From NCBI RefSeq assembly GCF_018140925.1, contig NZ_CP073315.1, forward strand, positions 3,038,001-3,102,000: 64,000 bases of DNA, read 5' to 3'. This document shows, one piece after another, positions 1-64,000 of this stretch. Source of the stretch: Psychrobacillus sp. INOP01 (lineage in GTDB: Bacteria; Bacillota; Bacilli; Bacillales_A; Planococcaceae). The notes below the pieces were generated by a model. That model made no database searches. It saw only the letters and a program-made list of their open reading frames with translations, and was not told the origin of the DNA. Both the position numbers and the translations under genes were made by a program. Each line of letters begins with the position of its first letter. Position 1 is the stretch's first letter.

Positions 1-10
1 GGACAAAAAA

Positions 11-1288
11 ATGAATAAAAACACTGACTTTTTCCGGATAGTACCTTTTTTGTATGTAATAATAGGACCTGTTTGGATTATTGGTACTGATTATTTCCTC
101 GCTGTTTTTAATCTTTCTGATGAACAGATTCTATTTTTGGATACATTTAAAGGTTTTTTGTTCGTTGTCCTTACAGCTATTCTTTTATTTGTTTTAATAA
201 ATAAATTAAGGGATTCCAAACAAATTGAAGAAGAAAAAGAGAAACTTTCTTTTTTAATTGATACGATGCCCGACTTTGTTTCATTTAAAGATGGGGAAGG
301 AAAGTGGCTTCAAATAAATAAATTTGGTGCTCAGTTATTCGAGCTTGAAGGCATCGATTATAAAGGAAAAACAGATAAGGAAATGGCGGAATATACAGAT
401 TTTTATCACGATGCTTTGATTTATTGTATAGAAACGGACGAAGAGGCGTGGAAGGTTGGAAAGGTTAGTCGATGCGAAGAAATAATACCATTGAGAAATG
501 GTTCCAATAAAATTTTCGATGCATTTAAAGTGCCTATTTTTAATAATGATGGTTCCAGAAAAGGATTAGTCGTTATTGGAAGAGAAATAACCGCTTTAAA
601 AGAAACAGAGCGCAAGTTAATACAATCCGAAAAAATGTCTGCTTTAGGCGAACTATCAGCAGGTATTGCCCACGAAATACGAAATCCTCTTGCAATTATT
701 AAAGGGTATTTGCAAATGGGACAAGAGAAAACAATTAAACTGGATGATCATATTAACATGTTAGTAACTGAAATTGATCGAATTAATAGCATTGTGAATG
801 AACTATTAATGATTGCAAAACCAACAGACATTTTGCTTGAAAATAATGACATTAATAAAATTGTGAGAGATGTCGTTCAATTGTTTTCAATAGAAGCATC
901 CAAACAACAAACGAAAATATACGTGAATGACCTTGATCAATTTAATACATACTGCAATGAAAGTAAATTGAAACAAGTGTTTATAAATATATTGAAAAAC
1001 GCTTTAGAGGCAATTACAACAAATGGGGAAATCAACATTTCTATATATGAGAAGGATGAAAACTATATTGGCATTAAGATTGAGGATAATGGCTGCGGAA
1101 TGGAAGAGAGCCATTTACAACACATTGGTGATCCTTTCTATAGCTTAAAAGAAAAAGGAATTGGTTTAGGTATGACTGTCAGCCATAGTATAATAGAAGC
1201 ACACAAAGGCTCTATACAAATTACGAGTCAAGTTAATATAGGGACTAGCATAGAGGTATTGTTACCGAAATTAAACGCTTCCTTGTAG
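11..1288 (+). CDS. PAS-domain sensor histidine kinase, sporulation-kinase type, orphan
   Basis: Membrane-bound sensor histidine kinase of 425 residues. Two hydrophobic segments (about 9-32 and 46-64) are followed by a PAS-like region (about 78-195). The HisKA phosphoacceptor has H221 in AGIAHEIRNPLA. The HATPase domain has an N-box near 326-333 (NILKNALE) and G-boxes DNGCGM (359-364) and GIGLGM (383-388). This order matches Bacillus sporulation and phosphorelay kinases of the KinB/KinE type, which phosphorylate Spo0F. No response regulator lies next to it, which fits an orphan phosphorelay kinase, but the partner is inference. The ATG is only 10 bases into the window, so upstream promoter and operon context are cut off. 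A dispersed repeat begins 7 bases after the stop. Confidence 0.9.
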   Translation: MNKNTDFFRIVPFLYVIIGPVWIIGTDYFLAVFNLSDEQILFLDTFKGFLFVVLTAILLFVLINKLRDSKQIEEEKEKLSFLIDTMPDFVSFKDGEGKWLQINKFGAQLFELEGIDYKGKTDKEMAEYTDFYHDALIYCIETDEEAWKVGKVSRCEEIIPLRNGSNKIFDAFKVPIFNNDGSRKGLVVIGREITALKETERKLIQSEKMSALGELSAGIAHEIRNPLAIIKGYLQMGQEKTIKLDDHINMLVTEIDRINSIVNELLMIAKPTDILLENNDINKIVRDVVQLFSIEASKQQTKIYVNDLDQFNTYCNESKLKQVFINILKNALEAITTNGEINISIYEKDENYIGIKIEDNGCGMEESHLQHIGDPFYSLKEKGIGLGMTVSHSIIEAHKGSIQITSQVNIGTSIEVLLPKLNASL

Positions 1289-1294
1289 AAGTAT

Positions 1295-1330
1295 TCCCTG
1301 TGCAAGATACAATTCTACACTATTCAGACA
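1295..1330 (+). repeat. Dispersed CCCTGTGTAAGAAACAATT-family repeat, copy A
   Basis: Begins 7 bases after the kinase stop. It reads TCCCTGTGCAAGATACAATT followed by CTACACTATTCAGAC. The same block recurs at 29232 and 37860, each time just behind a stop codon on the + strand. Probably one end of a miniature mobile element; the parent element is not identified. Confidence 0.6.
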
Positions 1331-1551
1331 ATTATCTATAATTCTGGTTTATTACCGTATGTTGAGGCGACATAAAATTGATAGCCTTCGTTTTTCATTT
1401 CAGAAAAAATAGCAGGAGCAGAATGGGAAAAATCCTTTCAAAACTTACATAAAAAAGTTTGAACAAATTTAACAAAAGATGTTTAATCATTTTTAAGCGG
1501 GGTATATAAATAGTACAAGGCGGAACTACCGTAGGAAGGGACTGGTAAACT

Positions 1552-1800
1552 ATGCGTTTACAAGAGACTCCAATGGTTGATTTGCACAGCCTTGGCGGAA
1601 AATTTGCTTTACTGACGAAAGGTACTCTCGTCGGGAACCGATATATTTAGGTTTCCATCCAACGTGTTTTACCTGCTAGTGAAAGAAAAGTTTTTTGTGG
1701 AAGTGCACCTAAATGTCTGATGTTTCATATCAGACGACTCAACTGCACTGACGAGATGATTTTTGAAATTGTCAGTTACGGTTTAACAAAGCAACATTAA
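1552..1800 (+). pseudogene. Small ORF interrupted by an in-frame TAG (unknown protein)
   Basis: An ATG at 1552 sits 12 bases behind a GGAAGGG ribosome binding site and opens 32 codons ending in TAG at 1648-1650. The same frame continues for 49 further codons to TAA at 1798-1800. The second half (VSIQRVLPASERKVFCG onwards) looks like ordinary protein, with a C-X4-C pair and a later cysteine. It may be a gene of about 82 residues broken by one nonsense mutation, or two short peptides. I do not recognise the family. A hairpin terminator follows directly, as if this were once a transcription unit. Confidence 0.4.
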
Positions 1801-1801
1801 C

Positions 1802-1894
1802 AAATTTTCCGAGTGTATTCCCTCTTTAGGGAAAGAAGAAAGCGTAGTCCTATTTGGATTACGCTTTTTTCTTTCCTTTTTTTGTCCCTGTGTA
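1802..1894 (+). repeat. 93-bp repeat carrying a terminator hairpin, copy 1
   Basis: Matches 7096-7188 over 93 bases without gaps; I count three substitutions. It holds a small hairpin TCCCT/AGGGA, then a stronger hairpin AGCGTAGTCC/GGATTACGCT followed by a T-run (1839-1870). It ends in TCCCTGTGTA, the start of the dispersed repeat motif. Acts at least as a terminator for the broken ORF at 1552. Confidence 0.75.
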
Positions 1895-2073
1895 TTCCTG
1901 TAGAACCGCTTTTTAAACGCCAATAATGAGCTGTCAAACGACCGAGAAGATCTACTAAAAGCCGTTGTATTCAGCTCCGCTAATCGGAGACCAATTGTAG
2001 AATGACTGATAGATTTTACCACAATTTCTTCTAAGAACTTTGGTTTAGAACAAATACCAGATTCCATTACCAA
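1884..2073 (-). mobile_element. Possible insertion-sequence remnant (transposase fragment)
   Basis: On the minus strand, codons from 2067 down to about 1893 read like a real protein: KFLEEIVVKSISHSTIGL, then RLAELNTTAF. This resembles the early part of IS4-type transposases (a GLxSISxSxLSRxL-like stretch), but the resemblance is by eye and weak. It abuts the CCCTGTGTA motif at 1885-1894, which would be the element end. There is no DDE catalytic region, so at most it is a fragment. The surrounding 1.1 kb between kinase and opine dehydrogenase has no other credible gene. Confidence 0.3.
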
Positions 2074-2313
2074 GACTAGGAGTTTTTTTGTGTTTTAACA
2101 TCTAAAATTTATTTTTTATATTTTGTTTCGTATCCTATATTTTTACTTCTATGCAACGCTAGTGGGTAGCTTTTACTACTTATTATAATTCCAACTGAAT
2201 AAATTTTAAAAAACAGCGGGGGACAGTTTACTTGCTGCTTTTTTTTGATTCGGAGGATATTTTGTTAAGCGCAACATTTCAATACCTACATTATTTTTAG
2301 GATGCAGCATTCT

Positions 2314-2325
2314 ATACTGCAGTAT
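2314..2325. promoter_or_regulatory. ATACTGCAGTAT palindrome upstream of the opine-dehydrogenase gene
   Basis: A perfect 12-bp palindrome about 120 bases before the start at 2448. It is a possible operator for the cluster, for example for PucR at 5849, but there is no second copy to support that. Confidence 0.2.
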
Positions 2326-2447
2326 GTGCTGAAGCACAAAATATTTTAGCTATATGAATATATTAATAGACTGAATTATGTGAGATAAAGAAAGGAGTTC
2401 AAGATAAGTTTCTATAATAGAATAAATTATTGGAAAGAGGGATTGGG

Positions 2448-3542
2448 ATGAAGGTACAAAGAGTAGCGATATTAGGAGCAGGAAATGGCGGAATTACTGC
2501 GGCAGCGGATTTAAAAAGTAGAGGTTTTGAAGTAAGTTTATATGAACTTCCTCAATTTAGAAATAATTTAGATGGCATTAAACAAAAAGGAGGAATTTTA
2601 TTAAAGGAACTAGATCAGGAGTCTTTCTACGAAGTGGATTTGGTAACTACTAACATTGTACAAGCTATTCAAGGAGCAGATGTAATTATGCTGACGGTTC
2701 CTGGATTTGCAATTGAACAGTTTGCCGAACTATTGGCACCGATAGTAACAGATGAGCAAGTGATTTTGCTAAATGGTGCTGCAGCTATGGGATGCGTACG
2801 TTTTGTAAACAAAGCAAGAGATTTAGGAATTGATACGAAGTTTAGTATCGCAGAAACGAATTCACTTACTTATGGTACCCGTGCATTTCCTGCTGAAGCT
2901 ATTGCAGAAATGTCCTTACGTGTAAGAAAGATTTTTCTTGCTGCATACCCTCATAGCGAAACTGAGCGTTTACTTGCTGTATGCTCTCAGCTTTATGATT
3001 GCTTCGTTGAGGCTAAAAACATATGGCATACCACATTGGAGAATGGAAATCCTGAGGTTCATCCAGGTCCTTGTTTATTGAACGCAGGGAGAATAGATTA
3101 CTCTAATGGGGAATTTTGGCTTTATAAAGAAGGGATAACAGAACATACGATTAAATTACTACATGCTATTGAAGGTGAGCGTATGGCAATTGGAAAGGCT
3201 TTTGGCTTCGAATTAGAGGATGCTGTCAAAAGTAGAGCGAGAAGGGGATATTTTAGTAACGAAGAGGAAGATCTACAAACCCTTTTTAATACAAGTGAAG
3301 TGTTTACAAAGATCAAAGGACCGGTAAGTGTTCAATCACGGTACTTTACAGAGGATATTTCTAGCGGTCTTGTTCTCTGGTCCGATTTAGGAAAAGTCGC
3401 AGGGGTTCCAACGCCGAATATAGATGCGGTAATAATTTTAGGTGGGACATTATTAGAACAAGATTTTAATAATGATGGGCTACATTTGAAGAGCCTTGGT
3501 TTGGATGGTCTGACGGTACAGCAATTAATAGAAATTGTATAA
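2448..3542 (+). CDS. NAD/NADP octopine/nopaline dehydrogenase family enzyme
   Basis: Cytoplasmic NAD(P)-dependent oxidoreductase of 364 residues. The Rossmann glycine loop is GAGNGG (residues 10-15), preceded by a beta strand VAILG. The later PEVHPGPCLLNAGRI region, with a conserved histidine, is typical of the opine dehydrogenase C-terminal domain. The family reversibly links an amino acid and an oxo acid as a secondary amine (opine). The ATG at 2448 is chosen because GAGGG lies 8 bases upstream; the upstream TTG at 2430 has no such site. It is followed after 17 bases by an NhaC antiporter, then a TauE/SafE permease and PucR, suggesting a catabolic role for an opine-like substrate. The substrate cannot be read from the sequence. 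Confidence 0.8.
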   Translation: MKVQRVAILGAGNGGITAAADLKSRGFEVSLYELPQFRNNLDGIKQKGGILLKELDQESFYEVDLVTTNIVQAIQGADVIMLTVPGFAIEQFAELLAPIVTDEQVILLNGAAAMGCVRFVNKARDLGIDTKFSIAETNSLTYGTRAFPAEAIAEMSLRVRKIFLAAYPHSETERLLAVCSQLYDCFVEAKNIWHTTLENGNPEVHPGPCLLNAGRIDYSNGEFWLYKEGITEHTIKLLHAIEGERMAIGKAFGFELEDAVKSRARRGYFSNEEEDLQTLFNTSEVFTKIKGPVSVQSRYFTEDISSGLVLWSDLGKVAGVPTPNIDAVIILGGTLLEQDFNNDGLHLKSLGLDGLTVQQLIEIV

Positions 3543-3559
3543 ATAAGGGGGTATGGGAA

Positions 3560-5014
3560 ATGGGGAAAGTAAGAGCTAAAAGAAAGCCAACATTATTCGA
3601 ATCTATATCCTGTCTTGTTTTTATGGGGTTAGTCATTGGTATAGGCTTTGGGATCTTTGGAATCGGAATTCAAATATTATTAGTTATATCGGCTGTCTAT
3701 GCCGCTTTCATTGGATGGAGGGTAGGACTAACTTGGGACGAAATGGAAAAAGGGGTTTCTGTTCGTATAGGGAATGTTATGCCTGCAGTTTTTATCCTAT
3801 TTGCGGTAGGTATTGTAATAGGTAGCTGGGTATATGCAGGTACTGTGCCCATGTTAATCTATTATGGATTGAAAATCATAAGTCCAGCATTTTTCTTAGT
3901 TACAGCTTTTATAATCGTTGCCGTAGTTTCTACTGCTACAGGAACCGCATGGGGATCTACAGCAACAGCTGGTGTTGCCCTTATGGGAATTGCCGCACAG
4001 TTAAATATTCCGCTTGGTATGGCGGCGGGTGCAGTCATTGCAGGGGGAGTTTTTGGGGATAAATTATCGCCATTGTCTGATACGACTAATTTGGCTCCGC
4101 TTGTTTGTGAAGTAAATTTGTATGATCATATTAAGCATATGCTATATACAACCATTCCAGCTTCGCTAATAGGAATGATTGTATATGTGATAGTTGGACA
4201 GCAGATGTATGGTGATGAAAAAGTAGATATTACTGCTATTCAGGCACTTACTGGTGAACTCGATTCAATATACAATTGGAATGTTTTTATGTGTTTACCG
4301 TTCTTAGTGATATTTTGGGGCGCTTTCTATAAAAAACCGACAGTCCCAATTATGCTTCTTTCCTCCGTGGTAGCTCTAGTAGTAGGAATGTTATCCAACT
4401 CTTTTTCACTTACTGATGGGCTCCAAGCTATGGTCAGCGGATTTAATGTATCGATGGTTCATTCAGCAAATTTTGATGCTTCCGCTGTTTCTGAAACTGT
4501 CTTAAAGTTACTTAATCGTGGGGGGATCTTCTCCATGACGACTATTGCGGTCACAATTATTTGTGGATATGCTTTTGCCGGAATAGTTGAAGTGGCTGGC
4601 TGTTTAGAGGTAATCTTGGAGTCATTCTATAGTAAGGTGGAGAAAGTATGGCAGTTAATAGGGGTAACGATTGCTGGTAGTGTTGCACTTGTTTTCACGG
4701 CTGGTGTTGCTTCAATATCTATTATCATGGTTGGTACTCTATTAAAAGATGCATATAACAAAATGGGATTAGATCGTAAAAATCTATCAAGAACTTTAGA
4801 AGATGCTGGGACAATGATTCTCCCATTTGTTCCTTGGGGAGTATCTGGAATTTACTATTTAGAAGTTTTAGGTGTAGGGGTTGGAAACTATTGGATGTGG
4901 GCCATCCCGTGTTACTTATGTATTGTTTTCGCTATGATCTTTGGCTTCACTGGTTATTCTATAGCCAAAACAGACAAATCTGATGCAAAAGTGAAAAGCG
5001 TTTTAGTTAGATAG
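3560..5014 (+). CDS. NhaC-family Na+/H+ (or organic acid) antiporter
   Basis: Polytopic membrane protein of 484 residues with about 11-12 hydrophobic segments. The run TATGTAWGSTATAGVAL and the GGVFGDKLSPLSDTTNLAP signature (residues about 167-185) are diagnostic of the NhaC family. Family members exchange sodium for protons, and some (MleN) couple malate and lactate exchange. Start ATG is preceded by AAGGGGG. Its place between an opine dehydrogenase-like enzyme and a TauE/SafE permease suggests it moves an organic anion related to that pathway rather than serving pH homeostasis; that is inference. Confidence 0.85.
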   Translation: MGKVRAKRKPTLFESISCLVFMGLVIGIGFGIFGIGIQILLVISAVYAAFIGWRVGLTWDEMEKGVSVRIGNVMPAVFILFAVGIVIGSWVYAGTVPMLIYYGLKIISPAFFLVTAFIIVAVVSTATGTAWGSTATAGVALMGIAAQLNIPLGMAAGAVIAGGVFGDKLSPLSDTTNLAPLVCEVNLYDHIKHMLYTTIPASLIGMIVYVIVGQQMYGDEKVDITAIQALTGELDSIYNWNVFMCLPFLVIFWGAFYKKPTVPIMLLSSVVALVVGMLSNSFSLTDGLQAMVSGFNVSMVHSANFDASAVSETVLKLLNRGGIFSMTTIAVTIICGYAFAGIVEVAGCLEVILESFYSKVEKVWQLIGVTIAGSVALVFTAGVASISIIMVGTLLKDAYNKMGLDRKNLSRTLEDAGTMILPFVPWGVSGIYYLEVLGVGVGNYWMWAIPCYLCIVFAMIFGFTGYSIAKTDKSDAKVKSVLVR

Positions 5015-5070
5015 ATAACTACGTTTAGAGGATATAAAGAAAAAATCCTTCTGAAAGGAAGATGACCAGT

Positions 5071-5790
5071 TTGTTGAGTCTACAGGAATTTTTGTTTCTT
5101 TTGGTCGTCTTCATAGCTAATACTGTTGAATCCATGACTGGCTTTGCAGGTACTTTGCTTGCAATGCCTGCTTCAATGCAATTGATAGGTGTAGATGAGG
5201 CAAAGACTGTTTTAAATGTTATTTCCCTTTTATGTTGTATTTGGATCACTATATCGTGCTATAAAGATACGAATTGGAAGGAACTTTTCAAAATCTCCAT
5301 TTTTATGTTACTTGGTATGATTGTAGGTATAGTTCTATTTGACTTTGTTCCGGTATCTATTTTATTGAAGTTTTATGCACTGCTGATAATTTTTATAGCC
5401 TTGTGGAAATTTTTTGCGAAGAAAGAATTTAACCTTTCTAGGAACTTTTTACTTTGGATAGTTGTTATGGCAGGAGTAGTACATGGATTATTTTTATCTG
5501 GTGGTTCATTATTGGTTATATATGCTGCCGTCGCTTTGAAAACGAAGAAGGAATTTAGAGCCACTTTAGCACCGCTTTGGGTCATTTTAGATTCCTTCTT
5601 ATTTTTAAATCAAGTTCGTTTAGGACACTTGAACGAAACGACAATCCCATTGATTCTTTGGTCAATCATTCCATTGACCCTTGGTATTATGCTCGGTATC
5701 AAATTATTTACAAAGATAAACCATCAGAATTTCTTGAAGTTAACATATATTCTATTATTCATCTCCGGGATTTCCTTACTTTTAACATAA
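5071..5790 (+). CDS. Sulfite exporter TauE/SafE family (TSUP) permease
   Basis: Hydrophobic protein of about 240 residues with around eight membrane segments and the duplicated layout of the TSUP family. The first half carries NTVESMTGFAGTLLAMP and the second half HGLFLSGGSLLVIYAAVALK, the paired glycine-rich signatures. Members export sulfite, sulfoacetate or other organic anions. The AAAGGAAG ribosome binding site touches the ATG at 5062 (no spacing), so the TTG at 5071, nine bases away, is the better start; TTG at 5074 is also possible. It lies about 55 bases after the NhaC gene in the same direction. Confidence 0.75.
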   Translation: MLSLQEFLFLLVVFIANTVESMTGFAGTLLAMPASMQLIGVDEAKTVLNVISLLCCIWITISCYKDTNWKELFKISIFMLLGMIVGIVLFDFVPVSILLKFYALLIIFIALWKFFAKKEFNLSRNFLLWIVVMAGVVHGLFLSGGSLLVIYAAVALKTKKEFRATLAPLWVILDSFLFLNQVRLGHLNETTIPLILWSIIPLTLGIMLGIKLFTKINHQNFLKLTYILLFISGISLLLT

Positions 5791-5848
5791 AGTGTTTTTC
5801 CATATATGTCTAAATATGCTCATGATAAGATAGAGAAGGGGTAATGGA

Positions 5849-7021
5849 ATGAGCGTCTTACTGAATGTATTATATAAATATGTTGTAAATAGTTTTGATA
5901 TACAACTAATAGCTGGACATGAGGGCATGGATAAACCTGTAAAGTGGGTACATATGGTAGAAAATGGAGAAATTTCAACTTTTTTAGATGGAGAGGAAGT
6001 TGTCTTCACAACTGGAATAGGGATATATGAAAATAAGGACTTTGATTTATTGGAATTAGTAAAAGAAAACATACGTAATGGTGCTAGTGGAATGGTAGTG
6101 AATATTGGGCCATATATACCGAACATTAGTGATGAAATTCTTGCTTATTGTAATGAAATGGCGTTTCCGTTATTCACAGTACCATGGGAAGTAAAGATGG
6201 CTCGTATAATAAAAGTTTTTTGCATGTATATATTAGAAGCCGAAAAGTATGAAATGGAAATTTCCAAAGCTCTTGAAAAAGCATTACTTGCACCTACGAG
6301 AGAAGATTTGTATATACCTATTTTGGAAGAATATGATTTTAGAATTGAAAATGAACTGCGCTTTACAATGTTTAGCTGTAAAATAGATTCAGAAGTAAAT
6401 GATAAATTTATAAATGACCTTACTAATAGGATTGAATTTTTTACCTACCAATTGGACGGAAAGGTTGCTATTGTAAATATAGAAGACAATTTCATCCTTT
6501 GTTCGGTTCAACTGAATTATTCTAAATTAGAAATATTAAAGGAAAAAGTATGCAGTTTTTTTGCTATTAAAGCCCCCGAGTCGCAACTCCAATTTATGGC
6601 ACTTGGAAAAGAAGTTAAGAAATTAAATCAGTTACATAAACATTTTATTAGAGCAAAGCAAGTTCATAAAATAAATAGTAACGGATTAATTTTTAAACCG
6701 ATAGAGGACGATCAGTCGCTGGGAGTGTATGAATTATTATTATCACATATAGACAAAGACGGAGCAGAAAGATATTTTCAATCCATGCTCGGTCCTCTTT
6801 TGCAATATGATAATGCAAACGATACGGACTTAAGTACAGTACTAAAGTTATATTTAGAAACGAACGGACGTGTCAATGAAGTGGCACAACGTATGTTTGT
6901 ACACCGGAATACTATAAATTATAAAATCAAAAAAATTGAAAGCTTATTAGCATGCGATTTATCTGATTTTTTTGTTCGGCTTAATCTGTCTGTAGCTTTT
7001 ATGATGAAAGTGATTTTATAG
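5849..7021 (+). CDS. PucR family transcriptional regulator
   Basis: Cytoplasmic regulator of 390 residues. The N-terminal PucR-type sensory domain (about 1-125) contains AGHEGMDKPVKWVHMVE and the typical EVVFTTG stretch. The C-terminal helix-turn-helix (about 340-378) reads NEVAQRMFVHRNTINYKIKK. PucR proteins control purine, allantoin and amino-acid-derivative catabolism, usually for genes next door. Placement 59 bases behind the permease suggests it governs the opine dehydrogenase-NhaC-TSUP set, and perhaps the hydantoin genes further on. ATG is preceded by GAAGGGG. Confidence 0.85.
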   Translation: MSVLLNVLYKYVVNSFDIQLIAGHEGMDKPVKWVHMVENGEISTFLDGEEVVFTTGIGIYENKDFDLLELVKENIRNGASGMVVNIGPYIPNISDEILAYCNEMAFPLFTVPWEVKMARIIKVFCMYILEAEKYEMEISKALEKALLAPTREDLYIPILEEYDFRIENELRFTMFSCKIDSEVNDKFINDLTNRIEFFTYQLDGKVAIVNIEDNFILCSVQLNYSKLEILKEKVCSFFAIKAPESQLQFMALGKEVKKLNQLHKHFIRAKQVHKINSNGLIFKPIEDDQSLGVYELLLSHIDKDGAERYFQSMLGPLLQYDNANDTDLSTVLKLYLETNGRVNEVAQRMFVHRNTINYKIKKIESLLACDLSDFFVRLNLSVAFMMKVIL

Positions 7022-7095
7022 ATTTTCTCCACTAGCATCAGGTACTTAGTTACCGGAGTATTCATAATTCGGTGAGATCATGGTACCTTTCTTGA

Positions 7096-7188
7096 AAATT
7101 TTCCGAGTGTATTCCCTATTTAGGGAAAGAAGAAAGCGTAGTCCTATTAGGATTGCGCTTTTTTCTTTCCTTTTTTTGTCCCTGTGTA
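7096..7188 (+). repeat. 93-bp repeat carrying a terminator hairpin, copy 2
   Basis: Second copy of the block at 1802-1894, 75 bases behind the PucR stop. Hairpin AGCGTAGTCC/GGATTGCGCT with T-run at 7133-7164 serves as the PucR operon terminator. The base change within the stem keeps pairing through a G-T pair. Ends in TCCCTGTGTA (7179-7188). The rest of the gap to rpoN (7189-7515) holds the enhancer-like palindrome at 7299 and a promoter candidate, and no gene. Confidence 0.75.
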
Positions 7189-7298
7189 AAAAACTAGGTT
7201 CTCAAACCATTAAGTAAAAACCTTGTACCTTTTACAAGGGCCTTTCACAAGTATATTTTCACGTTCAAATGTTTTCCAAAGGGCATCTGTGCAACAAA

Positions 7299-7311
7299 TA
7301 TCAATTTGATA
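7299..7311. promoter_or_regulatory. TATCAATTTGATA palindrome (candidate enhancer site) upstream of rpoN
   Basis: A near-perfect 13-bp palindrome identical to the sites at 10783 and 10801, about 205 bases before the rpoN start. No -24/-12 promoter was seen between it and rpoN. It may let the enhancer-binding protein influence rpoN, or mark an older arrangement. Confidence 0.45.
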
Positions 7312-7480
7312 AACCTAATGGAATCGCGTTTGAAGCTAGAAATAATGTTCAAATCCAATATATAAAGAGTTCCAATATTAAATGCTAAAGCTCATTTACA
7401 CATAAATATTGAAGGTCTCGCTTAATATGTTAATATATATATTAAAATCAGAAAATTAATATAAATCAGTATTTTTATAG

Positions 7481-7489
7481 TGTTATGAT
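7481..7489 (+). promoter_or_regulatory. Candidate extended -10 promoter for rpoN
   Basis: TGTTATGAT (TG-N-TATGAT) lies 27 bases before the start codon, with an AT-rich upstream region but no good -35. Low certainty. Confidence 0.25.
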
Positions 7490-7515
7490 AATTAATAATA
7501 GGGAGGGGGGCTATA

Positions 7516-8859
7516 ATGCACGGTTCTTTAGAAATTTCACAGATTCAAAAAATAGCACTAACAACAGAGTTAATACAACATCTTGAGATTTTGCATTATT
7601 CAGGTGCAGAGTTGGAAGGATATATTTACGAAAAAGCAAATGATAATCCTCTCTTACATGTAGAGGATTCAAAATTCCAAAAAAGTTATAAAGATGTGTT
7701 ACAACTAGCGTCCGTTTTTTCAAATAATAGAAGTAGTAACCATAGTGAAAAAATTGATTTGCTTCAAACAAGGTTAACCCAAAAAGATAGTTTCGAGGCT
7801 TATTTATTAGAACAGATACCACTGCATCAAAATTTATCTAAAAAAGATCTAAGTATTTTAAAATACTTAATATGTAGCTTAGATGATCGTTTATTTTTAG
7901 ATATAGAGTTAGATGAGGTAGCAGAAAAGTTTGAAACAACAAATGAACACGTTGAAGTTATTATAGATTTATTTCAAACTTTTGAACCAATTGGAGTGGG
8001 TGCAAGAAGTTTTACCGATTATTTACTCATCCAAATTGACCGAGATTTAACTGCACCACCACTTGCTGTAGATTTTGTGAAGTTCGAGCTTGAAAATATG
8101 GCTTCACTATCACTGAAAATATTAAGTAAGAAATATAGAACTGCTATAAAGGAAACACAGAGAACCTTAAACTATATTAGAAATTTAAATCCTCTGCCAA
8201 TTTCGGAAGACATGTTCAAACCTATTCAATATATAGTGCCGGATGCAGAGGTTATAAAAAGAAACGACCAATGGATAATTCAGTTAAATCGCAAGTATTT
8301 ACCAACTGTTTCAATAAGTAAAACATACGTAGATTTACTAAAATCTGATCCTGACCCTAAAACTAAAAAGTATTATCAAGACTGTCTTAAGGATGCTCTA
8401 CTATTAATGCAAGGAATCGAACAGCGAGACAAAACGATATATGCTTTACTTCGAGTATTACTTGAAAAGCAGCAAGATTTTTTTGAAAAGGGGATGCAAG
8501 ACATTAAACCTATGCGTTTAAAGGACGTTTCAATAATTCTTGGTGTCCATGAATCTACAATTAGCCGTACGATTAGAAGTAAATATATACGAACACCACA
8601 TGGTACCTATGCTTTACAATCATTATTTACTAAAGGATTTGTAAGTAATTCGGGGAAAATGGATTCAGTTAGTTATGTTAAACGTCGTATTAAAGAATTA
8701 ATAGACAGTGAAAATCCTGATAACCGGTATTCTGATCAGCAAATTACTGATATTTTGGGAGAGGAAGATATTCAAATCTCTCGTCGTACTGTCGCAAAAT
8801 ACCGTGAAGAGTTAAATATATTTAGTTCGTCAAAACGTGTATATATATCTATTAAGTGA
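7516..8859 (+). CDS. rpoN: RNA polymerase sigma-54 factor (RpoN/SigL)
   Basis: Sigma-54 of 447 residues, close to Bacillus SigL in length. The N-terminal glutamine/leucine-rich activator-contact region reads LEISQIQKIALTTELIQHLE. A core-binding domain follows (about 75-290), with the FEPIGVGARSF motif. Then comes the DNA-binding domain with HESTISRTIRSKYIRTPHG, and the C-terminal RpoN box as SRRTVAKYRE (family consensus ARRTVAKYRE), which reads the -24 element. ATG is preceded by GGGAGGGGGG. An enhancer-binding protein and a -24/-12 promoter follow downstream, forming a local module. In Bacillus sigL usually lies elsewhere, so this linkage to a catabolic operon is notable. Confidence 0.96.
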   Translation: MHGSLEISQIQKIALTTELIQHLEILHYSGAELEGYIYEKANDNPLLHVEDSKFQKSYKDVLQLASVFSNNRSSNHSEKIDLLQTRLTQKDSFEAYLLEQIPLHQNLSKKDLSILKYLICSLDDRLFLDIELDEVAEKFETTNEHVEVIIDLFQTFEPIGVGARSFTDYLLIQIDRDLTAPPLAVDFVKFELENMASLSLKILSKKYRTAIKETQRTLNYIRNLNPLPISEDMFKPIQYIVPDAEVIKRNDQWIIQLNRKYLPTVSISKTYVDLLKSDPDPKTKKYYQDCLKDALLLMQGIEQRDKTIYALLRVLLEKQQDFFEKGMQDIKPMRLKDVSIILGVHESTISRTIRSKYIRTPHGTYALQSLFTKGFVSNSGKMDSVSYVKRRIKELIDSENPDNRYSDQQITDILGEEDIQISRRTVAKYREELNIFSSSKRVYISIK

Positions 8860-8893
8860 CTGTTTCAAAAAGAACCTTCTTTTTGAAACAGTC
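8858..8893 (+). terminator. Strong hairpin terminator of rpoN
   Basis: Perfect 17-bp arms GACTGTTTCAAAAAGAA and its complement overlap the rpoN stop codon and are followed by TTGCTTT. Implies that the activator gene at 9049 has its own promoter. Confidence 0.85.
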
Positions 8894-9048
8894 TTGCTTT
8901 ATTAAAATAAATTAATAATTCATTAGATAAGTTAGAAGAAGGTAATACATAGTTAAGGTTTTTCTGAAAAACAGATTATTCAAGTAGGTATAACCTATAT
9001 AGGAGTTTCGAAGTTTTTAATTGTTAATTAATAAGGAGAGGATTCTAT

Positions 9049-10800
9049 TTGTACTTATTAGACATTCAATCAGATGTGCAAAGTATTGCAGAAGCGATTG
9101 CAGCTGTTTTAGATTTAGAGGTTGAAATTGCCGATATAAATTATATGCGTATTGCTGGTACAGGAGAAGGGAAAATAAATATATTAAAAAAGCTTGAGGG
9201 GAATTTGGTATACAAAGAAGTTTATGAAACTAAGAAATCTATGATTATCCGTAAACCAGGTTTTGAAAAAATCTGTAAATCGTGTGGATTTTATGGAAAT
9301 TGTATGGAGACAGGAGAAATTAGTGCGCCGATTTTTATGAACAATCAAATCATTGGGTTTATTGGTTTATTAGCATTTTCAGAAGAACAACGAGAAAGGT
9401 TATTTATAGATATAGAAGGAATTTTACTTTTTTTAAGTAAATTGGCAGACTTATTAGCAAGTAAGTTAGAACAAGGACGAATTTTAGAAGAAATGAAAAA
9501 TCAAGCTGAAAAATTAGATCATGTTATTAACCTAATGGATCAAGGTGTGCTAATAGTCACAAAATATTTTAAGGTCTTACAAGCAAATGAGCATGCATTA
9601 AGAACATTAAACCTTAATGGACTGGATGAATTACCAAGTAGCGTGGAAAAATGGATACGAAGGATTATAAAGTTGGACACAATTGAAAATGAGCCATTTA
9701 TTATTCAAACAAGACCCCGGGAAACAAAAGTAATAGTAACTAAGCGACCTATTAATAATGAAGAGTTTTTAATAAGTATACAAGATGTAGATACCATTCA
9801 AACGATTGCGGAAAATGTTCAATTGGAAAAAAGGAAAGTATTTAGAAGTATTATTGGATCAAGCCCACAACTTGAAGCAGTAAAAGAATTTGCATTAAGA
9901 GCAGCGCAATCAAAATCAACTATTCTTCTTCAAGGTGAAAGTGGGACAGGAAAAGAGGTATTTGCAAAAGCAATCCATCATGCAAGCGAAAGAAATAGAG
10001 ATTCTTTTATAGCAGTGAACTGCGGTGCAATTCCAGAAAATTTATTGGAAAGTGAATTGTTTGGTTATGAAAAGGGCGCTTTTACAGGAGCTAGTAAAAT
10101 CGGTAAAGTTGGAAAATTTGAAACAGCAAATGGAGGGACAATTTTTTTAGATGAAATTGGAGAAATGCCTCTAGCTCTGCAAGTGAAAATTTTGCGTGTT
10201 TTACAAGAAAATGAAATTGAACGTGTAGGAGGAACCTCTCCAATTAAAGTAAATGTTCGAGTTGTAGCAGCGACTAATCGAGCTTTGGATAAAATGGTTG
10301 AAGAAGGGACTTTTCGAGAAGACCTTTATTATCGTTTAAACGTTATTCCGATATTAATTCCTCCATTAAGAAGTAGACCAGAGGACATTTTTACGTTATG
10401 CGATTACTATATAAAAGAATTTAATGTATTGTTTAACAAAAGTATTAAAGGGTTTGATGAAAAAATTACACAAAAAATTTATGAATATCCATGGCCTGGT
10501 AACGTGAGAGAACTGAAGAATTTTATCGAATACTTATTTAATTTTGTACGAGAAGATTTTGTAACATGGGACAGTGCAAAAGATCTTATTAAACGAAAAC
10601 TAAACAATGAATCTTTTGTAATTATAAAAGAAAAACAACAAACGGTATTTCAATTAGAGTTAATAGAAAAAGAAACAATTCAGAAAACAATTGAATACAT
10701 AAAATTGAATCAATTAAATATGGATGAGGCAGCAAAGTTATTAGGCATAGGTAGAGCTACTTTATTTCGAAAAATTAAAAAGTATCAAATTGATATCTAG
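9049..10800 (+). CDS. Sigma-54-dependent enhancer-binding transcriptional activator
   Basis: Bacterial enhancer-binding protein of 583 residues. The N-terminal GAF-like sensory region (about 1-145) carries a cysteine cluster, C76-X2-C79-X5-C85. A PAS-like segment follows (about 155-250). The AAA+ ATPase has Walker A GESGTGKE (296-303), the sigma-54 contact loop GAFTGA (343-348) and Walker B TIFLDE (364-369). A C-terminal Fis-type helix-turn-helix (about 548-580) contains [20 protein letters not shown]. It starts with TTG behind GGAGAGG. It should bind the TATCAATTTGATA sites at its own 3' end and open the promoter at 10936 for the D-amino-acid operon; this regulatory link is inferred from position. 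The ligand is unknown. Confidence 0.93.
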
Positions 10801-10820
10801 TATCAATTTGATACTTTTTA
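10780..10820 (+). terminator. Terminator hairpin made of two enhancer palindromes
   Basis: AAGTATCAAATTGATA (10780-10795) and TATCAATTTGATACTT (10801-10816) form 16-bp arms around TCTAG, which holds the stop codon, followed by a T-run. Each arm is itself a TATCAATTTGATA palindrome, so the DNA can be a double activator site while the RNA is a terminator. Confidence 0.75.
10783..10813. promoter_or_regulatory. Two TATCAATTTGATA upstream activator sites
   Basis: Sites at 10783-10795 and 10801-10813 lie about 130-150 bases before the -24 element, the usual enhancer distance. The 18-bp centre spacing is near two helical turns, which suits two dimers side by side. Confidence 0.6.
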
Positions 10821-10869
10821 TTTTTATCCTTGTTTTCAGTACTTATAGTCAAAAATACAAAAATTTAAG

Positions 10870-10882
10870 TATCAAATTGAGA
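10870..10882. promoter_or_regulatory. Degenerate third activator site (TATCAAATTGAGA)
   Basis: One base differs from the palindromic motif. Centred about 60 bases before the -24 element of the 10936 promoter. Confidence 0.5.
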
Positions 10883-10935
10883 CCGGAATAATAGGGAGAG
10901 ATTTAAAAACATATGAGTTTAACTGGTTATTTAGT

Positions 10936-10952
10936 TTGGCACGCTTCTTGCT
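10936..10952 (+). promoter_or_regulatory. Sigma-54 (-24/-12) promoter of the D-amino-acid operon
   Basis: TTGGCACGCTTCTTGCT matches the consensus TGGCACG-N4-TTGCW, with GG at 10938-10939 and GC at 10950-10951. Start of transcription expected near 10963, about 24 bases before the ridA start codon. The only good -24/-12 element found in the window. Confidence 0.88.
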
Positions 10953-10986
10953 TTATAAAAAGTATACATAAAAAGGAGGAGATAAT

Positions 10987-11364
10987 ATGAAGATAATTAC
11001 GACATCAAAAGCACCAGCAGCCGTTGGTCCCTATTCTCAGGCGATTAAGTTAAATGATGTTTTATACTGCTCTGGAATGTTACCACTAAACCCAGAGACA
11101 GGTGTAGTTGTAGGACTAACAATTGAAGAACAGACAGAACAAATTTTAAATAATATTCGAGGTCTTCTTGAGAGTGAAGGATTAACATTGGATCAAGTAG
11201 TGAAATCATTAGTTTTTTTACAAACAATGGATGACTTTTCTGGAATGAATACAATTTATGCACGAGAATTTGGAGAGCATAAACCTGTGAGAAGTTGTGT
11301 AGCTGTTGCTGATATTCCAAAAGGAGCACTAGTCGAAATTGAAGTAGTTGTAAGTTACAAATAG
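10987..11364 (+). CDS. ridA: RidA family reactive intermediate/imine deaminase
   Basis: Small cytoplasmic protein of 125 residues of the RidA (YjgF/YER057c/UK114) family. The N-terminus TTSKAPAAVGPYSQAIK and the C-terminal signature RSCVAVADIPKGALVEIE, with the active-site arginine, are both present. RidA hydrolyses the 2-aminoacrylate and imine intermediates released by PLP-dependent lyases and dehydratases. It is first in an operon immediately upstream of diaminopropionate ammonia-lyase, whose reaction passes through 2-aminoacrylate, so its role as a detoxifying partner is well motivated. AAAAGGAGGAG precedes the ATG. Confidence 0.93.
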   Translation: MKIITTSKAPAAVGPYSQAIKLNDVLYCSGMLPLNPETGVVVGLTIEEQTEQILNNIRGLLESEGLTLDQVVKSLVFLQTMDDFSGMNTIYAREFGEHKPVRSCVAVADIPKGALVEIEVVVSYK

Positions 11365-11379
11365 AGAGGGGTATTCAGG

Positions 11380-12618
11380 TTGGTATTGCAAAACAAAAAA
11401 ATCCTTTGGGCAAAAAATCGTTTTTACCAAGAGACAGACAATAGTAACATTTTAGTAGATTTTAATGAATTGGAAATTGAAAGAGTGCTGGCTTTCCAAA
11501 AAACCCACAAAGCTTTTACATCTACACCCTTGCACAGACTTAATCACTTAGCTAAAGAATTAAATGTTAGCGCAATTTTAGCTAAAGATGAGTCTAAACG
11601 TTTTGGATTAAATGCATTTAAAGTTTTGGGTGGAATTTACTCAATAGCTAAATATATAGCAGAAGAACTAAATCGACCAATTGAACAATTATCTTTTGAT
11701 ATATTAAAATCCGATAAAGTAAAAAGTCAATTAGGTGATTTAACGTTTATTTCTGCAACGGATGGTAATCACGGTAGGGGCGTAGCATGGGCTGCACGCG
11801 AATTAGGATATAAATCGGTGATTTATATGCCTAAAGGGTCCTCAGAACAACGTTTGAGAGCAATTCGAGACGAAGGAGCTGTAGCTGAAATACAGGATGT
11901 AAACTATGACGAAACAGTTCGTATTTGTGCACAACTTGCTGAAAAAAATGACTGGATAATGGTTCAAGATACAGCATGGGAAGGTTATGAAAAAATTCCC
12001 TTATGGATTATGCAAGGTTACTCAGCAATTGCAAAAGAAATAGTAGATGAACTAAAAATTAACGATGAAAAAATTCCTACTCATGTATTTTTACAAGCTG
12101 GAGTAGGCTCATTTGCTGCAGCTATTGCAGGTTACTTATTGCAAGTATACGGAGAAAATACTCCGAAAATTGTTATTGTTGAACCACATAAAGCTAATTG
12201 TTTTTATGAATCTTTTATATCTTCAGAAGGGACGAGAGAATTTATAACAGGGAGTTTGGATACGCTAATGGCTGGTTTAGCTTGTGGTGAACCCAATACT
12301 AAAGCGTTTGAATTATTAAGGAATTATGCAATTGGTACAATTTCTTGTACAGATGAACTTGCAGCATTAGGAATGAGAATTTATGGAAATCCAATAGGTG
12401 AAGATCCTAAAATAATTTCTGGAGAATCAGGTGCTGCAACATTAGGTTTACTTTATTATTTACGAAAATATGAGCAAGATCAAAATATTTTAAAAGAAAT
12501 GGAATTAAATGATGAGTCTTCAATTTTATTAATAAGTACTGAGGGCGATACAGATAGTGAAAGTTATAAACACATTGTTTGGGAAGGTAAATATGCCTTA
12601 CAATCGGAGGGAAAATAG
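11380..12618 (+). CDS. dpaL: Diaminopropionate ammonia-lyase
   Basis: PLP enzyme of 412 residues (fold type II) like E. coli YgeX/DpaL. It converts D- or L-2,3-diaminopropionate to pyruvate and two ammonia. The Schiff-base lysine lies in RFGLNAFKVLGG (about residue 87), and the substrate loop SATDGNHGRGVAWAA follows. TPLHRL near the N-terminus and LQAGVGSFAAA in the second domain are family features. TTG start with GAGAGGGG nine bases upstream. The order ridA-dpaL-ygeY-like-amidohydrolase parallels the E. coli ygeX-ygeY-hyuA locus. Confidence 0.9.
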   Translation: MVLQNKKILWAKNRFYQETDNSNILVDFNELEIERVLAFQKTHKAFTSTPLHRLNHLAKELNVSAILAKDESKRFGLNAFKVLGGIYSIAKYIAEELNRPIEQLSFDILKSDKVKSQLGDLTFISATDGNHGRGVAWAARELGYKSVIYMPKGSSEQRLRAIRDEGAVAEIQDVNYDETVRICAQLAEKNDWIMVQDTAWEGYEKIPLWIMQGYSAIAKEIVDELKINDEKIPTHVFLQAGVGSFAAAIAGYLLQVYGENTPKIVIVEPHKANCFYESFISSEGTREFITGSLDTLMAGLACGEPNTKAFELLRNYAIGTISCTDELAALGMRIYGNPIGEDPKIISGESGAATLGLLYYLRKYEQDQNILKEMELNDESSILLISTEGDTDSESYKHIVWEGKYALQSEGK

Positions 12619-13800
12619 ATGATTCAATTACGTGTAGATGAAATTGTTACTTTGTGCCAGAACCTAATTCAAAGTCCTAGTCTTTCTGGACAGGAAAAAG
12701 AAGTAGCTAAAAAAATTCAAGACTTTGCGAATCAGCATAAATTTGATGAAGTAACAGTTGATCGATTTGGGAATATTGCGGTGGTTATAAATGGTGTTGA
12801 GCCAGGACCAACAGTGCTATTTGATGGTCATATTGATACGGTACCGGTATTTGAAGAAAATTGGACTGTTAATCCTTATGAAGCAATAGTAAAAGACGGA
12901 AAGATATGGGGGCGCGGAACTTCAGATATGAAAGGTTCTGTCACTGCTATGCTTTTAGCGGCAAAATACTTTGCTGAAGATTGCCAGAAAAATTTTAAGG
13001 GTAAGATTGTTATTTCTTGTAGTGTGCATGAAGAATGTTTTGAAGGAGTAGCAACAAGGTTAGTCAGTGAACAGCATCAACCTAATTATGTGGTTATTGG
13101 TGAAGCAACAAATTTAAAGTTAAATATTGGTCAACGTGGTCGAGCTGAAGTAATTGTAGAGATATTTGGAAAATCAGCCCACTCTTCAAATCCAGATGCA
13201 GGGATCAATGCAGTAAATAAAATGGTCACACTAATAGCTGAAATTAACCAATTAAAGAATGAAGAACATCCAATTTTAGGTAAAGGTATCTTGGAGCTAA
13301 CTGATTTCATTTCTTCACCATATCCAGGAGCTTCAGTTGTCCCTTCTCATGCTCGAGTAACATTTGACCGTCGTTTATTAGTAAATGAAACACGTGAATC
13401 CGTGTTAGAACCAATACAAAAAATCATTGATCGTTTAGAACTAGAAGATGAGCAGTTTAATGCAAAAGTAAGCTTTTCAAGTGGCAGTGAGCTTTGCTAT
13501 ACAGGTGAAACAATTGAAGCAGAACGTTTTTTTCCTGCTTGGTTATATGAAGCAAATGAAGATTTTATCGCTCAAACATTTGAAAATTTAAAGAAAATTA
13601 TTCCTCAGACAGAGCTTTCACACTACTCGTTCTGTACAAACGGAAGCCATTTTGCAGGTGAGGCTAATATTCCTACTATCGGGTTTGGCCCATCCTTAGA
13701 AAAACTTGCGCATATTGATGATGAGTACATTGAAATTGAACAACTTGTCAAGGCAACAGAAGGCTATATTTCAATTATGGAAACACTAACAAACTTATAA
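12619..13800 (+). CDS. M20 family metallohydrolase, YgeY-like
   Basis: Zinc-dependent M20 amidohydrolase/peptidase of 393 residues in the ArgE/DapE group. Metal ligands sit in FDGHIDTVP (H and D) and GRGTSDMKGS, the catalytic glutamates in HEECFEG, and a later histidine near the C-terminus (PSLEKLAHIDDEY). It starts directly behind the dpaL stop with GGAGGG upstream, so it is translationally linked. Closest recognised type is YgeY, which travels with YgeX and has been tied only loosely to selenium metabolism. Likely cleaves an N-acyl or peptide derivative to feed DpaL. It is also the only candidate in this region for a carbamoyl-amino-acid hydrolase, though it does not look like HyuC/AmaB. 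Confidence 0.85.
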   Translation: MIQLRVDEIVTLCQNLIQSPSLSGQEKEVAKKIQDFANQHKFDEVTVDRFGNIAVVINGVEPGPTVLFDGHIDTVPVFEENWTVNPYEAIVKDGKIWGRGTSDMKGSVTAMLLAAKYFAEDCQKNFKGKIVISCSVHEECFEGVATRLVSEQHQPNYVVIGEATNLKLNIGQRGRAEVIVEIFGKSAHSSNPDAGINAVNKMVTLIAEINQLKNEEHPILGKGILELTDFISSPYPGASVVPSHARVTFDRRLLVNETRESVLEPIQKIIDRLELEDEQFNAKVSFSSGSELCYTGETIEAERFFPAWLYEANEDFIAQTFENLKKIIPQTELSHYSFCTNGSHFAGEANIPTIGFGPSLEKLAHIDDEYIEIEQLVKATEGYISIMETLTNL

Positions 13801-13818
13801 CATATAGGGGGTAGGGAA

Positions 13819-15441
13819 ATGGTAGATTTAATCATTAGAAACGGCAAGATCATTGATGGTACAGGATCACCTTGGTATTACGGAGATATTGCTGTTAAAG
13901 AAGGGAAAATCGAAAAAATAGGGTTACTAACTGATGTACAGGCACAAAAAGAGATCGATGCAAAAGGATTAGTAGTATCACCTGGGTTTATCGATATGCA
14001 CACTCATTCTGATTTAGTGATATTAGAAGAGCCATTAATAGAAGCAAAAGTACGCCAAGGAATTACGACAGATTTATTGGGACAGGATGGAATTGCTGCT
14101 GCTCCGCTTCCGCAGGAGTACGTGTCTACTTGGCAGAAAAATCTAGCTGGATTAGACGGAACACCAGCAGTAGATTGGGACTGGCAGACTGTTGGTGAAT
14201 ATATTGAAAAAATTAAACGAAATAAACCAAGTTACAATTTAGCTGTTTTGGCACCACATGGAAATATTCGTATGGAGGTAATGGGCTTAGCAAACCGCCC
14301 AGCTACTGATGAAGAAATTAAGAGAATGCAAGATGTTCTCCGAAGATCTTTAGATGAGGGAGCAGTAGGTCTTTCTACGGGATTAATATACCTTCCTTGT
14401 TGCTTTGCGGAAATGAAAGAACTTGAATCATTATGTCAAGTAATTGCTGAATATGGTGTACCGCTAGTAATTCATCAGCGTAGTGAAGGTGATGAAATTT
14501 TAGAATCAATGGATGAGTTAATCGCAATGATGAAACGATGTGGGGCTCATCTGCATTTCTCTCATTTGAAAAATTGTGGCAAAGACAATTGGCATAAAAC
14601 AGCTGATGTTTTAAAGAAAATTGATGAAGCTCGAAATGCAGGATTAGAAGTTACATTTGATCAATATCCATACATTGCAGGTAGTACAATGCTAAGTGCA
14701 ATTTTACCACCATGGGCACATGATGGAGGAACTGAAGAAATGTTAAAGCGTCTTGAAGATTTGCAATTACGTGACCAAATTAAAAATGAAATGTCGACCG
14801 CTCTTAAAGGCTGGGATAGTATTGCAAAATGGGCTGGATGGAGTGGCATCATTATCACATCAGTCGAAACAACTGAAAAACAATACTGTGTTAGTAAAAC
14901 AATTGAAGAAATTGCAAAAATTGATGGTAAAGATGAGGCCGATGTCGCATTGGACTTAATTCTTCATGAAAAAAATAACGTTGGCATGATTGATTTTGTT
15001 ATGAATGAAGAATCGGTGAAGATGATCTTAGCACATCCTGCTGGAACGGTAGGTTCTGATGGATTGTTAGGAGGAGAACCACATCCTCGTGCATACGGGT
15101 CCTTCCCTCGCATTTTAGGGAAATATGTGAGAGAAGAAAAGGTAACGACGCTTGAAGAAATGATTCGTCGTATGACATCCCAACCTGCTCGTATTATTGG
15201 ATTACAGGATAGAGGAATAATCCGTGAGGGACTGGCAGCGGATATTGTGATTTTTAATCCAGACACAATTATAGATCAAGCAACTTTTGAAAAGCCGCGT
15301 CAACACAATGTTGGTATTGAAACAGTTATTGTTAACGGGCAAGTAGTTGTTCATGGGGAAGAGGCATACCGAAAACCTGCTGGAATTGTTATTCAACGTC
15401 AATATAACATCAAGCATAAGCAGCTTTCTAATACAAAATAA
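13819..15441 (+). CDS. N-acyl-D-amino-acid deacylase (D-aminoacylase), amidohydrolase superfamily
   Basis: Enzyme of 540 residues. The metal-binding DMHTHSD motif (about 59-65) follows an N-terminal beta sandwich (IRNGKIIDGTGSPWYYGDI). Further ligand regions are VIHQRSEGDE and FSHLKNCG, and the C-terminal segment HPRAYGSFPRILGKYVRE is characteristic of D-aminoacylases. These remove the acyl group from N-acyl-D-amino acids. As the last gene of the sigma-54 operon it could supply free D-amino acids, including diaminopropionate, to DpaL. ATG is preceded by TAGGGGGTAGGG. Confidence 0.88.
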   Translation: MVDLIIRNGKIIDGTGSPWYYGDIAVKEGKIEKIGLLTDVQAQKEIDAKGLVVSPGFIDMHTHSDLVILEEPLIEAKVRQGITTDLLGQDGIAAAPLPQEYVSTWQKNLAGLDGTPAVDWDWQTVGEYIEKIKRNKPSYNLAVLAPHGNIRMEVMGLANRPATDEEIKRMQDVLRRSLDEGAVGLSTGLIYLPCCFAEMKELESLCQVIAEYGVPLVIHQRSEGDEILESMDELIAMMKRCGAHLHFSHLKNCGKDNWHKTADVLKKIDEARNAGLEVTFDQYPYIAGSTMLSAILPPWAHDGGTEEMLKRLEDLQLRDQIKNEMSTALKGWDSIAKWAGWSGIIITSVETTEKQYCVSKTIEEIAKIDGKDEADVALDLILHEKNNVGMIDFVMNEESVKMILAHPAGTVGSDGLLGGEPHPRAYGSFPRILGKYVREEKVTTLEEMIRRMTSQPARIIGLQDRGIIREGLAADIVIFNPDTIIDQATFEKPRQHNVGIETVIVNGQVVVHGEEAYRKPAGIVIQRQYNIKHKQLSNTK

Positions 15442-15528
15442 AATAACGGCTAAAGTCTAAAAAATTATGAAGTTACTACTTGTGAGGAATAAAGCTAATT
15501 TATTTTATATAAGAGGGGGATGATTATT

Positions 15529-17022
15529 ATGCAAAATAAATTTCAGAATCAAATTGATGACATAATTGAACTTAATGAAGTTGGGATTGAAGAGATAAAA
15601 AAGCATAAAAACAATTACACAGAGTCCACAAGACCAATATCTAAAGCAGAACGTTCTTGGGGTGCCTTCAGTATGGGTAATCTATGGATTGGGATGATTG
15701 TGTCTATTGCGGTATATCAAGTAGCCAGTGGATTAATCGTTGCAGGTATGACTTGGTATCAGGCATTATTTACAATTGTCTTAGGACACACTTTAGTAAT
15801 GGGATTTGCGTTAATATTAGGTCATTTTGGTACAAAATATGGATTGAATTTCCCAATGTTGTGCAAAATGGCTTTTGGTACTAAAGGTGTTATCATTCCA
15901 GCTTTAATACGAGGTATAATTGGTTGTTTCTGGTTTGGCGTGCAAGCATGGATAGGAGGTCAAGCTGTCAATGCTATATTAAAAACCTTTATACCAGCTT
16001 GGAGTAATTTAGAATTTTTTGGGTTAATAATTGCATTTTTATTATTTTGGTTATTAAACGTCTATATTGCTTGGTCAGGATCTAAAGGTGTTAAAATGCT
16101 ACAAGACTATGCAGCACCATTATTAATACTACTAAGTTTGGTAGTAATAATATGGAGCTTAAACACAGCGAACTGGAGCTTTAGCGTTCTATTATCAGAG
16201 CCAATACTCCATGGTAATGGAGAAACCTCATTTGCTATATTATTCTTCCCTGCTTTATCTGCAATGATTGCATTTGATGCAGGCATTGCTCTTTCGATGG
16301 CTGATTTTACTAGATACAGTAAATCTCAAAAGGCGCAAATTAAAGGGCAAATCATTAGTGCTCCACTTATCACTCTATTCATTGCCTTTGTTGGTATCTG
16401 CGGTACTGCTGGAGCTTCAATAGCTTTTAATGAGGCTATTTGGGAACCTGCTGTTTTAGTAGGACATTTTGAGAATCCTTTTGTAGTTGTGATATTCTCA
16501 ACGTTTATAATTATGGCTGTTTTGACAACCAATGTTGCAGCGAATTTAGTACCTCCAATTAATGTAATAGCAACAATTTTCGCAAGAAATATTAGCTATA
16601 AACAGGCCACTCTTATAGCATCGGTTTTGGCTTTAATCGGGCAGCCGTGGAAAACTTTAGCAACTCCGGATGCACTAATATTTGACGTATTAGGTATTTT
16701 AGGAGCAATACTTGGACCTGTTTCTGGTCTATTTATAGTGTCGTATCTTTTTGTACACAAAACAAAAGTGGATTTAGTTTCTATTTATAGGGAAGATGGG
16801 GGAAAATATTTTTATAAAAATGGTTGGAATGTGGAAATCATCTCCATTCTACTTCTATCTACAATTTTCATAATATTAGGAAAATATTATAGTCCTTTGC
16901 AAATAATATTTGACAACGCATATGTTTTAGGAAGTATAGGTGCTGGATTAATATACTATTTAGTAATTAAATTAAAAAACAAAGAATTCCAAATTATGCC
17001 TGAAGGAGATTTAGAACAGTGA
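15529..17022 (+). CDS. NCS1 family permease (hydantoin/allantoin/nucleobase transporter)
   Basis: Membrane symporter of about 497 residues with 12 predicted segments. It carries NCS1 hallmarks: SMGNLWIGMIVSIAVYQVA near the N-terminus, the GIIGCFWFGVQAWIGGQA substrate region and MADFTRYSKSQKAQIKG. NCS1 members such as Mhp1 and PucI import hydantoins, allantoin or cytosine with Na+ or H+. The ATG at 15529 is chosen because GAGGGGG touches the ATG at 15520. First gene of a run with a racemase and two hydantoinases, so hydantoin-like substrates are likely. No terminator was seen between the D-aminoacylase and this gene, so read-through from the sigma-54 operon is possible. Confidence 0.88.
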   Translation: MQNKFQNQIDDIIELNEVGIEEIKKHKNNYTESTRPISKAERSWGAFSMGNLWIGMIVSIAVYQVASGLIVAGMTWYQALFTIVLGHTLVMGFALILGHFGTKYGLNFPMLCKMAFGTKGVIIPALIRGIIGCFWFGVQAWIGGQAVNAILKTFIPAWSNLEFFGLIIAFLLFWLLNVYIAWSGSKGVKMLQDYAAPLLILLSLVVIIWSLNTANWSFSVLLSEPILHGNGETSFAILFFPALSAMIAFDAGIALSMADFTRYSKSQKAQIKGQIISAPLITLFIAFVGICGTAGASIAFNEAIWEPAVLVGHFENPFVVVIFSTFIIMAVLTTNVAANLVPPINVIATIFARNISYKQATLIASVLALIGQPWKTLATPDALIFDVLGILGAILGPVSGLFIVSYLFVHKTKVDLVSIYREDGGKYFYKNGWNVEIISILLLSTIFIILGKYYSPLQIIFDNAYVLGSIGAGLIYYLVIKLKNKEFQIMPEGDLEQ

Positions 17023-17741
17023 ATATTTTAGTTTTAAATCCCAATACCTCATTGAGCATGAGCTCTGAGATTACCAATACTCTTAATAAGATAAGCGGGC
17101 TAAATTCGAATTTTGTTATTGCAAACCCAGATTTTGGAGTAGATTCTTTAGAATCCTTTTATGAATATAATTTGGCTACATTTGGTTGTATTAGGTATAT
17201 AAATAATACAAGTATAAATTATGATGGAATCCTCTTAGCTTGTTTTGGTGATCCAGGATTATATGCTCTAAAAGAAATTGCAAAAACCCCGGTTATTGGT
17301 ATTGCTGAAGCCGCAATGTCAACTGCCTTATTGTTAGGTAGAAAATTTGGGATTTTGGTTGCATCTCAAAAAGCTGTACCGATGATGGAATCTTTGGTGC
17401 GTGAATACGGTTTGGAATCAAGATTATCAAGTATATTAACAATAAATATTCCAGTTTCAAAAATTGAAGAAAATAAAGTAAATAGCTATGAAAACTTATA
17501 CAAAATGGGTATGAGAATGCTTGAGGAGGGAGCTGAAGTAATTATTCTTGGATGTGCAGGAATGACAGGTTTTAGTTCTAAGCTTTCTAAAGATTTAAAT
17601 GTACCGGTAGTAGATCCAATCGAATGTGGATTCAATTTATTAGAGAATTTAATTAAACAAAATTTAAAAATTTCAAAGATAGCATTTTATAAAGAACCTG
17701 AACAAAAAGAGATATTCAAAAGAGAATTATTAGATAAATAA
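17019..17741 (+). CDS. Hydantoin racemase / Asp-Glu racemase family
   Basis: Racemase of 240 residues. The N-terminal MNILVLNPNTS and the two catalytic cysteines in ILLACFGDPGL (about C73) and IILGCAGMTGF (about C177) are the family signature. Hydantoin racemases interconvert D- and L-5-substituted hydantoins so that one hydantoinase can use both. The GTG start overlaps the permease stop by four bases (GTGA), so the two are translationally coupled. Confidence 0.88.
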   Translation: MNILVLNPNTSLSMSSEITNTLNKISGLNSNFVIANPDFGVDSLESFYEYNLATFGCIRYINNTSINYDGILLACFGDPGLYALKEIAKTPVIGIAEAAMSTALLLGRKFGILVASQKAVPMMESLVREYGLESRLSSILTINIPVSKIEENKVNSYENLYKMGMRMLEEGAEVIILGCAGMTGFSSKLSKDLNVPVVDPIECGFNLLENLIKQNLKISKIAFYKEPEQKEIFKRELLDK

Positions 17742-17766
17742 TTTACATTGAGATGAGTGGGGATTA

Positions 17767-19152
17767 TTGAAAAAAACGATTATTAAAAATGGTATTTTAG
17801 TTACCTCAGAAAAAGTAGTACAAGAGGATTTATTAATCGAAGATGGGAAAATTAAAAAGATTGGGGCAGAAATAGAAGATATTGATGCAGAAATTATCCA
17901 AGCTGAGGGGAATTATGTTTTTCCAGGCGGGGTAGATGCACATACACATTTTGATTTGCAATCTGGTATTCATCGTACTGTCGACAATTATTACACAGCT
18001 AGCATTGCTGCAGCTTGTGGAGGCACGACAACTATAATTGATCATTTATCCTTTGGCCCAGTGAATTGTTCTTTACAACATCGCGTAGATGAATATCACA
18101 ATTTAGCTTCTGGAAAATCCGTCATAGATTATTCGTTTCATAGTGTAATACAACATGTTAATAATAAAATTTTGAACGAAATAGATGAACTCATAGCTGA
18201 AGGTATTACTAGCTTCAAGATATACATGACCTATGATTTTAAGTTGTTAGATTATGAAATTTTACAGGTTATGCAAAAAATTAAAGAAGTAGGTGGTGTG
18301 CTGACAGTTCATGCAGAAAATCATGGAATTATTGAGACATTAAGAAAAAAGTTCATCTCGGAAAAGAAAATAGAACCTATTTTCCATGCGAAAAGCCGAC
18401 CAGATTATTGTGAAGCAGAAGCAATTTGGAGATTAATTCAATTAGCTGAGGTAATTGGAGATGTTTCACTGTATATTGTGCATCTATCCTCAAAAAAAGG
18501 GTTAGATATTTTAAATTATGCTAAACAAAATGGATACAACAATGTATTTGTAGAAACGTGTCCTCAATATTTAACACTAACAGATGAAAAATATTTAGAA
18601 AGTGATGGCTTAAAATACGTTATGTCTCCACCACTACGGAAAAAACATGACTTAAATGCTTTGTGGGAGGGATTATCAAACAATAGCATAGATGTAATTG
18701 GCACAGATCATTGTCCTTTTTTATACTCTACGGATAAACAAGATGGTAAGAATGACTTTACTATGTGTCCAAATGGTGTGCCAGGTGTTGAAGAAAGATT
18801 TCGTTTAATTTTTTCTGAAGGTGTAGTAAAGAAGAGGATTACACTTCAGCAATTTGTAAATGTAATAAGTACAAATCCCGCTAAAATTTTTGGCCTCTAT
18901 CCAAAAAAAGGAGATTTAAAGGTAGGTTTTGATGCAGACATAGTAATTTTTAACCCGAATATAGAAGAAAAAATAAGTATTAATAAATTGCATAGTTCAG
19001 CAGATTATTCAGTATATGAAGGAGTCAATGTTACAGGCCGTATAGAATGTGTGTTACAGCGAGGTAATATACTTTTTCAAAAAGGAGAATTCAGAGGCCT
19101 TAAAGGTCAAGGGGAATTTATAAAAAGAAGTCCTCAGAGAAAATCCTTGTAA
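17767..19152 (+). CDS. Dihydropyrimidinase/D-hydantoinase, copy 1
   Basis: Cyclic amidohydrolase of 461 residues. Binuclear metal ligands are visible: DAHTHFD, the carboxylated lysine in TSFKIYMTYD, HAEN, a histidine in VHLSSKKG, and the aspartate in GTDHCPF. Opens hydantoin or dihydropyrimidine rings to N-carbamoyl-amino acids. TTG start behind GAGTGGGG, 25 bases after the racemase. Paired with a second hydantoinase of the same size immediately downstream. Confidence 0.9.
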   Translation: MKKTIIKNGILVTSEKVVQEDLLIEDGKIKKIGAEIEDIDAEIIQAEGNYVFPGGVDAHTHFDLQSGIHRTVDNYYTASIAAACGGTTTIIDHLSFGPVNCSLQHRVDEYHNLASGKSVIDYSFHSVIQHVNNKILNEIDELIAEGITSFKIYMTYDFKLLDYEILQVMQKIKEVGGVLTVHAENHGIIETLRKKFISEKKIEPIFHAKSRPDYCEAEAIWRLIQLAEVIGDVSLYIVHLSSKKGLDILNYAKQNGYNNVFVETCPQYLTLTDEKYLESDGLKYVMSPPLRKKHDLNALWEGLSNNSIDVIGTDHCPFLYSTDKQDGKNDFTMCPNGVPGVEERFRLIFSEGVVKKRITLQQFVNVISTNPAKIFGLYPKKGDLKVGFDADIVIFNPNIEEKISINKLHSSADYSVYEGVNVTGRIECVLQRGNILFQKGEFRGLKGQGEFIKRSPQRKSL

Positions 19153-19182
19153 GCTTCACCTTACAAATAGGAGGTTGTGAAA

Positions 19183-20559
19183 TTGAGCATTTTAATTAAA
19201 TCTGGAACTATTGTTAATAGTTCCAGTAGTTATGTTGGGGATATAGAAATAGATAAGGGTAAAATCATAGCTATTGGATTAGAACTGCCTACTAAGAAGG
19301 GTATGACAGTAATTGATGCCACTAATAAATATGTAATTCCAGGAATTATTGATGTCCACACACATGTTGATCACTTTGGTGGTAAACAAAAAACGGAAGA
19401 TAACTTTTTTGAAGGAACTAAGTCAGCTGCTTTTGGTGGTACGACAACTATTATTGATTTTGCAATTCAAGCTGGTAATGAAGATACAGAGAGTGCAATT
19501 GCTAGAAGAAAATCTGAAGCTAAGAATCTTGCATGTATTGATTATTCCTTACATGCTCATTTGAAAGAAACTAGTAGTGGTAGTGATCCTAAGTTGAAAA
19601 TACAATCTATTATAGAAGAGGGTATACCAACTTTTAAGATTTTTACAACTTATCGAGATGCAGGATTCATGATTGATGATTATAACTGTCTGGAATATAT
19701 GAAAATATTAAGTGAAAATAACGGTCTCCTTATGGTTCATGCCGAAAATGATGCTATTTGTGAATCCATAACAAATAAATTGATAGAAACAGATACTGCT
19801 AGTGTTATTAACTATCCTAAAAGTCGACCAATTATTGCTGAGGTTGAAGCAATTTCAAAAATTATTCTTTTCGCTAAAAAAACAGATGTAAGCGTATATT
19901 TCGTTCACGTTACAACTGAAGAAGGGCTAAAGCTTATTGAAAATGCTCAGAAAAGTGGAATGAAAATTTTTGCAGAAACTTGCACGCACTATTTAGTCTT
20001 GAATGAAGAGGTATACAAAAGGGATGATGGTTACAAATTCATAATGGCACCACCTCTAAGAAAAGAGAATGATATCGACTACCTGTGGGAAGGCATTAGG
20101 AATCGAAGTATATCTGTTGTTAGTAGCGATCATTGTGCATACAGTTCAGATAAAAAAGTTAAAGGAGAGCATAATTTTACTGAAGTATCACCTGGCTTAC
20201 AAGGAATTGAAATGTTATTGCCATTAGTATATTCAGAAGGTGTTTGCAAAAATAGAATTACCATTAATGACTTAGTGAGAATTCTTTGTGAAAACCCCGC
20301 TGAGATTTTCGGTTTGAAGAATACAAAAGGAAAAATATCTTTAGGATACGATGCAGATTTAGTAATAATTAATCCATCATTGGAATGGGAAATGACAGAT
20401 ACAAATCATAATATGATGACCGACTTCAATCCTTATTCAGGTTATAAAGTAAAAGGACGTCCCGAGTATGTGCTTAGTAATGGGAAGATGATTGTTGATA
20501 ATTTCGAATTTAAAGGAGAAAAAGGACAAGGAAGATTTATAAAAAGATATTTACACTAA
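19183..20559 (+). CDS. Dihydropyrimidinase/D-hydantoinase, copy 2
   Basis: Second cyclic amidohydrolase, about 458 residues, clearly homologous to but diverged from the gene before it. Complete metal site: DVHTHVDHFGG, the lysine in PTFKIFTTYRD, HAEND, HVTTEEG and SSDHCAYSSD. The TTG at 19183 is preferred because AGGAGG at 19169-19174 is only two bases before the GTG at 19177. Divergent substrate-loop residues suggest a different ring substrate from copy 1. An alternative reading is phenylhydantoinase or allantoinase-like specificity. Confidence 0.88.
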   Translation: MSILIKSGTIVNSSSSYVGDIEIDKGKIIAIGLELPTKKGMTVIDATNKYVIPGIIDVHTHVDHFGGKQKTEDNFFEGTKSAAFGGTTTIIDFAIQAGNEDTESAIARRKSEAKNLACIDYSLHAHLKETSSGSDPKLKIQSIIEEGIPTFKIFTTYRDAGFMIDDYNCLEYMKILSENNGLLMVHAENDAICESITNKLIETDTASVINYPKSRPIIAEVEAISKIILFAKKTDVSVYFVHVTTEEGLKLIENAQKSGMKIFAETCTHYLVLNEEVYKRDDGYKFIMAPPLRKENDIDYLWEGIRNRSISVVSSDHCAYSSDKKVKGEHNFTEVSPGLQGIEMLLPLVYSEGVCKNRITINDLVRILCENPAEIFGLKNTKGKISLGYDADLVIINPSLEWEMTDTNHNMMTDFNPYSGYKVKGRPEYVLSNGKMIVDNFEFKGEKGQGRFIKRYLH

Positions 20560-20579
20560 ATTGAAAGGAGTAACAAATA

Positions 20580-21902
20580 TTGAATTTAAAAAATAACGAT
20601 ATCATGCCAACCACTGACAAGGAAAGAGATATTAACTTAATAGACTTTGTTTTATTGTGGGCAGGAATGACAATTGGTATCGCTGGATTCGCTGTAGGCG
20701 CTCAATTGTATCCAGGATTATCTCCAACCTCTATTGTTCAAGCTACAATAGTAGCCTATGTAATTGTAACTGTCTTACTTTTGCTAAATGGAGATATAGG
20801 TATGAAATATGGATTACCTTTCACAGTTTATATGCGTGCATGCTTTGGATATAAAGGCGCTCATATACCTGGAATTATTAGAACTATACCATGCTTGTTT
20901 TGGTTCGGTTTTCAAACATGGGTTGGAGCACTCGCATTACATGAAATAGTTAAAATATTTTTGGGTCATTCAAACCTTACTATATTGATAATTCTATTTG
21001 CGGCAGTACAAATTTTCAATGCGATTTATGGGATGAAAGCAATGGCGAAGTTTGATTATTTGGCAATTCCAGCACTAACAATTGTTTTAGGTGTTACAGT
21101 GATATGGCTTCTAAAAAATAACAATGCCACAATGACAGATATATTTGCTATTAGTGGTAACGGTTCAACTGCATTTAGTTTTGCTATAATGGGTGTCGCA
21201 GGCGGATGGATTACAATGGCCTTAAACAGTCCAGATTTAACTAGAAAACTAAAAAGATCGAAAAACTATGAAGATAACACCAACTTTTGGAACACAAATA
21301 AAAGGGCATTATTTGGGCAAACAATTGGGTTGGTACTTGTTGGCAGTTTAGTCATAATGGTTGGCATGATAGCAGGAGTATTAACGGGTGTGTGGAATCC
21401 AATTGATGTGTTAGTATCAGCTTTTGCTGAATCTAATGTTTGGATTTTAATCATAGCCTTCATCACAATTATCTTTGCCCAATGGTCAACAAACATAGCT
21501 GCGAATTTAATGCCACCTGCCTATATAATAATTAATATGTTTCCTAAACTAAATTTTAAATGGGGAATAATTATTTCTGGAATTATAGGTATTCTGATTC
21601 TACCTTGGAAATTCAGTGATTACTTAGTACAATTTCAAGTAATTACATCGGGACTATTAGGACCGATTTGCGGAATTATGATTGCTGATTATTACTTAGT
21701 AAGAAAAAGAAAATTAAATATCGAAGATTTTTATCAATACGGAGGAGCTTTTACTTATCAAAAGGATTTTAATTTAATTGCAGTTATAAGTTTAGTTTTG
21801 TCATTCGCAATAGGTTGTATCTTTCCAGATTATATTTTCTTTATTAGCTTTCTACTAAGTATCTTAATCTATACACCATTTATGAAAAGAAAAGTTGTTT
21901 AG
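20580..21902 (+). CDS. NCS1 family cytosine/hydantoin permease, second copy
   Basis: Membrane transporter of 440 residues with 12 segments, shorter than the first NCS1 protein and nearer to the CodB/PucI type. Motifs: AGMTIGIAGFAVGAQLYPG, IPCLFWFGFQTWVGALA and NSPDLTRKLKRSK. TTG start with AAAGGAG nine bases upstream; 20 bases behind the second hydantoinase. One permease per hydantoinase suggests two related substrates. About 200 bases follow without a convincing gene or terminator. Confidence 0.85.
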   Translation: MNLKNNDIMPTTDKERDINLIDFVLLWAGMTIGIAGFAVGAQLYPGLSPTSIVQATIVAYVIVTVLLLLNGDIGMKYGLPFTVYMRACFGYKGAHIPGIIRTIPCLFWFGFQTWVGALALHEIVKIFLGHSNLTILIILFAAVQIFNAIYGMKAMAKFDYLAIPALTIVLGVTVIWLLKNNNATMTDIFAISGNGSTAFSFAIMGVAGGWITMALNSPDLTRKLKRSKNYEDNTNFWNTNKRALFGQTIGLVLVGSLVIMVGMIAGVLTGVWNPIDVLVSAFAESNVWILIIAFITIIFAQWSTNIAANLMPPAYIIINMFPKLNFKWGIIISGIIGILILPWKFSDYLVQFQVITSGLLGPICGIMIADYYLVRKRKLNIEDFYQYGGAFTYQKDFNLIAVISLVLSFAIGCIFPDYIFFISFLLSILIYTPFMKRKVV

Positions 21903-22110
21903 TAACAAGATCAGTTCTCAATTAAATAATGAAGATAGATATCTATACTAATGAACTTCTTGTTAATAATGTAGTAGAACCTATTAGAAAAGTATACAGT
22001 ACAAAAAAGTCAGCTCTATTAAATGATCTTATTGATGGGTATCAGGTTCTAAGACAATTCAGATTTATTTCAATGAGAACTGGTACCTTTCATCATGAAG
22101 GGGGCATTAT

Positions 22111-23520
22111 ATGGGCATTATATGGGGAATTATTATAGTCTATATGTTAGTGATGATTGGGATTGGTTTTTATGCAAAAACAAAAATTAAGAGTAGTGAA
22201 GATTATCATTTAGCTGGACGACGTTTAGGGCCAATTATGCTTGCAGGAACACTTGCCGCTACTGAAATTGGTGGTGGTAGTTCGGTGGGTGTTGCGTCAA
22301 AAGCGTACGGAGAATGGGGACTATCGGCAGGTTGGTATGTTGTATCAGCTGGTGTAGCGATTATTCTAGTTTCTTTTGTAGCACCTTTTATGCGTCGCGC
22401 ATTGGCTACCACTGTTCCGGAAATAATTGGTCGACGTTATGGTAAAAGTAGCCAATTAATTTCGAGTATTTTGTCGGTTGTTGCATCTTCAGCGTTAACT
22501 GCTGTACAGATTACTGCTACAGCATCAATTGTACATGTATTAACGGGCTTTAGTTTAAATTGGGCAATCCTTATTTCAGGTACTATTGTTGTCTTCTATA
22601 CTTTTTTAGGAGGTATGTGGAGTGTAACATTAACGGATTTTGTTCAGTTTTTCATAATTGTTATAGGATTTGCAATCGCGGTACCTTTTGCATTTTCCGC
22701 AGCAGGTGGTGTCGACACAGTATTAAATAATTTACCGAAGGAACAGTTAGGGTTCACAAAAATTGGTTGGCCAACAATTATTGGTCTAACCTTGATGTAT
22801 TTTATGACCTTCTCTACAGGACAAGAGGCGGTACAGCGTTATTATTCGGCGAAAGATGAAAAAACGGCTGTATGGGGATCTGTACTCTGCGGGGTTCTAA
22901 TGACTATATATGCGTTTATTCCAGCCATTTTAGGATTAATTGCATTGTCTAGCTTTCCGAATATTAATGAAAATAGTGCATTAGCCACTGTTTCGGTAGA
23001 GCTATTACCACCAATTATCGCAGGTCTCTTGTTATCAGGGGTTATTTCAGCTACATTATCAAGTGCCTCAGGTAATTTACTAGCGGTAGCATCAGTTTAC
23101 ATGACTGATATTCACCCTTTCCTATCAAAGAAAAAGGTTACGAGTGAAGCCGAATTAAAAGCATCTCGTTTGATTATCATTCTAATCGGTGTGTTTGCAA
23201 TAGGAATTTCACTTTTTAGTCAACAAATTATACCACTATTAGTATTTGCTTTTACTATTCGTTCAACAGGTCCATTTGCCGCGTTCATTTTAGGCTTATT
23301 AGTTGATCGAGTAACCAAAAATGCAGGTTTATCTTCGATAATTGTCGGATCGATAGTCGGTGTAACTTGGCAAATATTAGAAGACCCTTTCGGGATAATG
23401 GCGGTTATCGCAGGTAGTGTTGCGAGTATTATTACATTCCTAGTTGTGAATAAAATTGAACTTAGTAGAGGTAAACCAATTGCTCCATCTGCCTATATAC
23501 CGAAAAGTGAAAGTACTTGA
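22111..23520 (+). CDS. Sodium:solute symporter (SSS) family protein
   Basis: Transporter of 469 residues with about 13 membrane segments. It has the SSS core signature: DYHLAGRRLGPIMLAGTLAA, then TEIGGGSSVGVASKAYG, and later FSTGQEAVQRYYSAKDEKTA. Family members import organic acids, sugars or amino acids with sodium. ATG is preceded by AAGGGGG. It is separated by strong terminators and a convergent TetR gene from the CoA-transferase operon; given that neighbour, a monocarboxylate or hydroxybutyrate substrate is plausible but unproven. Confidence 0.85.
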   Translation: MGIIWGIIIVYMLVMIGIGFYAKTKIKSSEDYHLAGRRLGPIMLAGTLAATEIGGGSSVGVASKAYGEWGLSAGWYVVSAGVAIILVSFVAPFMRRALATTVPEIIGRRYGKSSQLISSILSVVASSALTAVQITATASIVHVLTGFSLNWAILISGTIVVFYTFLGGMWSVTLTDFVQFFIIVIGFAIAVPFAFSAAGGVDTVLNNLPKEQLGFTKIGWPTIIGLTLMYFMTFSTGQEAVQRYYSAKDEKTAVWGSVLCGVLMTIYAFIPAILGLIALSSFPNINENSALATVSVELLPPIIAGLLLSGVISATLSSASGNLLAVASVYMTDIHPFLSKKKVTSEAELKASRLIIILIGVFAIGISLFSQQIIPLLVFAFTIRSTGPFAAFILGLLVDRVTKNAGLSSIIVGSIVGVTWQILEDPFGIMAVIAGSVASIITFLVVNKIELSRGKPIAPSAYIPKSEST

Positions 23521-23552
23521 TCAATTAATATTTTAATAAACACTATTATTAT

Positions 23553-23600
23553 ATTAGACTATAGTGATACTCAGATTTTGAGTATCACTATAGTCTTTTT
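23553..23600. terminator. Bidirectional terminator with an 18-bp perfect stem
   Basis: AGACTATAGTGATACTCA (23556-23573) pairs with its complement at 23579-23596, followed by a T-run. The flank plus stem starts ATTAGACTATAGT, which matches the TetR operator half ATTAGACTACAGT at 24348 in 12 of 13 bases. Confidence 0.85.
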
Positions 23601-23677
23601 CTTGCTAAAACAATAAAGATTTCAACAATTAAACTTTATGATTCAATTTCTCATTATGAAATACTTTCAATAAGTAT

Positions 23678-23708
23678 GAGGCGGTGAAGCCTCACGTTTT
23701 TTATTTTG
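23678..23708 (+). terminator. Second hairpin terminator at the TetR 3' end
   Basis: GAGGC-GGTGAA-GCCTC followed by ACGTTTTTTATTTT on the + strand, overlapping the end of the tetR gene. Confidence 0.55.
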
Positions 23709-24300
23709 AAATCCCCTTCAGTAAAGTTTGTATAAGAGGCATGGAAAAAGATTCTAAACTTCTGTCCGTGGCTTGCAAACCCCAATGATATATGGCTCCC
23801 ATATAGGTCTGCGTAACCATAGTTAACGTATCTTCAATCGAATACTCCGGGTCGATTCTATCTTTTTCAATAGCTTCCTCTAATAATTTTCGCAAGATTT
23901 TAAAAAGATAACGATTGGTATCTAAAAAGTATGTATGTTCATCCGACTCTAACGCGGCACTATATATAACCTTCATCAAGTCTTTCCCCATCTCTTTCTC
24001 TAAAAAGTGCATTAATTTCTGTGAGAAAATGATTAGTTTTTCAATTGGGTCCATGTCTGCTGGAAAAGATTTGTATACTTCCAAATAAAAAGTATCTACT
24101 TCCTTAAAGCGCACTAAGAACACATCTGATTTTGTCCTGAAATGTTGATAAAAGGATCCTTTGGAAGTATTACTTTTCTTTACTATATGGTCAACAGTCA
24201 CTTTATTAAATCCTTTTTCGGCAAAGAGCTTCAATGCAACTTCTAAAATCTTTTTCTTTGTTTTTTCTCCCCTAAGCTGTTTTTTCACTATTTCAGTCAT
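23701..24300 (-). CDS. TetR/AcrR family transcriptional regulator
   Basis: Regulator of 199 residues. N-terminal TetR helix-turn-helix (about 15-60) with FAEKGFNKVTVDHIVKKS and TSKGSFYQHFRTKSDVF; the ligand-binding helices follow. Transcribed away from the CoA-transferase operon. An 18-bp palindrome overlapping that operon's promoter is its probable operator, so it most likely represses the hydroxybutyrate/acetoacetate genes and possibly itself. AGGAGG lies upstream of the ATG. The ligand cannot be told from the sequence; an acyl-CoA would fit the setting. Confidence 0.88.
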   Translation of the reverse strand: MTEIVKKQLRGEKTKKKILEVALKLFAEKGFNKVTVDHIVKKSNTSKGSFYQHFRTKSDVFLVRFKEVDTFYLEVYKSFPADMDPIEKLIIFSQKLMHFLEKEMGKDLMKVIYSAALESDEHTYFLDTNRYLFKILRKLLEEAIEKDRIDPEYSIEDTLTMVTQTYMGAIYHWGLQATDRSLESFSMPLIQTLLKGISK

Positions 24301-24319
24301 AAAATTCCTCCATTCGTTA

Positions 24320-24347
24320 TTGACAGAATAATAGCAATAATTATAAT
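24320..24347 (+). promoter_or_regulatory. Sigma-A promoter of the CoA-transferase operon
   Basis: TTGACA (24320-24325), 16-base spacer, TATAAT (24342-24347): perfect boxes. The TetR operator candidate begins at the next base. Confidence 0.8.
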
Positions 24348-24365
24348 ATTAGACTACAGTCTAAT
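24348..24365. promoter_or_regulatory. Probable TetR operator (18-bp palindrome)
   Basis: ATTAGACT-AC-AGTCTAAT, a perfect inverted repeat lying on the expected transcription start of the promoter at 24320. Binding here would block initiation. Confidence 0.75.
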
Positions 24366-24425
24366 TAAAGAATATTAATTTATTATTATTGATACTTTAA
24401 ATTCTATTTTAATCAAACGAAAAAA

Positions 24426-24437
24426 GAAAGCGCTTAC
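24426..24437. promoter_or_regulatory. cre-like site (GAAAGCGCTTAC)
   Basis: Close match to the CcpA catabolite-responsive element TGWAARCGYTWNCW, about 70 bases downstream of the expected transcription start and before the first start codon. Suggests roadblock-type repression by preferred sugars. Confidence 0.55.
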
Positions 24438-24469
24438 TCGAGGAAGTACTAAACAGTAGGAGGATAACA

Positions 24470-25156
24470 ATGGATAAAGTTATTGAATCGCATGAAATTC
24501 GAAAGTTGTTTAAAAGTGGGGATCAGATTTTATCGGGAGGGTTTGGTTTATCGGGTACGGCTCTAACTGTTATTGATGAACTACTGGAAACGGATATTGC
24601 AGATTTAACAGTAGTGAGTAATAACTTGGGGGACCTTGGTCAGGGCTTACATAAACTGTTTATCCAAGGAAAAATAAAAAAAGCAATTGGTTCTTTCTTT
24701 TCTATTAATAGAGAAGCAGTAATTGCATGGTCTAAAGGTGAATTGGAGATTGAATTATTACCACAAGGTACATTAGCGGAAGCTATTCGTTGTGGTGGAG
24801 CTGGAATCGGTGGCTTTTATACAAAGACTGCTGTTGGAACTGAATTAGCGGAAGGTAAAGAGGAACGAGTAATTGATGGAGAAAGATATATTTTTGAGAA
24901 AGCGATTAAAGGTGATGTTGCAATTATTAAAGCGGCTAAAGCTGATCGTCTCGGAAATTTGGTATACCACACGACAGCTAGAAACTTTAACCCTATGATG
25001 GCTACCGCCGGGAAAATTGTCATTGCTGAAGTAGATGAAATTGTAGAAGTTGGAGATCTAGATCCAGAATATATTGTTACACCACATGCATACGTGGATT
25101 ATGTTGTTCAAAGTAAGTATTCCAAAGTAGGGAGTGAATATGTTGGGTCAAGATAA
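24470..25156 (+). CDS. 3-oxoacid CoA-transferase, subunit A
   Basis: Subunit A of 228 residues. Features: the N-terminal GGFGLSGT glycine loop, the PQGTLAEAIRCGGAGIGGFYT stretch and a C-terminal PHAYVDYVVQ. With subunit B it moves CoA from succinyl-CoA or another donor to acetoacetate (ScoA/AtoD type). AGGAGG before the ATG. The reading frame overlaps subunit B by 17 bases. First gene of an operon with hydroxybutyrate dehydrogenase and thiolase, which makes acetoacetate the likely acceptor. Confidence 0.9.
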   Translation: MDKVIESHEIRKLFKSGDQILSGGFGLSGTALTVIDELLETDIADLTVVSNNLGDLGQGLHKLFIQGKIKKAIGSFFSINREAVIAWSKGELEIELLPQGTLAEAIRCGGAGIGGFYTKTAVGTELAEGKEERVIDGERYIFEKAIKGDVAIIKAAKADRLGNLVYHTTARNFNPMMATAGKIVIAEVDEIVEVGDLDPEYIVTPHAYVDYVVQSKYSKVGSEYVGSR

Positions 25157-25796
25157 AAGACATCTTATTGCTAAAAGAATTGCAGAAGAACTAAAGGATG
25201 GTCAAATAGTTAATCTAGGAATAGGTATCCCAACTTTAGTCTCAGAGTACTTAGAGGATAAGGAGGTTTTCTTGCAAACAGAAAACGGCTTACTAGGAAT
25301 GGGGCCACTTGCGACTGAAAAAAATTTAGATATTGATTTGATCAATGCAGGAAAAGAACCAGTAACTTATTTAAAGAGTGCTTCTTTTTTTAGTAGTGCT
25401 GATTCGTTTGCATTAATCAGAGGCGGTCATGTAGATGTCGCAGTATTAGGTATTCTACAGGTAGATATTAACGGAGAAATTGCTAACTGGGCTGTTCCAA
25501 ACCAACCAATTTTAGGTGTTGGTGGTGCAATGGACTTAGTAACTGGAGCTAAAAAAGTAATAGTAGCAGCTACATTATTTGCTAAAGATGGAACTTCTAA
25601 ATTAGTGAACAAACTTACGTATAAAACTAGTGGAATCCGTAGAGTGGATTTATTTGTGTCTGATTATGCAGTTTTTAAATTTACAGAGGAAGGACCTAGA
25701 GTTGTAGAGATGCTTGATCCTATTTCCATAGAAAAATTGAGTGAAAAGGTTGGTTTTAAATTGGAGTATTTAAATAGTCCAATAGAGATTAAGTAA
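25140..25796 (+). CDS. 3-oxoacid CoA-transferase, subunit B
   Basis: Subunit B of 218 residues, carrying the catalytic glutamate in QTENGLLGMGP and the early NLGIGIPTLV motif. The ATG at 25140 is preferred over GTG 25134 because TAGGGAG ends six bases before it. Forms the hetero-oligomeric enzyme with the overlapping upstream subunit. Nearly 100 bases without a gene follow before the dehydrogenase. Confidence 0.92.
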   Translation: MLGQDKRHLIAKRIAEELKDGQIVNLGIGIPTLVSEYLEDKEVFLQTENGLLGMGPLATEKNLDIDLINAGKEPVTYLKSASFFSSADSFALIRGGHVDVAVLGILQVDINGEIANWAVPNQPILGVGGAMDLVTGAKKVIVAATLFAKDGTSKLVNKLTYKTSGIRRVDLFVSDYAVFKFTEEGPRVVEMLDPISIEKLSEKVGFKLEYLNSPIEIK

Positions 25797-25893
25797 CATT
25801 ATTAGATGGTTTTGTAATGAATCGAGATGTTGAATTGATTAAACACCTACTTACCACACATTCAAAATTGAAAGTAAAAGAGGGGATCACTAC

Positions 25894-26649
25894 ATGAGTA
25901 AGCAAAGAACGGTAATTGTAACAGGTGGAGCAGGTGGATTGGGTTATGCTATTTCCAAAAAGTTTGTCTCTCAGAATGACTTTGTTTTTGTAGCAGATCT
26001 TAATCAAGAGGCTGCAGATAAGGTAGCAAGTGAATTTGGAGAAAACGCCAAAGGGATTGCATTAGACGTGACCGATGAAGAAAGTGTTCAAGCAGTCATT
26101 AAATCTATTATTGATGAAAGAGGATCTATTGAAGTGCTAGTGAATAATGCTGGGTTACAACATAGAGCACCAGTGGATGAGTTTCCTTTAGAAAAGTGGA
26201 ATCTACTAATTAGTGTCATGTTAACGGGTGTATTTTTAATGACTAAGCATGTTTTCCCATTTATGAAAGAAAAAGAGTTTGGAAGAATTGTTAATATTTC
26301 TTCCGTTCATGGGAAGATGGCGAGCCCAGAAAAAGTTGCATACGTTGCTGCTAAGCATGGCGTAATTGGTGTAACAAGTGTAACTGCTATAGAAGGAGCG
26401 CCTTTTAATATTACTGTTAACTCTATTTTACCAGGGCCAGTTCGCACGCCGCTACTTCAAAGACAGCTAGATGATCTGATGGAGGTTGGCCAAACAGAGA
26501 AGGAAGCACTGGCGAAAATCATGTATCCAAAACAGGCGATGAACAGACTTATATTACCTGAAGAGGTTGCTTCAGGGGTTGTTTATCTCTCGGCAAATGA
26601 AGCAAGCGGGATTACAGGAGAGCATTTAAGTGTTTCTGGTGGAATGTAA
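25894..26649 (+). CDS. 3-hydroxybutyrate dehydrogenase (SDR family)
   Basis: Classical short-chain dehydrogenase of 251 residues: TGGAGGLG cofactor loop (about 10-17), NNAG, catalytic serine in NISSVHG and the YxxxK pair in AYVAAKHG. The NSILPGPVRTPLLQRQ segment is typical of D-3-hydroxybutyrate dehydrogenases, which oxidise 3-hydroxybutyrate to acetoacetate with NAD. Neighbouring CoA-transferase and thiolase support this substrate over other SDR options. Confidence 0.8.
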   Translation: MSKQRTVIVTGGAGGLGYAISKKFVSQNDFVFVADLNQEAADKVASEFGENAKGIALDVTDEESVQAVIKSIIDERGSIEVLVNNAGLQHRAPVDEFPLEKWNLLISVMLTGVFLMTKHVFPFMKEKEFGRIVNISSVHGKMASPEKVAYVAAKHGVIGVTSVTAIEGAPFNITVNSILPGPVRTPLLQRQLDDLMEVGQTEKEALAKIMYPKQAMNRLILPEEVASGVVYLSANEASGITGEHLSVSGGM

Positions 26650-26672
26650 TGAAAAATAGGGGGATATGACAG

Positions 26673-27851
26673 ATGACAACGTATATTATCGATGGGGCAA
26701 GAACGGCTTTTGGAAGCTTTGGAGGTTCTTTGAAGGATGTAAGTGATATTGATCTAGGTGTTGTAGCAACTAAGGAAGCTATTAAACGTAGTGGAATTCC
26801 CGTTTCAGATATCGACGAAATTATTATCGGGAATATTATACAAACAAGTGGGGATTCTGCTTATCTAGCAAGACATATTGGTCTGAAAAGCGGAATGCTA
26901 GAATCATCAAGTGCACTTACACTCAATCGACTGTGTGGATCTAGTATGCAGTCTATCGTATCAGGAGCACAATCAATCGAACTTGGTGATGCGAATGTAA
27001 TTGTGGCTGGGGGAACGGAGAGTATGAGTTTAGCTCCTCATGTATTGAGAGGTACTCGTTTCGGATCACCAAACAAAGCTCCTCAAGTGGAGGATATGCT
27101 TTGGGATACTTTAACGGATAGATATGTTGGGTGCGGAATGGGAATTACAGCTGAAAATCTAGCAGTAAAATATGATATTTCTCGTGAAGAACAGGATGAG
27201 TTTGCAGTCGTATCACAGGAAAGGGCTGTACAAGCTAGAGATAATGGTCGATTTGCCGAGGAAATTGCACCGGTGACGATCAAAGGTAGAAAAGGTGATG
27301 TTGTTTTTGATACAGATGAATATATTCGAGATGGTGCAACAATAGAAGGTCTAGCTAAACTAAAGCCAGCGTTTAAAAAAGATGGAACAGTTACTCCAGG
27401 TAATGCTAGTGGGATTAATGATGGAGCAGCTGCAGTTTTACTTGCATCAGAGGCTTATGTTAATGAGCATAATTTAAAGCCATTGGCTAAAATCGTTTCT
27501 TGGGGGGTAGCTGGGGTTGACCCTTCTATTATGGGGATTGGACCAGTTCCAGCAAGTAAAAAGGCTTTAGAAAAAGCTGGTTTAACTTTAGAGGATATCG
27601 ATTTATTTGAATTAAATGAGGCATTTGCTGCTCAATCGTTAGCGGTTGTGAAAGAATTAGGTCTTGATATGGAAAAAGTAAACGTTAACGGTGGAGCAGT
27701 TGCTTTAGGTCACCCTGTTGGTGCAAGCGGAACAAGAATTACGTATTCATTAGCAGTTGAAATGAAGAAAAGAAATGTACGATATGGTTTAGCGTCTCTT
27801 TGCATTGGTGGGGGTCAAGGTATCGCAATTATTCTAGAAAATGTGAACTAA
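26673..27851 (+). CDS. Acetyl-CoA acetyltransferase (thiolase)
   Basis: Thiolase of 392 residues. Acyl-accepting Cys88 lies in [11 protein letters not shown], the catalytic histidine in [14 protein letters not shown], and the second cysteine in LCIGGGQG. Splits acetoacetyl-CoA into two acetyl-CoA, the last step of hydroxybutyrate/ketone-body use. Begins 23 bases after the dehydrogenase, behind GGGGG. Confidence 0.93.
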
Positions 27852-27907
27852 AAACAATGGCGGGAAATGAAATAACGAAAATCACTTTACAAAGGGGATA
27901 GAAATTA

Positions 27908-29227
27908 ATGAATCCAACAGTTAATGCACTTGAAAAAAGAGTAGTAAGTAAAACAATGATGCGTATCCTACCATTTATCTTAATCTTATATATTATTGCA
28001 TATTTAGACCGAGTTAATCTTGGTTATGCAGCCTTACAAATGAACGCAGAATTAGCGTTAACTGCTGAGGTATTCGGACTTCTTTCTGGTATTTTCTTTA
28101 TAGGTTATTTCTTTTTTGAAGTTCCAAGTAACATGATTATGCATAAAATAGGTCCAAAAATCTGGATTGCTCGCATTATGCTAACATGGGGAATTGTAGT
28201 AATACTAACTGGATTTGCACAAACGACTACTCATTTGTATATTCTCCGATTTTTATTGGGTGTTGCTGAAGCAGGTTTCTTCCCAGGTATTATTTTGTAT
28301 TTAACGTATTGGTTCAGAAATCGTGAAAGAGGAAAAGCAACTGCTGTACTATTATTAGCTTTACCAATCGGCGGTCTAATTGGTGCACCATTGTCTACAT
28401 GGATTTTAGATAATATCTCGTGGCTAAATATGTCTGGTTGGAGATGGATGTTTATATTAGAAGGTATTCCTGCTCTTATTTTAGGAGTCATAGTTTTATT
28501 TTATATGACTAACCGTCCGGCAAATGCAAAATGGTTATCTCAGGAGGAAAAAGATTGGTTAGAAGGAGAGCTTGAAGCTGAGCGACAAGTAAGCAAGAAA
28601 GTGAATAAAGTATCTAAATTAGAAATGTTAAAAGACTCAAAAGTATGGAAGTTGTCTCTACTCTACTTCGCAGCATATACAGGAGTCTATGGTTTGTCAT
28701 TTTGGATGCCGACCATTATTAAATCATTATCTGCAACTGCTACAACAAACTTAGAAATAGGTTGGCTCGCTATGATTCCGTCACTTGTTGGTATTCCGGC
28801 TATCTTGTTTGTTGGATGGAATGCGGATAGAACAAATGGACATAAAAATCATTTACTTATCTGTTTCCTAATTGCTGTCTTAGGGTTCATCGGATGTGGA
28901 TTTTCTAGTAGCGTCTTTATGATGGTTCTTATGCTCGCAATTACATCTGCAGGCTTATACGGATTTACTGGATGTTTCTTTGCATATTTAACTTTCTTCT
29001 TTACAGATTCAACTGCTCCAGTTGGAATAGCGGTAGTTAATTCATTCGCAGCATTGGGTGGATTTGTAGGACCAATGATTTTAGGTGCTGTAGCATTTAC
29101 TTCTGGAATGTTTATTATTGCAGGGCTACTTGTGATAGGAGCAATCACACTAATGACTTTAAAATTGTCATCAGAACGAAAAGAAGCAAAGCTTACAAGC
29201 GCAAATGTTAAGGCTGGGACTTTGTAA
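27908..29227 (+). CDS. MFS transporter, anion:cation symporter type
   Basis: Major facilitator protein of 439 residues with 12 membrane segments. YLDRVNLGYAALQMN after the first segment and GVAEAGFFPGIILYLTYWF in the fourth-to-fifth region mark the ACS subfamily (tartrate, glucarate, phthalate and hydroxy-acid carriers). Last gene of the CoA-transferase operon, so it probably imports the hydroxy or keto acid degraded there. A 172-bp inverted-repeat element begins four bases after its stop. Confidence 0.87.
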   Translation: MNPTVNALEKRVVSKTMMRILPFILILYIIAYLDRVNLGYAALQMNAELALTAEVFGLLSGIFFIGYFFFEVPSNMIMHKIGPKIWIARIMLTWGIVVILTGFAQTTTHLYILRFLLGVAEAGFFPGIILYLTYWFRNRERGKATAVLLLALPIGGLIGAPLSTWILDNISWLNMSGWRWMFILEGIPALILGVIVLFYMTNRPANAKWLSQEEKDWLEGELEAERQVSKKVNKVSKLEMLKDSKVWKLSLLYFAAYTGVYGLSFWMPTIIKSLSATATTNLEIGWLAMIPSLVGIPAILFVGWNADRTNGHKNHLLICFLIAVLGFIGCGFSSSVFMMVLMLAITSAGLYGFTGCFFAYLTFFFTDSTAPVGIAVVNSFAALGGFVGPMILGAVAFTSGMFIIAGLLVIGAITLMTLKLSSERKEAKLTSANVKAGTL

Positions 29228-29231
29228 AACT

Positions 29232-29403
29232 TCCCTGTGTAAGAAACAATTCTACTCTATTCTGTCAATAGACAACAACACATTATTAAATAAGTAAGTA
29301 TTAAATAGCACTCACCTGATGAAGAGGTGAGTGTTATTTGGCGTTTTCCATTTTTTTGTGTCCCTGTGTAAGAAACAATTCAAAATTGTTTCTTACACAG
29401 GGA
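29232..29403. mobile_element. 172-bp MITE-like element with 20-bp terminal inverted repeats
   Basis: TCCCTGTGTAAGAAACAATT at 29232-29251 is repeated inverted and exact at 29384-29403, and once more as a direct copy at 29361-29380. Between them lies a 9-bp stem CACTCACCT/AGGTGAGTG (29309-29333). No coding capacity. It occupies precisely the gap between two convergent stop codons (29227 and 29410). No target duplication was obvious. Confidence 0.65.
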
Positions 29404-29409
29404 TATTAT

Positions 29410-29811
29410 TCAATTTACTGTAAAGTCCCCTTCTCCTAACAACTTGTTTTCGGAATTGAACACTTTAATTGTATAATCTCCAGTCTCTTCAAATGGAGCA
29501 AAAATATAATACACCCAAGCCCATGTAGGATCAATTTCTTCATCGTAGCTGGAATAAATGTTCTCAACTTCTCCATCATGCTTAATGATTAAAATTTTTA
29601 TTGGTGTCCCAATTTCTTTATTACTGTCCAATTCGAAAGAAACCTGATCTTCTAACGTAAATGTATCAGCAATCTCTTCAATCCCATTTTCACCTGGGTG
29701 TCCAATTTTCATCGTGTTGACTTCTTGAAATAGTTGAATTCCACATCCCGAAATCAGAATCATAAACATGATTAATAAGAACCCTTTTATAGCTATCCCA
29801 TTTACACTCAA
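29410..29811 (-). CDS. Small putative lipoprotein of unknown function
   Basis: About 133 residues with a hydrophobic N-terminus (GFLLIMFMILISGCG) ending in a lipobox-type cysteine, so probably lipid-anchored outside the membrane. The mature part is short, rich in acidic residues and beta-type patterns (GDYTIKVFNSENKLLG), like an immunoglobulin-fold intracellular-proteinase-inhibitor (BsuPI-like) domain; that is only a guess. The AGAAGGGAA site touches the ATG at 29817, so the TTG at 29811 is preferred. Convergent with the MFS gene. Confidence 0.6.
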   Translation of the reverse strand: MSVNGIAIKGFLLIMFMILISGCGIQLFQEVNTMKIGHPGENGIEEIADTFTLEDQVSFELDSNKEIGTPIKILIIKHDGEVENIYSSYDEEIDPTWAWVYYIFAPFEETGDYTIKVFNSENKLLGEGDFTVN

Positions 29812-29961
29812 AGTCATTTCCCTTCTTTTTCGTTATAAAGGCGTTATAACAGGATATGCCAAGATATTTGCATCTGTAACCGTTGGGCTTCTCAACAACG
29901 GCCATGTTGGTCAGATGATATAGTTTATTGTGAAATCTTTCAACAAAATAAGTTCACGAGA

Positions 29962-29996
29962 GCCGCTTCTTTGAAATAGAGAAGTGGCATTTTTGA
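29962..29996 (+). terminator. Hairpin GCCGCTTCT/AGAAGTGGC with T-run
   Basis: Stem with a loop of about nine bases then ATTTTTG on the + strand, in the gap 29818-30129. There is no gene upstream on that strand for it to serve, so it may be a leftover of a lost gene. Otherwise the gap holds only the kdgD promoter. Confidence 0.4.
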
Positions 29997-30048
29997 TTCA
30001 AAATCAGAATGGGTCTATTTAAATTATTTTACTTTTCAAAAAAAGGGT

Positions 30049-30077
30049 TTGACACTACAATATAATTGTCTTACAAT
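30049..30077 (+). promoter_or_regulatory. kdgD promoter overlapped by GntR-type operator palindromes
   Basis: TTGACA (30049-30054), 17-base spacer, TACAAT (30072-30077). Within it lie two overlapping palindromes, ACAAT-ATA-ATTGT (30057-30069) and ATTGT-CTT-ACAAT (30065-30077), the latter covering the -10 box. TATAATTGTC is shared with the region before the gntR gene at 37155. Fits repression by that FadR-type regulator. Confidence 0.7.
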
Positions 30078-30129
30078 AAAATTTATAGAAAATTATAATT
30101 CTTAAGTTTATTAGAAGGGTGGAATTTGC

Positions 30130-31059
30130 ATGAAGACGATAAAGAGACAGGCACCGAAAGGGATATTAGGATTTCCGGTTGCACCAATGAATGCAGAGGG
30201 AAAGCTAGATTTAGAGGCATTAGGGAAAAATATTGAGTTTTTAATAGAGGGTGGATTAAGCTCTATATTCGTTGCATGTGGAGCAGGTGAGTTGCATGCA
30301 ATTAGCAATGAAGAATATAAATCTATGGTCGAAGTTGCAGTGAAAAAGACGCAAGGGAAGGTTCCTCTTTATACAGGAGTAGGAGGAAATATTTCACATG
30401 CTTTAGAACAAGCAAAAATTTCGGAAGAGCTAGGAGCAGAAGGTTACTTGATTTTACCGCCATTTTTGATTGATCCTTCACAGGATGGAATTTACGAATA
30501 TTTAAGAACGATTATCCAAAGCACGGCGCTAAATGCAATTGTCTACCAAAGAGATAATTGTATTCTAGATTCTAAGACACTAAAAAAACTATGTGAACTT
30601 CCGCAACTTGTAGGGTTTAAAGATGGTGTTGGAAATATGGAGAATAATATTGAGTTTACACATATAATCGGAGATCGTCTGGAGTGGGTAAATGGAATGC
30701 CTTTAGCAGAAGTGACAATGGCTGCTTATGTGAACTTAGGTTTCACATCGTATTCATCTGCAATTTCCAACTACATACCACATATTTCAGCTATGTATTA
30801 CGAAGCACTACTAAATGGAAATAAAGAAGTTGCGCATGAATTGCATGAAGACGTTATTTTGCCAATTCATCGGATTCGTAAACAGAAAAAGGGTTATGCA
30901 GTTTCTCTTATTAAGGCGGGTATGCAAATTGTTGGGCTACCAGTGACAACGAATGTTAGGGCACCAATTGCCACTGTTGAAAAAGAACATTATGAAGAAT
31001 TGAAGAAAATTATTGACCATGCATTGGAAAAATATCCTGCTCCATCAAGAGTTATATAA
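30130..31059 (+). CDS. kdgD: 5-dehydro-4-deoxyglucarate dehydratase
   Basis: DapA/NAL-superfamily aldolase-fold enzyme of 309 residues, closely resembling B. subtilis YcbC. Signatures: APKGILGFPVAPMN at the start, the catalytic lysine in LVGFKDGVGNM, and the tyrosine in IVYQRDN. It dehydrates and decarboxylates 5-dehydro-4-deoxyglucarate to 2,5-dioxopentanoate (ketoglutarate semialdehyde), the substrate of the next gene. GAAGGGTGG before the ATG. No glucarate or galactarate dehydratase is in this window, so the upstream step must come from elsewhere or from another substrate. Confidence 0.9.
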   Translation: MKTIKRQAPKGILGFPVAPMNAEGKLDLEALGKNIEFLIEGGLSSIFVACGAGELHAISNEEYKSMVEVAVKKTQGKVPLYTGVGGNISHALEQAKISEELGAEGYLILPPFLIDPSQDGIYEYLRTIIQSTALNAIVYQRDNCILDSKTLKKLCELPQLVGFKDGVGNMENNIEFTHIIGDRLEWVNGMPLAEVTMAAYVNLGFTSYSSAISNYIPHISAMYYEALLNGNKEVAHELHEDVILPIHRIRKQKKGYAVSLIKAGMQIVGLPVTTNVRAPIATVEKEHYEELKKIIDHALEKYPAPSRVI

Positions 31060-31075
31060 TAGGAGGTTCTTTTAA

Positions 31076-32536
31076 ATGACAACGATAGCTAAAGAAAAAA
31101 CGTACTTGAATTATATAAATGGCGAATGGATTGCTTCCGAAACAGGAGAAACAGCCGAGAGTAAAAATCCGGCAAATAGGGATGAAGTGGTTGGTCTTTA
31201 CCAATTATCTTCAGCCAATGACTTTGATCAAGCTGCTACTTCCGCAAGAAAAGCGCAAAAAGCATGGCGCAAGCTTACTGGAAATGTAAGAGGCGATTAT
31301 TTACTTAAAGCTGCTGCTATTTTAGAAGAGCGAATAGAAGAAGTTGCAACCGCCATGACAAAAGAAATGGGCAAGACATTTACAGAGGCAAAAGGAGAAA
31401 CTGCACGTGGGGTAGCTATCCTACGTTATTACGCAGGAGAAGGAATGCGACCGATTGGCGATGTAATCCCTCCTACTGACGGCGAGGCGCTTATGTTCAC
31501 AACTAGAGTACCTCTTGGTGTTGTTGGCGTTATTACACCTTGGAACTTTCCGGTAGCCATACCTTTATGGAAGATGGCACCAGCACTTATTTACGGTAAT
31601 ACGGTTGTTATTAAGCCAGCAAGCGAGACAGCGGTTACTTGTGCAAAAGTGATAGCGTGTTTGCATGATGCAGGAATTCCAGCAGGAGTTATAAACATGG
31701 TGACAGGTTCTGGTTCTTTGATTGGAACAGAAATGGCCAATCATGCTGAAATAGATGCGATTACATTTACAGGATCCAACGCAGTAGGCAAGCAACTCGC
31801 ACAAACAGCTGTTTCAAGAGGTATCAAATACCAACTTGAAATGGGAGGGAAAAATCCCGTAATTGTTGCGAATGATGCGGACCTAGATTTGGCGGTGGAA
31901 GCAACGATTAGTGGAGGATTGAGATCATCAGGCCAAAAATGCACAGCTACGAGCAGAGTCATTATCCAACAAGATGTTTATGAACAATTTAAAGAAAAGC
32001 TGCTACAAAAAGTGGCAAACATTACAATTGGAGATGGCATGGAAGAAGGTACATGGATGGGTCCTTCCGCAAGCGAAAATCAGTTGAACACAGTACTCTC
32101 AGCTATTGCAAAAGGAAAATCAGAAGGGGCTACACTCCTCTTTGGAGGAGATAAAGTAGAAAAAGAAGGCTTGAATGGGTATTACGTTGAGCCGACGGTT
32201 TTCGATGACGTATCATCTACTATGACACTTGCTCGAGAAGAGATTTTTGGACCAGTTCTTGCACTTATGAAAGTAGATACGATTGAAGAGGCACTAGAAT
32301 TGGCAAATGACTCAGAATATGGATTAAGCGCGTCTATTTTTACAACAAAAATAAGTAATATGCTTTCATTTATAAATGAAATGGATGCAGGATTAGTCCG
32401 TATCAACGCTGAGAGTGCCGGAGTTGAATTGCAAGCTCCATTTGGTGGGATGAAACAATCTAGTTCTCACTCTCGTGAACAAGGTCAAGCAGCTAAAGAA
32501 TTTTACACGGCTATTAAAACAGTGTTCGTTAAGTAA
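31076..32536 (+). CDS. 2,5-dioxovalerate (ketoglutarate semialdehyde) dehydrogenase
   Basis: Aldehyde dehydrogenase of 486 residues. General base glutamate in [10 protein letters not shown], catalytic cysteine in [10 protein letters not shown], and the cofactor-binding region [13 protein letters not shown]. With KdgD directly upstream (16-base gap), its substrate is almost certainly ketoglutarate semialdehyde, giving 2-oxoglutarate. Same role as Bacillus YcbD/GucD. TAGGAGG precedes the ATG. Confidence 0.9.
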
Positions 32537-32565
32537 AGTGAAATCGTTACAATGGAGGTGTAAGA

Positions 32566-33018
32566 GTGAATTACGAAGAAAAATTAGAAAGTAAAGGATA
32601 TAAATTTCCAACGCAAGCAAATAAGCGAATATTTGAGGCAGGCGTCAGAACTGGAAATTTAATCTTTGTTAGTGGTAATGCAGCGAAAGTAGAAGGTGTA
32701 TTAAAATATAAAGGGATTGTAGGCGATACAGTTACGTTGGAGCAGGCACAAGATGCAGGTAAAATTGCCTTTGTAAATTGTTTAGCTACAGTTCGAAATA
32801 TGATAGGTAATTTGGATTCTATGAAAAGGATTGTTAATATTAAAGGTTATGTGGCAAGTACTCCTGAATTCACTGACCAACCAAAAGTGATGGATGAAGT
32901 ATCTGCATTAGCAATTGAGATATTTGGCGAAGTAGGAAAACATAGTAGGGTTTCGCTTGGAACATCTTCACTACCAGAAGGAACACCTGTAGAAGTTGAA
33001 ATTGTTGTTGAAGTGTGA
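32566..33018 (+). CDS. RidA family protein (longer variant)
   Basis: RidA-family protein of 150 residues, longer than the RidA at 10987 and different in detail. It has the FEAGVRTGNLIFVSGNAA and SRVSLGTSSLPEGTPVEVEI regions, the second carrying the conserved arginine as in RidA subfamilies of less-known function. GTG start behind GGAGGTG. Its presence in an aldarate-type operon hints at an amino or imine intermediate, which the standard glucarate pathway does not have. Confidence 0.85.
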   Translation: MNYEEKLESKGYKFPTQANKRIFEAGVRTGNLIFVSGNAAKVEGVLKYKGIVGDTVTLEQAQDAGKIAFVNCLATVRNMIGNLDSMKRIVNIKGYVASTPEFTDQPKVMDEVSALAIEIFGEVGKHSRVSLGTSSLPEGTPVEVEIVVEV

Positions 33019-33061
33019 TGAATGATTAAGGCGCAAAATAACTACAAAAGGAGACAGGCTG

Positions 33062-34033
33062 ATGAAAAATATGAACGATCTACCATTAGGCATCAAACAA
33101 TTATTTACGAGTATCACTCACTTGAAAGAAGGGGAAAAAGTACTGGTTATCACGGATGATGATAAAAGAGAGATTGGTGAATTTGTTTATAAATATGCCA
33201 AACAATTTTTTGAAACTTCCATGATAGTTATGCCTCCAACTGAGGGGCATGGTGCAGAACCGACAGAGGCTGTTACTGCTGCGTTGAATAATTGTGATGT
33301 TGCATTTGGTGCTACTACTTATTCCTTGTATCATTCAAAAGCACGCTTAAGTACAAGTAAAAATGGCCGACTACGATGGATCGGACTTCAAGATTATGCT
33401 CTTCATATGTTCGAAAAAGGTGGATTAACTGCAGATTTTGATGAAGTTACACGAGTTGTTAATCGAGTTGCACCTTTTTATAAAGGTAAAACATTTACAC
33501 TTACTGCTCCTGGTGGTACTAATATGGTTTGTAGCATAGAAGGACGTGAACCTGTGCTGGATCATGGAACGGCAACCGTGCCTGGATCTGCTTCATTTCC
33601 TCCGAATGCAGAAGTTGCACTAGGACCAGTTGAAGGAACTGCAAACGGTGTATTGGTATTTGATGGAAGTATCCCACACCCATTGTTAAATTTGATCGAA
33701 GAACCGATTACATGCACAGTGAAGGATGGCTTCATTACAGAGATAACCGGTGGACGTGAGGCAGATATATTACGTAAGATGCTAGCTGACTTCAACGATT
33801 CAACCGTTTATAATATTGCAGAGCTTGGACTTGGGCTCAATAAAGAAAATTTCCTGTGCGGACATATGGCGCCAGATGAAGGGTCATTTGGAAATATCCA
33901 TATTGGTATTGGAAAGAATTTAAACTTTGGTGGGCATGTCGATTCGCCATTGCATTTAGATATGATTATTAAAACGGTTACATGTAATATTGATGGGCGA
34001 GATATTATGAAAGATGGAGAACTGCTAGTTTAA
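33062..34033 (+). CDS. M29-like metalloprotein (aminopeptidase T / NicX type)
   Basis: Protein of 323 residues with the M29 aminopeptidase-fold C-terminus: GPVEGTANGVLVFDGSIP, ELGLGLN and GKNLNFGGHVDSPLHLDMI, which contain the expected metal ligands (glutamates, histidines, aspartate). The superfamily covers leucyl aminopeptidases and ring-cleaving 2,5-dihydroxypyridine dioxygenase (NicX). Length is below classical M29 peptidases (about 400) and nearer NicX. In a catabolic operon with a RidA protein and TRAP transporter, a small-molecule role is more likely than protein turnover. Substrate unknown. Confidence 0.7.
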   Translation: MKNMNDLPLGIKQLFTSITHLKEGEKVLVITDDDKREIGEFVYKYAKQFFETSMIVMPPTEGHGAEPTEAVTAALNNCDVAFGATTYSLYHSKARLSTSKNGRLRWIGLQDYALHMFEKGGLTADFDEVTRVVNRVAPFYKGKTFTLTAPGGTNMVCSIEGREPVLDHGTATVPGSASFPPNAEVALGPVEGTANGVLVFDGSIPHPLLNLIEEPITCTVKDGFITEITGGREADILRKMLADFNDSTVYNIAELGLGLNKENFLCGHMAPDEGSFGNIHIGIGKNLNFGGHVDSPLHLDMIIKTVTCNIDGRDIMKDGELLV

Positions 34034-34049
34034 TAAATTTCGGGCAAAA

Positions 34050-34097
34050 ACTCTTGGTGTTCTACTTAGGAAAAGGCTAATTAGCTATACCAAGAGT
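34050..34097 (+). terminator. Long-loop hairpin ACTCTTGGT/ACCAAGAGT
   Basis: Perfect 9-bp arms around a 30-base loop, between the M29-like gene and the TRAP genes. No strong T-run follows, so it may be an RNA-processing or stability element rather than a classical terminator. Confidence 0.35.
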
Positions 34098-34128
34098 CTC
34101 CTGTTGTGAAAAAATATTTAACTATGAA

Positions 34129-34142
34129 AGTAAGCGCTTACA
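34129..34142. promoter_or_regulatory. cre-like site (AGTAAGCGCTTACA) before the TRAP transporter
   Basis: Contains the perfect palindrome GTAAGCGCTTAC, 37 bases before the dctP-type start. Suggests CcpA control of uptake. Confidence 0.65.
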
Positions 34143-34178
34143 ACCGTATATTTCATATATAAAGAATGAGGTGGCTGA

Positions 34179-35189
34179 ATGAAAAAGAAGAATAAAGTTA
34201 CGGCAATTATACTAGGTCTTACATTGATGATAGTGTTAGCTGGATGTTCTGCTTCAGCTAATGGAGAGGTAAATAGCAAACGAATTATTAGTGTTGCAAC
34301 CGTGCAACCTGAGAACCATGCAATTTATCTTGGTTTAAAAGCATTTAAAGAATATGTAGAAGAAGAAATGGGAGATAAATTCGAAATCAAACTTTTTACT
34401 AATGGTGTAATTGGTGGAAATTCGGAGGCACTCGAATTGTTACAAATGGGATCACTCGATTTAGTTGCTACGAGTGGAAGTAATTTGGAAGCTTTTGCAA
34501 ATGAGTATAAGATTTTTGGTTTACCTTATTTATTTAACGATGAAGCAAGCTTTCGTAAAGTGATGAACGAGGAAGAATTTACAGATATAATTTATAATTC
34601 GACAGCTGACAAGGGAATCCAAGGTGTGGCTTGGTTTTCCAATGGAGTAAATAATTTTTATGCTTCAAAGAAAATTGAAACTCCAGCAGACTTAAAAGGA
34701 TTGAAGATTCGTGTTCAGTCTAGTGAAGCAAATGTGAAGCTCGTACAAGGATTTGATGCGGCAGCTGTTGTCATGGCTTATGGTGAAGTGTATACAGCGT
34801 TACAGAACCGTGTCATTGACGCTGGTACGAATCCTGAGATGGCGCTTGTTGATATGAAGCATGGGGAAGTCGCAAAATACTATTCTCGCACAGAGCATCA
34901 GATTTTTACCGACATGCTTGTTGCAAATACAGACTTTTTAGATTCGCTTTCAGCAGAGGAGAGAGAAATTTTCCAAGATGGATTTAAAGTGAGCAGTCAA
35001 GTTGCAAATGAAGCATGGGATAAACGGATTTCTGATGTGACAGAGGAAGCAACGAAAATGGGAGTAGAATTCATCACTGTGGATAAGGAATTATTCGAAG
35101 AAATGCAAAAACCAGTAAAAGAGGAATTATTAATCTCCAACCCGGAATTGCAACCACTTTATGACAAGATTCAACAAATCCAAAACTAA
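34179..35189 (+). CDS. TRAP transporter substrate-binding lipoprotein (DctP type)
   Basis: Extracytoplasmic solute receptor of 336 residues. The signal peptide ends in a lipobox LAGC (C23), fitting membrane anchoring in a Gram-positive. Family markers: the arginine in ADLKGLKIRVQSS that ion-pairs with the substrate carboxylate, and the AYGEVYTALQNRVIDAGTNP block. Binds a carboxylic or sugar acid for the DctQM permease encoded next. Neighbouring KdgD makes an aldarate or uronate likely. Confidence 0.92.
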   Translation: MKKKNKVTAIILGLTLMIVLAGCSASANGEVNSKRIISVATVQPENHAIYLGLKAFKEYVEEEMGDKFEIKLFTNGVIGGNSEALELLQMGSLDLVATSGSNLEAFANEYKIFGLPYLFNDEASFRKVMNEEEFTDIIYNSTADKGIQGVAWFSNGVNNFYASKKIETPADLKGLKIRVQSSEANVKLVQGFDAAAVVMAYGEVYTALQNRVIDAGTNPEMALVDMKHGEVAKYYSRTEHQIFTDMLVANTDFLDSLSAEEREIFQDGFKVSSQVANEAWDKRISDVTEEATKMGVEFITVDKELFEEMQKPVKEELLISNPELQPLYDKIQQIQN

Positions 35190-35203
35190 AGAAGGTGTAT
35201 TTA

Positions 35204-35698
35204 ATGGAAATAGTAAAGAACATAATGGATAAGGTGTTATCAGGTGCTTGCGCCGCTTTATTGTCTTTTATGACGCTACTTGCTACTTATCAAGTGATTA
35301 CACGATATGTATTTAGTAGTCCAAGTACGATGTCGGAAGATTTGTTGAGTTATTCCTTTGTTTGGGTATCTTTGCTGGGTACAGCGTTAGTATTTGGTCA
35401 AAAAGACCATATGAAATTATCTATATTTTCGGATAAGTTTAAAGGGATAAAGCTGTTTGCATTATCTATTTTTACCGAGTTACTCATCATGTCTATTGCG
35501 GTAATTGTCTTTTTATTTGGAGGTACACAGGTTGTTGGAGTAGGCGCAATACAAATGTCACCAACGTTAAATATCTCTATGGAATGGATTTATGTTGTGC
35601 TTCCAATAAGTGGCGTATTGATAGTTGCCTATAACATCATTAATATCATCCAATTAGTACAGCGATTCACCGAAAGCAAAAAGGAGGGGATTCTATGA
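35204..35698 (+). CDS. TRAP transporter small permease (DctQ type)
   Basis: Membrane protein of 164 residues with four hydrophobic segments. Typical features are the TRYVFSSPSTMSEDLLSYSFVW motif region and a G(T)ALVFGQKDHMKL loop. The ATG at 35204 is chosen since AAGAAGG lies about eight bases before it. Its stop overlaps the start of the large permease by four bases (ATGA), as usual for coupled TRAP subunits. Confidence 0.9.
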   Translation: MEIVKNIMDKVLSGACAALLSFMTLLATYQVITRYVFSSPSTMSEDLLSYSFVWVSLLGTALVFGQKDHMKLSIFSDKFKGIKLFALSIFTELLIMSIAVIVFLFGGTQVVGVGAIQMSPTLNISMEWIYVVLPISGVLIVAYNIINIIQLVQRFTESKKEGIL

Positions 35699-37002
35699 GT
35701 GTAGCAGTAACAGCAGGTTTATTGATATTTTTTACAATTGTCATTCTATTACTTATCGGTATTCCAATAGGAATAGCACTCATTGTTGCCTCGATACTAG
35801 CAATTACACAAGTATTAGGTTTTTCGGCGGCAATTCCCTCATCGGCTTTGAAAATGTTTCAAGGTATTAACATATTTACCTTATTGGCCATTCCTTTCTT
35901 CATACTTGCAGGGAATATTATGAATAAAGGTGGTATAGCCGTTCGGCTGATTAACTTAGCAACCGCTATGACTGGCAGGATACCGGGATCACTTGCTCAG
36001 ACGAATGTAGTTGCAAACATGCTTTTTGGATCTGTATCTGGTTCTGGAACAGCTGCCGTATCAGCAATGGGGTCAATCATGGGTCCTATTCAAAAAAAAG
36101 AAGGCTATGATGAGAACTTTACAGCTGCTATAAATATAGCAACCGCTCCTACTGGATTATTGATACCCCCGAGTACTGCTTTAATCACATATGCTTTGGT
36201 AAGTGGAGGCACTTCTGTAGCTGCTCTTTTTCTTGGGGGTGTAATTCCTGGTGTCTTATGGGGAATAAGTTGTATGATCGTTGCATTCTTTTATGCGAAA
36301 AAGAAAGGGTATGTTGGTAAAAAGCAAATATCCTTAAATGAATTCCTAAAGGTCGCATTAGAAGCAATTCCAAGTTTATTACTAATCGTTATTGTCGTTT
36401 TTGGTATTGTTGGAGGTATATTTACTGCTACTGAAGGCTCTGCAATTGCAGTTGTCTATAGCTTACTTTTATCTATTATATTTTATAAAACGATCAGCTT
36501 AAAAGAATTATATGCTATTTTGATAGATAGTGCGAAGTTGTCTGCTATTATTATGTTTTTAATTGGGGCATCTAATATTATGGCTTGGGTTATGTCGTTT
36601 ACTGGAATCCCAGATATGATGGCAAACGTGATATTAGGCATTTCGGATAATCCAATTATCATTTTGTTAGCTATAAATATTTTATTGTTGTTCGTCGGCA
36701 CATTTATGGATCTTACACCGGCAATTTTAATTTTCACACCAATATTACTTCCTGTGTGTTTAGCATTGGGAATGACCCCTCTGCATTTCGGTATCATGCT
36801 TACGTTTAATCTTTGTATTGGAACAATTACACCACCTGTAGGAAATATTCTTTTTGCTGGTATTAAAGTATCAAACGTAAAATTGGAAAAAGTTATGCCA
36901 CAACTGCTCAAATTTTATGTAGCCATTTTTGTTGTCCTTTTGCTTGTAACGTATGTTCCATGGTTTTCAACATTCCTACCTTCTTTAGCTGGATTTAGTT
37001 AA
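35695..37002 (+). CDS. TRAP transporter large permease (DctM type)
   Basis: Permease of 435 residues with about 12 membrane segments. Hallmarks: FGSVSGSGTAAVSAMGSIM, TAPTGLLIPPSTALITYALVS and the late FNLCIGTITPPVGNILFAG. Sodium-driven import of the solute delivered by the DctP-type receptor. GGAGGGG in the end of dctQ serves as its ribosome binding site. Confidence 0.94.
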   Translation: MSVAVTAGLLIFFTIVILLLIGIPIGIALIVASILAITQVLGFSAAIPSSALKMFQGINIFTLLAIPFFILAGNIMNKGGIAVRLINLATAMTGRIPGSLAQTNVVANMLFGSVSGSGTAAVSAMGSIMGPIQKKEGYDENFTAAINIATAPTGLLIPPSTALITYALVSGGTSVAALFLGGVIPGVLWGISCMIVAFFYAKKKGYVGKKQISLNEFLKVALEAIPSLLLIVIVVFGIVGGIFTATEGSAIAVVYSLLLSIIFYKTISLKELYAILIDSAKLSAIIMFLIGASNIMAWVMSFTGIPDMMANVILGISDNPIIILLAINILLLFVGTFMDLTPAILIFTPILLPVCLALGMTPLHFGIMLTFNLCIGTITPPVGNILFAGIKVSNVKLEKVMPQLLKFYVAIFVVLLLVTYVPWFSTFLPSLAGFS

Positions 37003-37031
37003 AATGTTGAAGAAATAGATTAACGAAGAGG

Positions 37032-37066
37032 GAGAGTGTAGTGGTACAATGACTTCACTCTCTTTT
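37032..37066 (+). terminator. Terminator of the TRAP operon
   Basis: GAGAGTG/CACTCTC arms with an 17-base loop then a T-run, 30 bases behind the dctM stop. The gntR gene follows with its own upstream region. Confidence 0.6.
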
Positions 37067-37100
37067 TACATAGTAATGTGAAATTCCTTTGGGATTATAG

Positions 37101-37114
37101 TGTATAATTGTCAT
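37101..37114. promoter_or_regulatory. TATAATTGTCATA: half-site shared with the kdgD operator
   Basis: TATAATTGTC is identical to the sequence inside the kdgD promoter (30061-30070). Here it forms the likely -10 box of the gntR gene, suggesting autoregulation, though the second half-site is poor. Confidence 0.4.
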
Positions 37115-37154
37115 ATAGAAAATCTCAATTATTTTTAAAGAAAGGTGGGATTTG

Positions 37155-37844
37155 ATGAAGGAGTATACAATGAACACCATCCGTAGGAGTACTTTGTCAC
37201 AGCAGGTGCTAGAACAAATTATTTTTATGATAACAAGTGGACAATTGAAGCCAGGCGATAAACTACCAGCTGAAATGGCATTGATGGAACAGCTTGATGT
37301 AAGCCGCCCAGTATTACGTGAGGCTCTAGGGTCATTGGAAACGTTGGAAATTATTACAAGAAGACCCCGGAGTGGTACATTTGTTAATGATAAAGTGGGC
37401 AGCAGTCCGTTCAAGGCAATGCTAGCATTGTCCATTAATAATATCCCTGCCGTTATTGAAGCACGAATGACTTTAGAATTGGGACTCGTCACAATCGCAG
37501 CTGAAAAAATATCCGATGATCAACTTGAAAAAATAAAAGAAACAATTGAAAGAATTCAAGAAAATCCAAATAGTGATTATGGGAAATTAGATAAGGAATT
37601 TCATCGGCTTATTGCGCAAAGTGCAAATAATCCTGTAGTCGAAGGGATGATCGACTCCCTTCTTATCACACATGAAAAAACAGATAGCTTGATCACTTAT
37701 CGTGAGCCTTCTATTACGATCGAGCATCATTTAGCAATATATGAAGCGTTGAAAAAAAGAGATCCTCATGAATCGTTCAAACAAATGTATAAGCATTTGA
37801 GATATGTAAGGGAAAAAATATTAGATGATTATGAAAAAGAATAA
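37155..37844 (+). CDS. GntR family regulator, FadR subfamily
   Basis: Regulator of 229 residues. N-terminal winged helix (about 10-75) has LSQQVLEQIIFMITSGQLKPG and SRPVLREALGSLE; the C-terminal all-helical FCD domain with its metal-site histidines (DKEFHRLIAQSANNP and later IEHHLAIYEAL) senses a carboxylate. ATG 37155 has AAAGGTGGG upstream. Probable repressor of the kdgD-to-TRAP genes through ATTGT-N3-ACAAT sites. A dispersed repeat starts 16 bases after the stop. Confidence 0.88.
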   Translation: MKEYTMNTIRRSTLSQQVLEQIIFMITSGQLKPGDKLPAEMALMEQLDVSRPVLREALGSLETLEIITRRPRSGTFVNDKVGSSPFKAMLALSINNIPAVIEARMTLELGLVTIAAEKISDDQLEKIKETIERIQENPNSDYGKLDKEFHRLIAQSANNPVVEGMIDSLLITHEKTDSLITYREPSITIEHHLAIYEALKKRDPHESFKQMYKHLRYVREKILDDYEKE

Positions 37845-37859
37845 TCATAAAACTTGCCC

Positions 37860-37892
37860 TGTGTCAGAAACAATTCTACGATATTCAGTCCT
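37860..37892 (+). repeat. Dispersed CCCTGTGTAAGAAACAATT-family repeat, copy behind gntR
   Basis: CCCTGTGTCAGAAACAATTC then TACGATATTCAGTCC, parallel to 1295 and 29232. Followed about 50 bases on by a hairpin with TTTTTTTGTGTAA, the same general layout as the element at 29232. Confidence 0.6.
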
Positions 37893-37939
37893 TTAAAGAT
37901 TCTCTAACAAGATACATTGGTACGACATTAATAAAAAGT

Positions 37940-37977
37940 ACAAATTCGCTTTATCGAATTTGTACTTTTTTTGTGTA
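37940..37977 (+). terminator. Terminator behind gntR
   Basis: AAAGTACAAATTCG/CGAATTTGTACTTT stem with a short loop and T-run. The remaining bases to 38211 hold no other gene that I can support. Confidence 0.8.
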
Positions 37978-38211
37978 ATGTTTGGAGTGCTTAATCGACA
38001 TATAATTTAAAGTGAACCTTGTACCTTTCAAATTTTGTATTAATATTAACCATTTTACTTCACGATACATATCGTTCCATACACTAAAACATAAAGTTTG
38101 CTGCGTCATTACTACCTAAAGAATCATTGGCTTATACCTGATGAGTTTATTATTCTTAGGCTACCTAGGAATAGACGAATCGTGCATGACTCAAAAGGAA
38201 CGTAGCGAGCA

Positions 38212-38694
38212 GTGACGGATTTTGAAGATGTATTGAAGCAGTTTGAGCCGATGATTTCTGCCTGCATTCGAAAACTAAGCATATATAAAAATCACGAGCT
38301 CTATAGACAGGCTGGTAGAATTGCATTATGGAAGGCATGGGTGAAGTTCGATATGGAAAAAGGAGATTTTGCACCCTATGCGTACCGATCCATATATGGG
38401 GGAATGCTTGACGAATTAAAAAGAGAAAATCGTCAGGAGGAGCAAGTAGACCCCGTGGAGGATGAAAAATTGGCCTTTTTACTGGAACAGTCCTTTGTAA
38501 CAAGCTTACTGCATGAGGATTTAGAAATAGCAATCGAATCATTGCAACCAAACGAGCAAGAGCTTTTGATGTGGATTTTCGTGGAAGGGATCTCGCTGCA
38601 GCAGGCAGCGACTAGAGTTGGTATAACAATACCGGGTATTAAAAAGAGACGGGAAAGAATGCTTGCAAAATTGAGAAAACGTATTGAAAAATAG
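38212..38694 (+). CDS. Small sigma-70 family RNA polymerase sigma factor
   Basis: Sigma factor of 160 residues with region 2 (about 10-75: LYRQAGRIALWKAWVKFDME, then FAPYAYRSIYGGMLDELKRE) and region 4 (about 100-155: LQPNEQELLMWIFVEGISLQ and a helix-turn-helix AATRVGITIPGIKKRRERM). Regions 3 and 1 are missing. It resembles the small ECF-like or SigH-like factors found in Planococcaceae rather than a housekeeping sigma. GTG start; AAAGGAAC upstream is modest. It lies 250 bases before comK in the same direction, which suggests a role in competence expression. No anti-sigma gene is adjacent. Confidence 0.8.
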   Translation: MTDFEDVLKQFEPMISACIRKLSIYKNHELYRQAGRIALWKAWVKFDMEKGDFAPYAYRSIYGGMLDELKRENRQEEQVDPVEDEKLAFLLEQSFVTSLLHEDLEIAIESLQPNEQELLMWIFVEGISLQQAATRVGITIPGIKKRRERMLAKLRKRIEK

Positions 38695-38712
38695 GATTTA
38701 CCGGTGGAAATA

Positions 38713-38753
38713 TGCCGAGAAAGTGATAGTTGTCACTTCTCGGTATTTTTTTC
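38713..38753 (+). terminator. Terminator of the sigma factor gene
   Basis: GCCGAGAA-GTGA arm pairs with TCACTTCTCGG and is followed by a run of seven T. Separates the sigma gene from comK. Confidence 0.8.
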
Positions 38754-38808
38754 AGTTACTTTCTACTACTAGGAAAAGAAGTATTTTTGTAGTATAGGAC
38801 CAAATTCT

Positions 38809-38821
38809 AAAAATCAGTTTT
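38809..38821. promoter_or_regulatory. Candidate ComK AT-box (AAAA-N5-TTTT) before comK
   Basis: AAAAATCAGTTTT is an exact AAAA-N5-TTTT AT-box, 125 bases before the comK start. An imperfect companion AAAA-N6-TTTT lies at 38774-38787. ComK activates its own gene in B. subtilis, so a K-box here would fit; the spacing is not one of the classical ones as far as I can judge. Confidence 0.4.
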
Positions 38822-38945
38822 AAAAAAGGGGTATTTAGGAATTATTTTTAAAATATTCAATATTTTTAGTATATTTTAACTAGTAAGTAATATGGTAATT
38901 TGATAGGATAGACTTATAGGGAGGAGACGAAAAGGGGGAAATGTT

Positions 38946-39413
38946 GTGAAGGATATTAAAGGTGATTCTGAATTGATTGATAACCAAACATTACTGCTTG
39001 AGTCCGTTTTTAAAGATAAGGTAAAGACGCGAATCGTGACGACCCATGGAATTTATAATTCAGAAGAGAGTATATTGAACTTACTTGAAGATGCATGTAA
39101 TCGATTTGCATCCACGCTAGAAGGACGGTTGAAGGCAACGAAAAAATTAATGAATTATTCGGTAAAGACACCATTACTAATAGAACCGAATCATTTCGGC
39201 GCTTTTCCAACTATGTCCTATAGGCATGTGGAGTGTGTATGGATATTCAGTCACCCTTTCAATGTGGAAGAGGTGAGCAAAGGAAAGTCAGTCGTCCTTT
39301 TTACAAATGGAATCTCTGTTTCTGTGAATGCTTCTAAGCATGTGTTGCTCAAACAACATCAAAGACTACACACCACGTTAAATATATATGGTATCTACCA
39401 TCGAAATAAGTAG
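38946..39413 (+). CDS. comK: Competence transcription factor ComK
   Basis: ComK-family regulator of 155 residues. Recognisable core: the central SVKTPLLIEPNHFGAFPTMS block followed by RHVECVWIF and the ...VLFTNGISVSVNASKHVLLKQ segment. ComK binds paired AT-boxes and turns on DNA-uptake genes. It is shorter than B. subtilis ComK (192 residues), ending soon after the DNA-binding core, as in several Planococcaceae and staphylococcal versions. GTG start behind AAGGGGG. Neighbour to a small sigma factor. Confidence 0.85.
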   Translation: MKDIKGDSELIDNQTLLLESVFKDKVKTRIVTTHGIYNSEESILNLLEDACNRFASTLEGRLKATKKLMNYSVKTPLLIEPNHFGAFPTMSYRHVECVWIFSHPFNVEEVSKGKSVVLFTNGISVSVNASKHVLLKQHQRLHTTLNIYGIYHRNK

Positions 39414-39528
39414 GATACATAGGAACCAGAAGGTTAAACGTTTCTATAGTTTATGTAACTTAAAAGCTAGGCACTGGCATTGAAGTGTACAATAATATTG
39501 TCTCCTAACTAAATATTTTAACTGTGTG

Positions 39529-39560
39529 GCGTCTGAAGATATTTTCAGATGCTTTTTTTG
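39529..39560 (+). terminator. Terminator downstream of comK
   Basis: GCGTCTGAAGATATTTTCAGATGC hairpin with seven T, about 115 bases after the comK stop. Confidence 0.8.
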
Positions 39561-39598
39561 TTTATAGTTATTTCTAGCGTGCTTGAAAAAATTGATAG

Positions 39599-39700
39599 AT
39601 AAGTGGTGGTTATTGAATTTAATGTGGTAGTTGGCAGGATTTATGTTTTAGATACCATATTAAGTGTTAGTTGAGAGATGATATGTGGCAGTAGTTGGAC
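39599..39700 (+). repeat. TTATGTGGT 21-bp-period array, site 1
   Basis: Five degenerate copies of A-TGTGGT at 39601, 39622, 39643, 39662 and 39683 (steps of 21, 21, 19, 21). Spacers differ in sequence. Least conserved of four such arrays. No gene lies here. Confidence 0.6.
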
Positions 39701-39755
39701 AAAATCGTGGAATACTTTACTTTTGACCAATACTTAGTTTACATTGAAGGAATTT

Positions 39756-39800
39756 AAAATAGCAGCGAGAAGTGTTCTAGTCATTCTTCGTGGCTATTTT
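39756..39800 (+). terminator. Hairpin in the PTS operon leader
   Basis: AAATAGC-AGCGAGAA pairs with TTCTTCG-T-GGCTATTT, then acttactc. Sits about 85 bases before the IIA start, so it may be an attenuator of the PTS operon or simply a terminator. Confidence 0.45.
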
Positions 39801-39883
39801 ACTTACTCAAAAAACTATTGCCCACTCTCATGTTCAAACTCAAACAAGCATATAATACAAAAAGCAACAAAGGAGAAAAAATA

Positions 39884-40315
39884 CTGAATCGTAGAATACT
39901 AGAAAAACAAGCAATACTGCCAAATGCTACAGCAAAAGATTGGGAAGATGCTGTACGTTTATGCGGAGAAATACTTGTGAAAACGGGAAAAGTAGAAGCG
40001 ACTTATGTAGATGCAATGATCAGAAATATTCAGGAGCTTGGACCTTATATTTTAATAGCGCCTGGTGTAGCAATGCCTCACGCGCGTCCGGAAGATGGAG
40101 TTATTCAAGAAGGAATTAGCGTTGTTGTCTTGAAGGAAGAAGTTGCCTTTGAGCCTGGCAAGGAATTTAAGGTATTAATCGGCTTGGCCGCTTTAAATAA
40201 TGAATCACATATCGACATTTTACAAAAAATTGCGGAGGTGATTTCTAAAGCAGATTCGATAGAGCAATTAAAAAATGCAAAAGAGCATGACGAAATTTTT
40301 CAGTTATTTATGTAA
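39884..40315 (+). CDS. PTS IIA component, fructose/ascorbate (Ula) type, with CTG start
   Basis: PTS EIIA type-2 domain of about 144 residues. The phosphorylated histidine lies in APGVAMPHARPEDGV. Takes phosphate from HPr and passes it to the IIB protein. The only good ribosome binding site, AAAGGAG at about 39868-39874, is nine bases before CTG at 39884, giving a protein that begins (M)NRRILEKQAIL, just like relatives. Upstream ATG codons in frame (39818, 39830) have no ribosome binding site. The start is therefore probably CTG, or ATA at 39881. First gene of a IIA-IIB-IIC-transketolase operon. Confidence 0.85.
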   Translation: MNRRILEKQAILPNATAKDWEDAVRLCGEILVKTGKVEATYVDAMIRNIQELGPYILIAPGVAMPHARPEDGVIQEGISVVVLKEEVAFEPGKEFKVLIGLAALNNESHIDILQKIAEVISKADSIEQLKNAKEHDEIFQLFM

Positions 40316-40331
40316 AAGAGGAGCATAAGCC

Positions 40332-40601
40332 ATGAAAATATTAGCAGTATGCGGAATGGGTTTTGGATCTAGCATGATGTTGAAAATAACAATCGAAAAA
40401 ATATTAAAGGAAAAAGGCATAACAGCGGATGTAGAAACTGCCGATTTTACCACAGCTTCCAGCACCTATGCAGATATCATTTTTACTAATGAAGAATTTG
40501 CTAAACAATTGGAAGGAGGAAAAGCAAAGGTTGTTAGTGTAAAAAATATTGCGGATGCAAATGAAGTAAGAATCGGATTGGAGTCGGTACTAAACACATA
40601 A
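40332..40601 (+). CDS. PTS IIB component, ascorbate (Ula) type
   Basis: IIB domain of 89 residues with the phosphocysteine in LAVCGMGFGSSMML near the N-terminus, typical for the lactose/ascorbate IIB superfamily (UlaB). Accepts phosphate from the IIA protein upstream and phosphorylates the sugar during transport by IIC. Standalone, as in Ula systems. AGAGGAG precedes the ATG. Confidence 0.9.
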   Translation: MKILAVCGMGFGSSMMLKITIEKILKEKGITADVETADFTTASSTYADIIFTNEEFAKQLEGGKAKVVSVKNIADANEVRIGLESVLNT

Positions 40602-40614
40602 GGGGGATAGATGT

Positions 40615-41880
40615 ATGGCTTTTTTTGAATTCTTAATGAATGAGATTTTAAGCATTCCTGCTGTGTTAGTTGGTTTAATGGTCTTGGTTGGACTTGTTGC
40701 TCAACGTGCTGCTGCTACAAAAGTGATGTCTGGGACTCTTAAAAGTATTATAGGTTTACTTATTTTAGGTGCAGGTGCGGGGGTCATTGTAGGTTCGTTA
40801 GATTCGTTAGGCGGAATTATTGAAGAAGCCTTCCATATTCAAGGTGTCATTCCGAATAATGAAGCGGTAGTTGCTATTGCTCAGCAAATGTTTGGTACGG
40901 AAACAGCACTTATTATGGGATTTGGATTCGTTGCGAATATTTTATTTGCTCGTTTTACACCTTGGAAATATATCTTTTTAACCGGGCATCATACATTCTT
41001 TATGGCCGCTTTGCTATCTGCCGTTTTAGGAACATCTGGCATGGAAGGCGCTACTTTAGTAATTGTTGGTTCTTTACTATTAGGCTTTTTCATGGTTTTG
41101 ATGCCAGCACTTGGTCAGCCATTTATGAGACAAGTGACGGGAAATGATGACATTGCGATTGGTCACTTTGGAACATTTGGTTATATTTCTGCTGGTTTAA
41201 TAGGAAAATGGTTTGGCAATAAATCGAAATCCACAGAGGATATTAAAATCTCAGAGAAATGGGCATTTCTGAAGGATTCATTGATATCTACTGCATTAAC
41301 AATGATAGCTATTTTCATCATATTAGCTGTTTTAGCAGGTTCAGACGTTGTGTCTAATTTCTCCGGAGACCAAAACTATATTATGTTCAGTATCATGCAA
41401 GGTATTACATTTGCCGCTGGTTTAAGTATTATTTTACTCGGTGTACGTATGATTCTTAATGAAATCGTGCCGGCATTTAAAGGAATTGCAGATAAGCTTG
41501 TTCCTGGTGCAAAACCTGCATTAGATATACCGATTGTTTTCCCATTTGCACCAACAGCTGTAATGATAGGTTTCCTTTTCAGTTTTGCCGGGGGGCTTAT
41601 TAGTATGGCATTGTTAGGGGTATTGTCATTGCCACTGATCATCCCAGGTCTAGTACCTCACTTCTTTACAGGAGCGGGTGCCGGGGTATTTGGTAATGCA
41701 ACAGGAGGTCGAATTGGTGCTGCTGCGGGTGGATTTGTAAATGGTGTTTTAATAAGCTTCTTGCCAGCATTTTTACTACCCGTTTTAGGAGAACTTGGTT
41801 TTGCAAATACAACATTTGGTGATTCGGACTTTGGTGTAATAGGAATTATTATTGGATTCATTGCAAGTCTATTTAGCTAA
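40615..41880 (+). CDS. PTS IIC component, ascorbate (UlaA/SgaT) type
   Basis: Membrane component of 421 residues with 11-12 segments. The AAATKVMSGTLKSIIGLLILGAG start and GQPFMRQVTGNDDIAIGHFGT region are characteristic of UlaA. Transports and phosphorylates an ascorbate-like or other pentose-type compound with the IIA and IIB proteins. No UlaG lactonase or UlaD/E/F enzymes are present; a split transketolase is there instead, so the true sugar may differ from ascorbate. Confidence 0.9.
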   Translation: MAFFEFLMNEILSIPAVLVGLMVLVGLVAQRAAATKVMSGTLKSIIGLLILGAGAGVIVGSLDSLGGIIEEAFHIQGVIPNNEAVVAIAQQMFGTETALIMGFGFVANILFARFTPWKYIFLTGHHTFFMAALLSAVLGTSGMEGATLVIVGSLLLGFFMVLMPALGQPFMRQVTGNDDIAIGHFGTFGYISAGLIGKWFGNKSKSTEDIKISEKWAFLKDSLISTALTMIAIFIILAVLAGSDVVSNFSGDQNYIMFSIMQGITFAAGLSIILLGVRMILNEIVPAFKGIADKLVPGAKPALDIPIVFPFAPTAVMIGFLFSFAGGLISMALLGVLSLPLIIPGLVPHFFTGAGAGVFGNATGGRIGAAAGGFVNGVLISFLPAFLLPVLGELGFANTTFGDSDFGVIGIIIGFIASLFS

Positions 41881-41953
41881 AAACTTTTAGGTAGCCTTCT
41901 TTCTAGATAAGAGAGGGTTACCTAATTTTATGAGAAGAGGAAGAGGTGCTTTA

Positions 41954-42790
41954 TTGCTACAATCAAATGATCAATTAAAACTGACAGCTACGGTGCTGAG
42001 GAAAAGAATATTATCTACTGCTTATTATAAAAAACAGGGTCATGTTGGTGGTTCTCTATCATGTGCGGATATTTTAGTTAGTTTATTTTTTCATCAATTA
42101 TCTATCGATCCGTCTAATCCGAAATGGGAGGATAGGGATCGATTTGTGTTATCAAAGGGTCATACGGCATTGGGGCTTTATGCCACACTAGCACTGAGGG
42201 GATACATTTCCGAAGAGGAGCTTAAAACCTTCGATCAGTATGAATCGCGACTACAGGCACATCCGGATATGACCAAGTTAGATGCGTTAGATATGTCTAC
42301 AGGATCTTTAGGACAAGGTTTATCAGCAGCGGTTGGAATGGCTATTGGTGCGAAAAGGTTGAAGAAGGATTTCCAGGTTTATTGTTTGATAGGAGATGGG
42401 GAGTCTCAGGAGGGTCAAATTTGGGAAGCGGCAAATATAGCTGAAAAATATAAGTTAGATAATCTGATTGTTATTTTGGATCAAAACGGTCTGCAGCAAT
42501 ATGGGTGGAAAAATGGCGATAAAAGGTTGAACCCAGAGTGTTATGGGAGAAGAAAGTTTGAGAGTTTTGGGTTTGAAACTTGGGAAGTAGATGGACATTG
42601 TATGGAGGATTTAATAGCTGTGCTGACTGAAGTGAAGGGGAGACAGGAGGGACACCCTAAAGCTATTATTGCAAATACAACAAAAGGTAAGGGTGTTCGT
42701 TTTATGGAAAATAATTATGTTTGGCACTCTAAAGCACCTAATGATGAGGAGTATATAATGGCTTTAACCGAACTAGGGGAGGAAGTTTAA
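41954..42790 (+). CDS. Transketolase, N-terminal subunit
   Basis: Thiamine-diphosphate-binding half of transketolase, about 278 residues. HVGGSLSCADILVSLFF near the N-terminus and the ThDP/magnesium motif GDGESQEGQIWEAANIAEKY ending in ILDQN. The TTG at 41954 is preferred because AGAGGAAGAGGTG lies just before it and after the ATG at 41930. Works with the C-terminal subunit encoded six bases downstream. In the PTS operon it would channel the imported sugar phosphate into the pentose phosphate pathway. Confidence 0.88.
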   Translation: MLQSNDQLKLTATVLRKRILSTAYYKKQGHVGGSLSCADILVSLFFHQLSIDPSNPKWEDRDRFVLSKGHTALGLYATLALRGYISEEELKTFDQYESRLQAHPDMTKLDALDMSTGSLGQGLSAAVGMAIGAKRLKKDFQVYCLIGDGESQEGQIWEAANIAEKYKLDNLIVILDQNGLQQYGWKNGDKRLNPECYGRRKFESFGFETWEVDGHCMEDLIAVLTEVKGRQEGHPKAIIANTTKGKGVRFMENNYVWHSKAPNDEEYIMALTELGEEV

Positions 42791-42795
42791 GCAGC

Positions 42796-43725
42796 ATGTT
42801 GATAAGTGTCCGTGACCAATTTGGAAAGCACTTGGCGCAAATAGCAAAAGATGATTCCAGAGTTCTTGCTCTGGATGGAGATCTTGGAAACTCTACACGT
42901 CTAGATTCTATAGAGAAAGAAACAGTCGATTCCTTTTTACAAATGGGGATTGCAGAGCAAAATATGGTGGGCGTGGCAGCGGGGTTAGCTTCGGTCGGAT
43001 TTCAGCCTTGGGTATGTAGCTTTGCCACTTTTTTAACAAAAAGAGCATTAGATCAAATTGTAGTCAGTATTGCCCAGACCAATTTCGATGTGAAGCTAGT
43101 TGGCAGTTATAGTGGATTGCTGACAAGCAACACTGGTAAAACACATCACTCCTTAGATGATATAGCTATCATGACCACGATACCAAATATGACTGTCATT
43201 GCCCCTGCCGACGCGAGTGAAACGGTCGCTGCTATGAAAGCTATGCATCAAACAGCAGGACCTATGTATTTAAGGTTAACTAGGGATGAAACGATTCCTT
43301 CTTTTTTAGCTGATGCTGAATTTGAAATTGGAAAGGGTAAAACGCTGGCGGAAGGGACGGACATCTTAATAGTAAGTACCGGGAGTACAACCTACCGTGT
43401 AGCTGAGGTTATTAAACAAATGGAAGGTGTGTCAATTGCCCACCAGCACTTTCCAACGCTCAAGCCATTTGACAAAGAATTGTTATTAGAAGGTGCTAGA
43501 AAAGTTCAACTTGTAGTAACAGTAGAAGAGCATTATATACGTGGTGGGCTTGGAAGTATCGTTTCAGAAATTTTATCGGAAGAATTACCTAAGAGAGTCT
43601 ATAGAATTGGAGTTCCCGATAGGTTTTTGGGTTGTGGGACGGATGAAGAGTTGTTGGCGGCAAATGGACTTTCGGTGGAAGAAATCAGAAAGTCGCTTTC
43701 TAATGAATTGATAAGGTTACGGTGA
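42796..43725 (+). CDS. Transketolase, C-terminal subunit
   Basis: Second transketolase half, 309 residues: pyrimidine-binding domain with the catalytic glutamate in FLQMGIAEQNMVGVAAGLAS, and a C-terminal transketolase domain with VTVEEHYIRGGLGS. Split transketolases of this kind are common next to sugar-specific PTS genes in Firmicutes. GGGGAGGAAG is the ribosome binding site. Confidence 0.92.
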   Translation: MLISVRDQFGKHLAQIAKDDSRVLALDGDLGNSTRLDSIEKETVDSFLQMGIAEQNMVGVAAGLASVGFQPWVCSFATFLTKRALDQIVVSIAQTNFDVKLVGSYSGLLTSNTGKTHHSLDDIAIMTTIPNMTVIAPADASETVAAMKAMHQTAGPMYLRLTRDETIPSFLADAEFEIGKGKTLAEGTDILIVSTGSTTYRVAEVIKQMEGVSIAHQHFPTLKPFDKELLLEGARKVQLVVTVEEHYIRGGLGSIVSEILSEELPKRVYRIGVPDRFLGCGTDEELLAANGLSVEEIRKSLSNELIRLR

Positions 43726-43782
43726 GACCTGTAGAAATTATGTGGTATTTAAGTGGTGTTTAAATAATATGAAACAAATTTA

Positions 43783-43808
43783 GAACGTCAGGGATGACGT
43801 TCTTTTTT
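43783..43808 (+). terminator. Terminator of the PTS-transketolase operon
   Basis: GAACGTCA-GGGA-TGACGTTC with a run of six T. Confidence 0.85.
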
Positions 43809-43895
43809 ATTCTACTAACTTTATGTGTAGTTCATTTCAATCGGAACGTTTATAATAGAAAGTACGAGGCGTTAACAGTGAAAGTAGGGGGAAAC

Positions 43896-44756
43896 ATGGC
43901 ATCGATTGATCAAGAACTTTATGAATACCTTATAGAAAATTCAAGTAATATTACGAGTCAATGGTTTGCAGCAAAAAGTGGTTTTAATGGCTCTTTTTAT
44001 TCCGATAATCCGAATCCAGATATAGATCAAGTTTTGATGGAACAACATGCTTTGACTATTAGGACTGTTGCTTATGCTTTTTTGGAGGAAGAGAATGGAT
44101 TTCAGGAGCAACTTCTATTGTGGGCAGAGACAGTAGCAAAAAGTAGAATTGAACATAATACACCGATTCATGATGTAATACAGGCTTTACATAAAACTCG
44201 TGAAACCATATGGCTGTATGTGGAGTACTTTGCAAATGACAACCTCGATGAATTGCTCAATACCCATATACTAAAATGGAGTCGCTTATTTAATACAGCA
44301 TTTGATCAGCTTATTCATAGCTTCTCATCAAGATATTATGAACTATCTAGCAAAAGATTGAATGCCCAACAATCTTTAATAAATGAATTGAGTATTCCCG
44401 TTATACCAATTTTGGATGGTGTTGGGGTATTACCGGTTATTGGGGATATTGATACGACTCGGGCAAGGTTATTATTGGAAAGTGTGCCCTATAAATGTGT
44501 AGAAGTTGGTATAGATAAACTTTTCATAGATATTTCGGCTGTTTCGGTTATGGATACAATGGTAGCAAATGAAATGTTTCATCTAATAGATGTACTTCAA
44601 TTGCTAGGCATCAAAACTTCTTTATCTGGTATTCGTCCGGAAGTGGCACAGACTTCCATCCAATTAGGAGTGGATTTTGGCAATATTTCTACTTTTAGTT
44701 CGTTAAAACAGGCACTGTTGAGGACGGGACTTTATAATCGTATCCCAGGTAAATAA
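43896..44756 (+). CDS. RsbR-type stressosome STAS protein
   Basis: Protein of 286 residues. Variable N-terminal helical sensor domain (about 1-165, non-haem globin type in this family) and a C-terminal STAS domain (about 170-275). IDISAVSVMDTMVANEMF contains the threonine equivalent to the phosphorylated T205 of RsbR. Such proteins build the cytoplasmic stressosome that gates the SigB cascade. RsbS, RsbT and RsbU genes are not adjacent, so this is an orphan paralogue (RsbRB/RC/RD or YtvA-like group). ATG 43896 has AGTAGGGGG upstream. Confidence 0.85.
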   Translation: MASIDQELYEYLIENSSNITSQWFAAKSGFNGSFYSDNPNPDIDQVLMEQHALTIRTVAYAFLEEENGFQEQLLLWAETVAKSRIEHNTPIHDVIQALHKTRETIWLYVEYFANDNLDELLNTHILKWSRLFNTAFDQLIHSFSSRYYELSSKRLNAQQSLINELSIPVIPILDGVGVLPVIGDIDTTRARLLLESVPYKCVEVGIDKLFIDISAVSVMDTMVANEMFHLIDVLQLLGIKTSLSGIRPEVAQTSIQLGVDFGNISTFSSLKQALLRTGLYNRIPGK

Positions 44757-44902
44757 TAGAAGAAAAAGAGGAAATTGAAGGTAAGAGCTAGTTGATTTTT
44801 GACTATTGTAGATTTTATATATAATAATTAGGCTTTCAAGCTGCTATACATATAGGGAAACGAGTATGGATAGGTACTTGTAAGATTGGAGAGTAGTATT
44901 TG

Positions 44903-46276
44903 ATGAAATCTGTTATATACCTGGTAGTTTTATTGGTGCTAGTTCTTTTGTTACCTGATATTTCCTATGCGCAAAATGGAATGGACGAGAAATCATCTGG
45001 GACGGATAGAGTGATAGTCGAGGTCCTTAATGAGGATGGGCAAGAAGAGATTGAAAGTTTAACGTGGGATGAGTTAGATAAGATGGAAGATGTTCAACAG
45101 GTTGAAGTGTTAGAACCAGATTATATTCGTTCCATTGGTGTTGTCCATACTAATATAGCGATGAATCCTACTTGGTCTGCAAAGCGAATTGGTGTTGAGC
45201 AGATGAAGGAGCAGTTAATATCAAAAAAAAATGATGTAATTGTGGCTATTATTGATACGGGAGTAGATAATACGCATCCTTTGCTAGCTGATAGAGTGAT
45301 AGAGGGATATGATTTTGTAGATAATGATAGAGATGCAATGGACAAGCATATGCACGGAACACATGTCGCAGGAATAATTACACAATCTACGCCGGAGCAT
45401 GTGAAAGTGCTCCCAATACGTTCTCTGGATGCAGATGGGAATGGGTACGATACGAACATTGCTAAAGGAATCCATTATGCAGTAGATAACGGAGCATCTA
45501 TTATTAATATGAGTTTAGCAGGAGAAAACTATAGCACATATTTGGCAAATGCCATTGAATATGCGATCCAGCATGATGTTCTCATAGTAGTTGCCTCAGG
45601 AAATAAAGGAATGGATACCGAAAAATTTTATCCTGCCTCTGAACAAAGAGTGATTGTCGTATCTGCGACAGATGAAAATGATCAGGTAACGGATTTTAGC
45701 AATACAGGAGCATCGATTGACATTGCAGCACCGGGTGTAAGCATTCTATCTAGCATCCCTGGAGGAAAATATGCCCTAATGGATGGCACATCAATGGCTG
45801 CCCCCCATATTAGTGCCGTTGCCTCCATGTTAAAATTAGATGATCCTACTAGAACCATTCAAGAAATCGAAGACTTGATCAAACAATATGCGGATGATAA
45901 AGGTGCGGCAAACTGGGATTCACTTTACGGAGAAGGTATTGTAAATGTCTCCTCTTACCAAAAGTATTCTATGATCCAGCAAAAACAGGCATCAGCTGAC
46001 TACATCTCACTACCAAAATATACAAACGTCCCACTTGATAAAAAATGGACCATCAACTTTAATCGTATTCTCACAAATACTAAAATCATCTCTGTCTTTA
46101 TGTACTCCGATGAAAAAGAAGTCCCAATTAATGTCTCCTTTACAAGAGGTACCGATAAATTAATGGTAACACCTAAAGCTAATTTTGAAGCAAATTCTCC
46201 CTATCTGCTCGACATACGAGTCGCTGGTGGTGATCGATATATGATGAATTTCGAAACAGCTTCAGTTGAAGAGTGA
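44903..46276 (+). CDS. Secreted subtilisin-like serine protease (S8), copy 1
   Basis: Extracellular protease of about 458 residues. A signal peptide (about 1-23, ending SYAQ) is followed by a short pro-region with DRVIVEV. The S8 domain has catalytic D118 (AIIDTGVD), H151 (HGTHVAG), oxyanion N234 and S297 (GTSMAAPH). The C-terminal 90 residues (VPLDKKWTINFN onwards) look like a Big_5/SbsA-type immunoglobulin domain. Paralogue of the gene at 53967, with the same layout. ATG 44903 has GGAGAG nine bases upstream. No S-layer or LPXTG anchor is seen, so it is probably released. Confidence 0.9.
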   Translation: MKSVIYLVVLLVLVLLLPDISYAQNGMDEKSSGTDRVIVEVLNEDGQEEIESLTWDELDKMEDVQQVEVLEPDYIRSIGVVHTNIAMNPTWSAKRIGVEQMKEQLISKKNDVIVAIIDTGVDNTHPLLADRVIEGYDFVDNDRDAMDKHMHGTHVAGIITQSTPEHVKVLPIRSLDADGNGYDTNIAKGIHYAVDNGASIINMSLAGENYSTYLANAIEYAIQHDVLIVVASGNKGMDTEKFYPASEQRVIVVSATDENDQVTDFSNTGASIDIAAPGVSILSSIPGGKYALMDGTSMAAPHISAVASMLKLDDPTRTIQEIEDLIKQYADDKGAANWDSLYGEGIVNVSSYQKYSMIQQKQASADYISLPKYTNVPLDKKWTINFNRILTNTKIISVFMYSDEKEVPINVSFTRGTDKLMVTPKANFEANSPYLLDIRVAGGDRYMMNFETASVEE

Positions 46277-46333
46277 TGGTTTAAGGAAATTGTATTAGTG
46301 AGTAGAATATGTAGAATAATGAAAAGTATTGGA

Positions 46334-46364
46334 AACCAATTGTGCATGGGGCAATTGGTTTTAT
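46334..46364 (+). terminator. Terminator of subtilase copy 1
   Basis: AACCAATTG/CAATTGGTT stem with TTTATTG following. Confidence 0.65.
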
Positions 46365-46420
46365 TGTGGTGTGGTAAATTGCAGTGTTAAATAAAGTTTA
46401 TTTAAATTTTGTACAAACAA

Positions 46421-46466
46421 AAAGAAACCATTTTGAACTAAGATTGATCAAAATGGTTTCTTTTTC
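46421..46466. terminator. Bidirectional terminator between subtilase and GNAT genes
   Basis: AAAGAAACCATTTTGA (46421-46436) pairs exactly with 46448-46463, with T-runs on both strands. Confidence 0.85.
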
Positions 46467-46480
46467 GGTGAATGCTTGTA

Positions 46481-46903
46481 TTATAAATCTTTTTTTAAAT
46501 AATAATGCTTGTAGTCTCGTCCTACATTGTCTAAACACCCATATACTTCATATCCATTTTTTTTATAAAAACCTAATGCTTGGAAGCTTAGTGTGTCTAC
46601 CTTTATGAAATTGCATTTTTTTTCTATAGCGATCTTCTCAAGTTCTAATAATAATTTTGTTCCAAATCCCGATTTTCGAATATCCTCATTAATCATAAAG
46701 GTATGAATTTCTAACCAATTCCAGCACACTTCGGCGAGTATTCCGCCACGTGTAATCCCATTTTCGTCCTTAAGATACAAACAGACTTCTTCATATCTGC
46801 CTCTTAAATCTACTGGAAAATGTTTCAGGTTAAACTTATAAAGCTCATCATCAATATATTGTTTATCATTTTTATTTAATTCATTAGTAATGCGCAAATT
46901 CAT
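46481..46903 (-). CDS. GNAT family N-acetyltransferase
   Basis: Acetyltransferase of 140 residues. The acetyl-CoA site is in IRKSGFGTKLLLELEKIA (R/Q-x-x-G-x-G/A motif region), and a GFYKKNGYEVYG motif lies near the C-terminus. The acceptor is unknown. AAAGGAG lies upstream of the ATG. First of several small minus-strand genes between 46.5 and 49.2 kb. Confidence 0.85.
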   Translation of the reverse strand: MNLRITNELNKNDKQYIDDELYKFNLKHFPVDLRGRYEEVCLYLKDENGITRGGILAEVCWNWLEIHTFMINEDIRKSGFGTKLLLELEKIAIEKKCNFIKVDTLSFQALGFYKKNGYEVYGCLDNVGRDYKHYYLKKDL

Positions 46904-46949
46904 CGTTGATTTCTCCTTTTGCTTTGTTTTAAATTACAAAAAATGTAAA

Positions 46950-47516
46950 TTATTTTCCGGGAAATTCATTTTGAAGCAAACCATAGATTATCATATCTTT
47001 ACATTCTCCCGTAACACTATGACATTCAAACTGTCTTAAACAGCCTTCTTCCTTAAAGTTGAATTTTGTCAATAATTTCTTTGAGGCTATGTTTTCATCT
47101 GTGACGATTGCCTGGATTCTTACTAAGCCTAACTGATTAAATCCTATTGATAATACTTCATGTATTGCTTCAGACATAATACCACGACACCAATATTCTT
47201 CAGATAATTCATAACCTGTTTCAGCTCGTTTGCCTGCAAACTCACTTAAGAAAATCGTGCCAATAACTTCATCTGTTACTTTGTCAGCAATGGCAAAACG
47301 AATAATCCAACCTTCTTCAAAACCTTTGTTCCAAGCATTGATTACTTCATAACTTCTTTCTAAAGTTCCTGGTCCGTTCCAATCTAGGTGACGATATACA
47401 TTTTCATTTGAATAATAGTTGTATAAACTAAGAGCATCCTTCAACTGCAACTTTCTAAGTATAATGTTTTTAGTTTGTACTGTCGGAAACGTTCCTAATA
47501 ATTTCGAAAAGTTCAT
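46950..47516 (-). CDS. GNAT family N-acetyltransferase, RimJ/RimL type
   Basis: Acetyltransferase of 188 residues resembling RimL/YdaF-type enzymes: TKNIILRKLQLKDALSLYNY start, GYELSEEYWCRGIMSEAI acetyl-CoA loop and NIASKKLLTKFNFKEEG near the end. Probable acceptor is a ribosomal protein or small amine, not determinable here. GAGGGG ribosome binding site. Confidence 0.88.
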   Translation of the reverse strand: MNFSKLLGTFPTVQTKNIILRKLQLKDALSLYNYYSNENVYRHLDWNGPGTLERSYEVINAWNKGFEEGWIIRFAIADKVTDEVIGTIFLSEFAGKRAETGYELSEEYWCRGIMSEAIHEVLSIGFNQLGLVRIQAIVTDENIASKKLLTKFNFKEEGCLRQFECHSVTGECKDMIIYGLLQNEFPGK

Positions 47517-47724
47517 TTTTTTCCCCTCTATCTCTTGTATGATTTAGAATACCTGTGACATTGTGGAATAATTTTTCTATATCGGGTATAGCCATCCCTC
47601 ATTTTTCTAAAAGAATAATATGAGTAGTAGTATTCAAAAACTATTAGCTGCTTCATAAGTGGTGATTAGATTATATCCTACCAACATTCACTGGTAATAC
47701 CTCATTCTTATTTCATAAAAGAAA

Positions 47725-47758
47725 ATAAGCCAATGTAGTAAAAACTACATTGGCTTAT
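47725..47758 (-). terminator. Terminator of the CD3324-type gene
   Basis: ATAAGCCAATGTAGT/ACTACATTGGCTTAT, a perfect 15-bp stem with a four-base loop, just behind the stop at 47761. Confidence 0.7.
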
Positions 47759-47760
47759 AT

Positions 47761-48045
47761 TCAAATATTTGTCCTTTTTCTTTTTTCAATTAATATTATT
47801 CTTTGAATGCTCTTAGATGACAAAAAATATTTTTCGCCTAATGTAACCATATCTATCCCTGATAGATGATCGTAATAAATATTAGAATTTCTTAATTCCA
47901 ACTCTCTTCTTGTAGCAGTACTGGAGCCCCAACTCTTTTTATTTTCTTCTCTACGTGGAATATAAATGTATTCACCATCAACATATTTTTGTATTAACTG
48001 TACCAACTCAGCTGGTAGTATATTTTTTGCTTTTTTATAGCTCAT
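47761..48045 (-). CDS. CD3324 family small DNA-binding-like protein
   Basis: Protein of 94 residues. The N-terminal part ILPAELVQLIQKYVDGEYIY and the following IPRREENKKSWGSSTATR are the signature of the conserved CD3324 group, which resembles the Mor/C-type helix-turn-helix (SGIDMVTLGEKYFLSSKSIQ). Function unknown; a small regulator is likely. TTTAGGAGTG precedes the ATG, and a large inverted repeat lies just upstream. Confidence 0.75.
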   Translation of the reverse strand: MSYKKAKNILPAELVQLIQKYVDGEYIYIPRREENKKSWGSSTATRRELELRNSNIYYDHLSGIDMVTLGEKYFLSSKSIQRIILIEKRKRTNI

Positions 48046-48080
48046 TTTTGCACTCCTAAATGTTTAGTTTTCTTTTAGGA

Positions 48081-48122
48081 ATAGCAAAGGCTATATTTTT
48101 CTTATGCAATAGCCTTTGCTAT
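48081..48122. repeat. Perfect 14-bp inverted repeat upstream of the CD3324-type gene
   Basis: ATAGCAAAGGCTAT (48081-48094) and ATAGCCTTTGCTAT (48109-48122) around a 14-base spacer. No T-run on either side, so not a clear terminator. It is in the promoter region of the minus-strand gene starting at 48045 and behind the NUDIX gene. Confidence 0.7.
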
Positions 48123-48266
48123 GCAAATATAGTATTCTTTCTCAAAAAATCAATCCTCCTTGCATTTTAGATTATTTATTTTCCTATATGTCCGTTTCAA
48201 AAATTTATTACTTTAGGACAGGAGGGGATGCTATAGCTACTTTTTTGGAGAGTGAACTTCGTTATA

Positions 48267-48728
48267 CTATTTTACAACTGGAAGGGTTACCTTGTTTACC
48301 CAATCCTTAATGAATCGTTCTTGATGCGAGTTCAAATGAGGTAGGTTATTACGGGAAAAGAATCGATGTTCGTGACTTTCTTCCGTTTTATGTAGTAACT
48401 CTCCTGAAAAACAACTGGAATGGAATATAATCTGGACGCTGAAAATCTTATCTCCATTCTGATATTCTGCAAATCCTTCTTCACCTGAATAAAGACCAAA
48501 CAACTGTAATTGTTCAACTATTAATCCTGTTTCCTCAAATGTCTCACGTACAGCAGTTTCAAGAAACGTTTCTCCAGGCTCCATAACCCCACCTGGAATA
48601 CCCCAAATATCCTGATCTGTCCGATGTTGTAGTAAAATCTGATTCTCATGTTCAATAATAATGCCACAGCCTACAGTCATTAGCATTTCATTTCCAATTA
48701 ACTTACGTATTGTTTGTATGTAACTCAT
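48267..48728 (-). CDS. NUDIX hydrolase
   Basis: Nudix protein of about 153 residues with the box GVMEPGETFLETAVRETFEE followed by TGL, fitting G-x5-E-x7-REUxEExGU. Hydrolyses a nucleoside diphosphate linked to another moiety; substrate unknown. The internal ATG at 48728 (GGAGG five bases upstream) is preferred over 48740. It lies 18 bases behind fosB and is probably cotranscribed with it. Confidence 0.88.
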   Translation of the reverse strand: MSYIQTIRKLIGNEMLMTVGCGIIIEHENQILLQHRTDQDIWGIPGGVMEPGETFLETAVRETFEETGLIVEQLQLFGLYSGEEGFAEYQNGDKIFSVQIIFHSSCFSGELLHKTEESHEHRFFSRNNLPHLNSHQERFIKDWVNKVTLPVVK

Positions 48729-48745
48729 TATTTCCTCCATAATCT

Positions 48746-49168
48746 TTAATCAAAAAATTCCATATGCTTTAAGTCTTGTTTATAGTAATCTAACCTATCT
48801 TGTAAAGTACCTGTATGAAACTCAAATTTATGACCATCTGGATCAGTAAAGTAAATAGATTTCTTATCTCTTTCATCCCTTAGACGACTGGGTAATATAT
48901 TTACATTTAATCCTTTTAGTTTGTCAAAAATTTCATCAAATTCTGTTTCTTCAATTGAAAAAGCAATATGTGTGTATGACTGGCTTATTTCATCACGGGG
49001 TATGTCATTCTCTACATTAAGAGCAAGCCACATACCATTTAAATCAAAGTAGGCAGTGCTTCTACCTTTTACTAGCAACTTAGCGTCAAATACTTTTTGA
49101 TAGAAATCAATAGAATTTTCCAAATCAGAAACTGAAAATAGAAAGTGGTTTAGACCTTTTACCGACAT
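48746..49168 (-). CDS. fosB: Metallothiol transferase FosB (fosfomycin resistance)
   Basis: Glyoxalase-fold enzyme of 140 residues that adds bacillithiol or cysteine to fosfomycin. Metal ligands at H8 (GLNHFLFSV), H67 (SYTHIAF) and E116 (DPDGHKFEFHTGTLQDRL). Strong resemblance to Bacillus FosB over the whole length. Chromosomal FosB is common in Bacillales. An inverted repeat lies about 30-55 bases upstream of the start. Confidence 0.92.
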   Translation of the reverse strand: MSVKGLNHFLFSVSDLENSIDFYQKVFDAKLLVKGRSTAYFDLNGMWLALNVENDIPRDEISQSYTHIAFSIEETEFDEIFDKLKGLNVNILPSRLRDERDKKSIYFTDPDGHKFEFHTGTLQDRLDYYKQDLKHMEFFD

Positions 49169-49197
49169 CTTAATCGCCCCTAAGTTTGAATATATAA

Positions 49198-49224
49198 TTT
49201 TACTAAAACGTTGCTTTAGTAAAA
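49198..49224. promoter_or_regulatory. Inverted repeat in the fosB promoter region
   Basis: TTTTACTAAA-N7-TTTAGTAAAA, perfect 10-bp arms, 30 bases upstream of fosB. Could be an operator or an RNA hairpin in the leader. Confidence 0.5.
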
Positions 49225-49292
49225 TAAGTTCGACAAATAAAGCGTTAATCCTTCTTTAATTACGTTCTTCGTTAGTTCAATAGCGTTTACCA

Positions 49293-49455
49293 TTATGTGG
49301 TTGAGTGGATTTATGTGACGACCACCATTTTATGTGTTGGTTATGGGAGTTTAAGTGGTAGATAAAAGAGGTTATGTGTTGGTTGAGGAGGTTTATCTGG
49401 TAGCCGTCATTTTTATGTGTTGGTTATAGGAGTTTATGTGGTAGCCAAGGGTTTT
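49293..49455 (+). repeat. TTATGTGGT 21-bp-period array, site 2
   Basis: Eight copies with ATGTG-type anchors at 49295, 49313, 49332, 49353, 49374, 49395, 49415 and 49436 (steps 18-21). Units such as TTATGTGTTGGTTATGGGAGT recur nearly intact. Lies in the 400-bp gap between divergent fosB and the acyltransferase; nothing else coding is seen there. Confidence 0.8.
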
Positions 49456-49568
49456 TATTATTAAGATAAAATCATTATTCCCCAATAATACTTTGACTTC
49501 AAACTTTCTTTGACTTTCACACCTAATTAATTTACCATTTATATAGTACTATTTTTAAGGAGTCATCT

Positions 49569-50603
49569 ATGATAAAAGAATGGAATTTTTTACGTGCTGT
49601 TACATGTTTGTGTATTGTTTTCTTACATAGTACAACGCAGACGGCATCAATCGTTTCGTATCCAGAAATCGAGTATTATCACTTGTTTCGAATTCTCCTA
49701 TGCTATGCAACTCCAACATTCATCGTTCTGTCCGTTATTATATTAGCAAATCGTTATCCAGACAGATTGCCTAACAACTTCTGGGGAAGCCGACTTAAGT
49801 TTATTTTTTTACCATTTATTGCGTTCGCAATTATAGACGCATTATTTGCGTATTACACATACTCGAGTACTAATCTTGTGGATAAAATCCTTCGGAATAT
49901 AGTGACTGGTTCCTTTGAAGGATGGTTTATCCTTGTAATATTTCAGTTTTATTTTTTACATCATCTTGTTACAAAATACAAAATATCTATGGCTTGGTTA
50001 ATCCCAATAAGTATTTTAAGTATGCTGTGGTACTTAAATTGGATGAATAATAATCCAGATATATTCCCAGATTTTAACTACATGCTGAAATTACCGTTTA
50101 TCGCTTGGTTTGGTTATTTTGCATTTGGTTTTGTAGTTGGAAAGTATTATACAATTATTTCTGAAAAGTTATATAAGCATAGGTGGGCAACCTTATTATA
50201 CGTAGCTGTTGCTTTCTCGTTTATTTTTCTTTCCTATGAAGCAGGAAATACACTAGTCCATTCGCGTAGATTTGATCTGTTCCCATTTGTTATATCAGTA
50301 ACCTGTGCGATGCTCGCCTGGGGTCAAGCTATTCCTAGTTTTAAAGTACTGACATTGCTAAATAACTATGCGTTTGGAATTTACCTAGTACATTGGCCAG
50401 TTCAGATGTTTTTAGCTCCAATTACGGCAAATTATTTCCAACAAACAAGTACAAGAGTTCTGGCTTTGTTCTTTATTTCTTTACTACTTAGTATCATTAT
50501 TATCAAACTTATCTCGCTACTTCCTTTTGGACAGTATATTGTGGGGAAAACAAAGAAAAAAACACAAAAAGCAGCCATCAAATTGGAACCGATTACACAA
50601 TAA
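49569..50603 (+). CDS. Acyltransferase family (acyltransferase 3) membrane protein
   Basis: Membrane protein of 344 residues with about 10 segments. The N-terminus EWNFLRAVTCLCIVFLHSTT has the conserved arginine and histidine of acyltransferase-3 proteins, and the later AFGIYLVHWPVQMF motif is typical of the family. Members O-acylate cell-surface sugars or peptidoglycan-linked polymers. TAAGGAG ribosome binding site. Followed by a GT2 glycosyltransferase and GtrA-like protein, suggesting surface-glycan decoration. Confidence 0.85.
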   Translation: MIKEWNFLRAVTCLCIVFLHSTTQTASIVSYPEIEYYHLFRILLCYATPTFIVLSVIILANRYPDRLPNNFWGSRLKFIFLPFIAFAIIDALFAYYTYSSTNLVDKILRNIVTGSFEGWFILVIFQFYFLHHLVTKYKISMAWLIPISILSMLWYLNWMNNNPDIFPDFNYMLKLPFIAWFGYFAFGFVVGKYYTIISEKLYKHRWATLLYVAVAFSFIFLSYEAGNTLVHSRRFDLFPFVISVTCAMLAWGQAIPSFKVLTLLNNYAFGIYLVHWPVQMFLAPITANYFQQTSTRVLALFFISLLLSIIIIKLISLLPFGQYIVGKTKKKTQKAAIKLEPITQ

Positions 50604-50609
50604 AAAATG

Positions 50610-50641
50610 CTCTGCACTTAAAATTAGTGCAGAGTTTTTTT
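50610..50641 (+). terminator. Terminator of the acyltransferase gene
   Basis: CTCTGCACT/AGTGCAGAG stem with seven T. Confidence 0.9.
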
Positions 50642-50741
50642 GTTAAAATGACAATGAATTATTTATTTTAAAGTGAGATACCAATTAAATTTAAGTGCCA
50701 TAACTGCCAGCAGGCGGTATAATGTTCACTAGGTGATAAAT

Positions 50742-51695
50742 ATGAAAACAATCTCAATCTTAATACCAGCATATAATGAGGAGCAAGTACTACATACGTT
50801 GATCAATCGTTTAGATGCAGTTACAAGCGAACTGCCGCATTATCAATTTGAGTATTTATTTGTCAATGATGGAAGTACGGATAATACACTTTTTTTGTTA
50901 AAACAATTGGTGGAACATAGAACCGATGTATCATATGTGAATCTTTCACGGAATTTCGGAAAAGAAGTGGCAATGCTTGCTGGGTTTGACCACACTAAAG
51001 GACAAGCGGTTATCATTATTGATGCAGACCTACAAGACCCTCCAGAACTCATCCCTGAAATGATTGGGTATTGGGAGCAAGGCTATGATGATGTGTTTGC
51101 GAAGCGTCGCAGTAGAGCGGGGGAATCTTGGTTTAAAAAATGGTCATCCTCAAGGTATTATAAAATATTGGAATCTCTTTCGAATATTCCGGTACAGCGG
51201 GACACAGGCGATTTTCGTTTATTGGATCGTCGTTGTATTGATGCATTGCAACAGTTACGTGAAGGACAGCGATACACAAAAGGAATGTATAGCTGGATTG
51301 GCTTTAACAAAAAGGAAATTCTGTTTGACCGTGATCCACGTGCAGCAGGGGAAACTAAGTGGAATTATGGAAAACTATTTAATTTGGCTATCGATGGAAT
51401 TACATCTTCTACGATTGCGCCACTTCGGTTCTCCTCTCTATTTGGTGTAATAATTTCTGTGGTTGCCTTTTTCTTTATGATTTTCGTCGTTATTCGGGCA
51501 TTATTATTCGGTGATCCAGTACCTGGTTATCCATCCCTTATGGCAGTAATTCTATTTTTAGGTGGTATTCAGCTTTTATCATTAGGGATTATTGGAGAAT
51601 ATTTAGGGAAGGTTTTCTATGAGACGAAAGGACGACCGGTGTATTTTGTAGAAGAATATGTTTCCACTATAAAAAAAGATGATTCGGCTGAATAA
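50742..51695 (+). CDS. GT2 family glycosyltransferase (GtrB/CsbB type)
   Basis: Bactoprenol glucosyltransferase-like protein of 317 residues. Nucleotide-sugar region SILIPAYNEEQVLH, FVNDGSTDNT and DXD motif IIDADLQDPPELIPE, then acceptor motif QRDTGDFRLLDRR. Two C-terminal membrane segments (about 230-300). Transfers a sugar from a nucleotide donor to undecaprenyl phosphate for use outside the cell. ATG 50742 has AGGTGA upstream. The converging GtrA-like gene would flip the lipid-linked sugar. Confidence 0.9.
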   Translation: MKTISILIPAYNEEQVLHTLINRLDAVTSELPHYQFEYLFVNDGSTDNTLFLLKQLVEHRTDVSYVNLSRNFGKEVAMLAGFDHTKGQAVIIIDADLQDPPELIPEMIGYWEQGYDDVFAKRRSRAGESWFKKWSSSRYYKILESLSNIPVQRDTGDFRLLDRRCIDALQQLREGQRYTKGMYSWIGFNKKEILFDRDPRAAGETKWNYGKLFNLAIDGITSSTIAPLRFSSLFGVIISVVAFFFMIFVVIRALLFGDPVPGYPSLMAVILFLGGIQLLSLGIIGEYLGKVFYETKGRPVYFVEEYVSTIKKDDSAE

Positions 51696-51712
51696 GCTTG
51701 AATCATCTTTTT
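51675..51712. terminator. Bidirectional terminator between GT2 and GtrA genes
   Basis: AAAGATGATTC (ending at 51685) pairs with GAATCATCTTT (51700-51710). It overlaps the end of the GT2 gene; A- and T-runs flank both sides. Confidence 0.75.
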
Positions 51713-52068
51713 AATATTTTTCTGGATAACAAAAACGTAAATGGGATCGTAACTACAGAAGCAATAAGGGCCCCAATTCGATCATCCACTCCGAAATATG
51801 TAGAAAGTATATATAATACGGTTGTCGAAATGATTATTTGGACGACATATGTCAAAGGAAATTGAAAGAATTTTCGCCATGTTGGCTTTATATTATAGGT
51901 AAAATAGGAATTCAAATAAAATGATCCTATCATACTTATGACAAAAGCTATCCAGTGGGACGGCAAAAAGTGCCAGTCTATTACCTGAGAAAATAGTAAA
52001 TACCAACCATAATAATGGAGGGTATTTAAAACGCCGACAATTATAAATTTCGTTAACTCATTGCGCAT
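51703..52068 (-). CDS. GtrA-like family membrane protein
   Basis: Membrane protein of about 121 residues with four hydrophobic segments and the GtrA N-terminus FIIVGVLNTLHYYGWYLLF. Implicated in flipping undecaprenyl-linked sugars, matching the convergent GT2 gene. ATG 52068 has GGGAGG seven bases upstream, better than the ATG at 52083. Confidence 0.85.
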   Translation of the reverse strand: MRNELTKFIIVGVLNTLHYYGWYLLFSQVIDWHFLPSHWIAFVISMIGSFYLNSYFTYNIKPTWRKFFQFPLTYVVQIIISTTVLYILSTYFGVDDRIGALIASVVTIPFTFLLSRKILKR

Positions 52069-52234
52069 TTCAAAACCTCCCATAAAGTTTATTGTACCTC
52101 AAAATATATTTTGTAGTAAACTAAGCCATTAAAAAAAGGGTCTTGTACCTAGCGAATTATAGTTATAATGTAACTATTATTCGCTAGTATTCGACAGTAC
52201 ACTTAAGGAAGTACATAAAGAAATGGGGGAAACG

Positions 52235-53833
52235 ATGGAAAAATTACTAAAATTACTCGGAGCATTTCTCATCATGCTCCTGATATGGAATAGTTATACT
52301 AACGTAACTGAAGCTTCCGCTTTTCGAGAAGTATATACCGTAAATAGTGCATCGGGAGTACTCCTAAGAGAGGCTCCATCTACTGGATCTGCGTCGCTAC
52401 AACACATGAGCTACGGCACATATGGAACTGTATTCTCGATTGATGAGAACGGTTGGGCTCATGTTCAAGTGGACGGATTAAGTGGTTACGCGCCAGTAAG
52501 CTATTTGAAAAAAGCTACAGGTACTATTAAAATAGCAAGTTCTATAGGTGGCGTTATAGTTCGAGAATCTGCAAGTGCAACGAGTAAGAATCTTGCAACA
52601 CTAAAATATAAAATGATTATAGAAGAATTCTCCGCTGAAAACGGGTGGTCATTCGTTCAATATGGCAATATTACTGGTTATGTTGCCTCTAACTTTATAG
52701 GAAAGCCTACTACTTATCCTGCAACAGTAGCATCCAAAAGTGGAGTAGTCGTGAAAAATATTGCAAGTACGAGTGGTGCAAGTGTTGGTGCACTTTCGAA
52801 TGGAAAGACTGTCTTAGTACATTCGGAGTTAGCTGGCTGGGCTTATGTAACAGCGGGTGATATGCAAGGGTATGTAGTTGCAAGCTTTCTTTCAAAGGGA
52901 ACACCAGCACCAAACACTAGCAATATAGTAAACCCTAAACAAGTCATTACACATAAGGAAATGACGACTTATTTACAGCAGATTGCAGCGAAATATCCGA
53001 GTTTCACAGAATTAAAACAAATAGGATCCTCTGTAGAGAATCGTCCTATTTATGCAATCCGGATCGGAAATGGGAAAAAGGAAGTATTGTTTGATGGTTC
53101 CGTACATGCAAGAGAGCATATGACGACAAATGTCCTGCTCGAAATGATTGACACATATAGTGCACACTATGCAGCGGGTAGTTCTTACGAGGGTTACAAC
53201 GTTAAATCTGTTTTGGACAAGACAGCTATCTGGTTTGTGCCGATGGTTAATCCTGACGGGGTTACGCTTGTCCAATTAGGAGCAAATGCGGTAGCTAACA
53301 AGTCTAGTGTCCTTGCTATTAATGGAAGTAGTAACTTTAACCGCTGGAAGTCCAATGTACGCGGTGTTGATTTGAATGATAACTTTGACTCGAGATGGTC
53401 CAAAATTAACAATTCTCGACCAGGTCCTTCTTATATGCAATATAGAGGCCCCCGTGCGTTCAGTGAGCCGGAAGCACAGGCTTTAGGGAACTTTATGACC
53501 AGTCGACCGTTTAAAACCAATATCTCCTATCATTCATCTGGTCAAATTATGTACTGGTTTAATTATCAACAAACGGCAGAGCTTAATAGAGATAAAGGCT
53601 TAGCCAATCAATTATCTCAAATTACCGGATATAAGGTTATGCCACCGCAATACCTTCCGGGTTCTGGGGCATCTGGAGATTACTTCATCCAAGAAACCGG
53701 AATGCCAGGTATTGTACTTGAAATTTCCCCATATGCAGGTGAAAACCCTGTCCCATTAAGTAGATGGGATCGTATTTGGAAAGAAAATGCTAAGGTTGGC
53801 TTATTTGTCGCAAATGAAGCATCAAACAGATAG
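52235..53833 (+). CDS. Secreted triple SH3b - M14 metallocarboxypeptidase
   Basis: Secreted protein of about 532 residues. Signal peptide about 1-28. Three SH3b repeats (about 32-92, 97-157, 163-221), each with a GxxGYVxxxxL ending, which usually bind peptidoglycan. The M14 domain (about 238-530) has zinc ligands H291 and E294 (HAREH), H433 (SYHSSGQ) and catalytic E496 (GIVLEISP). Probably a gamma-D-glutamyl-diamino-acid or similar wall-peptide peptidase. ATG 52235 has GGGGG upstream. Confidence 0.9.
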   Translation: MEKLLKLLGAFLIMLLIWNSYTNVTEASAFREVYTVNSASGVLLREAPSTGSASLQHMSYGTYGTVFSIDENGWAHVQVDGLSGYAPVSYLKKATGTIKIASSIGGVIVRESASATSKNLATLKYKMIIEEFSAENGWSFVQYGNITGYVASNFIGKPTTYPATVASKSGVVVKNIASTSGASVGALSNGKTVLVHSELAGWAYVTAGDMQGYVVASFLSKGTPAPNTSNIVNPKQVITHKEMTTYLQQIAAKYPSFTELKQIGSSVENRPIYAIRIGNGKKEVLFDGSVHAREHMTTNVLLEMIDTYSAHYAAGSSYEGYNVKSVLDKTAIWFVPMVNPDGVTLVQLGANAVANKSSVLAINGSSNFNRWKSNVRGVDLNDNFDSRWSKINNSRPGPSYMQYRGPRAFSEPEAQALGNFMTSRPFKTNISYHSSGQIMYWFNYQQTAELNRDKGLANQLSQITGYKVMPPQYLPGSGASGDYFIQETGMPGIVLEISPYAGENPVPLSRWDRIWKENAKVGLFVANEASNR

Positions 53834-53840
53834 CCTTATT

Positions 53841-53874
53841 ACCTACAAACCAACAAGGTTTGTAGGTTTTTTTT
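53841..53874 (+). terminator. Terminator of the SH3-M14 peptidase gene
   Basis: ACCTACAAACC/GGTTTGTAGGT with eight T. Confidence 0.92.
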
Positions 53875-53966
53875 ATCTTATTGACAGTAATCGACATCTC
53901 CTGGTTTACATAATTTACTTAATGGGTACTTGATTGTAAAAGTTCAGCCAATGGGGTGGGGAGAAA

Positions 53967-55346
53967 ATGAGGGGTTTATTGTTAAAAATGTTGTTAGGGT
54001 GTTCGTTTAGTATCGTTCTGTTTTTTCCTAGTATAGCTCTTAGTAGTTCAGGAGAACAAACAGAAACAGATAGAGTAATAGTAGAAGTAACCGATAAAGA
54101 AGGAAATAAAGAGATCGAGAGCATTGCTGTGGATGAAGTGCAGCCAAAATCATTCTTCACGATAGCCGCTTCATCGAAAGATGAGGTGAACGTGTTACAG
54201 CCAGATTATATTCGCACAATTGGTATGGTCCAAACAGCGGAGTATACCAAACCGTGGGGGGCAATGCGGGTTGGAACAGACTGGATAAAATCGCAGTTTG
54301 CTACGAACGCTGGAGAAGTGATTGTTGCAGTTATCGATACAGGTGTAGATTATACCCACTCCTTCTTGAAGGAGAGAATGGTAGCAGGTTATGATTTTGT
54401 AGATAATGACACAGATCCAATGGATGAGCATTTTCATGGGACGCATATAGCTGGAATAATAGCCGAATCAACTACAGCCAACGTCAAAATTATGCCAATT
54501 CGGGCGCTAAATGAAACTGGTAATGGCTATGATTCCAATATTGCTAAAAGTATCCATTACGCAGTAGATAATGGTGCATCCCTTGTGAACATGAGCTTTC
54601 AAGGGAATGAATATTCCGAGCATTTAGCAGCGGCAATTGACTACGCACTTTCTAACGATGTACTGGTGGTCGTATCATCTGGAAATAAAAGTGATGATAC
54701 AGCAAATTATTATCCCGCCTCAGAAAAAAAAGTGCTGGTCGTTTCAGCAACTGACCAATCCGATAAAATAGCTGTCTTTAGTAACACCGGCGGGTCCATC
54801 GACATATCAGCACCTGGTGTCGGAATACTTTCAAGTATCCCTGGAGAAAAGTATGCAGCCTTACATGGCACATCCATGGCAGCACCTTACGTAAGTGGTG
54901 TAGCAGCTATGCTTCTTCTGGATGATCCTACTAGATCGATAGAAGAATTAGAAAAAATGTTAAAAACGTATGTTGACGATAAAGGTGCAGTAAACTGGGA
55001 TCCGCTATTTGGAGAAGGTATCCTCAACGTCTCCAACTTTAATAAACATTCACTTATTACTAGCGCATTTAGTTCAAGCAATTATATTAATTTACCCGAA
55101 CATATCAATGTCCCTTTAGATAAAACATGGACCATTTTGTTCAACCAAGTATTCTCTGACGACTCAACAGTTGCTGTTAAACTATATACAGAAAACTATG
55201 AAATCCCCATTCAACTCACACCAGATTTAAAAAATAAAAAAATCATTGTATCTCCAACGAAAAACTATCAAGCGAACACAGAATATCTATTAGACATTCA
55301 AATCAAGAACGGAAACAGATACTTGATGCGATTTAAAACAAAATAA
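53967..55346 (+). CDS. Secreted subtilisin-like serine protease (S8), copy 2
   Basis: Extracellular protease of 459 residues, paralogue of 44903. Signal peptide about 1-27, short pro-region with the same DRVIVEV stretch. Catalytic D124 (AVIDTGVD), H157 (HGTHIAG), oxyanion N240 and S303 (GTSMAAPY). C-terminal Big_5/SbsA-like domain (VPLDKTWTILFN onwards). The shared unusual pro-region and C-terminal domain indicate duplication of the whole gene rather than of the catalytic core. GGGGTGGGG precedes the ATG. Confidence 0.9.
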   Translation: MRGLLLKMLLGCSFSIVLFFPSIALSSSGEQTETDRVIVEVTDKEGNKEIESIAVDEVQPKSFFTIAASSKDEVNVLQPDYIRTIGMVQTAEYTKPWGAMRVGTDWIKSQFATNAGEVIVAVIDTGVDYTHSFLKERMVAGYDFVDNDTDPMDEHFHGTHIAGIIAESTTANVKIMPIRALNETGNGYDSNIAKSIHYAVDNGASLVNMSFQGNEYSEHLAAAIDYALSNDVLVVVSSGNKSDDTANYYPASEKKVLVVSATDQSDKIAVFSNTGGSIDISAPGVGILSSIPGEKYAALHGTSMAAPYVSGVAAMLLLDDPTRSIEELEKMLKTYVDDKGAVNWDPLFGEGILNVSNFNKHSLITSAFSSSNYINLPEHINVPLDKTWTILFNQVFSDDSTVAVKLYTENYEIPIQLTPDLKNKKIIVSPTKNYQANTEYLLDIQIKNGNRYLMRFKTK

Positions 55347-55356
55347 ACAATAATAA

Positions 55357-55398
55357 GCTAGTAGATACAAAGAATTTGTATATCTACTAGCCTATTTT
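55357..55398 (+). terminator. Terminator of subtilase copy 2
   Basis: GCTAGTAGATACAAA arm pairs with a complementary arm ending at 55391, then CTATTTTTT. Confidence 0.85.
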
Positions 55399-55493
55399 TT
55401 GGGAGCATGTGGTTGTCTTTTGTAACCTTTTAGGTTGTACGTTGTTAATAATAGGAGTTTTCTTGTAGACTAAGAGATAAGGAGGGGAAGTAA

Positions 55494-56945
55494 ATGAAGA
55501 AATTAATGTTGAGTTTAAGTTTTTTATTGGCATTTGGGTTAAGCTTTTCATCTATTGCTCAAGCAGCGGGGTTTCAGGATGTTAAGACAAGTCATCCATT
55601 CTATGAGCATATCAATTATTTACATGGCGAGGGAATTGTGAATGGTGTGGATGCCGATCATTATAAGCCGAGTAATTTTGTTACGAGAAGCCAAGCAGCA
55701 TTAATGGTGGCTCGGGCTATGGACTTGGATTTAACTAGCAAAAAAACTATTTTTACAGATGTAGGTGCTGATCACCATGCATCTGGTGCTATTCAATCTG
55801 CAGCTGATGCGGGAATTATTAATGGTTATCCTGACGGGACTTTTAAACCAAATAATTTTGTAACAAGAGGTCAAATGGCGAGTTTTATAGCACGAGCATT
55901 TAAGATGAAGGGTGAGGCACTTCCTTTTGCGGATGTTCCTCTAAATTCATCCGCATATTCGGATATTCGAAAGGCAACTGCATTTGGGGTTGTTAGTGGA
56001 TATGCTAATGGAGATTTTAAACCGAACGATTCCGTAACTCGTGCACATTTTGCTGGATTTTTGGCACGAGCGTTGAATGATGATTTACGTTTGACAGTGG
56101 ATGCATGTGGGTACGATCCAGATTCCAAATCAAACCCAGATCGTCAAACGATGAACTGCTTGCTAACAACTTCAGCTAGAAATGCTGACGTGCCAATTCC
56201 AGCGGAGATCGTAAAGGCAGTGGCTTCCGTAGAAAGTAACGGATGGGTTCATTTCCTATCAAATGGTGAGCCAATTATTAGTAGTGACGGCGGTATTGGA
56301 TTGATGCAAATCACGAATACAGCAGGATACGACTTGGAACGTATAAAATATGATTTAGCGTATAATATTGAGACTGCAATCGATATACTTGGAAAAAATT
56401 ATAAGAGAAGTGATTTACCAAAAATCGAGAATGCTAGCCCAGAAGACTTAGAGAGTTGGTATTTTGCTATAATGGCCTACAATGGAACAAAAGCCGTGAA
56501 TAGCCCGGTATACCAAGCAACTGGCGAAAGAAATACGAAAGCATACCAAGAGCGAGTATACCAAGCACTTGAGAATAATGGATTACTAGAAACTAATATT
56601 GACCTGCTAGACTTTAACAAAGAGGATTTCACTTATGGAGAGGAAACAAATAACTCCATCATATTTAATAAAAAGTCGTTTCCGTTAACTTCAAGTACAC
56701 CAACTACTGAAGGATATGGAAAGGGAGACAAAGTAAAATATAATGGATCAGGTCTTCGCAAATCAGCAAGTACTCAGTCTCCACTTACAGCGACTAGTAA
56801 AGGTGCTGTAGTGACAATCATAGGTTCACCAGTATTTGATGAAAACAAAAGCTCCACTAATCAGTTTGTTTGGTATCCTGTCCAAACAGTAGCAAACGGC
56901 AAAAGTGTGAATGGGTATATCGCTTCACCATACATTGTAAAATAG
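55494..56945 (+). CDS. SLH domains - lytic transglycosylase (SLT) - SH3 wall hydrolase
   Basis: Secreted protein of 483 residues. Signal peptide about 1-24. Three SLH repeats (about 26-68, 86-130, 144-190) anchor it to pyruvylated wall polymer. The SLT-type lysozyme-fold domain (about 232-350) has the catalytic glutamate E247 in ASVESNGW, then GGIGLMQITNTAGYD and IMAYNGT. A C-terminal SH3-like segment (about 410-483) ends at the stop. Likely cuts peptidoglycan glycan strands at the cell surface. AAGGAGGGG precedes the ATG. Confidence 0.88.
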   Translation: MKKLMLSLSFLLAFGLSFSSIAQAAGFQDVKTSHPFYEHINYLHGEGIVNGVDADHYKPSNFVTRSQAALMVARAMDLDLTSKKTIFTDVGADHHASGAIQSAADAGIINGYPDGTFKPNNFVTRGQMASFIARAFKMKGEALPFADVPLNSSAYSDIRKATAFGVVSGYANGDFKPNDSVTRAHFAGFLARALNDDLRLTVDACGYDPDSKSNPDRQTMNCLLTTSARNADVPIPAEIVKAVASVESNGWVHFLSNGEPIISSDGGIGLMQITNTAGYDLERIKYDLAYNIETAIDILGKNYKRSDLPKIENASPEDLESWYFAIMAYNGTKAVNSPVYQATGERNTKAYQERVYQALENNGLLETNIDLLDFNKEDFTYGEETNNSIIFNKKSFPLTSSTPTTEGYGKGDKVKYNGSGLRKSASTQSPLTATSKGAVVTIIGSPVFDENKSSTNQFVWYPVQTVANGKSVNGYIASPYIVK

Positions 56946-56957
56946 CTAAAATTGTTG

Positions 56958-56993
56958 AACCGACTTTCTTCCGAGGGAAGTCGGTTTTTTTTA
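56958..56993 (+). terminator. Terminator of the SLH-SLT gene
   Basis: AACCGACTT/AAGTCGGTT stem with eight T. Confidence 0.9.
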
Positions 56994-56994
56994 T

Positions 56995-57090
56995 GTCATA
57001 AACTCCGCTAGCCGCCACATAAATCTACCTAACCACCACATAATTCTATCTAACTACCACATAAACTCCTCCAACAACCACATAAGTCCC
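56995..57090 (-). repeat. TTATGTGGT 21-bp-period array, site 3 (inverted)
   Basis: On the minus strand, ATG anchors (CAT on +) at 56997, 57018, 57039, 57060 and 57081: exactly 21 bases apart each time. The unit reads TTATGTGGT plus 12 variable bases. It starts right at the end of the previous terminator and lies 150 bases before the 5'-nucleotidase gene. Confidence 0.85.
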
Positions 57091-57183
57091 CCGACTTAAC
57101 CCTATTTTACAAGCACTTTTCCCTATTAACGCATTAACAGTTTTCAAAATTTACAAATTTGTTACACTATTTACTTTTGTTTT

Positions 57184-57192
57184 TGCTACAAT
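57184..57192 (+). promoter_or_regulatory. Candidate extended -10 promoter of the SLH-nucleotidase gene
   Basis: TGCTACAAT (TG-N-TACAAT), 46 bases before the start; the -35 is weak. Confidence 0.3.
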
Positions 57193-57237
57193 TATATTGG
57201 TTTAATATTCCAAGAAGAGAAAGAAGGAAATAAGTTT

Positions 57238-59589
57238 ATGTGGAAAAAGGTTTCAGCTTCGGCGCTAGCTTTGTCGCTTGCAGTTGGGGGATATGCTAAT
57301 GTTGACCATGCTTCTGCGGCAAAAAGTCCAGATGTCACTCGTGGTGAGTATGTAAAAACGATGATCGATGCAATGGGTGTTGAATTAGGTACTGGTAAAT
57401 CTGTGAAGTTTAATGATGTTCCAGAATCATTAAAGCCTTATATTGAGAAAGCTCTTGAGTTAAAACTTATTACTGGGAAGTCAGCTACTGTTTTTGCTCC
57501 TGATGAAAAACTTTCTCGTGAGCATGCATTTATTATTGCGACAAGAGCTATTGAGACGGATAAAACTTACTCAGAGAGTCTACTAAACAAATTTACAGAT
57601 AAAAATAAAATCCGTGTATCTAATCGTAACGAAATTGCGAAGGCAGTTGGATTAGGTTTCTTAAATGGATACCCAGATAAAACCTTAAAACCTTCAAATA
57701 TTGTTAGCAAACATGAGATGAATAATATTCTAAAACGCTTTTTGAAGGAATATAAAAATTCAAGTTCAACTGTTTCTCTAAGAATCTTAGGTACCTCGGA
57801 CATTCATACGAATATCGTGAACTATGACTATTACAAAGATACAGAGTCTAATAGCTTAGGTCTTGCAAAAACTGCTACACTAATCAAAAATGCACGTTCA
57901 GAAAATAGTAATACTTTACTATTTGACAATGGTGATGCGATACAAGGTACACCACTTGGTTCTTATAAGCAATCAGTGGACAAGTTAGAAGACGGTGAAG
58001 AACATCCTTCAGTGACAGCAATGGAATTGCTAAAATATGATGGTGCTACATTCGGAAACCATGAATTTAACTATGGTTTAGATTATTTGGATGAAGTTAC
58101 AGATGATGCGAATTTCCCGTATGTGAATGCGAATGTTCGTGATGGAGCAACTGGTAAATTAGTTTATGATCCATACGTTTTGATTGAAAAAGAAGTAGTT
58201 GATTCCAAAGGGAAGAAATCTACTATCAAAGTTGGTGTAACCGGTATTGTTCCACCGCAAATTCTGAAGTGGGACAAGTCTCATTTAGAAGGAAAAGTGA
58301 AGGTAGACGATTCCGTACAAGCTGTGGAGGCTATTGTACCAGAAATGAAGAAAGCTGGAGCAGATGTGATTGTAGTGCTTTCCCACTCGGGACTTGGCGA
58401 TATGAAGCATGAGGTTGGCGAAGAAGATGTTACGTATTTGCTAACAAAGGTTAAAGGCGTAGATGCGATTGTTACTGGTCATGCACACCAAGTATTCCCT
58501 GGAAAAGTGGATGAGTCGTTAACGAATGTAGACGTGGAAAACGGTACGATTAACGGTGTTCCGGTTGTTATGCCAGGTAAATTTGGTAGCCACTTAGGTG
58601 TAATCGATTTAGATTTAGTAAAAAAAGGGAACGAATGGGAAGTAAAACAATCTAAAGCGGAGGTTCGCACAATTGCGAAAGATGCTACGGATGTGGATAA
58701 AACCATTGTCGATGCAGTAAAACAAGCACATGAAGGAACGATTAAATACGTACGCCAAGCAGTTGGAACAACAACAGCGGATATTCATAGCTACTTCTCA
58801 CAAGTACAAGATGATCCATCTATCCAAATCGTAACAAATGCTCAAACTGAGTACGTAAAAGCAAAACTAAAAGGTACAGCAAATGAAAAATTACCAGTCC
58901 TTTCTGCAGGTGCACCATTTAAAGCTGGAACAAGAAGCGATCCTGAGTATTACACATATGTACCAAAAGGCGAGCTAGCTATTAAAAACGTAGCGGATTT
59001 ATATTTATATGACAACACAGTAGCAATCGTTAAAGTTACTGGAGCAGATGTAAAAGAATGGTTAGAAATGTCTGCAGGTCAATTCAACCAAATCGTTGGA
59101 ACGAAAACTGGCGAGCAACAGCTTATCAATACAGATTTCCGCTCATATAACTATGACGTAATCGACGGAGTAACTTACGAAATAGATGTTACAAAACCAG
59201 CGAAATACGATGCAGACGGAAATCTAGTAAATGAAGGTTCATCCCGTATTACGAACCTCCAATACGAGGGTAAACCAATCGATTTAAAACAAGAATTCAT
59301 CGTAGCAACAAATAACTACCGTGCGAATGGAACATTCCCAGGAGTACGTAATGCGACAGCGATTGAAATCTATCCAGATGAAAACCGTCAAACAATTATC
59401 GACTACATTCTTGCAGAGAAAACAATCGATCCATCTGCTGACGGTAACTGGAAATTCGCAGCACTTCCGGCAAACTCAACAATCGTATTCGAATCCTCTA
59501 AACAAGCAGAAAAAGTAATCCCTGCTGATGGCCGCATCAAATATGTTGGTGAAGGTACAGACGGATTTGGTAAGTATTCTATTAAATAA
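57238..59589 (+). CDS. SLH-anchored 5'-nucleotidase / 2',3'-cyclic phosphodiesterase
   Basis: Secreted protein of 783 residues. Signal peptide about 1-28. Two or three SLH-like repeats (about 33-170). Metallophosphatase domain (about 180-430) with D188 and H190 (GTSDIHTN), DNGD (230-233), GNHE (273-276) and GHAH. The 5'-nucleotidase C-terminal substrate-binding domain (about 500-700) is followed by a short tail. Probably releases phosphate or nucleosides from extracellular nucleotides. AAGAAGGAAA is the ribosome binding site. Flanked on both sides by TTATGTGGT arrays in opposite orientation. Confidence 0.9.
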   Translation: MWKKVSASALALSLAVGGYANVDHASAAKSPDVTRGEYVKTMIDAMGVELGTGKSVKFNDVPESLKPYIEKALELKLITGKSATVFAPDEKLSREHAFIIATRAIETDKTYSESLLNKFTDKNKIRVSNRNEIAKAVGLGFLNGYPDKTLKPSNIVSKHEMNNILKRFLKEYKNSSSTVSLRILGTSDIHTNIVNYDYYKDTESNSLGLAKTATLIKNARSENSNTLLFDNGDAIQGTPLGSYKQSVDKLEDGEEHPSVTAMELLKYDGATFGNHEFNYGLDYLDEVTDDANFPYVNANVRDGATGKLVYDPYVLIEKEVVDSKGKKSTIKVGVTGIVPPQILKWDKSHLEGKVKVDDSVQAVEAIVPEMKKAGADVIVVLSHSGLGDMKHEVGEEDVTYLLTKVKGVDAIVTGHAHQVFPGKVDESLTNVDVENGTINGVPVVMPGKFGSHLGVIDLDLVKKGNEWEVKQSKAEVRTIAKDATDVDKTIVDAVKQAHEGTIKYVRQAVGTTTADIHSYFSQVQDDPSIQIVTNAQTEYVKAKLKGTANEKLPVLSAGAPFKAGTRSDPEYYTYVPKGELAIKNVADLYLYDNTVAIVKVTGADVKEWLEMSAGQFNQIVGTKTGEQQLINTDFRSYNYDVIDGVTYEIDVTKPAKYDADGNLVNEGSSRITNLQYEGKPIDLKQEFIVATNNYRANGTFPGVRNATAIEIYPDENRQTIIDYILAEKTIDPSADGNWKFAALPANSTIVFESSKQAEKVIPADGRIKYVGEGTDGFGKYSIK

Positions 59590-59604
59590 TATTTGTTTGT
59601 TGAA

Positions 59605-59640
59605 ACCACCACTGCTTATTGGAGCAGTGGTGGTTTTTTT
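59605..59640 (+). terminator. Terminator of the SLH-nucleotidase gene
   Basis: AACCACCACTGCT/AGCAGTGGTGGTT stem with eight T. Confidence 0.92.
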
Positions 59641-59661
59641 GTTGGGATAGATGAGTGGGGG

Positions 59662-59815
59662 TTATGTGGTGTTTAGCAAAGGGTATGTTGTAGATAGGCT
59701 ATTTTATGTGTTAGATCAAGAGAGTTATGTGCTGGTTAGTGGCGTTTATGTGGTAAATAGACTGACTTATGTGGAATTCACCATTTTGACACTCTTTTAT
59801 GTGGTGGAAGAAGGA
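59662..59815 (+). repeat. TTATGTGGT 21-bp-period array, site 4
   Basis: ATG anchors at 59664, 59685, 59706, 59727, 59748 and 59769, exactly 21 bases apart, plus one at 59799 (30 bases on). Because 21 is a multiple of three, the array stays open in one frame and reads as a repetitive YVV peptide, which is an artefact. Begins just after the terminator at 59640. Confidence 0.85.
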
Positions 59816-59960
59816 GGAGTTGTCGTGTATGAAACAGAATATATCATTACAGAGAATTTTATTACTAGTTTATTAAATCTTAGTAACATTGCCTGTTATC
59901 AACAAATTTTGTATTACAATATAAAAAATTACATACTGAAAGATAGTAGGAGGAAGTTTC

Positions 59961-60113
59961 GTGATTACGACAGAATTAAATGAAGAATTTAAAAAAGTAT
60001 TAGAATATGGTTATACATTAGGAAACGAAAATAAAACAATTAAAGAAAGCGAGTTCATCGATGAGTTATCAGCTCAATTGAAAGTCTTAATGGACAATAC
60101 AAAAAAAGAATAG
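59961..60113 (+). CDS. Small protein of 50 residues, unknown
   Basis: GTG start with TAGGAGGAAG five bases upstream, an excellent ribosome binding site. The 50-residue product is hydrophilic, acidic and probably helical (ELNEEFKKVLEYGYTLGNEN), with no membrane segment or cysteines. I do not recognise the family; it recalls the many small conserved cytosolic Bacillales proteins. A TACAAT box at 59915-59920 may be its promoter. It ends 78 bases before a bidirectional terminator. Confidence 0.65.
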   Translation: MITTELNEEFKKVLEYGYTLGNENKTIKESEFIDELSAQLKVLMDNTKKE

Positions 60114-60190
60114 ATCAACCTGCCGCCCTTTTCAAATGCTTGAAGTATATCTAGTGGGTGGGACAAACTGTGCAGCAATGACTTTATAAA

Positions 60191-60217
60191 AAAGGCATCC
60201 AATATAGGATGCCTTTA
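60191..60217. terminator. Bidirectional terminator between the small ORF and the SGNH gene
   Basis: AAAGGCATCC/GGATGCCTTT stem with a six-base loop between convergent genes. Confidence 0.8.
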
Positions 60218-60237
60218 TATAATCTAAACAAAGTCAA

Positions 60238-60867
60238 TCATAGCGCTTCAATAAAAGGGAGCATTTTATGCGCTAGTTTTTCATGACCAGCATCATTAAG
60301 ATGAATCCCATCTGTCATATAACGCTCTTTGTACCAAGTTAACCAAGGATATTGGTTAGCCTGATGATAAAGGTCCAAACAAGGAATTCCATATTTTGCT
60401 GTAACCTCAAGCTCTGCTTTTACCATGGCTTCGAGCTTAGCATTAGTTGGTTGTCCTACGTCTCGTCTAAATTGAGTAAATGTTGCAATCGTAGCATTGG
60501 GGAACATATTAATGGTTGTGCTAATTGTGTAGTCTAAAGCCCCGTAAAACGTTGCTACAGGATTGGTGTCACCAAAGGAACCAAGTATAAAGGGTTTCTC
60601 GGTTTCGGCATAGTCGTTACCTCCCCCTAGGAAGGTGATTAAATCTGTATCTTTATCAATTTCATCTAACCTTAAGTAAAATGCTTCAAAGCCCTCTTTC
60701 CATGTATTGAACCACCCAGAGCCACTTTTCCCGAGATTTTGCACTTTGAATCCGAACTTTTCCGCTATATAGCCGTGGTACTTTTTTTGTCCCGCCCAGT
60801 TGAGCTCCGTATTGCTGTCACCTATTACTGTCCATTTTTTATTGTCCCATCTGCTGTTCATGTTCAT
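60238..60867 (-). CDS. SGNH/GDSL hydrolase family protein
   Basis: Hydrolase of 209 residues. Block I nucleophile serine in TVIGDSNTE, block III GGGNDYAE, and block V aspartate-histidine in DGIHLNDAGH. No signal peptide, so probably cytoplasmic. Substrate unknown (ester or acetylated carbohydrate). GAGGGGG precedes the ATG by seven bases. Lies just downstream of the ABC transporter genes on the same strand (about 23 bases), possibly in that operon. Confidence 0.88.
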   Translation of the reverse strand: MNMNSRWDNKKWTVIGDSNTELNWAGQKKYHGYIAEKFGFKVQNLGKSGSGWFNTWKEGFEAFYLRLDEIDKDTDLITFLGGGNDYAETEKPFILGSFGDTNPVATFYGALDYTISTTINMFPNATIATFTQFRRDVGQPTNAKLEAMVKAELEVTAKYGIPCLDLYHQANQYPWLTWYKERYMTDGIHLNDAGHEKLAHKMLPFIEAL

Positions 60868-60890
60868 ACATAACCCCCTCTAACATTTAT

Positions 60891-61565
60891 CTATTCCAGT
60901 TTCTCAACAGCTATGCCTCTAGACTTAAGTAAATCAGCGTAAAACGGATCTTTTCCTAAACAATATATGCGGTCACAAAAAGAGGTAATTTCGTTCATAT
61001 CATGAGACGTATAAATGATCATTTTTCCTTCATGTTTTGCTAAATTTACTAAGTAATTTCCTATTTCTTCTTTGGATTTCATATCTATTCCTACAGTTGG
61101 TTCGTCTAGTAGGATTAATATGGGATCGTGAATAAGACTGATTGCTAGATTTAGTTTTCTTTTCATTCCACCGGATAAGGAATCCACAGGTTCATCCCAT
61201 TTGTTTAGTTGCATATCGAGACAAAGCTGCTTGCATTCTTCTAGTGACCTTCTTTTCCATGACAGCTTTTCGAAGAACAAAAAGTTTTCTCCCACAGTGA
61301 ATTCCTCCCATAAGGAGATTTCCTGAGGGACATATCCTATTAGCTTACGGATGCTTTTAATATCTTTTGAATATGATTTACTTTCTAATTCAATACTGCC
61401 GTTGGATTGAGGTAGTACCGTTGCTAAAATTTCTAGCAGTGTAGATTTACCAGCTCCATTTTCTCCGACTAAGCCCACAACCTCACCTGGGTTTACTAGA
61501 AGATTTACATCGTTTAATATTTTATTTTTATGATAGCTTTTTTGCAGGGAACTTACTTGCAGCAC
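60891..61565 (-). CDS. ABC transporter ATP-binding protein
   Basis: ATPase of 224 residues: Walker A GENGAGKST (34-42), signature LSGGMKRKLNLA, Walker B ILILLDEPTVGID. CcmA/DRA-type exporters of drugs or peptides carry such subunits. GTG start with AAAGGAGG eight bases upstream. Overlaps the preceding permease gene by 38 bases, so the three genes form a tight operon. Confidence 0.93.
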   Translation of the reverse strand: MLQVSSLQKSYHKNKILNDVNLLVNPGEVVGLVGENGAGKSTLLEILATVLPQSNGSIELESKSYSKDIKSIRKLIGYVPQEISLWEEFTVGENFLFFEKLSWKRRSLEECKQLCLDMQLNKWDEPVDSLSGGMKRKLNLAISLIHDPILILLDEPTVGIDMKSKEEIGNYLVNLAKHEGKMIIYTSHDMNEITSFCDRIYCLGKDPFYADLLKSRGIAVEKLE

Positions 61566-62685
61566 GCTGACTACCTCCTTTAACTATTGAAATAACAATA
61601 ATGGCAGCTAAAAATCCATAAGCGATTTCACCATGTAACAATGAATAAACAGGACTGAAAGACTCTACCCATGGCCATCTACTAATAATAGAATCAATCG
61701 GGATAAATGCACCCCCACATATCGTTAGGATAAGAGAGATTGCAATGGCACAAATATAATAGAAGAAACTATTAGTGAAATTTTTAGCGAGTAGAGCAGC
61801 TAAAATATTTATCGTTACTCTAAAGCCAAGTAGTGCAATGAACAGCCGAGCACTTGGAGATGCTAAATCTAATATGTGGAGAACATATATAGTAACTACA
61901 TCCATTACAAATAGTAAAACCGTATAGAACAATAAATTCCAGTAAATATAACTATTTAATGATATTTTCGTAAAGGTCCAACGTACTTTTATTAATTTGC
62001 TATTTGCTTTTACGACCCAATCAAACAGAAATAATGTAGCGATGATTTGGAAGAAAGCCCAAATACCCCAAACAGATAGAAGCGAGGTGCTTTCACTTCC
62101 TGTTTCTGTTGGTGTCCATTGGAACGAAAAGCTTGTCGAAATTAGCTGTTTTTTTTCCTGTTTTTCTTTACTCGTTTTGAAAATTTCTTCTCGGTCCCAT
62201 TCTTCACGGGAGCCATACTTTTCGTATAAATTTTTTATTTCTGTAGCCGCTTTCGTACGAGTTGCTTCTTCCTGAACGTAGGAGCTAATCGTTTCTACAA
62301 CAGCAAAGTAAGCAAAGGATCTATTTGATGAATATGCCTCTAGTAACTGAGACCGACGATTATTTAGAATATCTTCCTCGTATCCATCCTTAATGACAAA
62401 TACACTATCGAGCTCATGTTTTTCTAATAGATCTGTAGCTTCTGGAAGGTCTAGTATGTTTACCAGTAGGTAATCTGTATCCATAATTCTTTTAACTAGA
62501 TTATCTGAAAGAGTAGTGTTTTCCTCTATTACTAAACCAATTGGAACCTTGGATTCATCCCCTAATTTATTTAACGTACTGAACGTTAATACAGTTAAAA
62601 GGAGTGGTAGCAAGAGCCATGTTAGTAAAACCTTCCATTCTTTATGCATTCGCATCATTTGTATTCCTAGAATAGCTTTCATCAT
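61528..62685 (-). CDS. ABC-2 type permease, second subunit
   Basis: Membrane protein of about 385 residues. One N-terminal segment (about 20-40), a large extracellular region (about 45-200), then about five C-terminal segments, the ABC-2/YhgE-like layout. The ATG at 62685 overlaps the upstream stop (ATGA), so GTG 62691 is less likely. Pairs with the homologous permease upstream and the ATPase downstream. Confidence 0.85.
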   Translation of the reverse strand: MMKAILGIQMMRMHKEWKVLLTWLLLPLLLTVLTFSTLNKLGDESKVPIGLVIEENTTLSDNLVKRIMDTDYLLVNILDLPEATDLLEKHELDSVFVIKDGYEEDILNNRRSQLLEAYSSNRSFAYFAVVETISSYVQEEATRTKAATEIKNLYEKYGSREEWDREEIFKTSKEKQEKKQLISTSFSFQWTPTETGSESTSLLSVWGIWAFFQIIATLFLFDWVVKANSKLIKVRWTFTKISLNSYIYWNLLFYTVLLFVMDVVTIYVLHILDLASPSARLFIALLGFRVTINILAALLAKNFTNSFFYYICAIAISLILTICGGAFIPIDSIISRWPWVESFSPVYSLLHGEIAYGFLAAIIVISIVKGGSQRAASKFPAKKLS

Positions 62686-63917
62686 TTCCACCTATCCTTC
62701 CACCGGGTTGAGATCCACAGAAGGAATAGACCCACTAAGACCTGAGTTGCTAACGATGTAAAGCTTGCATAGTTTCGTCCAACTAACACAATTTCTACAA
62801 TCCACTGGAAGCTCTCATACGAGAAGAAAAATGGCAATGCATTCTTGATGAATAAAGGAAAATAAATCGTAGGAATTAATGCTCCACTTGAAACGATCCA
62901 TATTAAAACAAAGAAAAATTGAAGTAGCAGCACTACTTTGTTAGATGAAATCCATAAATCTATGAGAGCTAAACCTATTAATAGAAGTAATCCATATAAA
63001 AGGACGAACAGGAACAGCCGGAAATAATCTAACATAAATAACTCTACTGTGAAGTATTTGCTAATTGGGATAAAAGAAATAGTAGCAAATACAATACTTA
63101 CTAGCAGAGAAACAAATATTTGTGAAACAGTCGTATGCCAATGGGTCACTCCAAGTAGCTTCCACCGATTTCGCATAGCAGCATGCGTATCTTTCCTTAA
63201 CAATGAATAGCTGCCAAATAACCAAATAGAAAATGCACTAAACCAACCAGCTACTACATAATAATTAGTGGGGGAGGTAGTTGTAATGTTCGTAACTTCT
63301 TCTTCATCTAGAATTTGTCCGCTTCCTAATGTATATAAAGTAAATTCGATGAATGTATCAAATAAAAGCTTTTCTAAATCCTCTTCAGGAATATATGTAT
63401 TACCAGCATAATCATACACAGTTAAAATATTTGCTTGAGCAGAGGAGATGTAACGCGTCATACTTTCTGCTAATTCTTTTACGATGAAGCTATCAACTGT
63501 TTTGGAGGGGTTACCTATAATCGAAAGAGAAACAGATTTTCCTTTATAGAGCTTTTTAGTGAAACCTTCAGGAAACAGGATATAAGCACTTATTTTATTG
63601 TTTTCTATTTGTTCATTGGCAGCATCTTTAGAGATAGAAAAAATGTCAATGCCTTCCTCTTTATCAATGGAAAGGGACATAAATTCTAGTAGCATTTTCG
63701 TTTCTTCTGTTTGATCTTCATCTACAAAAGCAACCGAAATAGGTGCTTTAGCTGTTGGAACTAATAAAGAGGCGACAATTCCTAGTGTGGAAGTTAATAA
63801 AAAAATAGGAAAAAGAAAAAGCAGAAGAAGCGATTTCCACTTCTTCTGAATACTTTTTCCATATTGAGTCGTAAAGAAAGCAATCTTTTTCAGTTGGATC
63901 AAGATGCATTCACTCAT
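62682..63917 (-). CDS. ABC-2 type permease, first subunit
   Basis: Membrane protein of 411 residues with the same layout as its partner: N-terminal segment (about 28-52), large outside loop (to about 215), then five or six segments. Resembles LnrM/LnrN-type (YfiM/YfiN) permeases of lipid or polyene-like antibiotic exporters, but the match is by layout only. The ribosome binding site is weak. The preceding partial gene ends 11 bases upstream, so coupling is likely. Confidence 0.85.
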   Translation of the reverse strand: MSECILIQLKKIAFFTTQYGKSIQKKWKSLLLLFLFPIFLLTSTLGIVASLLVPTAKAPISVAFVDEDQTEETKMLLEFMSLSIDKEEGIDIFSISKDAANEQIENNKISAYILFPEGFTKKLYKGKSVSLSIIGNPSKTVDSFIVKELAESMTRYISSAQANILTVYDYAGNTYIPEEDLEKLLFDTFIEFTLYTLGSGQILDEEEVTNITTTSPTNYYVVAGWFSAFSIWLFGSYSLLRKDTHAAMRNRWKLLGVTHWHTTVSQIFVSLLVSIVFATISFIPISKYFTVELFMLDYFRLFLFVLLYGLLLLIGLALIDLWISSNKVVLLLQFFFVLIWIVSSGALIPTIYFPLFIKNALPFFFSYESFQWIVEIVLVGRNYASFTSLATQVLVGLFLLWISTRWKDRWK

Positions 63918-63928
63918 TTCTTTATGAT

Positions 63929-64000
63929 TTAATATAATTCTTGTTCGAATTGTTGCATGATGTTCATTCCCCAGCTTTGCATTTCAGGGTAAATGTCTTC
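63929..64000 (-). CDS. C-terminal end of an unidentified gene (cut by the window)
   Basis: An open frame enters from the window edge and stops with TAA at 63931-63929. The visible 23 residues read EDIYPEMQSWGMNIMQQFEQ then ELY. Too short to assign; by position it would be the first visible part of the ABC transporter operon, where a regulator is common. The TAA is 11 bases before the permease start. Confidence 0.5.
   Translation of the reverse strand, partial: EDIYPEMQSWGMNIMQQFEQELY

Follow-up and report, generated by a model that had tools for sequence, protein, structure and literature searches.

Intergenic arrays with a common two-turn step and differing core words in Psychrobacillus and other Planococcaceae

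The 64,000-nucleotide stretch of the Psychrobacillus sp. INOP01 chromosome analysed here (the window) carries intergenic arrays in which the core word TTATGTGGT recurs about every two helical turns, and relatives of this soil bacterium carry arrays with the same step that are built on different words. The cores change more slowly than the DNA between them and remain in phase on the helix. Rows with a common step but different words in related genomes suggest a protein that lines up along the DNA, and with about even confidence we take the arrays to be DNA-level platforms for a row of a sequence-specific DNA-binding protein, with a word that turns over between lineages. Such a row would hold one copy of the putative protein per core word, all on the same face of the helix, and most of the DNA between the cores would be free to vary.

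Arrays in the window and in the host genome

The preliminary description listed four arrays in the window, and three of these are clear. The array at 49293..49454 (+ strand) has 8 TTATGTGGT-type units with steps of 18, 19, 21, 21, 21, 20 and 21 bp and is flanked by a divergently transcribed pair, a glyoxalase-family gene (-) and an acyltransferase gene (+) (Pfam). The array at 57002..57085 (- strand) has 4 units with steps of 21, 21 and 21 bp and a terminator-like hairpin on its 3' side, and its neighbours are an SLH/SLT-domain gene (55494-56945) and an SLH/5'-nucleotidase gene (57238-59589) (Pfam). The array at 59662..59787 (+ strand), located between the convergent genes 57238-59589 (+) and 60238-60867 (-), has 6 units and a terminator-like hairpin on its 5' side; an extra exact core, TTATGTGG, lies at 59797..59804 (+ strand), 30 bp past its last core. 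Its five 21-bp steps are the only run of that kind, where two arrays with five or more exact steps had been reported. The fourth array (39599..39700, + strand), between a ComK-family gene (38946-39413) and a PTS EIIA gene (39818-40315) (Pfam), is degenerate: it has about 5 units, contains only 3-mismatch pairs, a level at which the genome has 82 matches against 18 for the reversed-pattern control, and falls below the chain score.

The arrays are indeed intergenic and not simple tandem copies, and the 12-base part does show a bias, with R, G, T, T, R, G favoured behind the core and R favoured at position 20. In CRISPR arrays, identical repeats of some 23-47 bp alternate with unique spacers that are about as long, and cas genes lie next to them. 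The arrays were rightly said not to be of this kind, since the conserved core is 9 bp (14 bp with weaker positions) with about 12 bp between cores; none of the eight flanking window proteins belongs to a Cas family (Pfam). Coding sequence was rejected because units of 18, 19, 20 and 22 bp break the reading frame.

The TTATGTGGT 8-mer alone, at up to one mismatch, occurs 76 times in the window against 65.2 expected, and 10 of 100 shuffles were equally high. Since the single 8-mer is not clearly enriched, the signal resides in the spacing. A scan of the host genome with TTATGTGGT-N12-TTATGTGGT (up to one mismatch) gave 45 matches against 0 for the reversed pattern, placing the paired motif above background. 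The arrays are not explained by an annotated repeat, as judged from Rfam in the window, or by decayed coding sequence. The host genome has TTATGTGGT arrays at 15 sites, 13 of them inside 330 kb; the 39599 array and one at 2938 kb are under the chain score and were included through pattern matches. The motif is thus real in this genome, but it is one of several words and the finding is wider than first described.

As for placement, the arrays had been said to lie usually right after a terminator. A terminator-like hairpin is indeed found within 70 bp of 10/15 TTATGTGGT arrays, compared with 18/105 random placements in window gaps, but the divergent gap at 49293 is without one. Among this genome's TTTACTTGC arrays the figure is only 3/15 (42 merged TTTACTTGC sites, 16 stretches retrieved and 15 arrays used), which counts against the terminator link. 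Array placement is mostly away from start codons, and four arrays in other genera (G049, G053, G030, G035) lie between convergent genes. Because the arrays are intergenic and the TTATGTGGT ones mostly beside terminators, the row of the putative protein would most likely mark or insulate gene ends or anchor the nucleoid, rather than control promoters. Relative to replication, a check that had been suggested, 27 of 39 sites run against the leading direction (p=0.024), a bias that is confounded with gene orientation and is not significant for TTATGTGGT or TTTACTTGC alone.

Gene orientation also bears on a role at the RNA level, in which the strand opposite TTATGTGGT (ACCACATAA, C-rich and G-poor) would act in mRNA as a Rho-type entry site or a site for an RNA-binding protein at gene ends. 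A Rho utilisation site is a C-rich, G-poor and unstructured stretch of the transcript strand. Where the flanking genes share a direction, 14/18 sites (hand tally) have the TTATGTGGT/TTTACTTGC strand as the antisense strand, and the nrdE leader contains one array, situated behind a cobalamin riboswitch. We nevertheless regard an RNA role as quite unlikely: the antisense strand is C-rich and G-poor for TTATGTGGT arrays but not for other words (neither strand is C-rich for TTTACTTGC, TTTAGGTGA, TTCTAATAT and TTGTCTATT), an RNA site would not be expected to keep strict two-turn spacing, and RNA structure was rejected, 20 arrays showing no consistent folding on either strand (z from -3.1 to +2.1). 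Rfam gave no family in the window, and only the cobalamin riboswitch, in L026, when the window and that locus were searched together.

The neighbourhood of surface-protein genes could instead point to recombination substrates for the duplication, loss or swap of neighbouring SLH genes. SLH or subtilase genes have arrays on both sides at several loci, and the 2.94-3.27 Mb region holds both many SLH genes and TTATGTGGT arrays. Many SLH genes of this region are, however, without an adjoining array, TTTACTTGC arrays are scattered genome-wide, and gene order is identical in G000 and G004 at the shared sites compared, so that we consider this reading very improbable.

Divergence of cores and spacers between relatives

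The sister-species comparison (G000/G004) shows that unit number is far from constant at shared sites. The 49293 site has 8 units in the window and 30 in G004 (L096), the 57002 site has 4 and 17, and the 59662 array has 6 orthologous units in G004. Superunits recur inside arrays, and the window array 49297-49444 shares about 85% identity with an array at 3494 kb in G004, although the two lie at different places. All of this, together with a patchy presence that does not follow a clade, speaks for the main rival of the platform: concertedly evolving neutral or selfish minisatellites that behave as eukaryotic satellites do, by slippage, unequal exchange and copying between loci, with the unit length kept by descent and the sequence drifting in concert. 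Varying unit number at one site is indeed what characterises a VNTR or minisatellite.

Copying and drift should, however, hit core and spacer equally, so that the whole unit of a neutral minisatellite evolves alike. In 67 orthologous unit pairs from G000 and G004, picked by spacer similarity and with the 2938-kb array added by hand, core positions 1-9 had 42/603 differences (7.0%), positions 10-14 had 46/335, and positions 15-21, the most variable part of the spacer, had 118/454 (26%). Change in the core is thus roughly four times slower than at positions 15-21. The flanks had 243/1553 differences (15.6%), a figure from an alignment without unit gaps that includes coding and some misaligned bases. 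When the detection filter was simulated, an equally low core result was obtained in 0/400 runs at 16% neutral divergence and in 6/400 runs at 12%. Since a common step is also found with unlike words across genera, we find the minisatellite reading doubtful, if a real possibility. With the platform, unit number would likewise change via slippage or unequal exchange.

Among 19 congeners the TTATGTGGT two-unit test was positive in 4, and among the other 82 genomes searched 3 had a single match to the pair. Isolated single sites (TTATGTGGTRNTYR) had 0-3 matches in the 15 other congeners, overall not above the reversed pattern. The four bearers do not form a clade on a tree of one gene, nrdE, and a single origin was rejected; the tree has 4 changes in array presence, at least 3 of them forced by well-supported branches. 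At the nrdE site arrays have been lost or reduced in most congeners, showing that single arrays are dispensable, and some array-free species keep one degenerate unit.

A further rival is a small self-spreading element, an array with a fixed 3' end that is moved or copied to new sites. The bgl-mgtC site, with an array in G004, a different word in G008 and none in G000, could be read in this way, and the arrays are polar: C at position 9 is found in the last unit of 5/13 G000 arrays against 2/90 other units, in 10/20 against 21/231 in G004, and in 3/6 against 3/30 in G009 and G010 together, and many TTTACTTGC arrays terminate in a GGAACGG-like unit as judged by eye. Such an element is unlikely in our opinion, as it comes without a demonstrated target-site duplication or terminal repeat, the degenerate unit left at nrdE fits contraction better, and the one array tried (window 49280-49460) had no match in plasmids and phages. 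In viral contigs, two-unit matches were seen in 7 and 11 stretches, with no longer array at these loci.

Step, words and helical phase

Congeners without TTATGTGGT arrays use TTTACTTGC (several), TTTAGGTGA or TTTATGGGC, and the words of other genera include GCGGGTATT, TTGTCTATT, TTCTAATAT and GTTGAGCGA. A period-blind scan with a strict threshold of 1,708,032 bases from 16 genomes of the family gave, over the range of 15-30 bp, periods of 20, 21 and 22 bp only, while a single call, of 23 bp, came from 337,720 bases of five other families and none from shuffles (10 x 184 kb). Calls were regarded as intergenic when under half of the call lay inside predicted ORFs of at least 130 aa, and a single array may yield more than one call. 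Blind sampling of the initial 80 kb of nine genomes gave a period-21 array in four, with a different word in each, and none in G051, G024, G026, G034 and G020, the last of which had a 41-bp array. No such array was found in the 40 kb scanned of G032, G003 had a single one over 360 kb, and 200 kb of G015 contained one weak example, sparse results that count against the platform. The G047 stretches were centred on known matches and the second G003 batch on its first array, so that densities are not random. One G047 call (L245, ACGCGGATT) has nearly identical spacers as well. Matches to named genomes (23 stretches) included longer arrays in Psychrobacillus soli (L068, L076). Longer arrays were also seen in other phyla (L067, L070, L080), their listed units nearly identical throughout, and these were counted neither way because of that near-identity and because the search pattern imposed the 21-bp step.

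The step had been described as 21 bp, or two helical turns. About two turns is correct, but a fixed 21-bp step at 10.5 bp/turn fails in long arrays. The 24 arrays of at least 8 units have mean steps of 20.14-20.86 bp (about 20.6 bp on average), and their weighted coherence is 0.78 at 10.3 bp/turn versus 0.35 at 10.5; at its own best pitch an array of 42 units reaches 0.91 and one of 56 units 0.85, but both only 0.04 at 10.5 bp/turn. Long arrays average below 21 bp per unit because shorter units recur, holding the cores in phase at about 10.3 bp/turn. It counts against the platform that successive steps are not independent where whole superunits are amplified, and that shuffling the step order lowered coherence only from 0.894 to 0.824. 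In favour of the helical reading are the in-phase cores and the recurrence of the step with different words. On the platform reading, word and pitch would be kept at two turns per unit, units shorter than 21 bp would restore the phase, and the word would be replaced in evolution together with the putative protein, giving different words with the same geometry across lineages.

That geometry is kept while sequence turns over allows selection for spacing to be told apart from common descent, a distinction seldom available for the intergenic DNA of bacteria, and the function of intergenic repeat families becomes testable through these arrays. If a protein does line up on them, this would be an undescribed system for organising the nucleoid or gene ends, and its recognition word could be taken directly from each genome.

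Comparison with known systems

Bacterial VNTRs and minisatellites likewise have tandem units that differ in number among relatives, but here the core is constrained over the spacer and one step is combined with many words. REP/BIME repeats sit at gene ends. They are like the arrays in being intergenic, lineage-specific and present in many copies per genome (PMC3733652). REPs are palindromes, however, and membership was rejected because the arrays are direct repeats without the stem-loop unit, 20 of them giving no consistent z on either strand. The TAACTGA repeats of Beggiatoaceae and Cyanobacteria share a short word in intergenic direct-repeat arrays, and they are described as contiguous heptamers upstream of start codons, with one word across distant phyla (PMC4679880). 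The arrays analysed here have a word plus a variable spacer, a two-turn step of 21 bp rather than contiguous 7-bp units, mostly a different location, and words that differ between genera, and a TAACTGA-type assignment was rejected.

Closest in geometry are the ParMRC centromeres, whose parC direct repeats (20 bp in pSK41) are bound by ParR, with the protein wrapping the DNA (PMC9426499, PMC5016525). They too form direct-repeat rows spaced at close to one or two turns, with a word that varies by system (PMC9426499, PMC5016525), and the 24 long arrays share with a ParR/parC site the helical phasing of direct repeats, here at about 10.3 bp/turn. Unlike ParMRC, the arrays occupy many chromosomal gene gaps, most of each unit is variable, and no par genes, including a parM/parR operon, were found among the eight window neighbours scanned. 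Tentatively, we suggest as a possibility on the less probable side that a chromosomal system exists throughout the Planococcaceae, in which a fast-evolving DNA-binding protein would sit in rows on phased arrays and mark or insulate gene ends, the geometry being constant and the word replaced by lineage. Such a system would be like plasmid centromeres, yet dispersed over the chromosome.

Arrays of the TTATGTGGT word

The preliminary description claimed four arrays in the window, three of which are clear, while the one starting at 39599 is degenerate; a gene of the ComK family of competence regulators (38946-39413) directly precedes the latter. The genome forms a single contig of 4,301,978 bases, of which the window covers 3038001-3102000, and the pattern hits in this genome mark 15 TTATGTGGT sites, 13 of them within 2.938-3.267 Mb. 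Two-unit matches (word, spacer and word at a step of about 21 bp, with at most one mismatch) numbered 45 versus 0 for the reversed control pattern. The same search found the pattern in 7 of 101 genomes, namely four of the 19 from the genus (45 hits in the window's own genome, 131 in its sister species G004 and 9 each in G009, likewise a Psychrobacillus, and G010) and three from outside it with one hit apiece.

The unit consists of TTATGTGGTRGTTRG and some six bases that vary; G009 and G010 have an unchanged core and RCTCR in the middle (n = 12 and 11 units). Steps in the window's genome measure 21 bp (n = 70), 19 bp (n = 12), 18 bp (n = 4) or other lengths (n = 4), and superunits of 21+21+21+19 are repeated, most clearly in G004. 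The arrays are polar in the window's genome, position 9 being C in 5 of 13 last units versus 2 of 90 other units.

Other words with a common step

A second word, TTTACTTGC, gave 94 two-unit hits in the window's genome versus 1 for the control at up to two mismatches. With at most one mismatch it was matched in 13 of 121 genomes (G008 241 hits, G004 93, G032 89, G007 64, the window's genome 50, G047 12, G014 7, G051 5, G005 2, and four genomes with 1), where reversed patterns gave 0-2 per genome. Since it is matched in both, the window's genome and its sister species each carry two words at once.

A word-blind period scan covered parts of 16 genomes from the family Planococcaceae, the window included (1,708,032 bases), and accepted arrays of four or more units lying outside predicted genes. 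Within 15-30 bp it called only periods of 20 (n = 1), 21 (n = 16) and 22 bp (n = 2), and over 10-45 bp additionally 12, 14 and doubles of 41-43. A looser scan (12-33 bp) gave 21 (n = 22), 22 (n = 6) and 20 (n = 3), with five calls at 12, 14, 15 and 18. Five other families (337,720 bases) yielded one call, at 23 bp, and again one at 23 in the looser scan; shuffled sequence gave no calls in the word-blind scan. No array was called in the stretches of G032 (40 kb), G051, G024, G026, G034 (80 kb each) and G022 (4 kb).

The words differ between genomes: TTTAGGTGA, TTTATGGGC and TTAATGGGC in G012, AATAATCGG with adjoining TTATCCGG found by eye in G003, TTACTTGCGAA and ACGCGGATT in G047, GCGGGTATT and a 30-unit TTYTATCC array in G049, TTGTCTATT in G053, TTCTAATAT at two loci in G030, and GTTGAGCGA in G035, besides a weak four-unit call in G015 and a 41-bp double step in G020. 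Along one G012 array (L237, about 11760-12420) the word shifts from TTAATGGGC/TTTATGGGC to TTTAGGTGA, possibly a snapshot of word turnover. The four-unit 21-bp ACGCGGATT array of G047 (L245:16964-17047) has nearly identical spacers, and other G047 arrays use TTACTTGCGAA.

Among 24 arrays of at least eight units the mean step was 20.14-20.86 bp and the best pitch 10.05-10.45, and weighted coherence was highest at 10.3 bp per turn (0.78 versus 0.35 at 10.5). A step of 21 bp at 10.5 bp per turn misfits long arrays, coherence being 0.04 in those of 42 and 56 units. Because superunits are amplified, successive steps are not independent, and a random reordering of the steps still gives a best coherence of 0.824, versus 0.894 in the original order. 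Four-unit superunits measure about 82 bp in the window's genome, G004 and G047, and five-unit ones about 103 bp in G032, G012 and G008. That different superunits and words reach a nearly equal mean step is a stronger argument for phase than coherence.

Site turnover and core constraint

Many sites are common to the window's genome and G004, with equal relative orientation and unequal unit numbers. Others occur in only one of them, such as the bgl-mgtC array of G004 (42 units); the array of G008 at this site is built of TTTACTTGC units. Of the 19 congeners, two have an array at the nrdE site by the chain search, and inspection by eye revealed one degenerate unit in G014, G008 and G011 and about three in G010. 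The unlinked TTTACTTGC arrays L180 and L192 of the window's genome have similar sequence on either side, probably because the block was copied along with its flanks. In G008 (L193:2450-3877) a 186-bp block of an approximately 60-bp linker and six TTTACTTGC units stands in eight tandem copies.

Amplification, copying between loci and patchiness are all accounted for if the arrays are neutral minisatellites spreading by slippage and copying, but this explains the common step by descent alone and leaves the contrast between core and spacer unexplained. In 67 orthologous unit pairs from 13 sites, picked by spacer similarity, a choice that works against this contrast, the core diverged at 42/603 positions, positions 10-14 at 46/335 and positions 15-21 at 118/454; flanks at five of these sites differed at 243/1553. 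Units were detected by at most two core mismatches, and simulation of this filter gave an expected core divergence of 0.123 at 16% neutral divergence and 0.095 at 12%, with values as low as observed in 0/400 and 6/400 runs, respectively.

Placement and putative function

A terminator-like hairpin lies within 70 bp of 10 of the 15 TTATGTGGT arrays versus 18 of 105 random placements, the finder having overlooked the riboswitch terminator at nrdE. There (L026:2673-3104) a cobalamin riboswitch with its terminator is followed by a four-unit array, located in the leader, and the class I ribonucleotide reductase gene nrdE (named by inspection). Several arrays stand next to SLH or subtilase genes, and the first-found arrays of G049, G053, G030 and G035 each lie between convergent genes. 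A CTGATTTCCGTTTCA stretch was seen in three gene gaps (L141, L187, L102), next to arrays or where no array is present.

As far as the role of the arrays can be inferred, promoter control is disfavoured, since the TTATGTGGT arrays mostly adjoin terminators and others sit between convergent genes. Our literature search, mostly of open-access papers, met such arrays in no title or abstract among the matches listed, and subscription papers may hold an earlier account. Because the word outlasts the faster-changing spacers and the two-turn step is kept across words, the arrays point to a candidate protein that would read the word and contact neighbouring copies on one DNA face.
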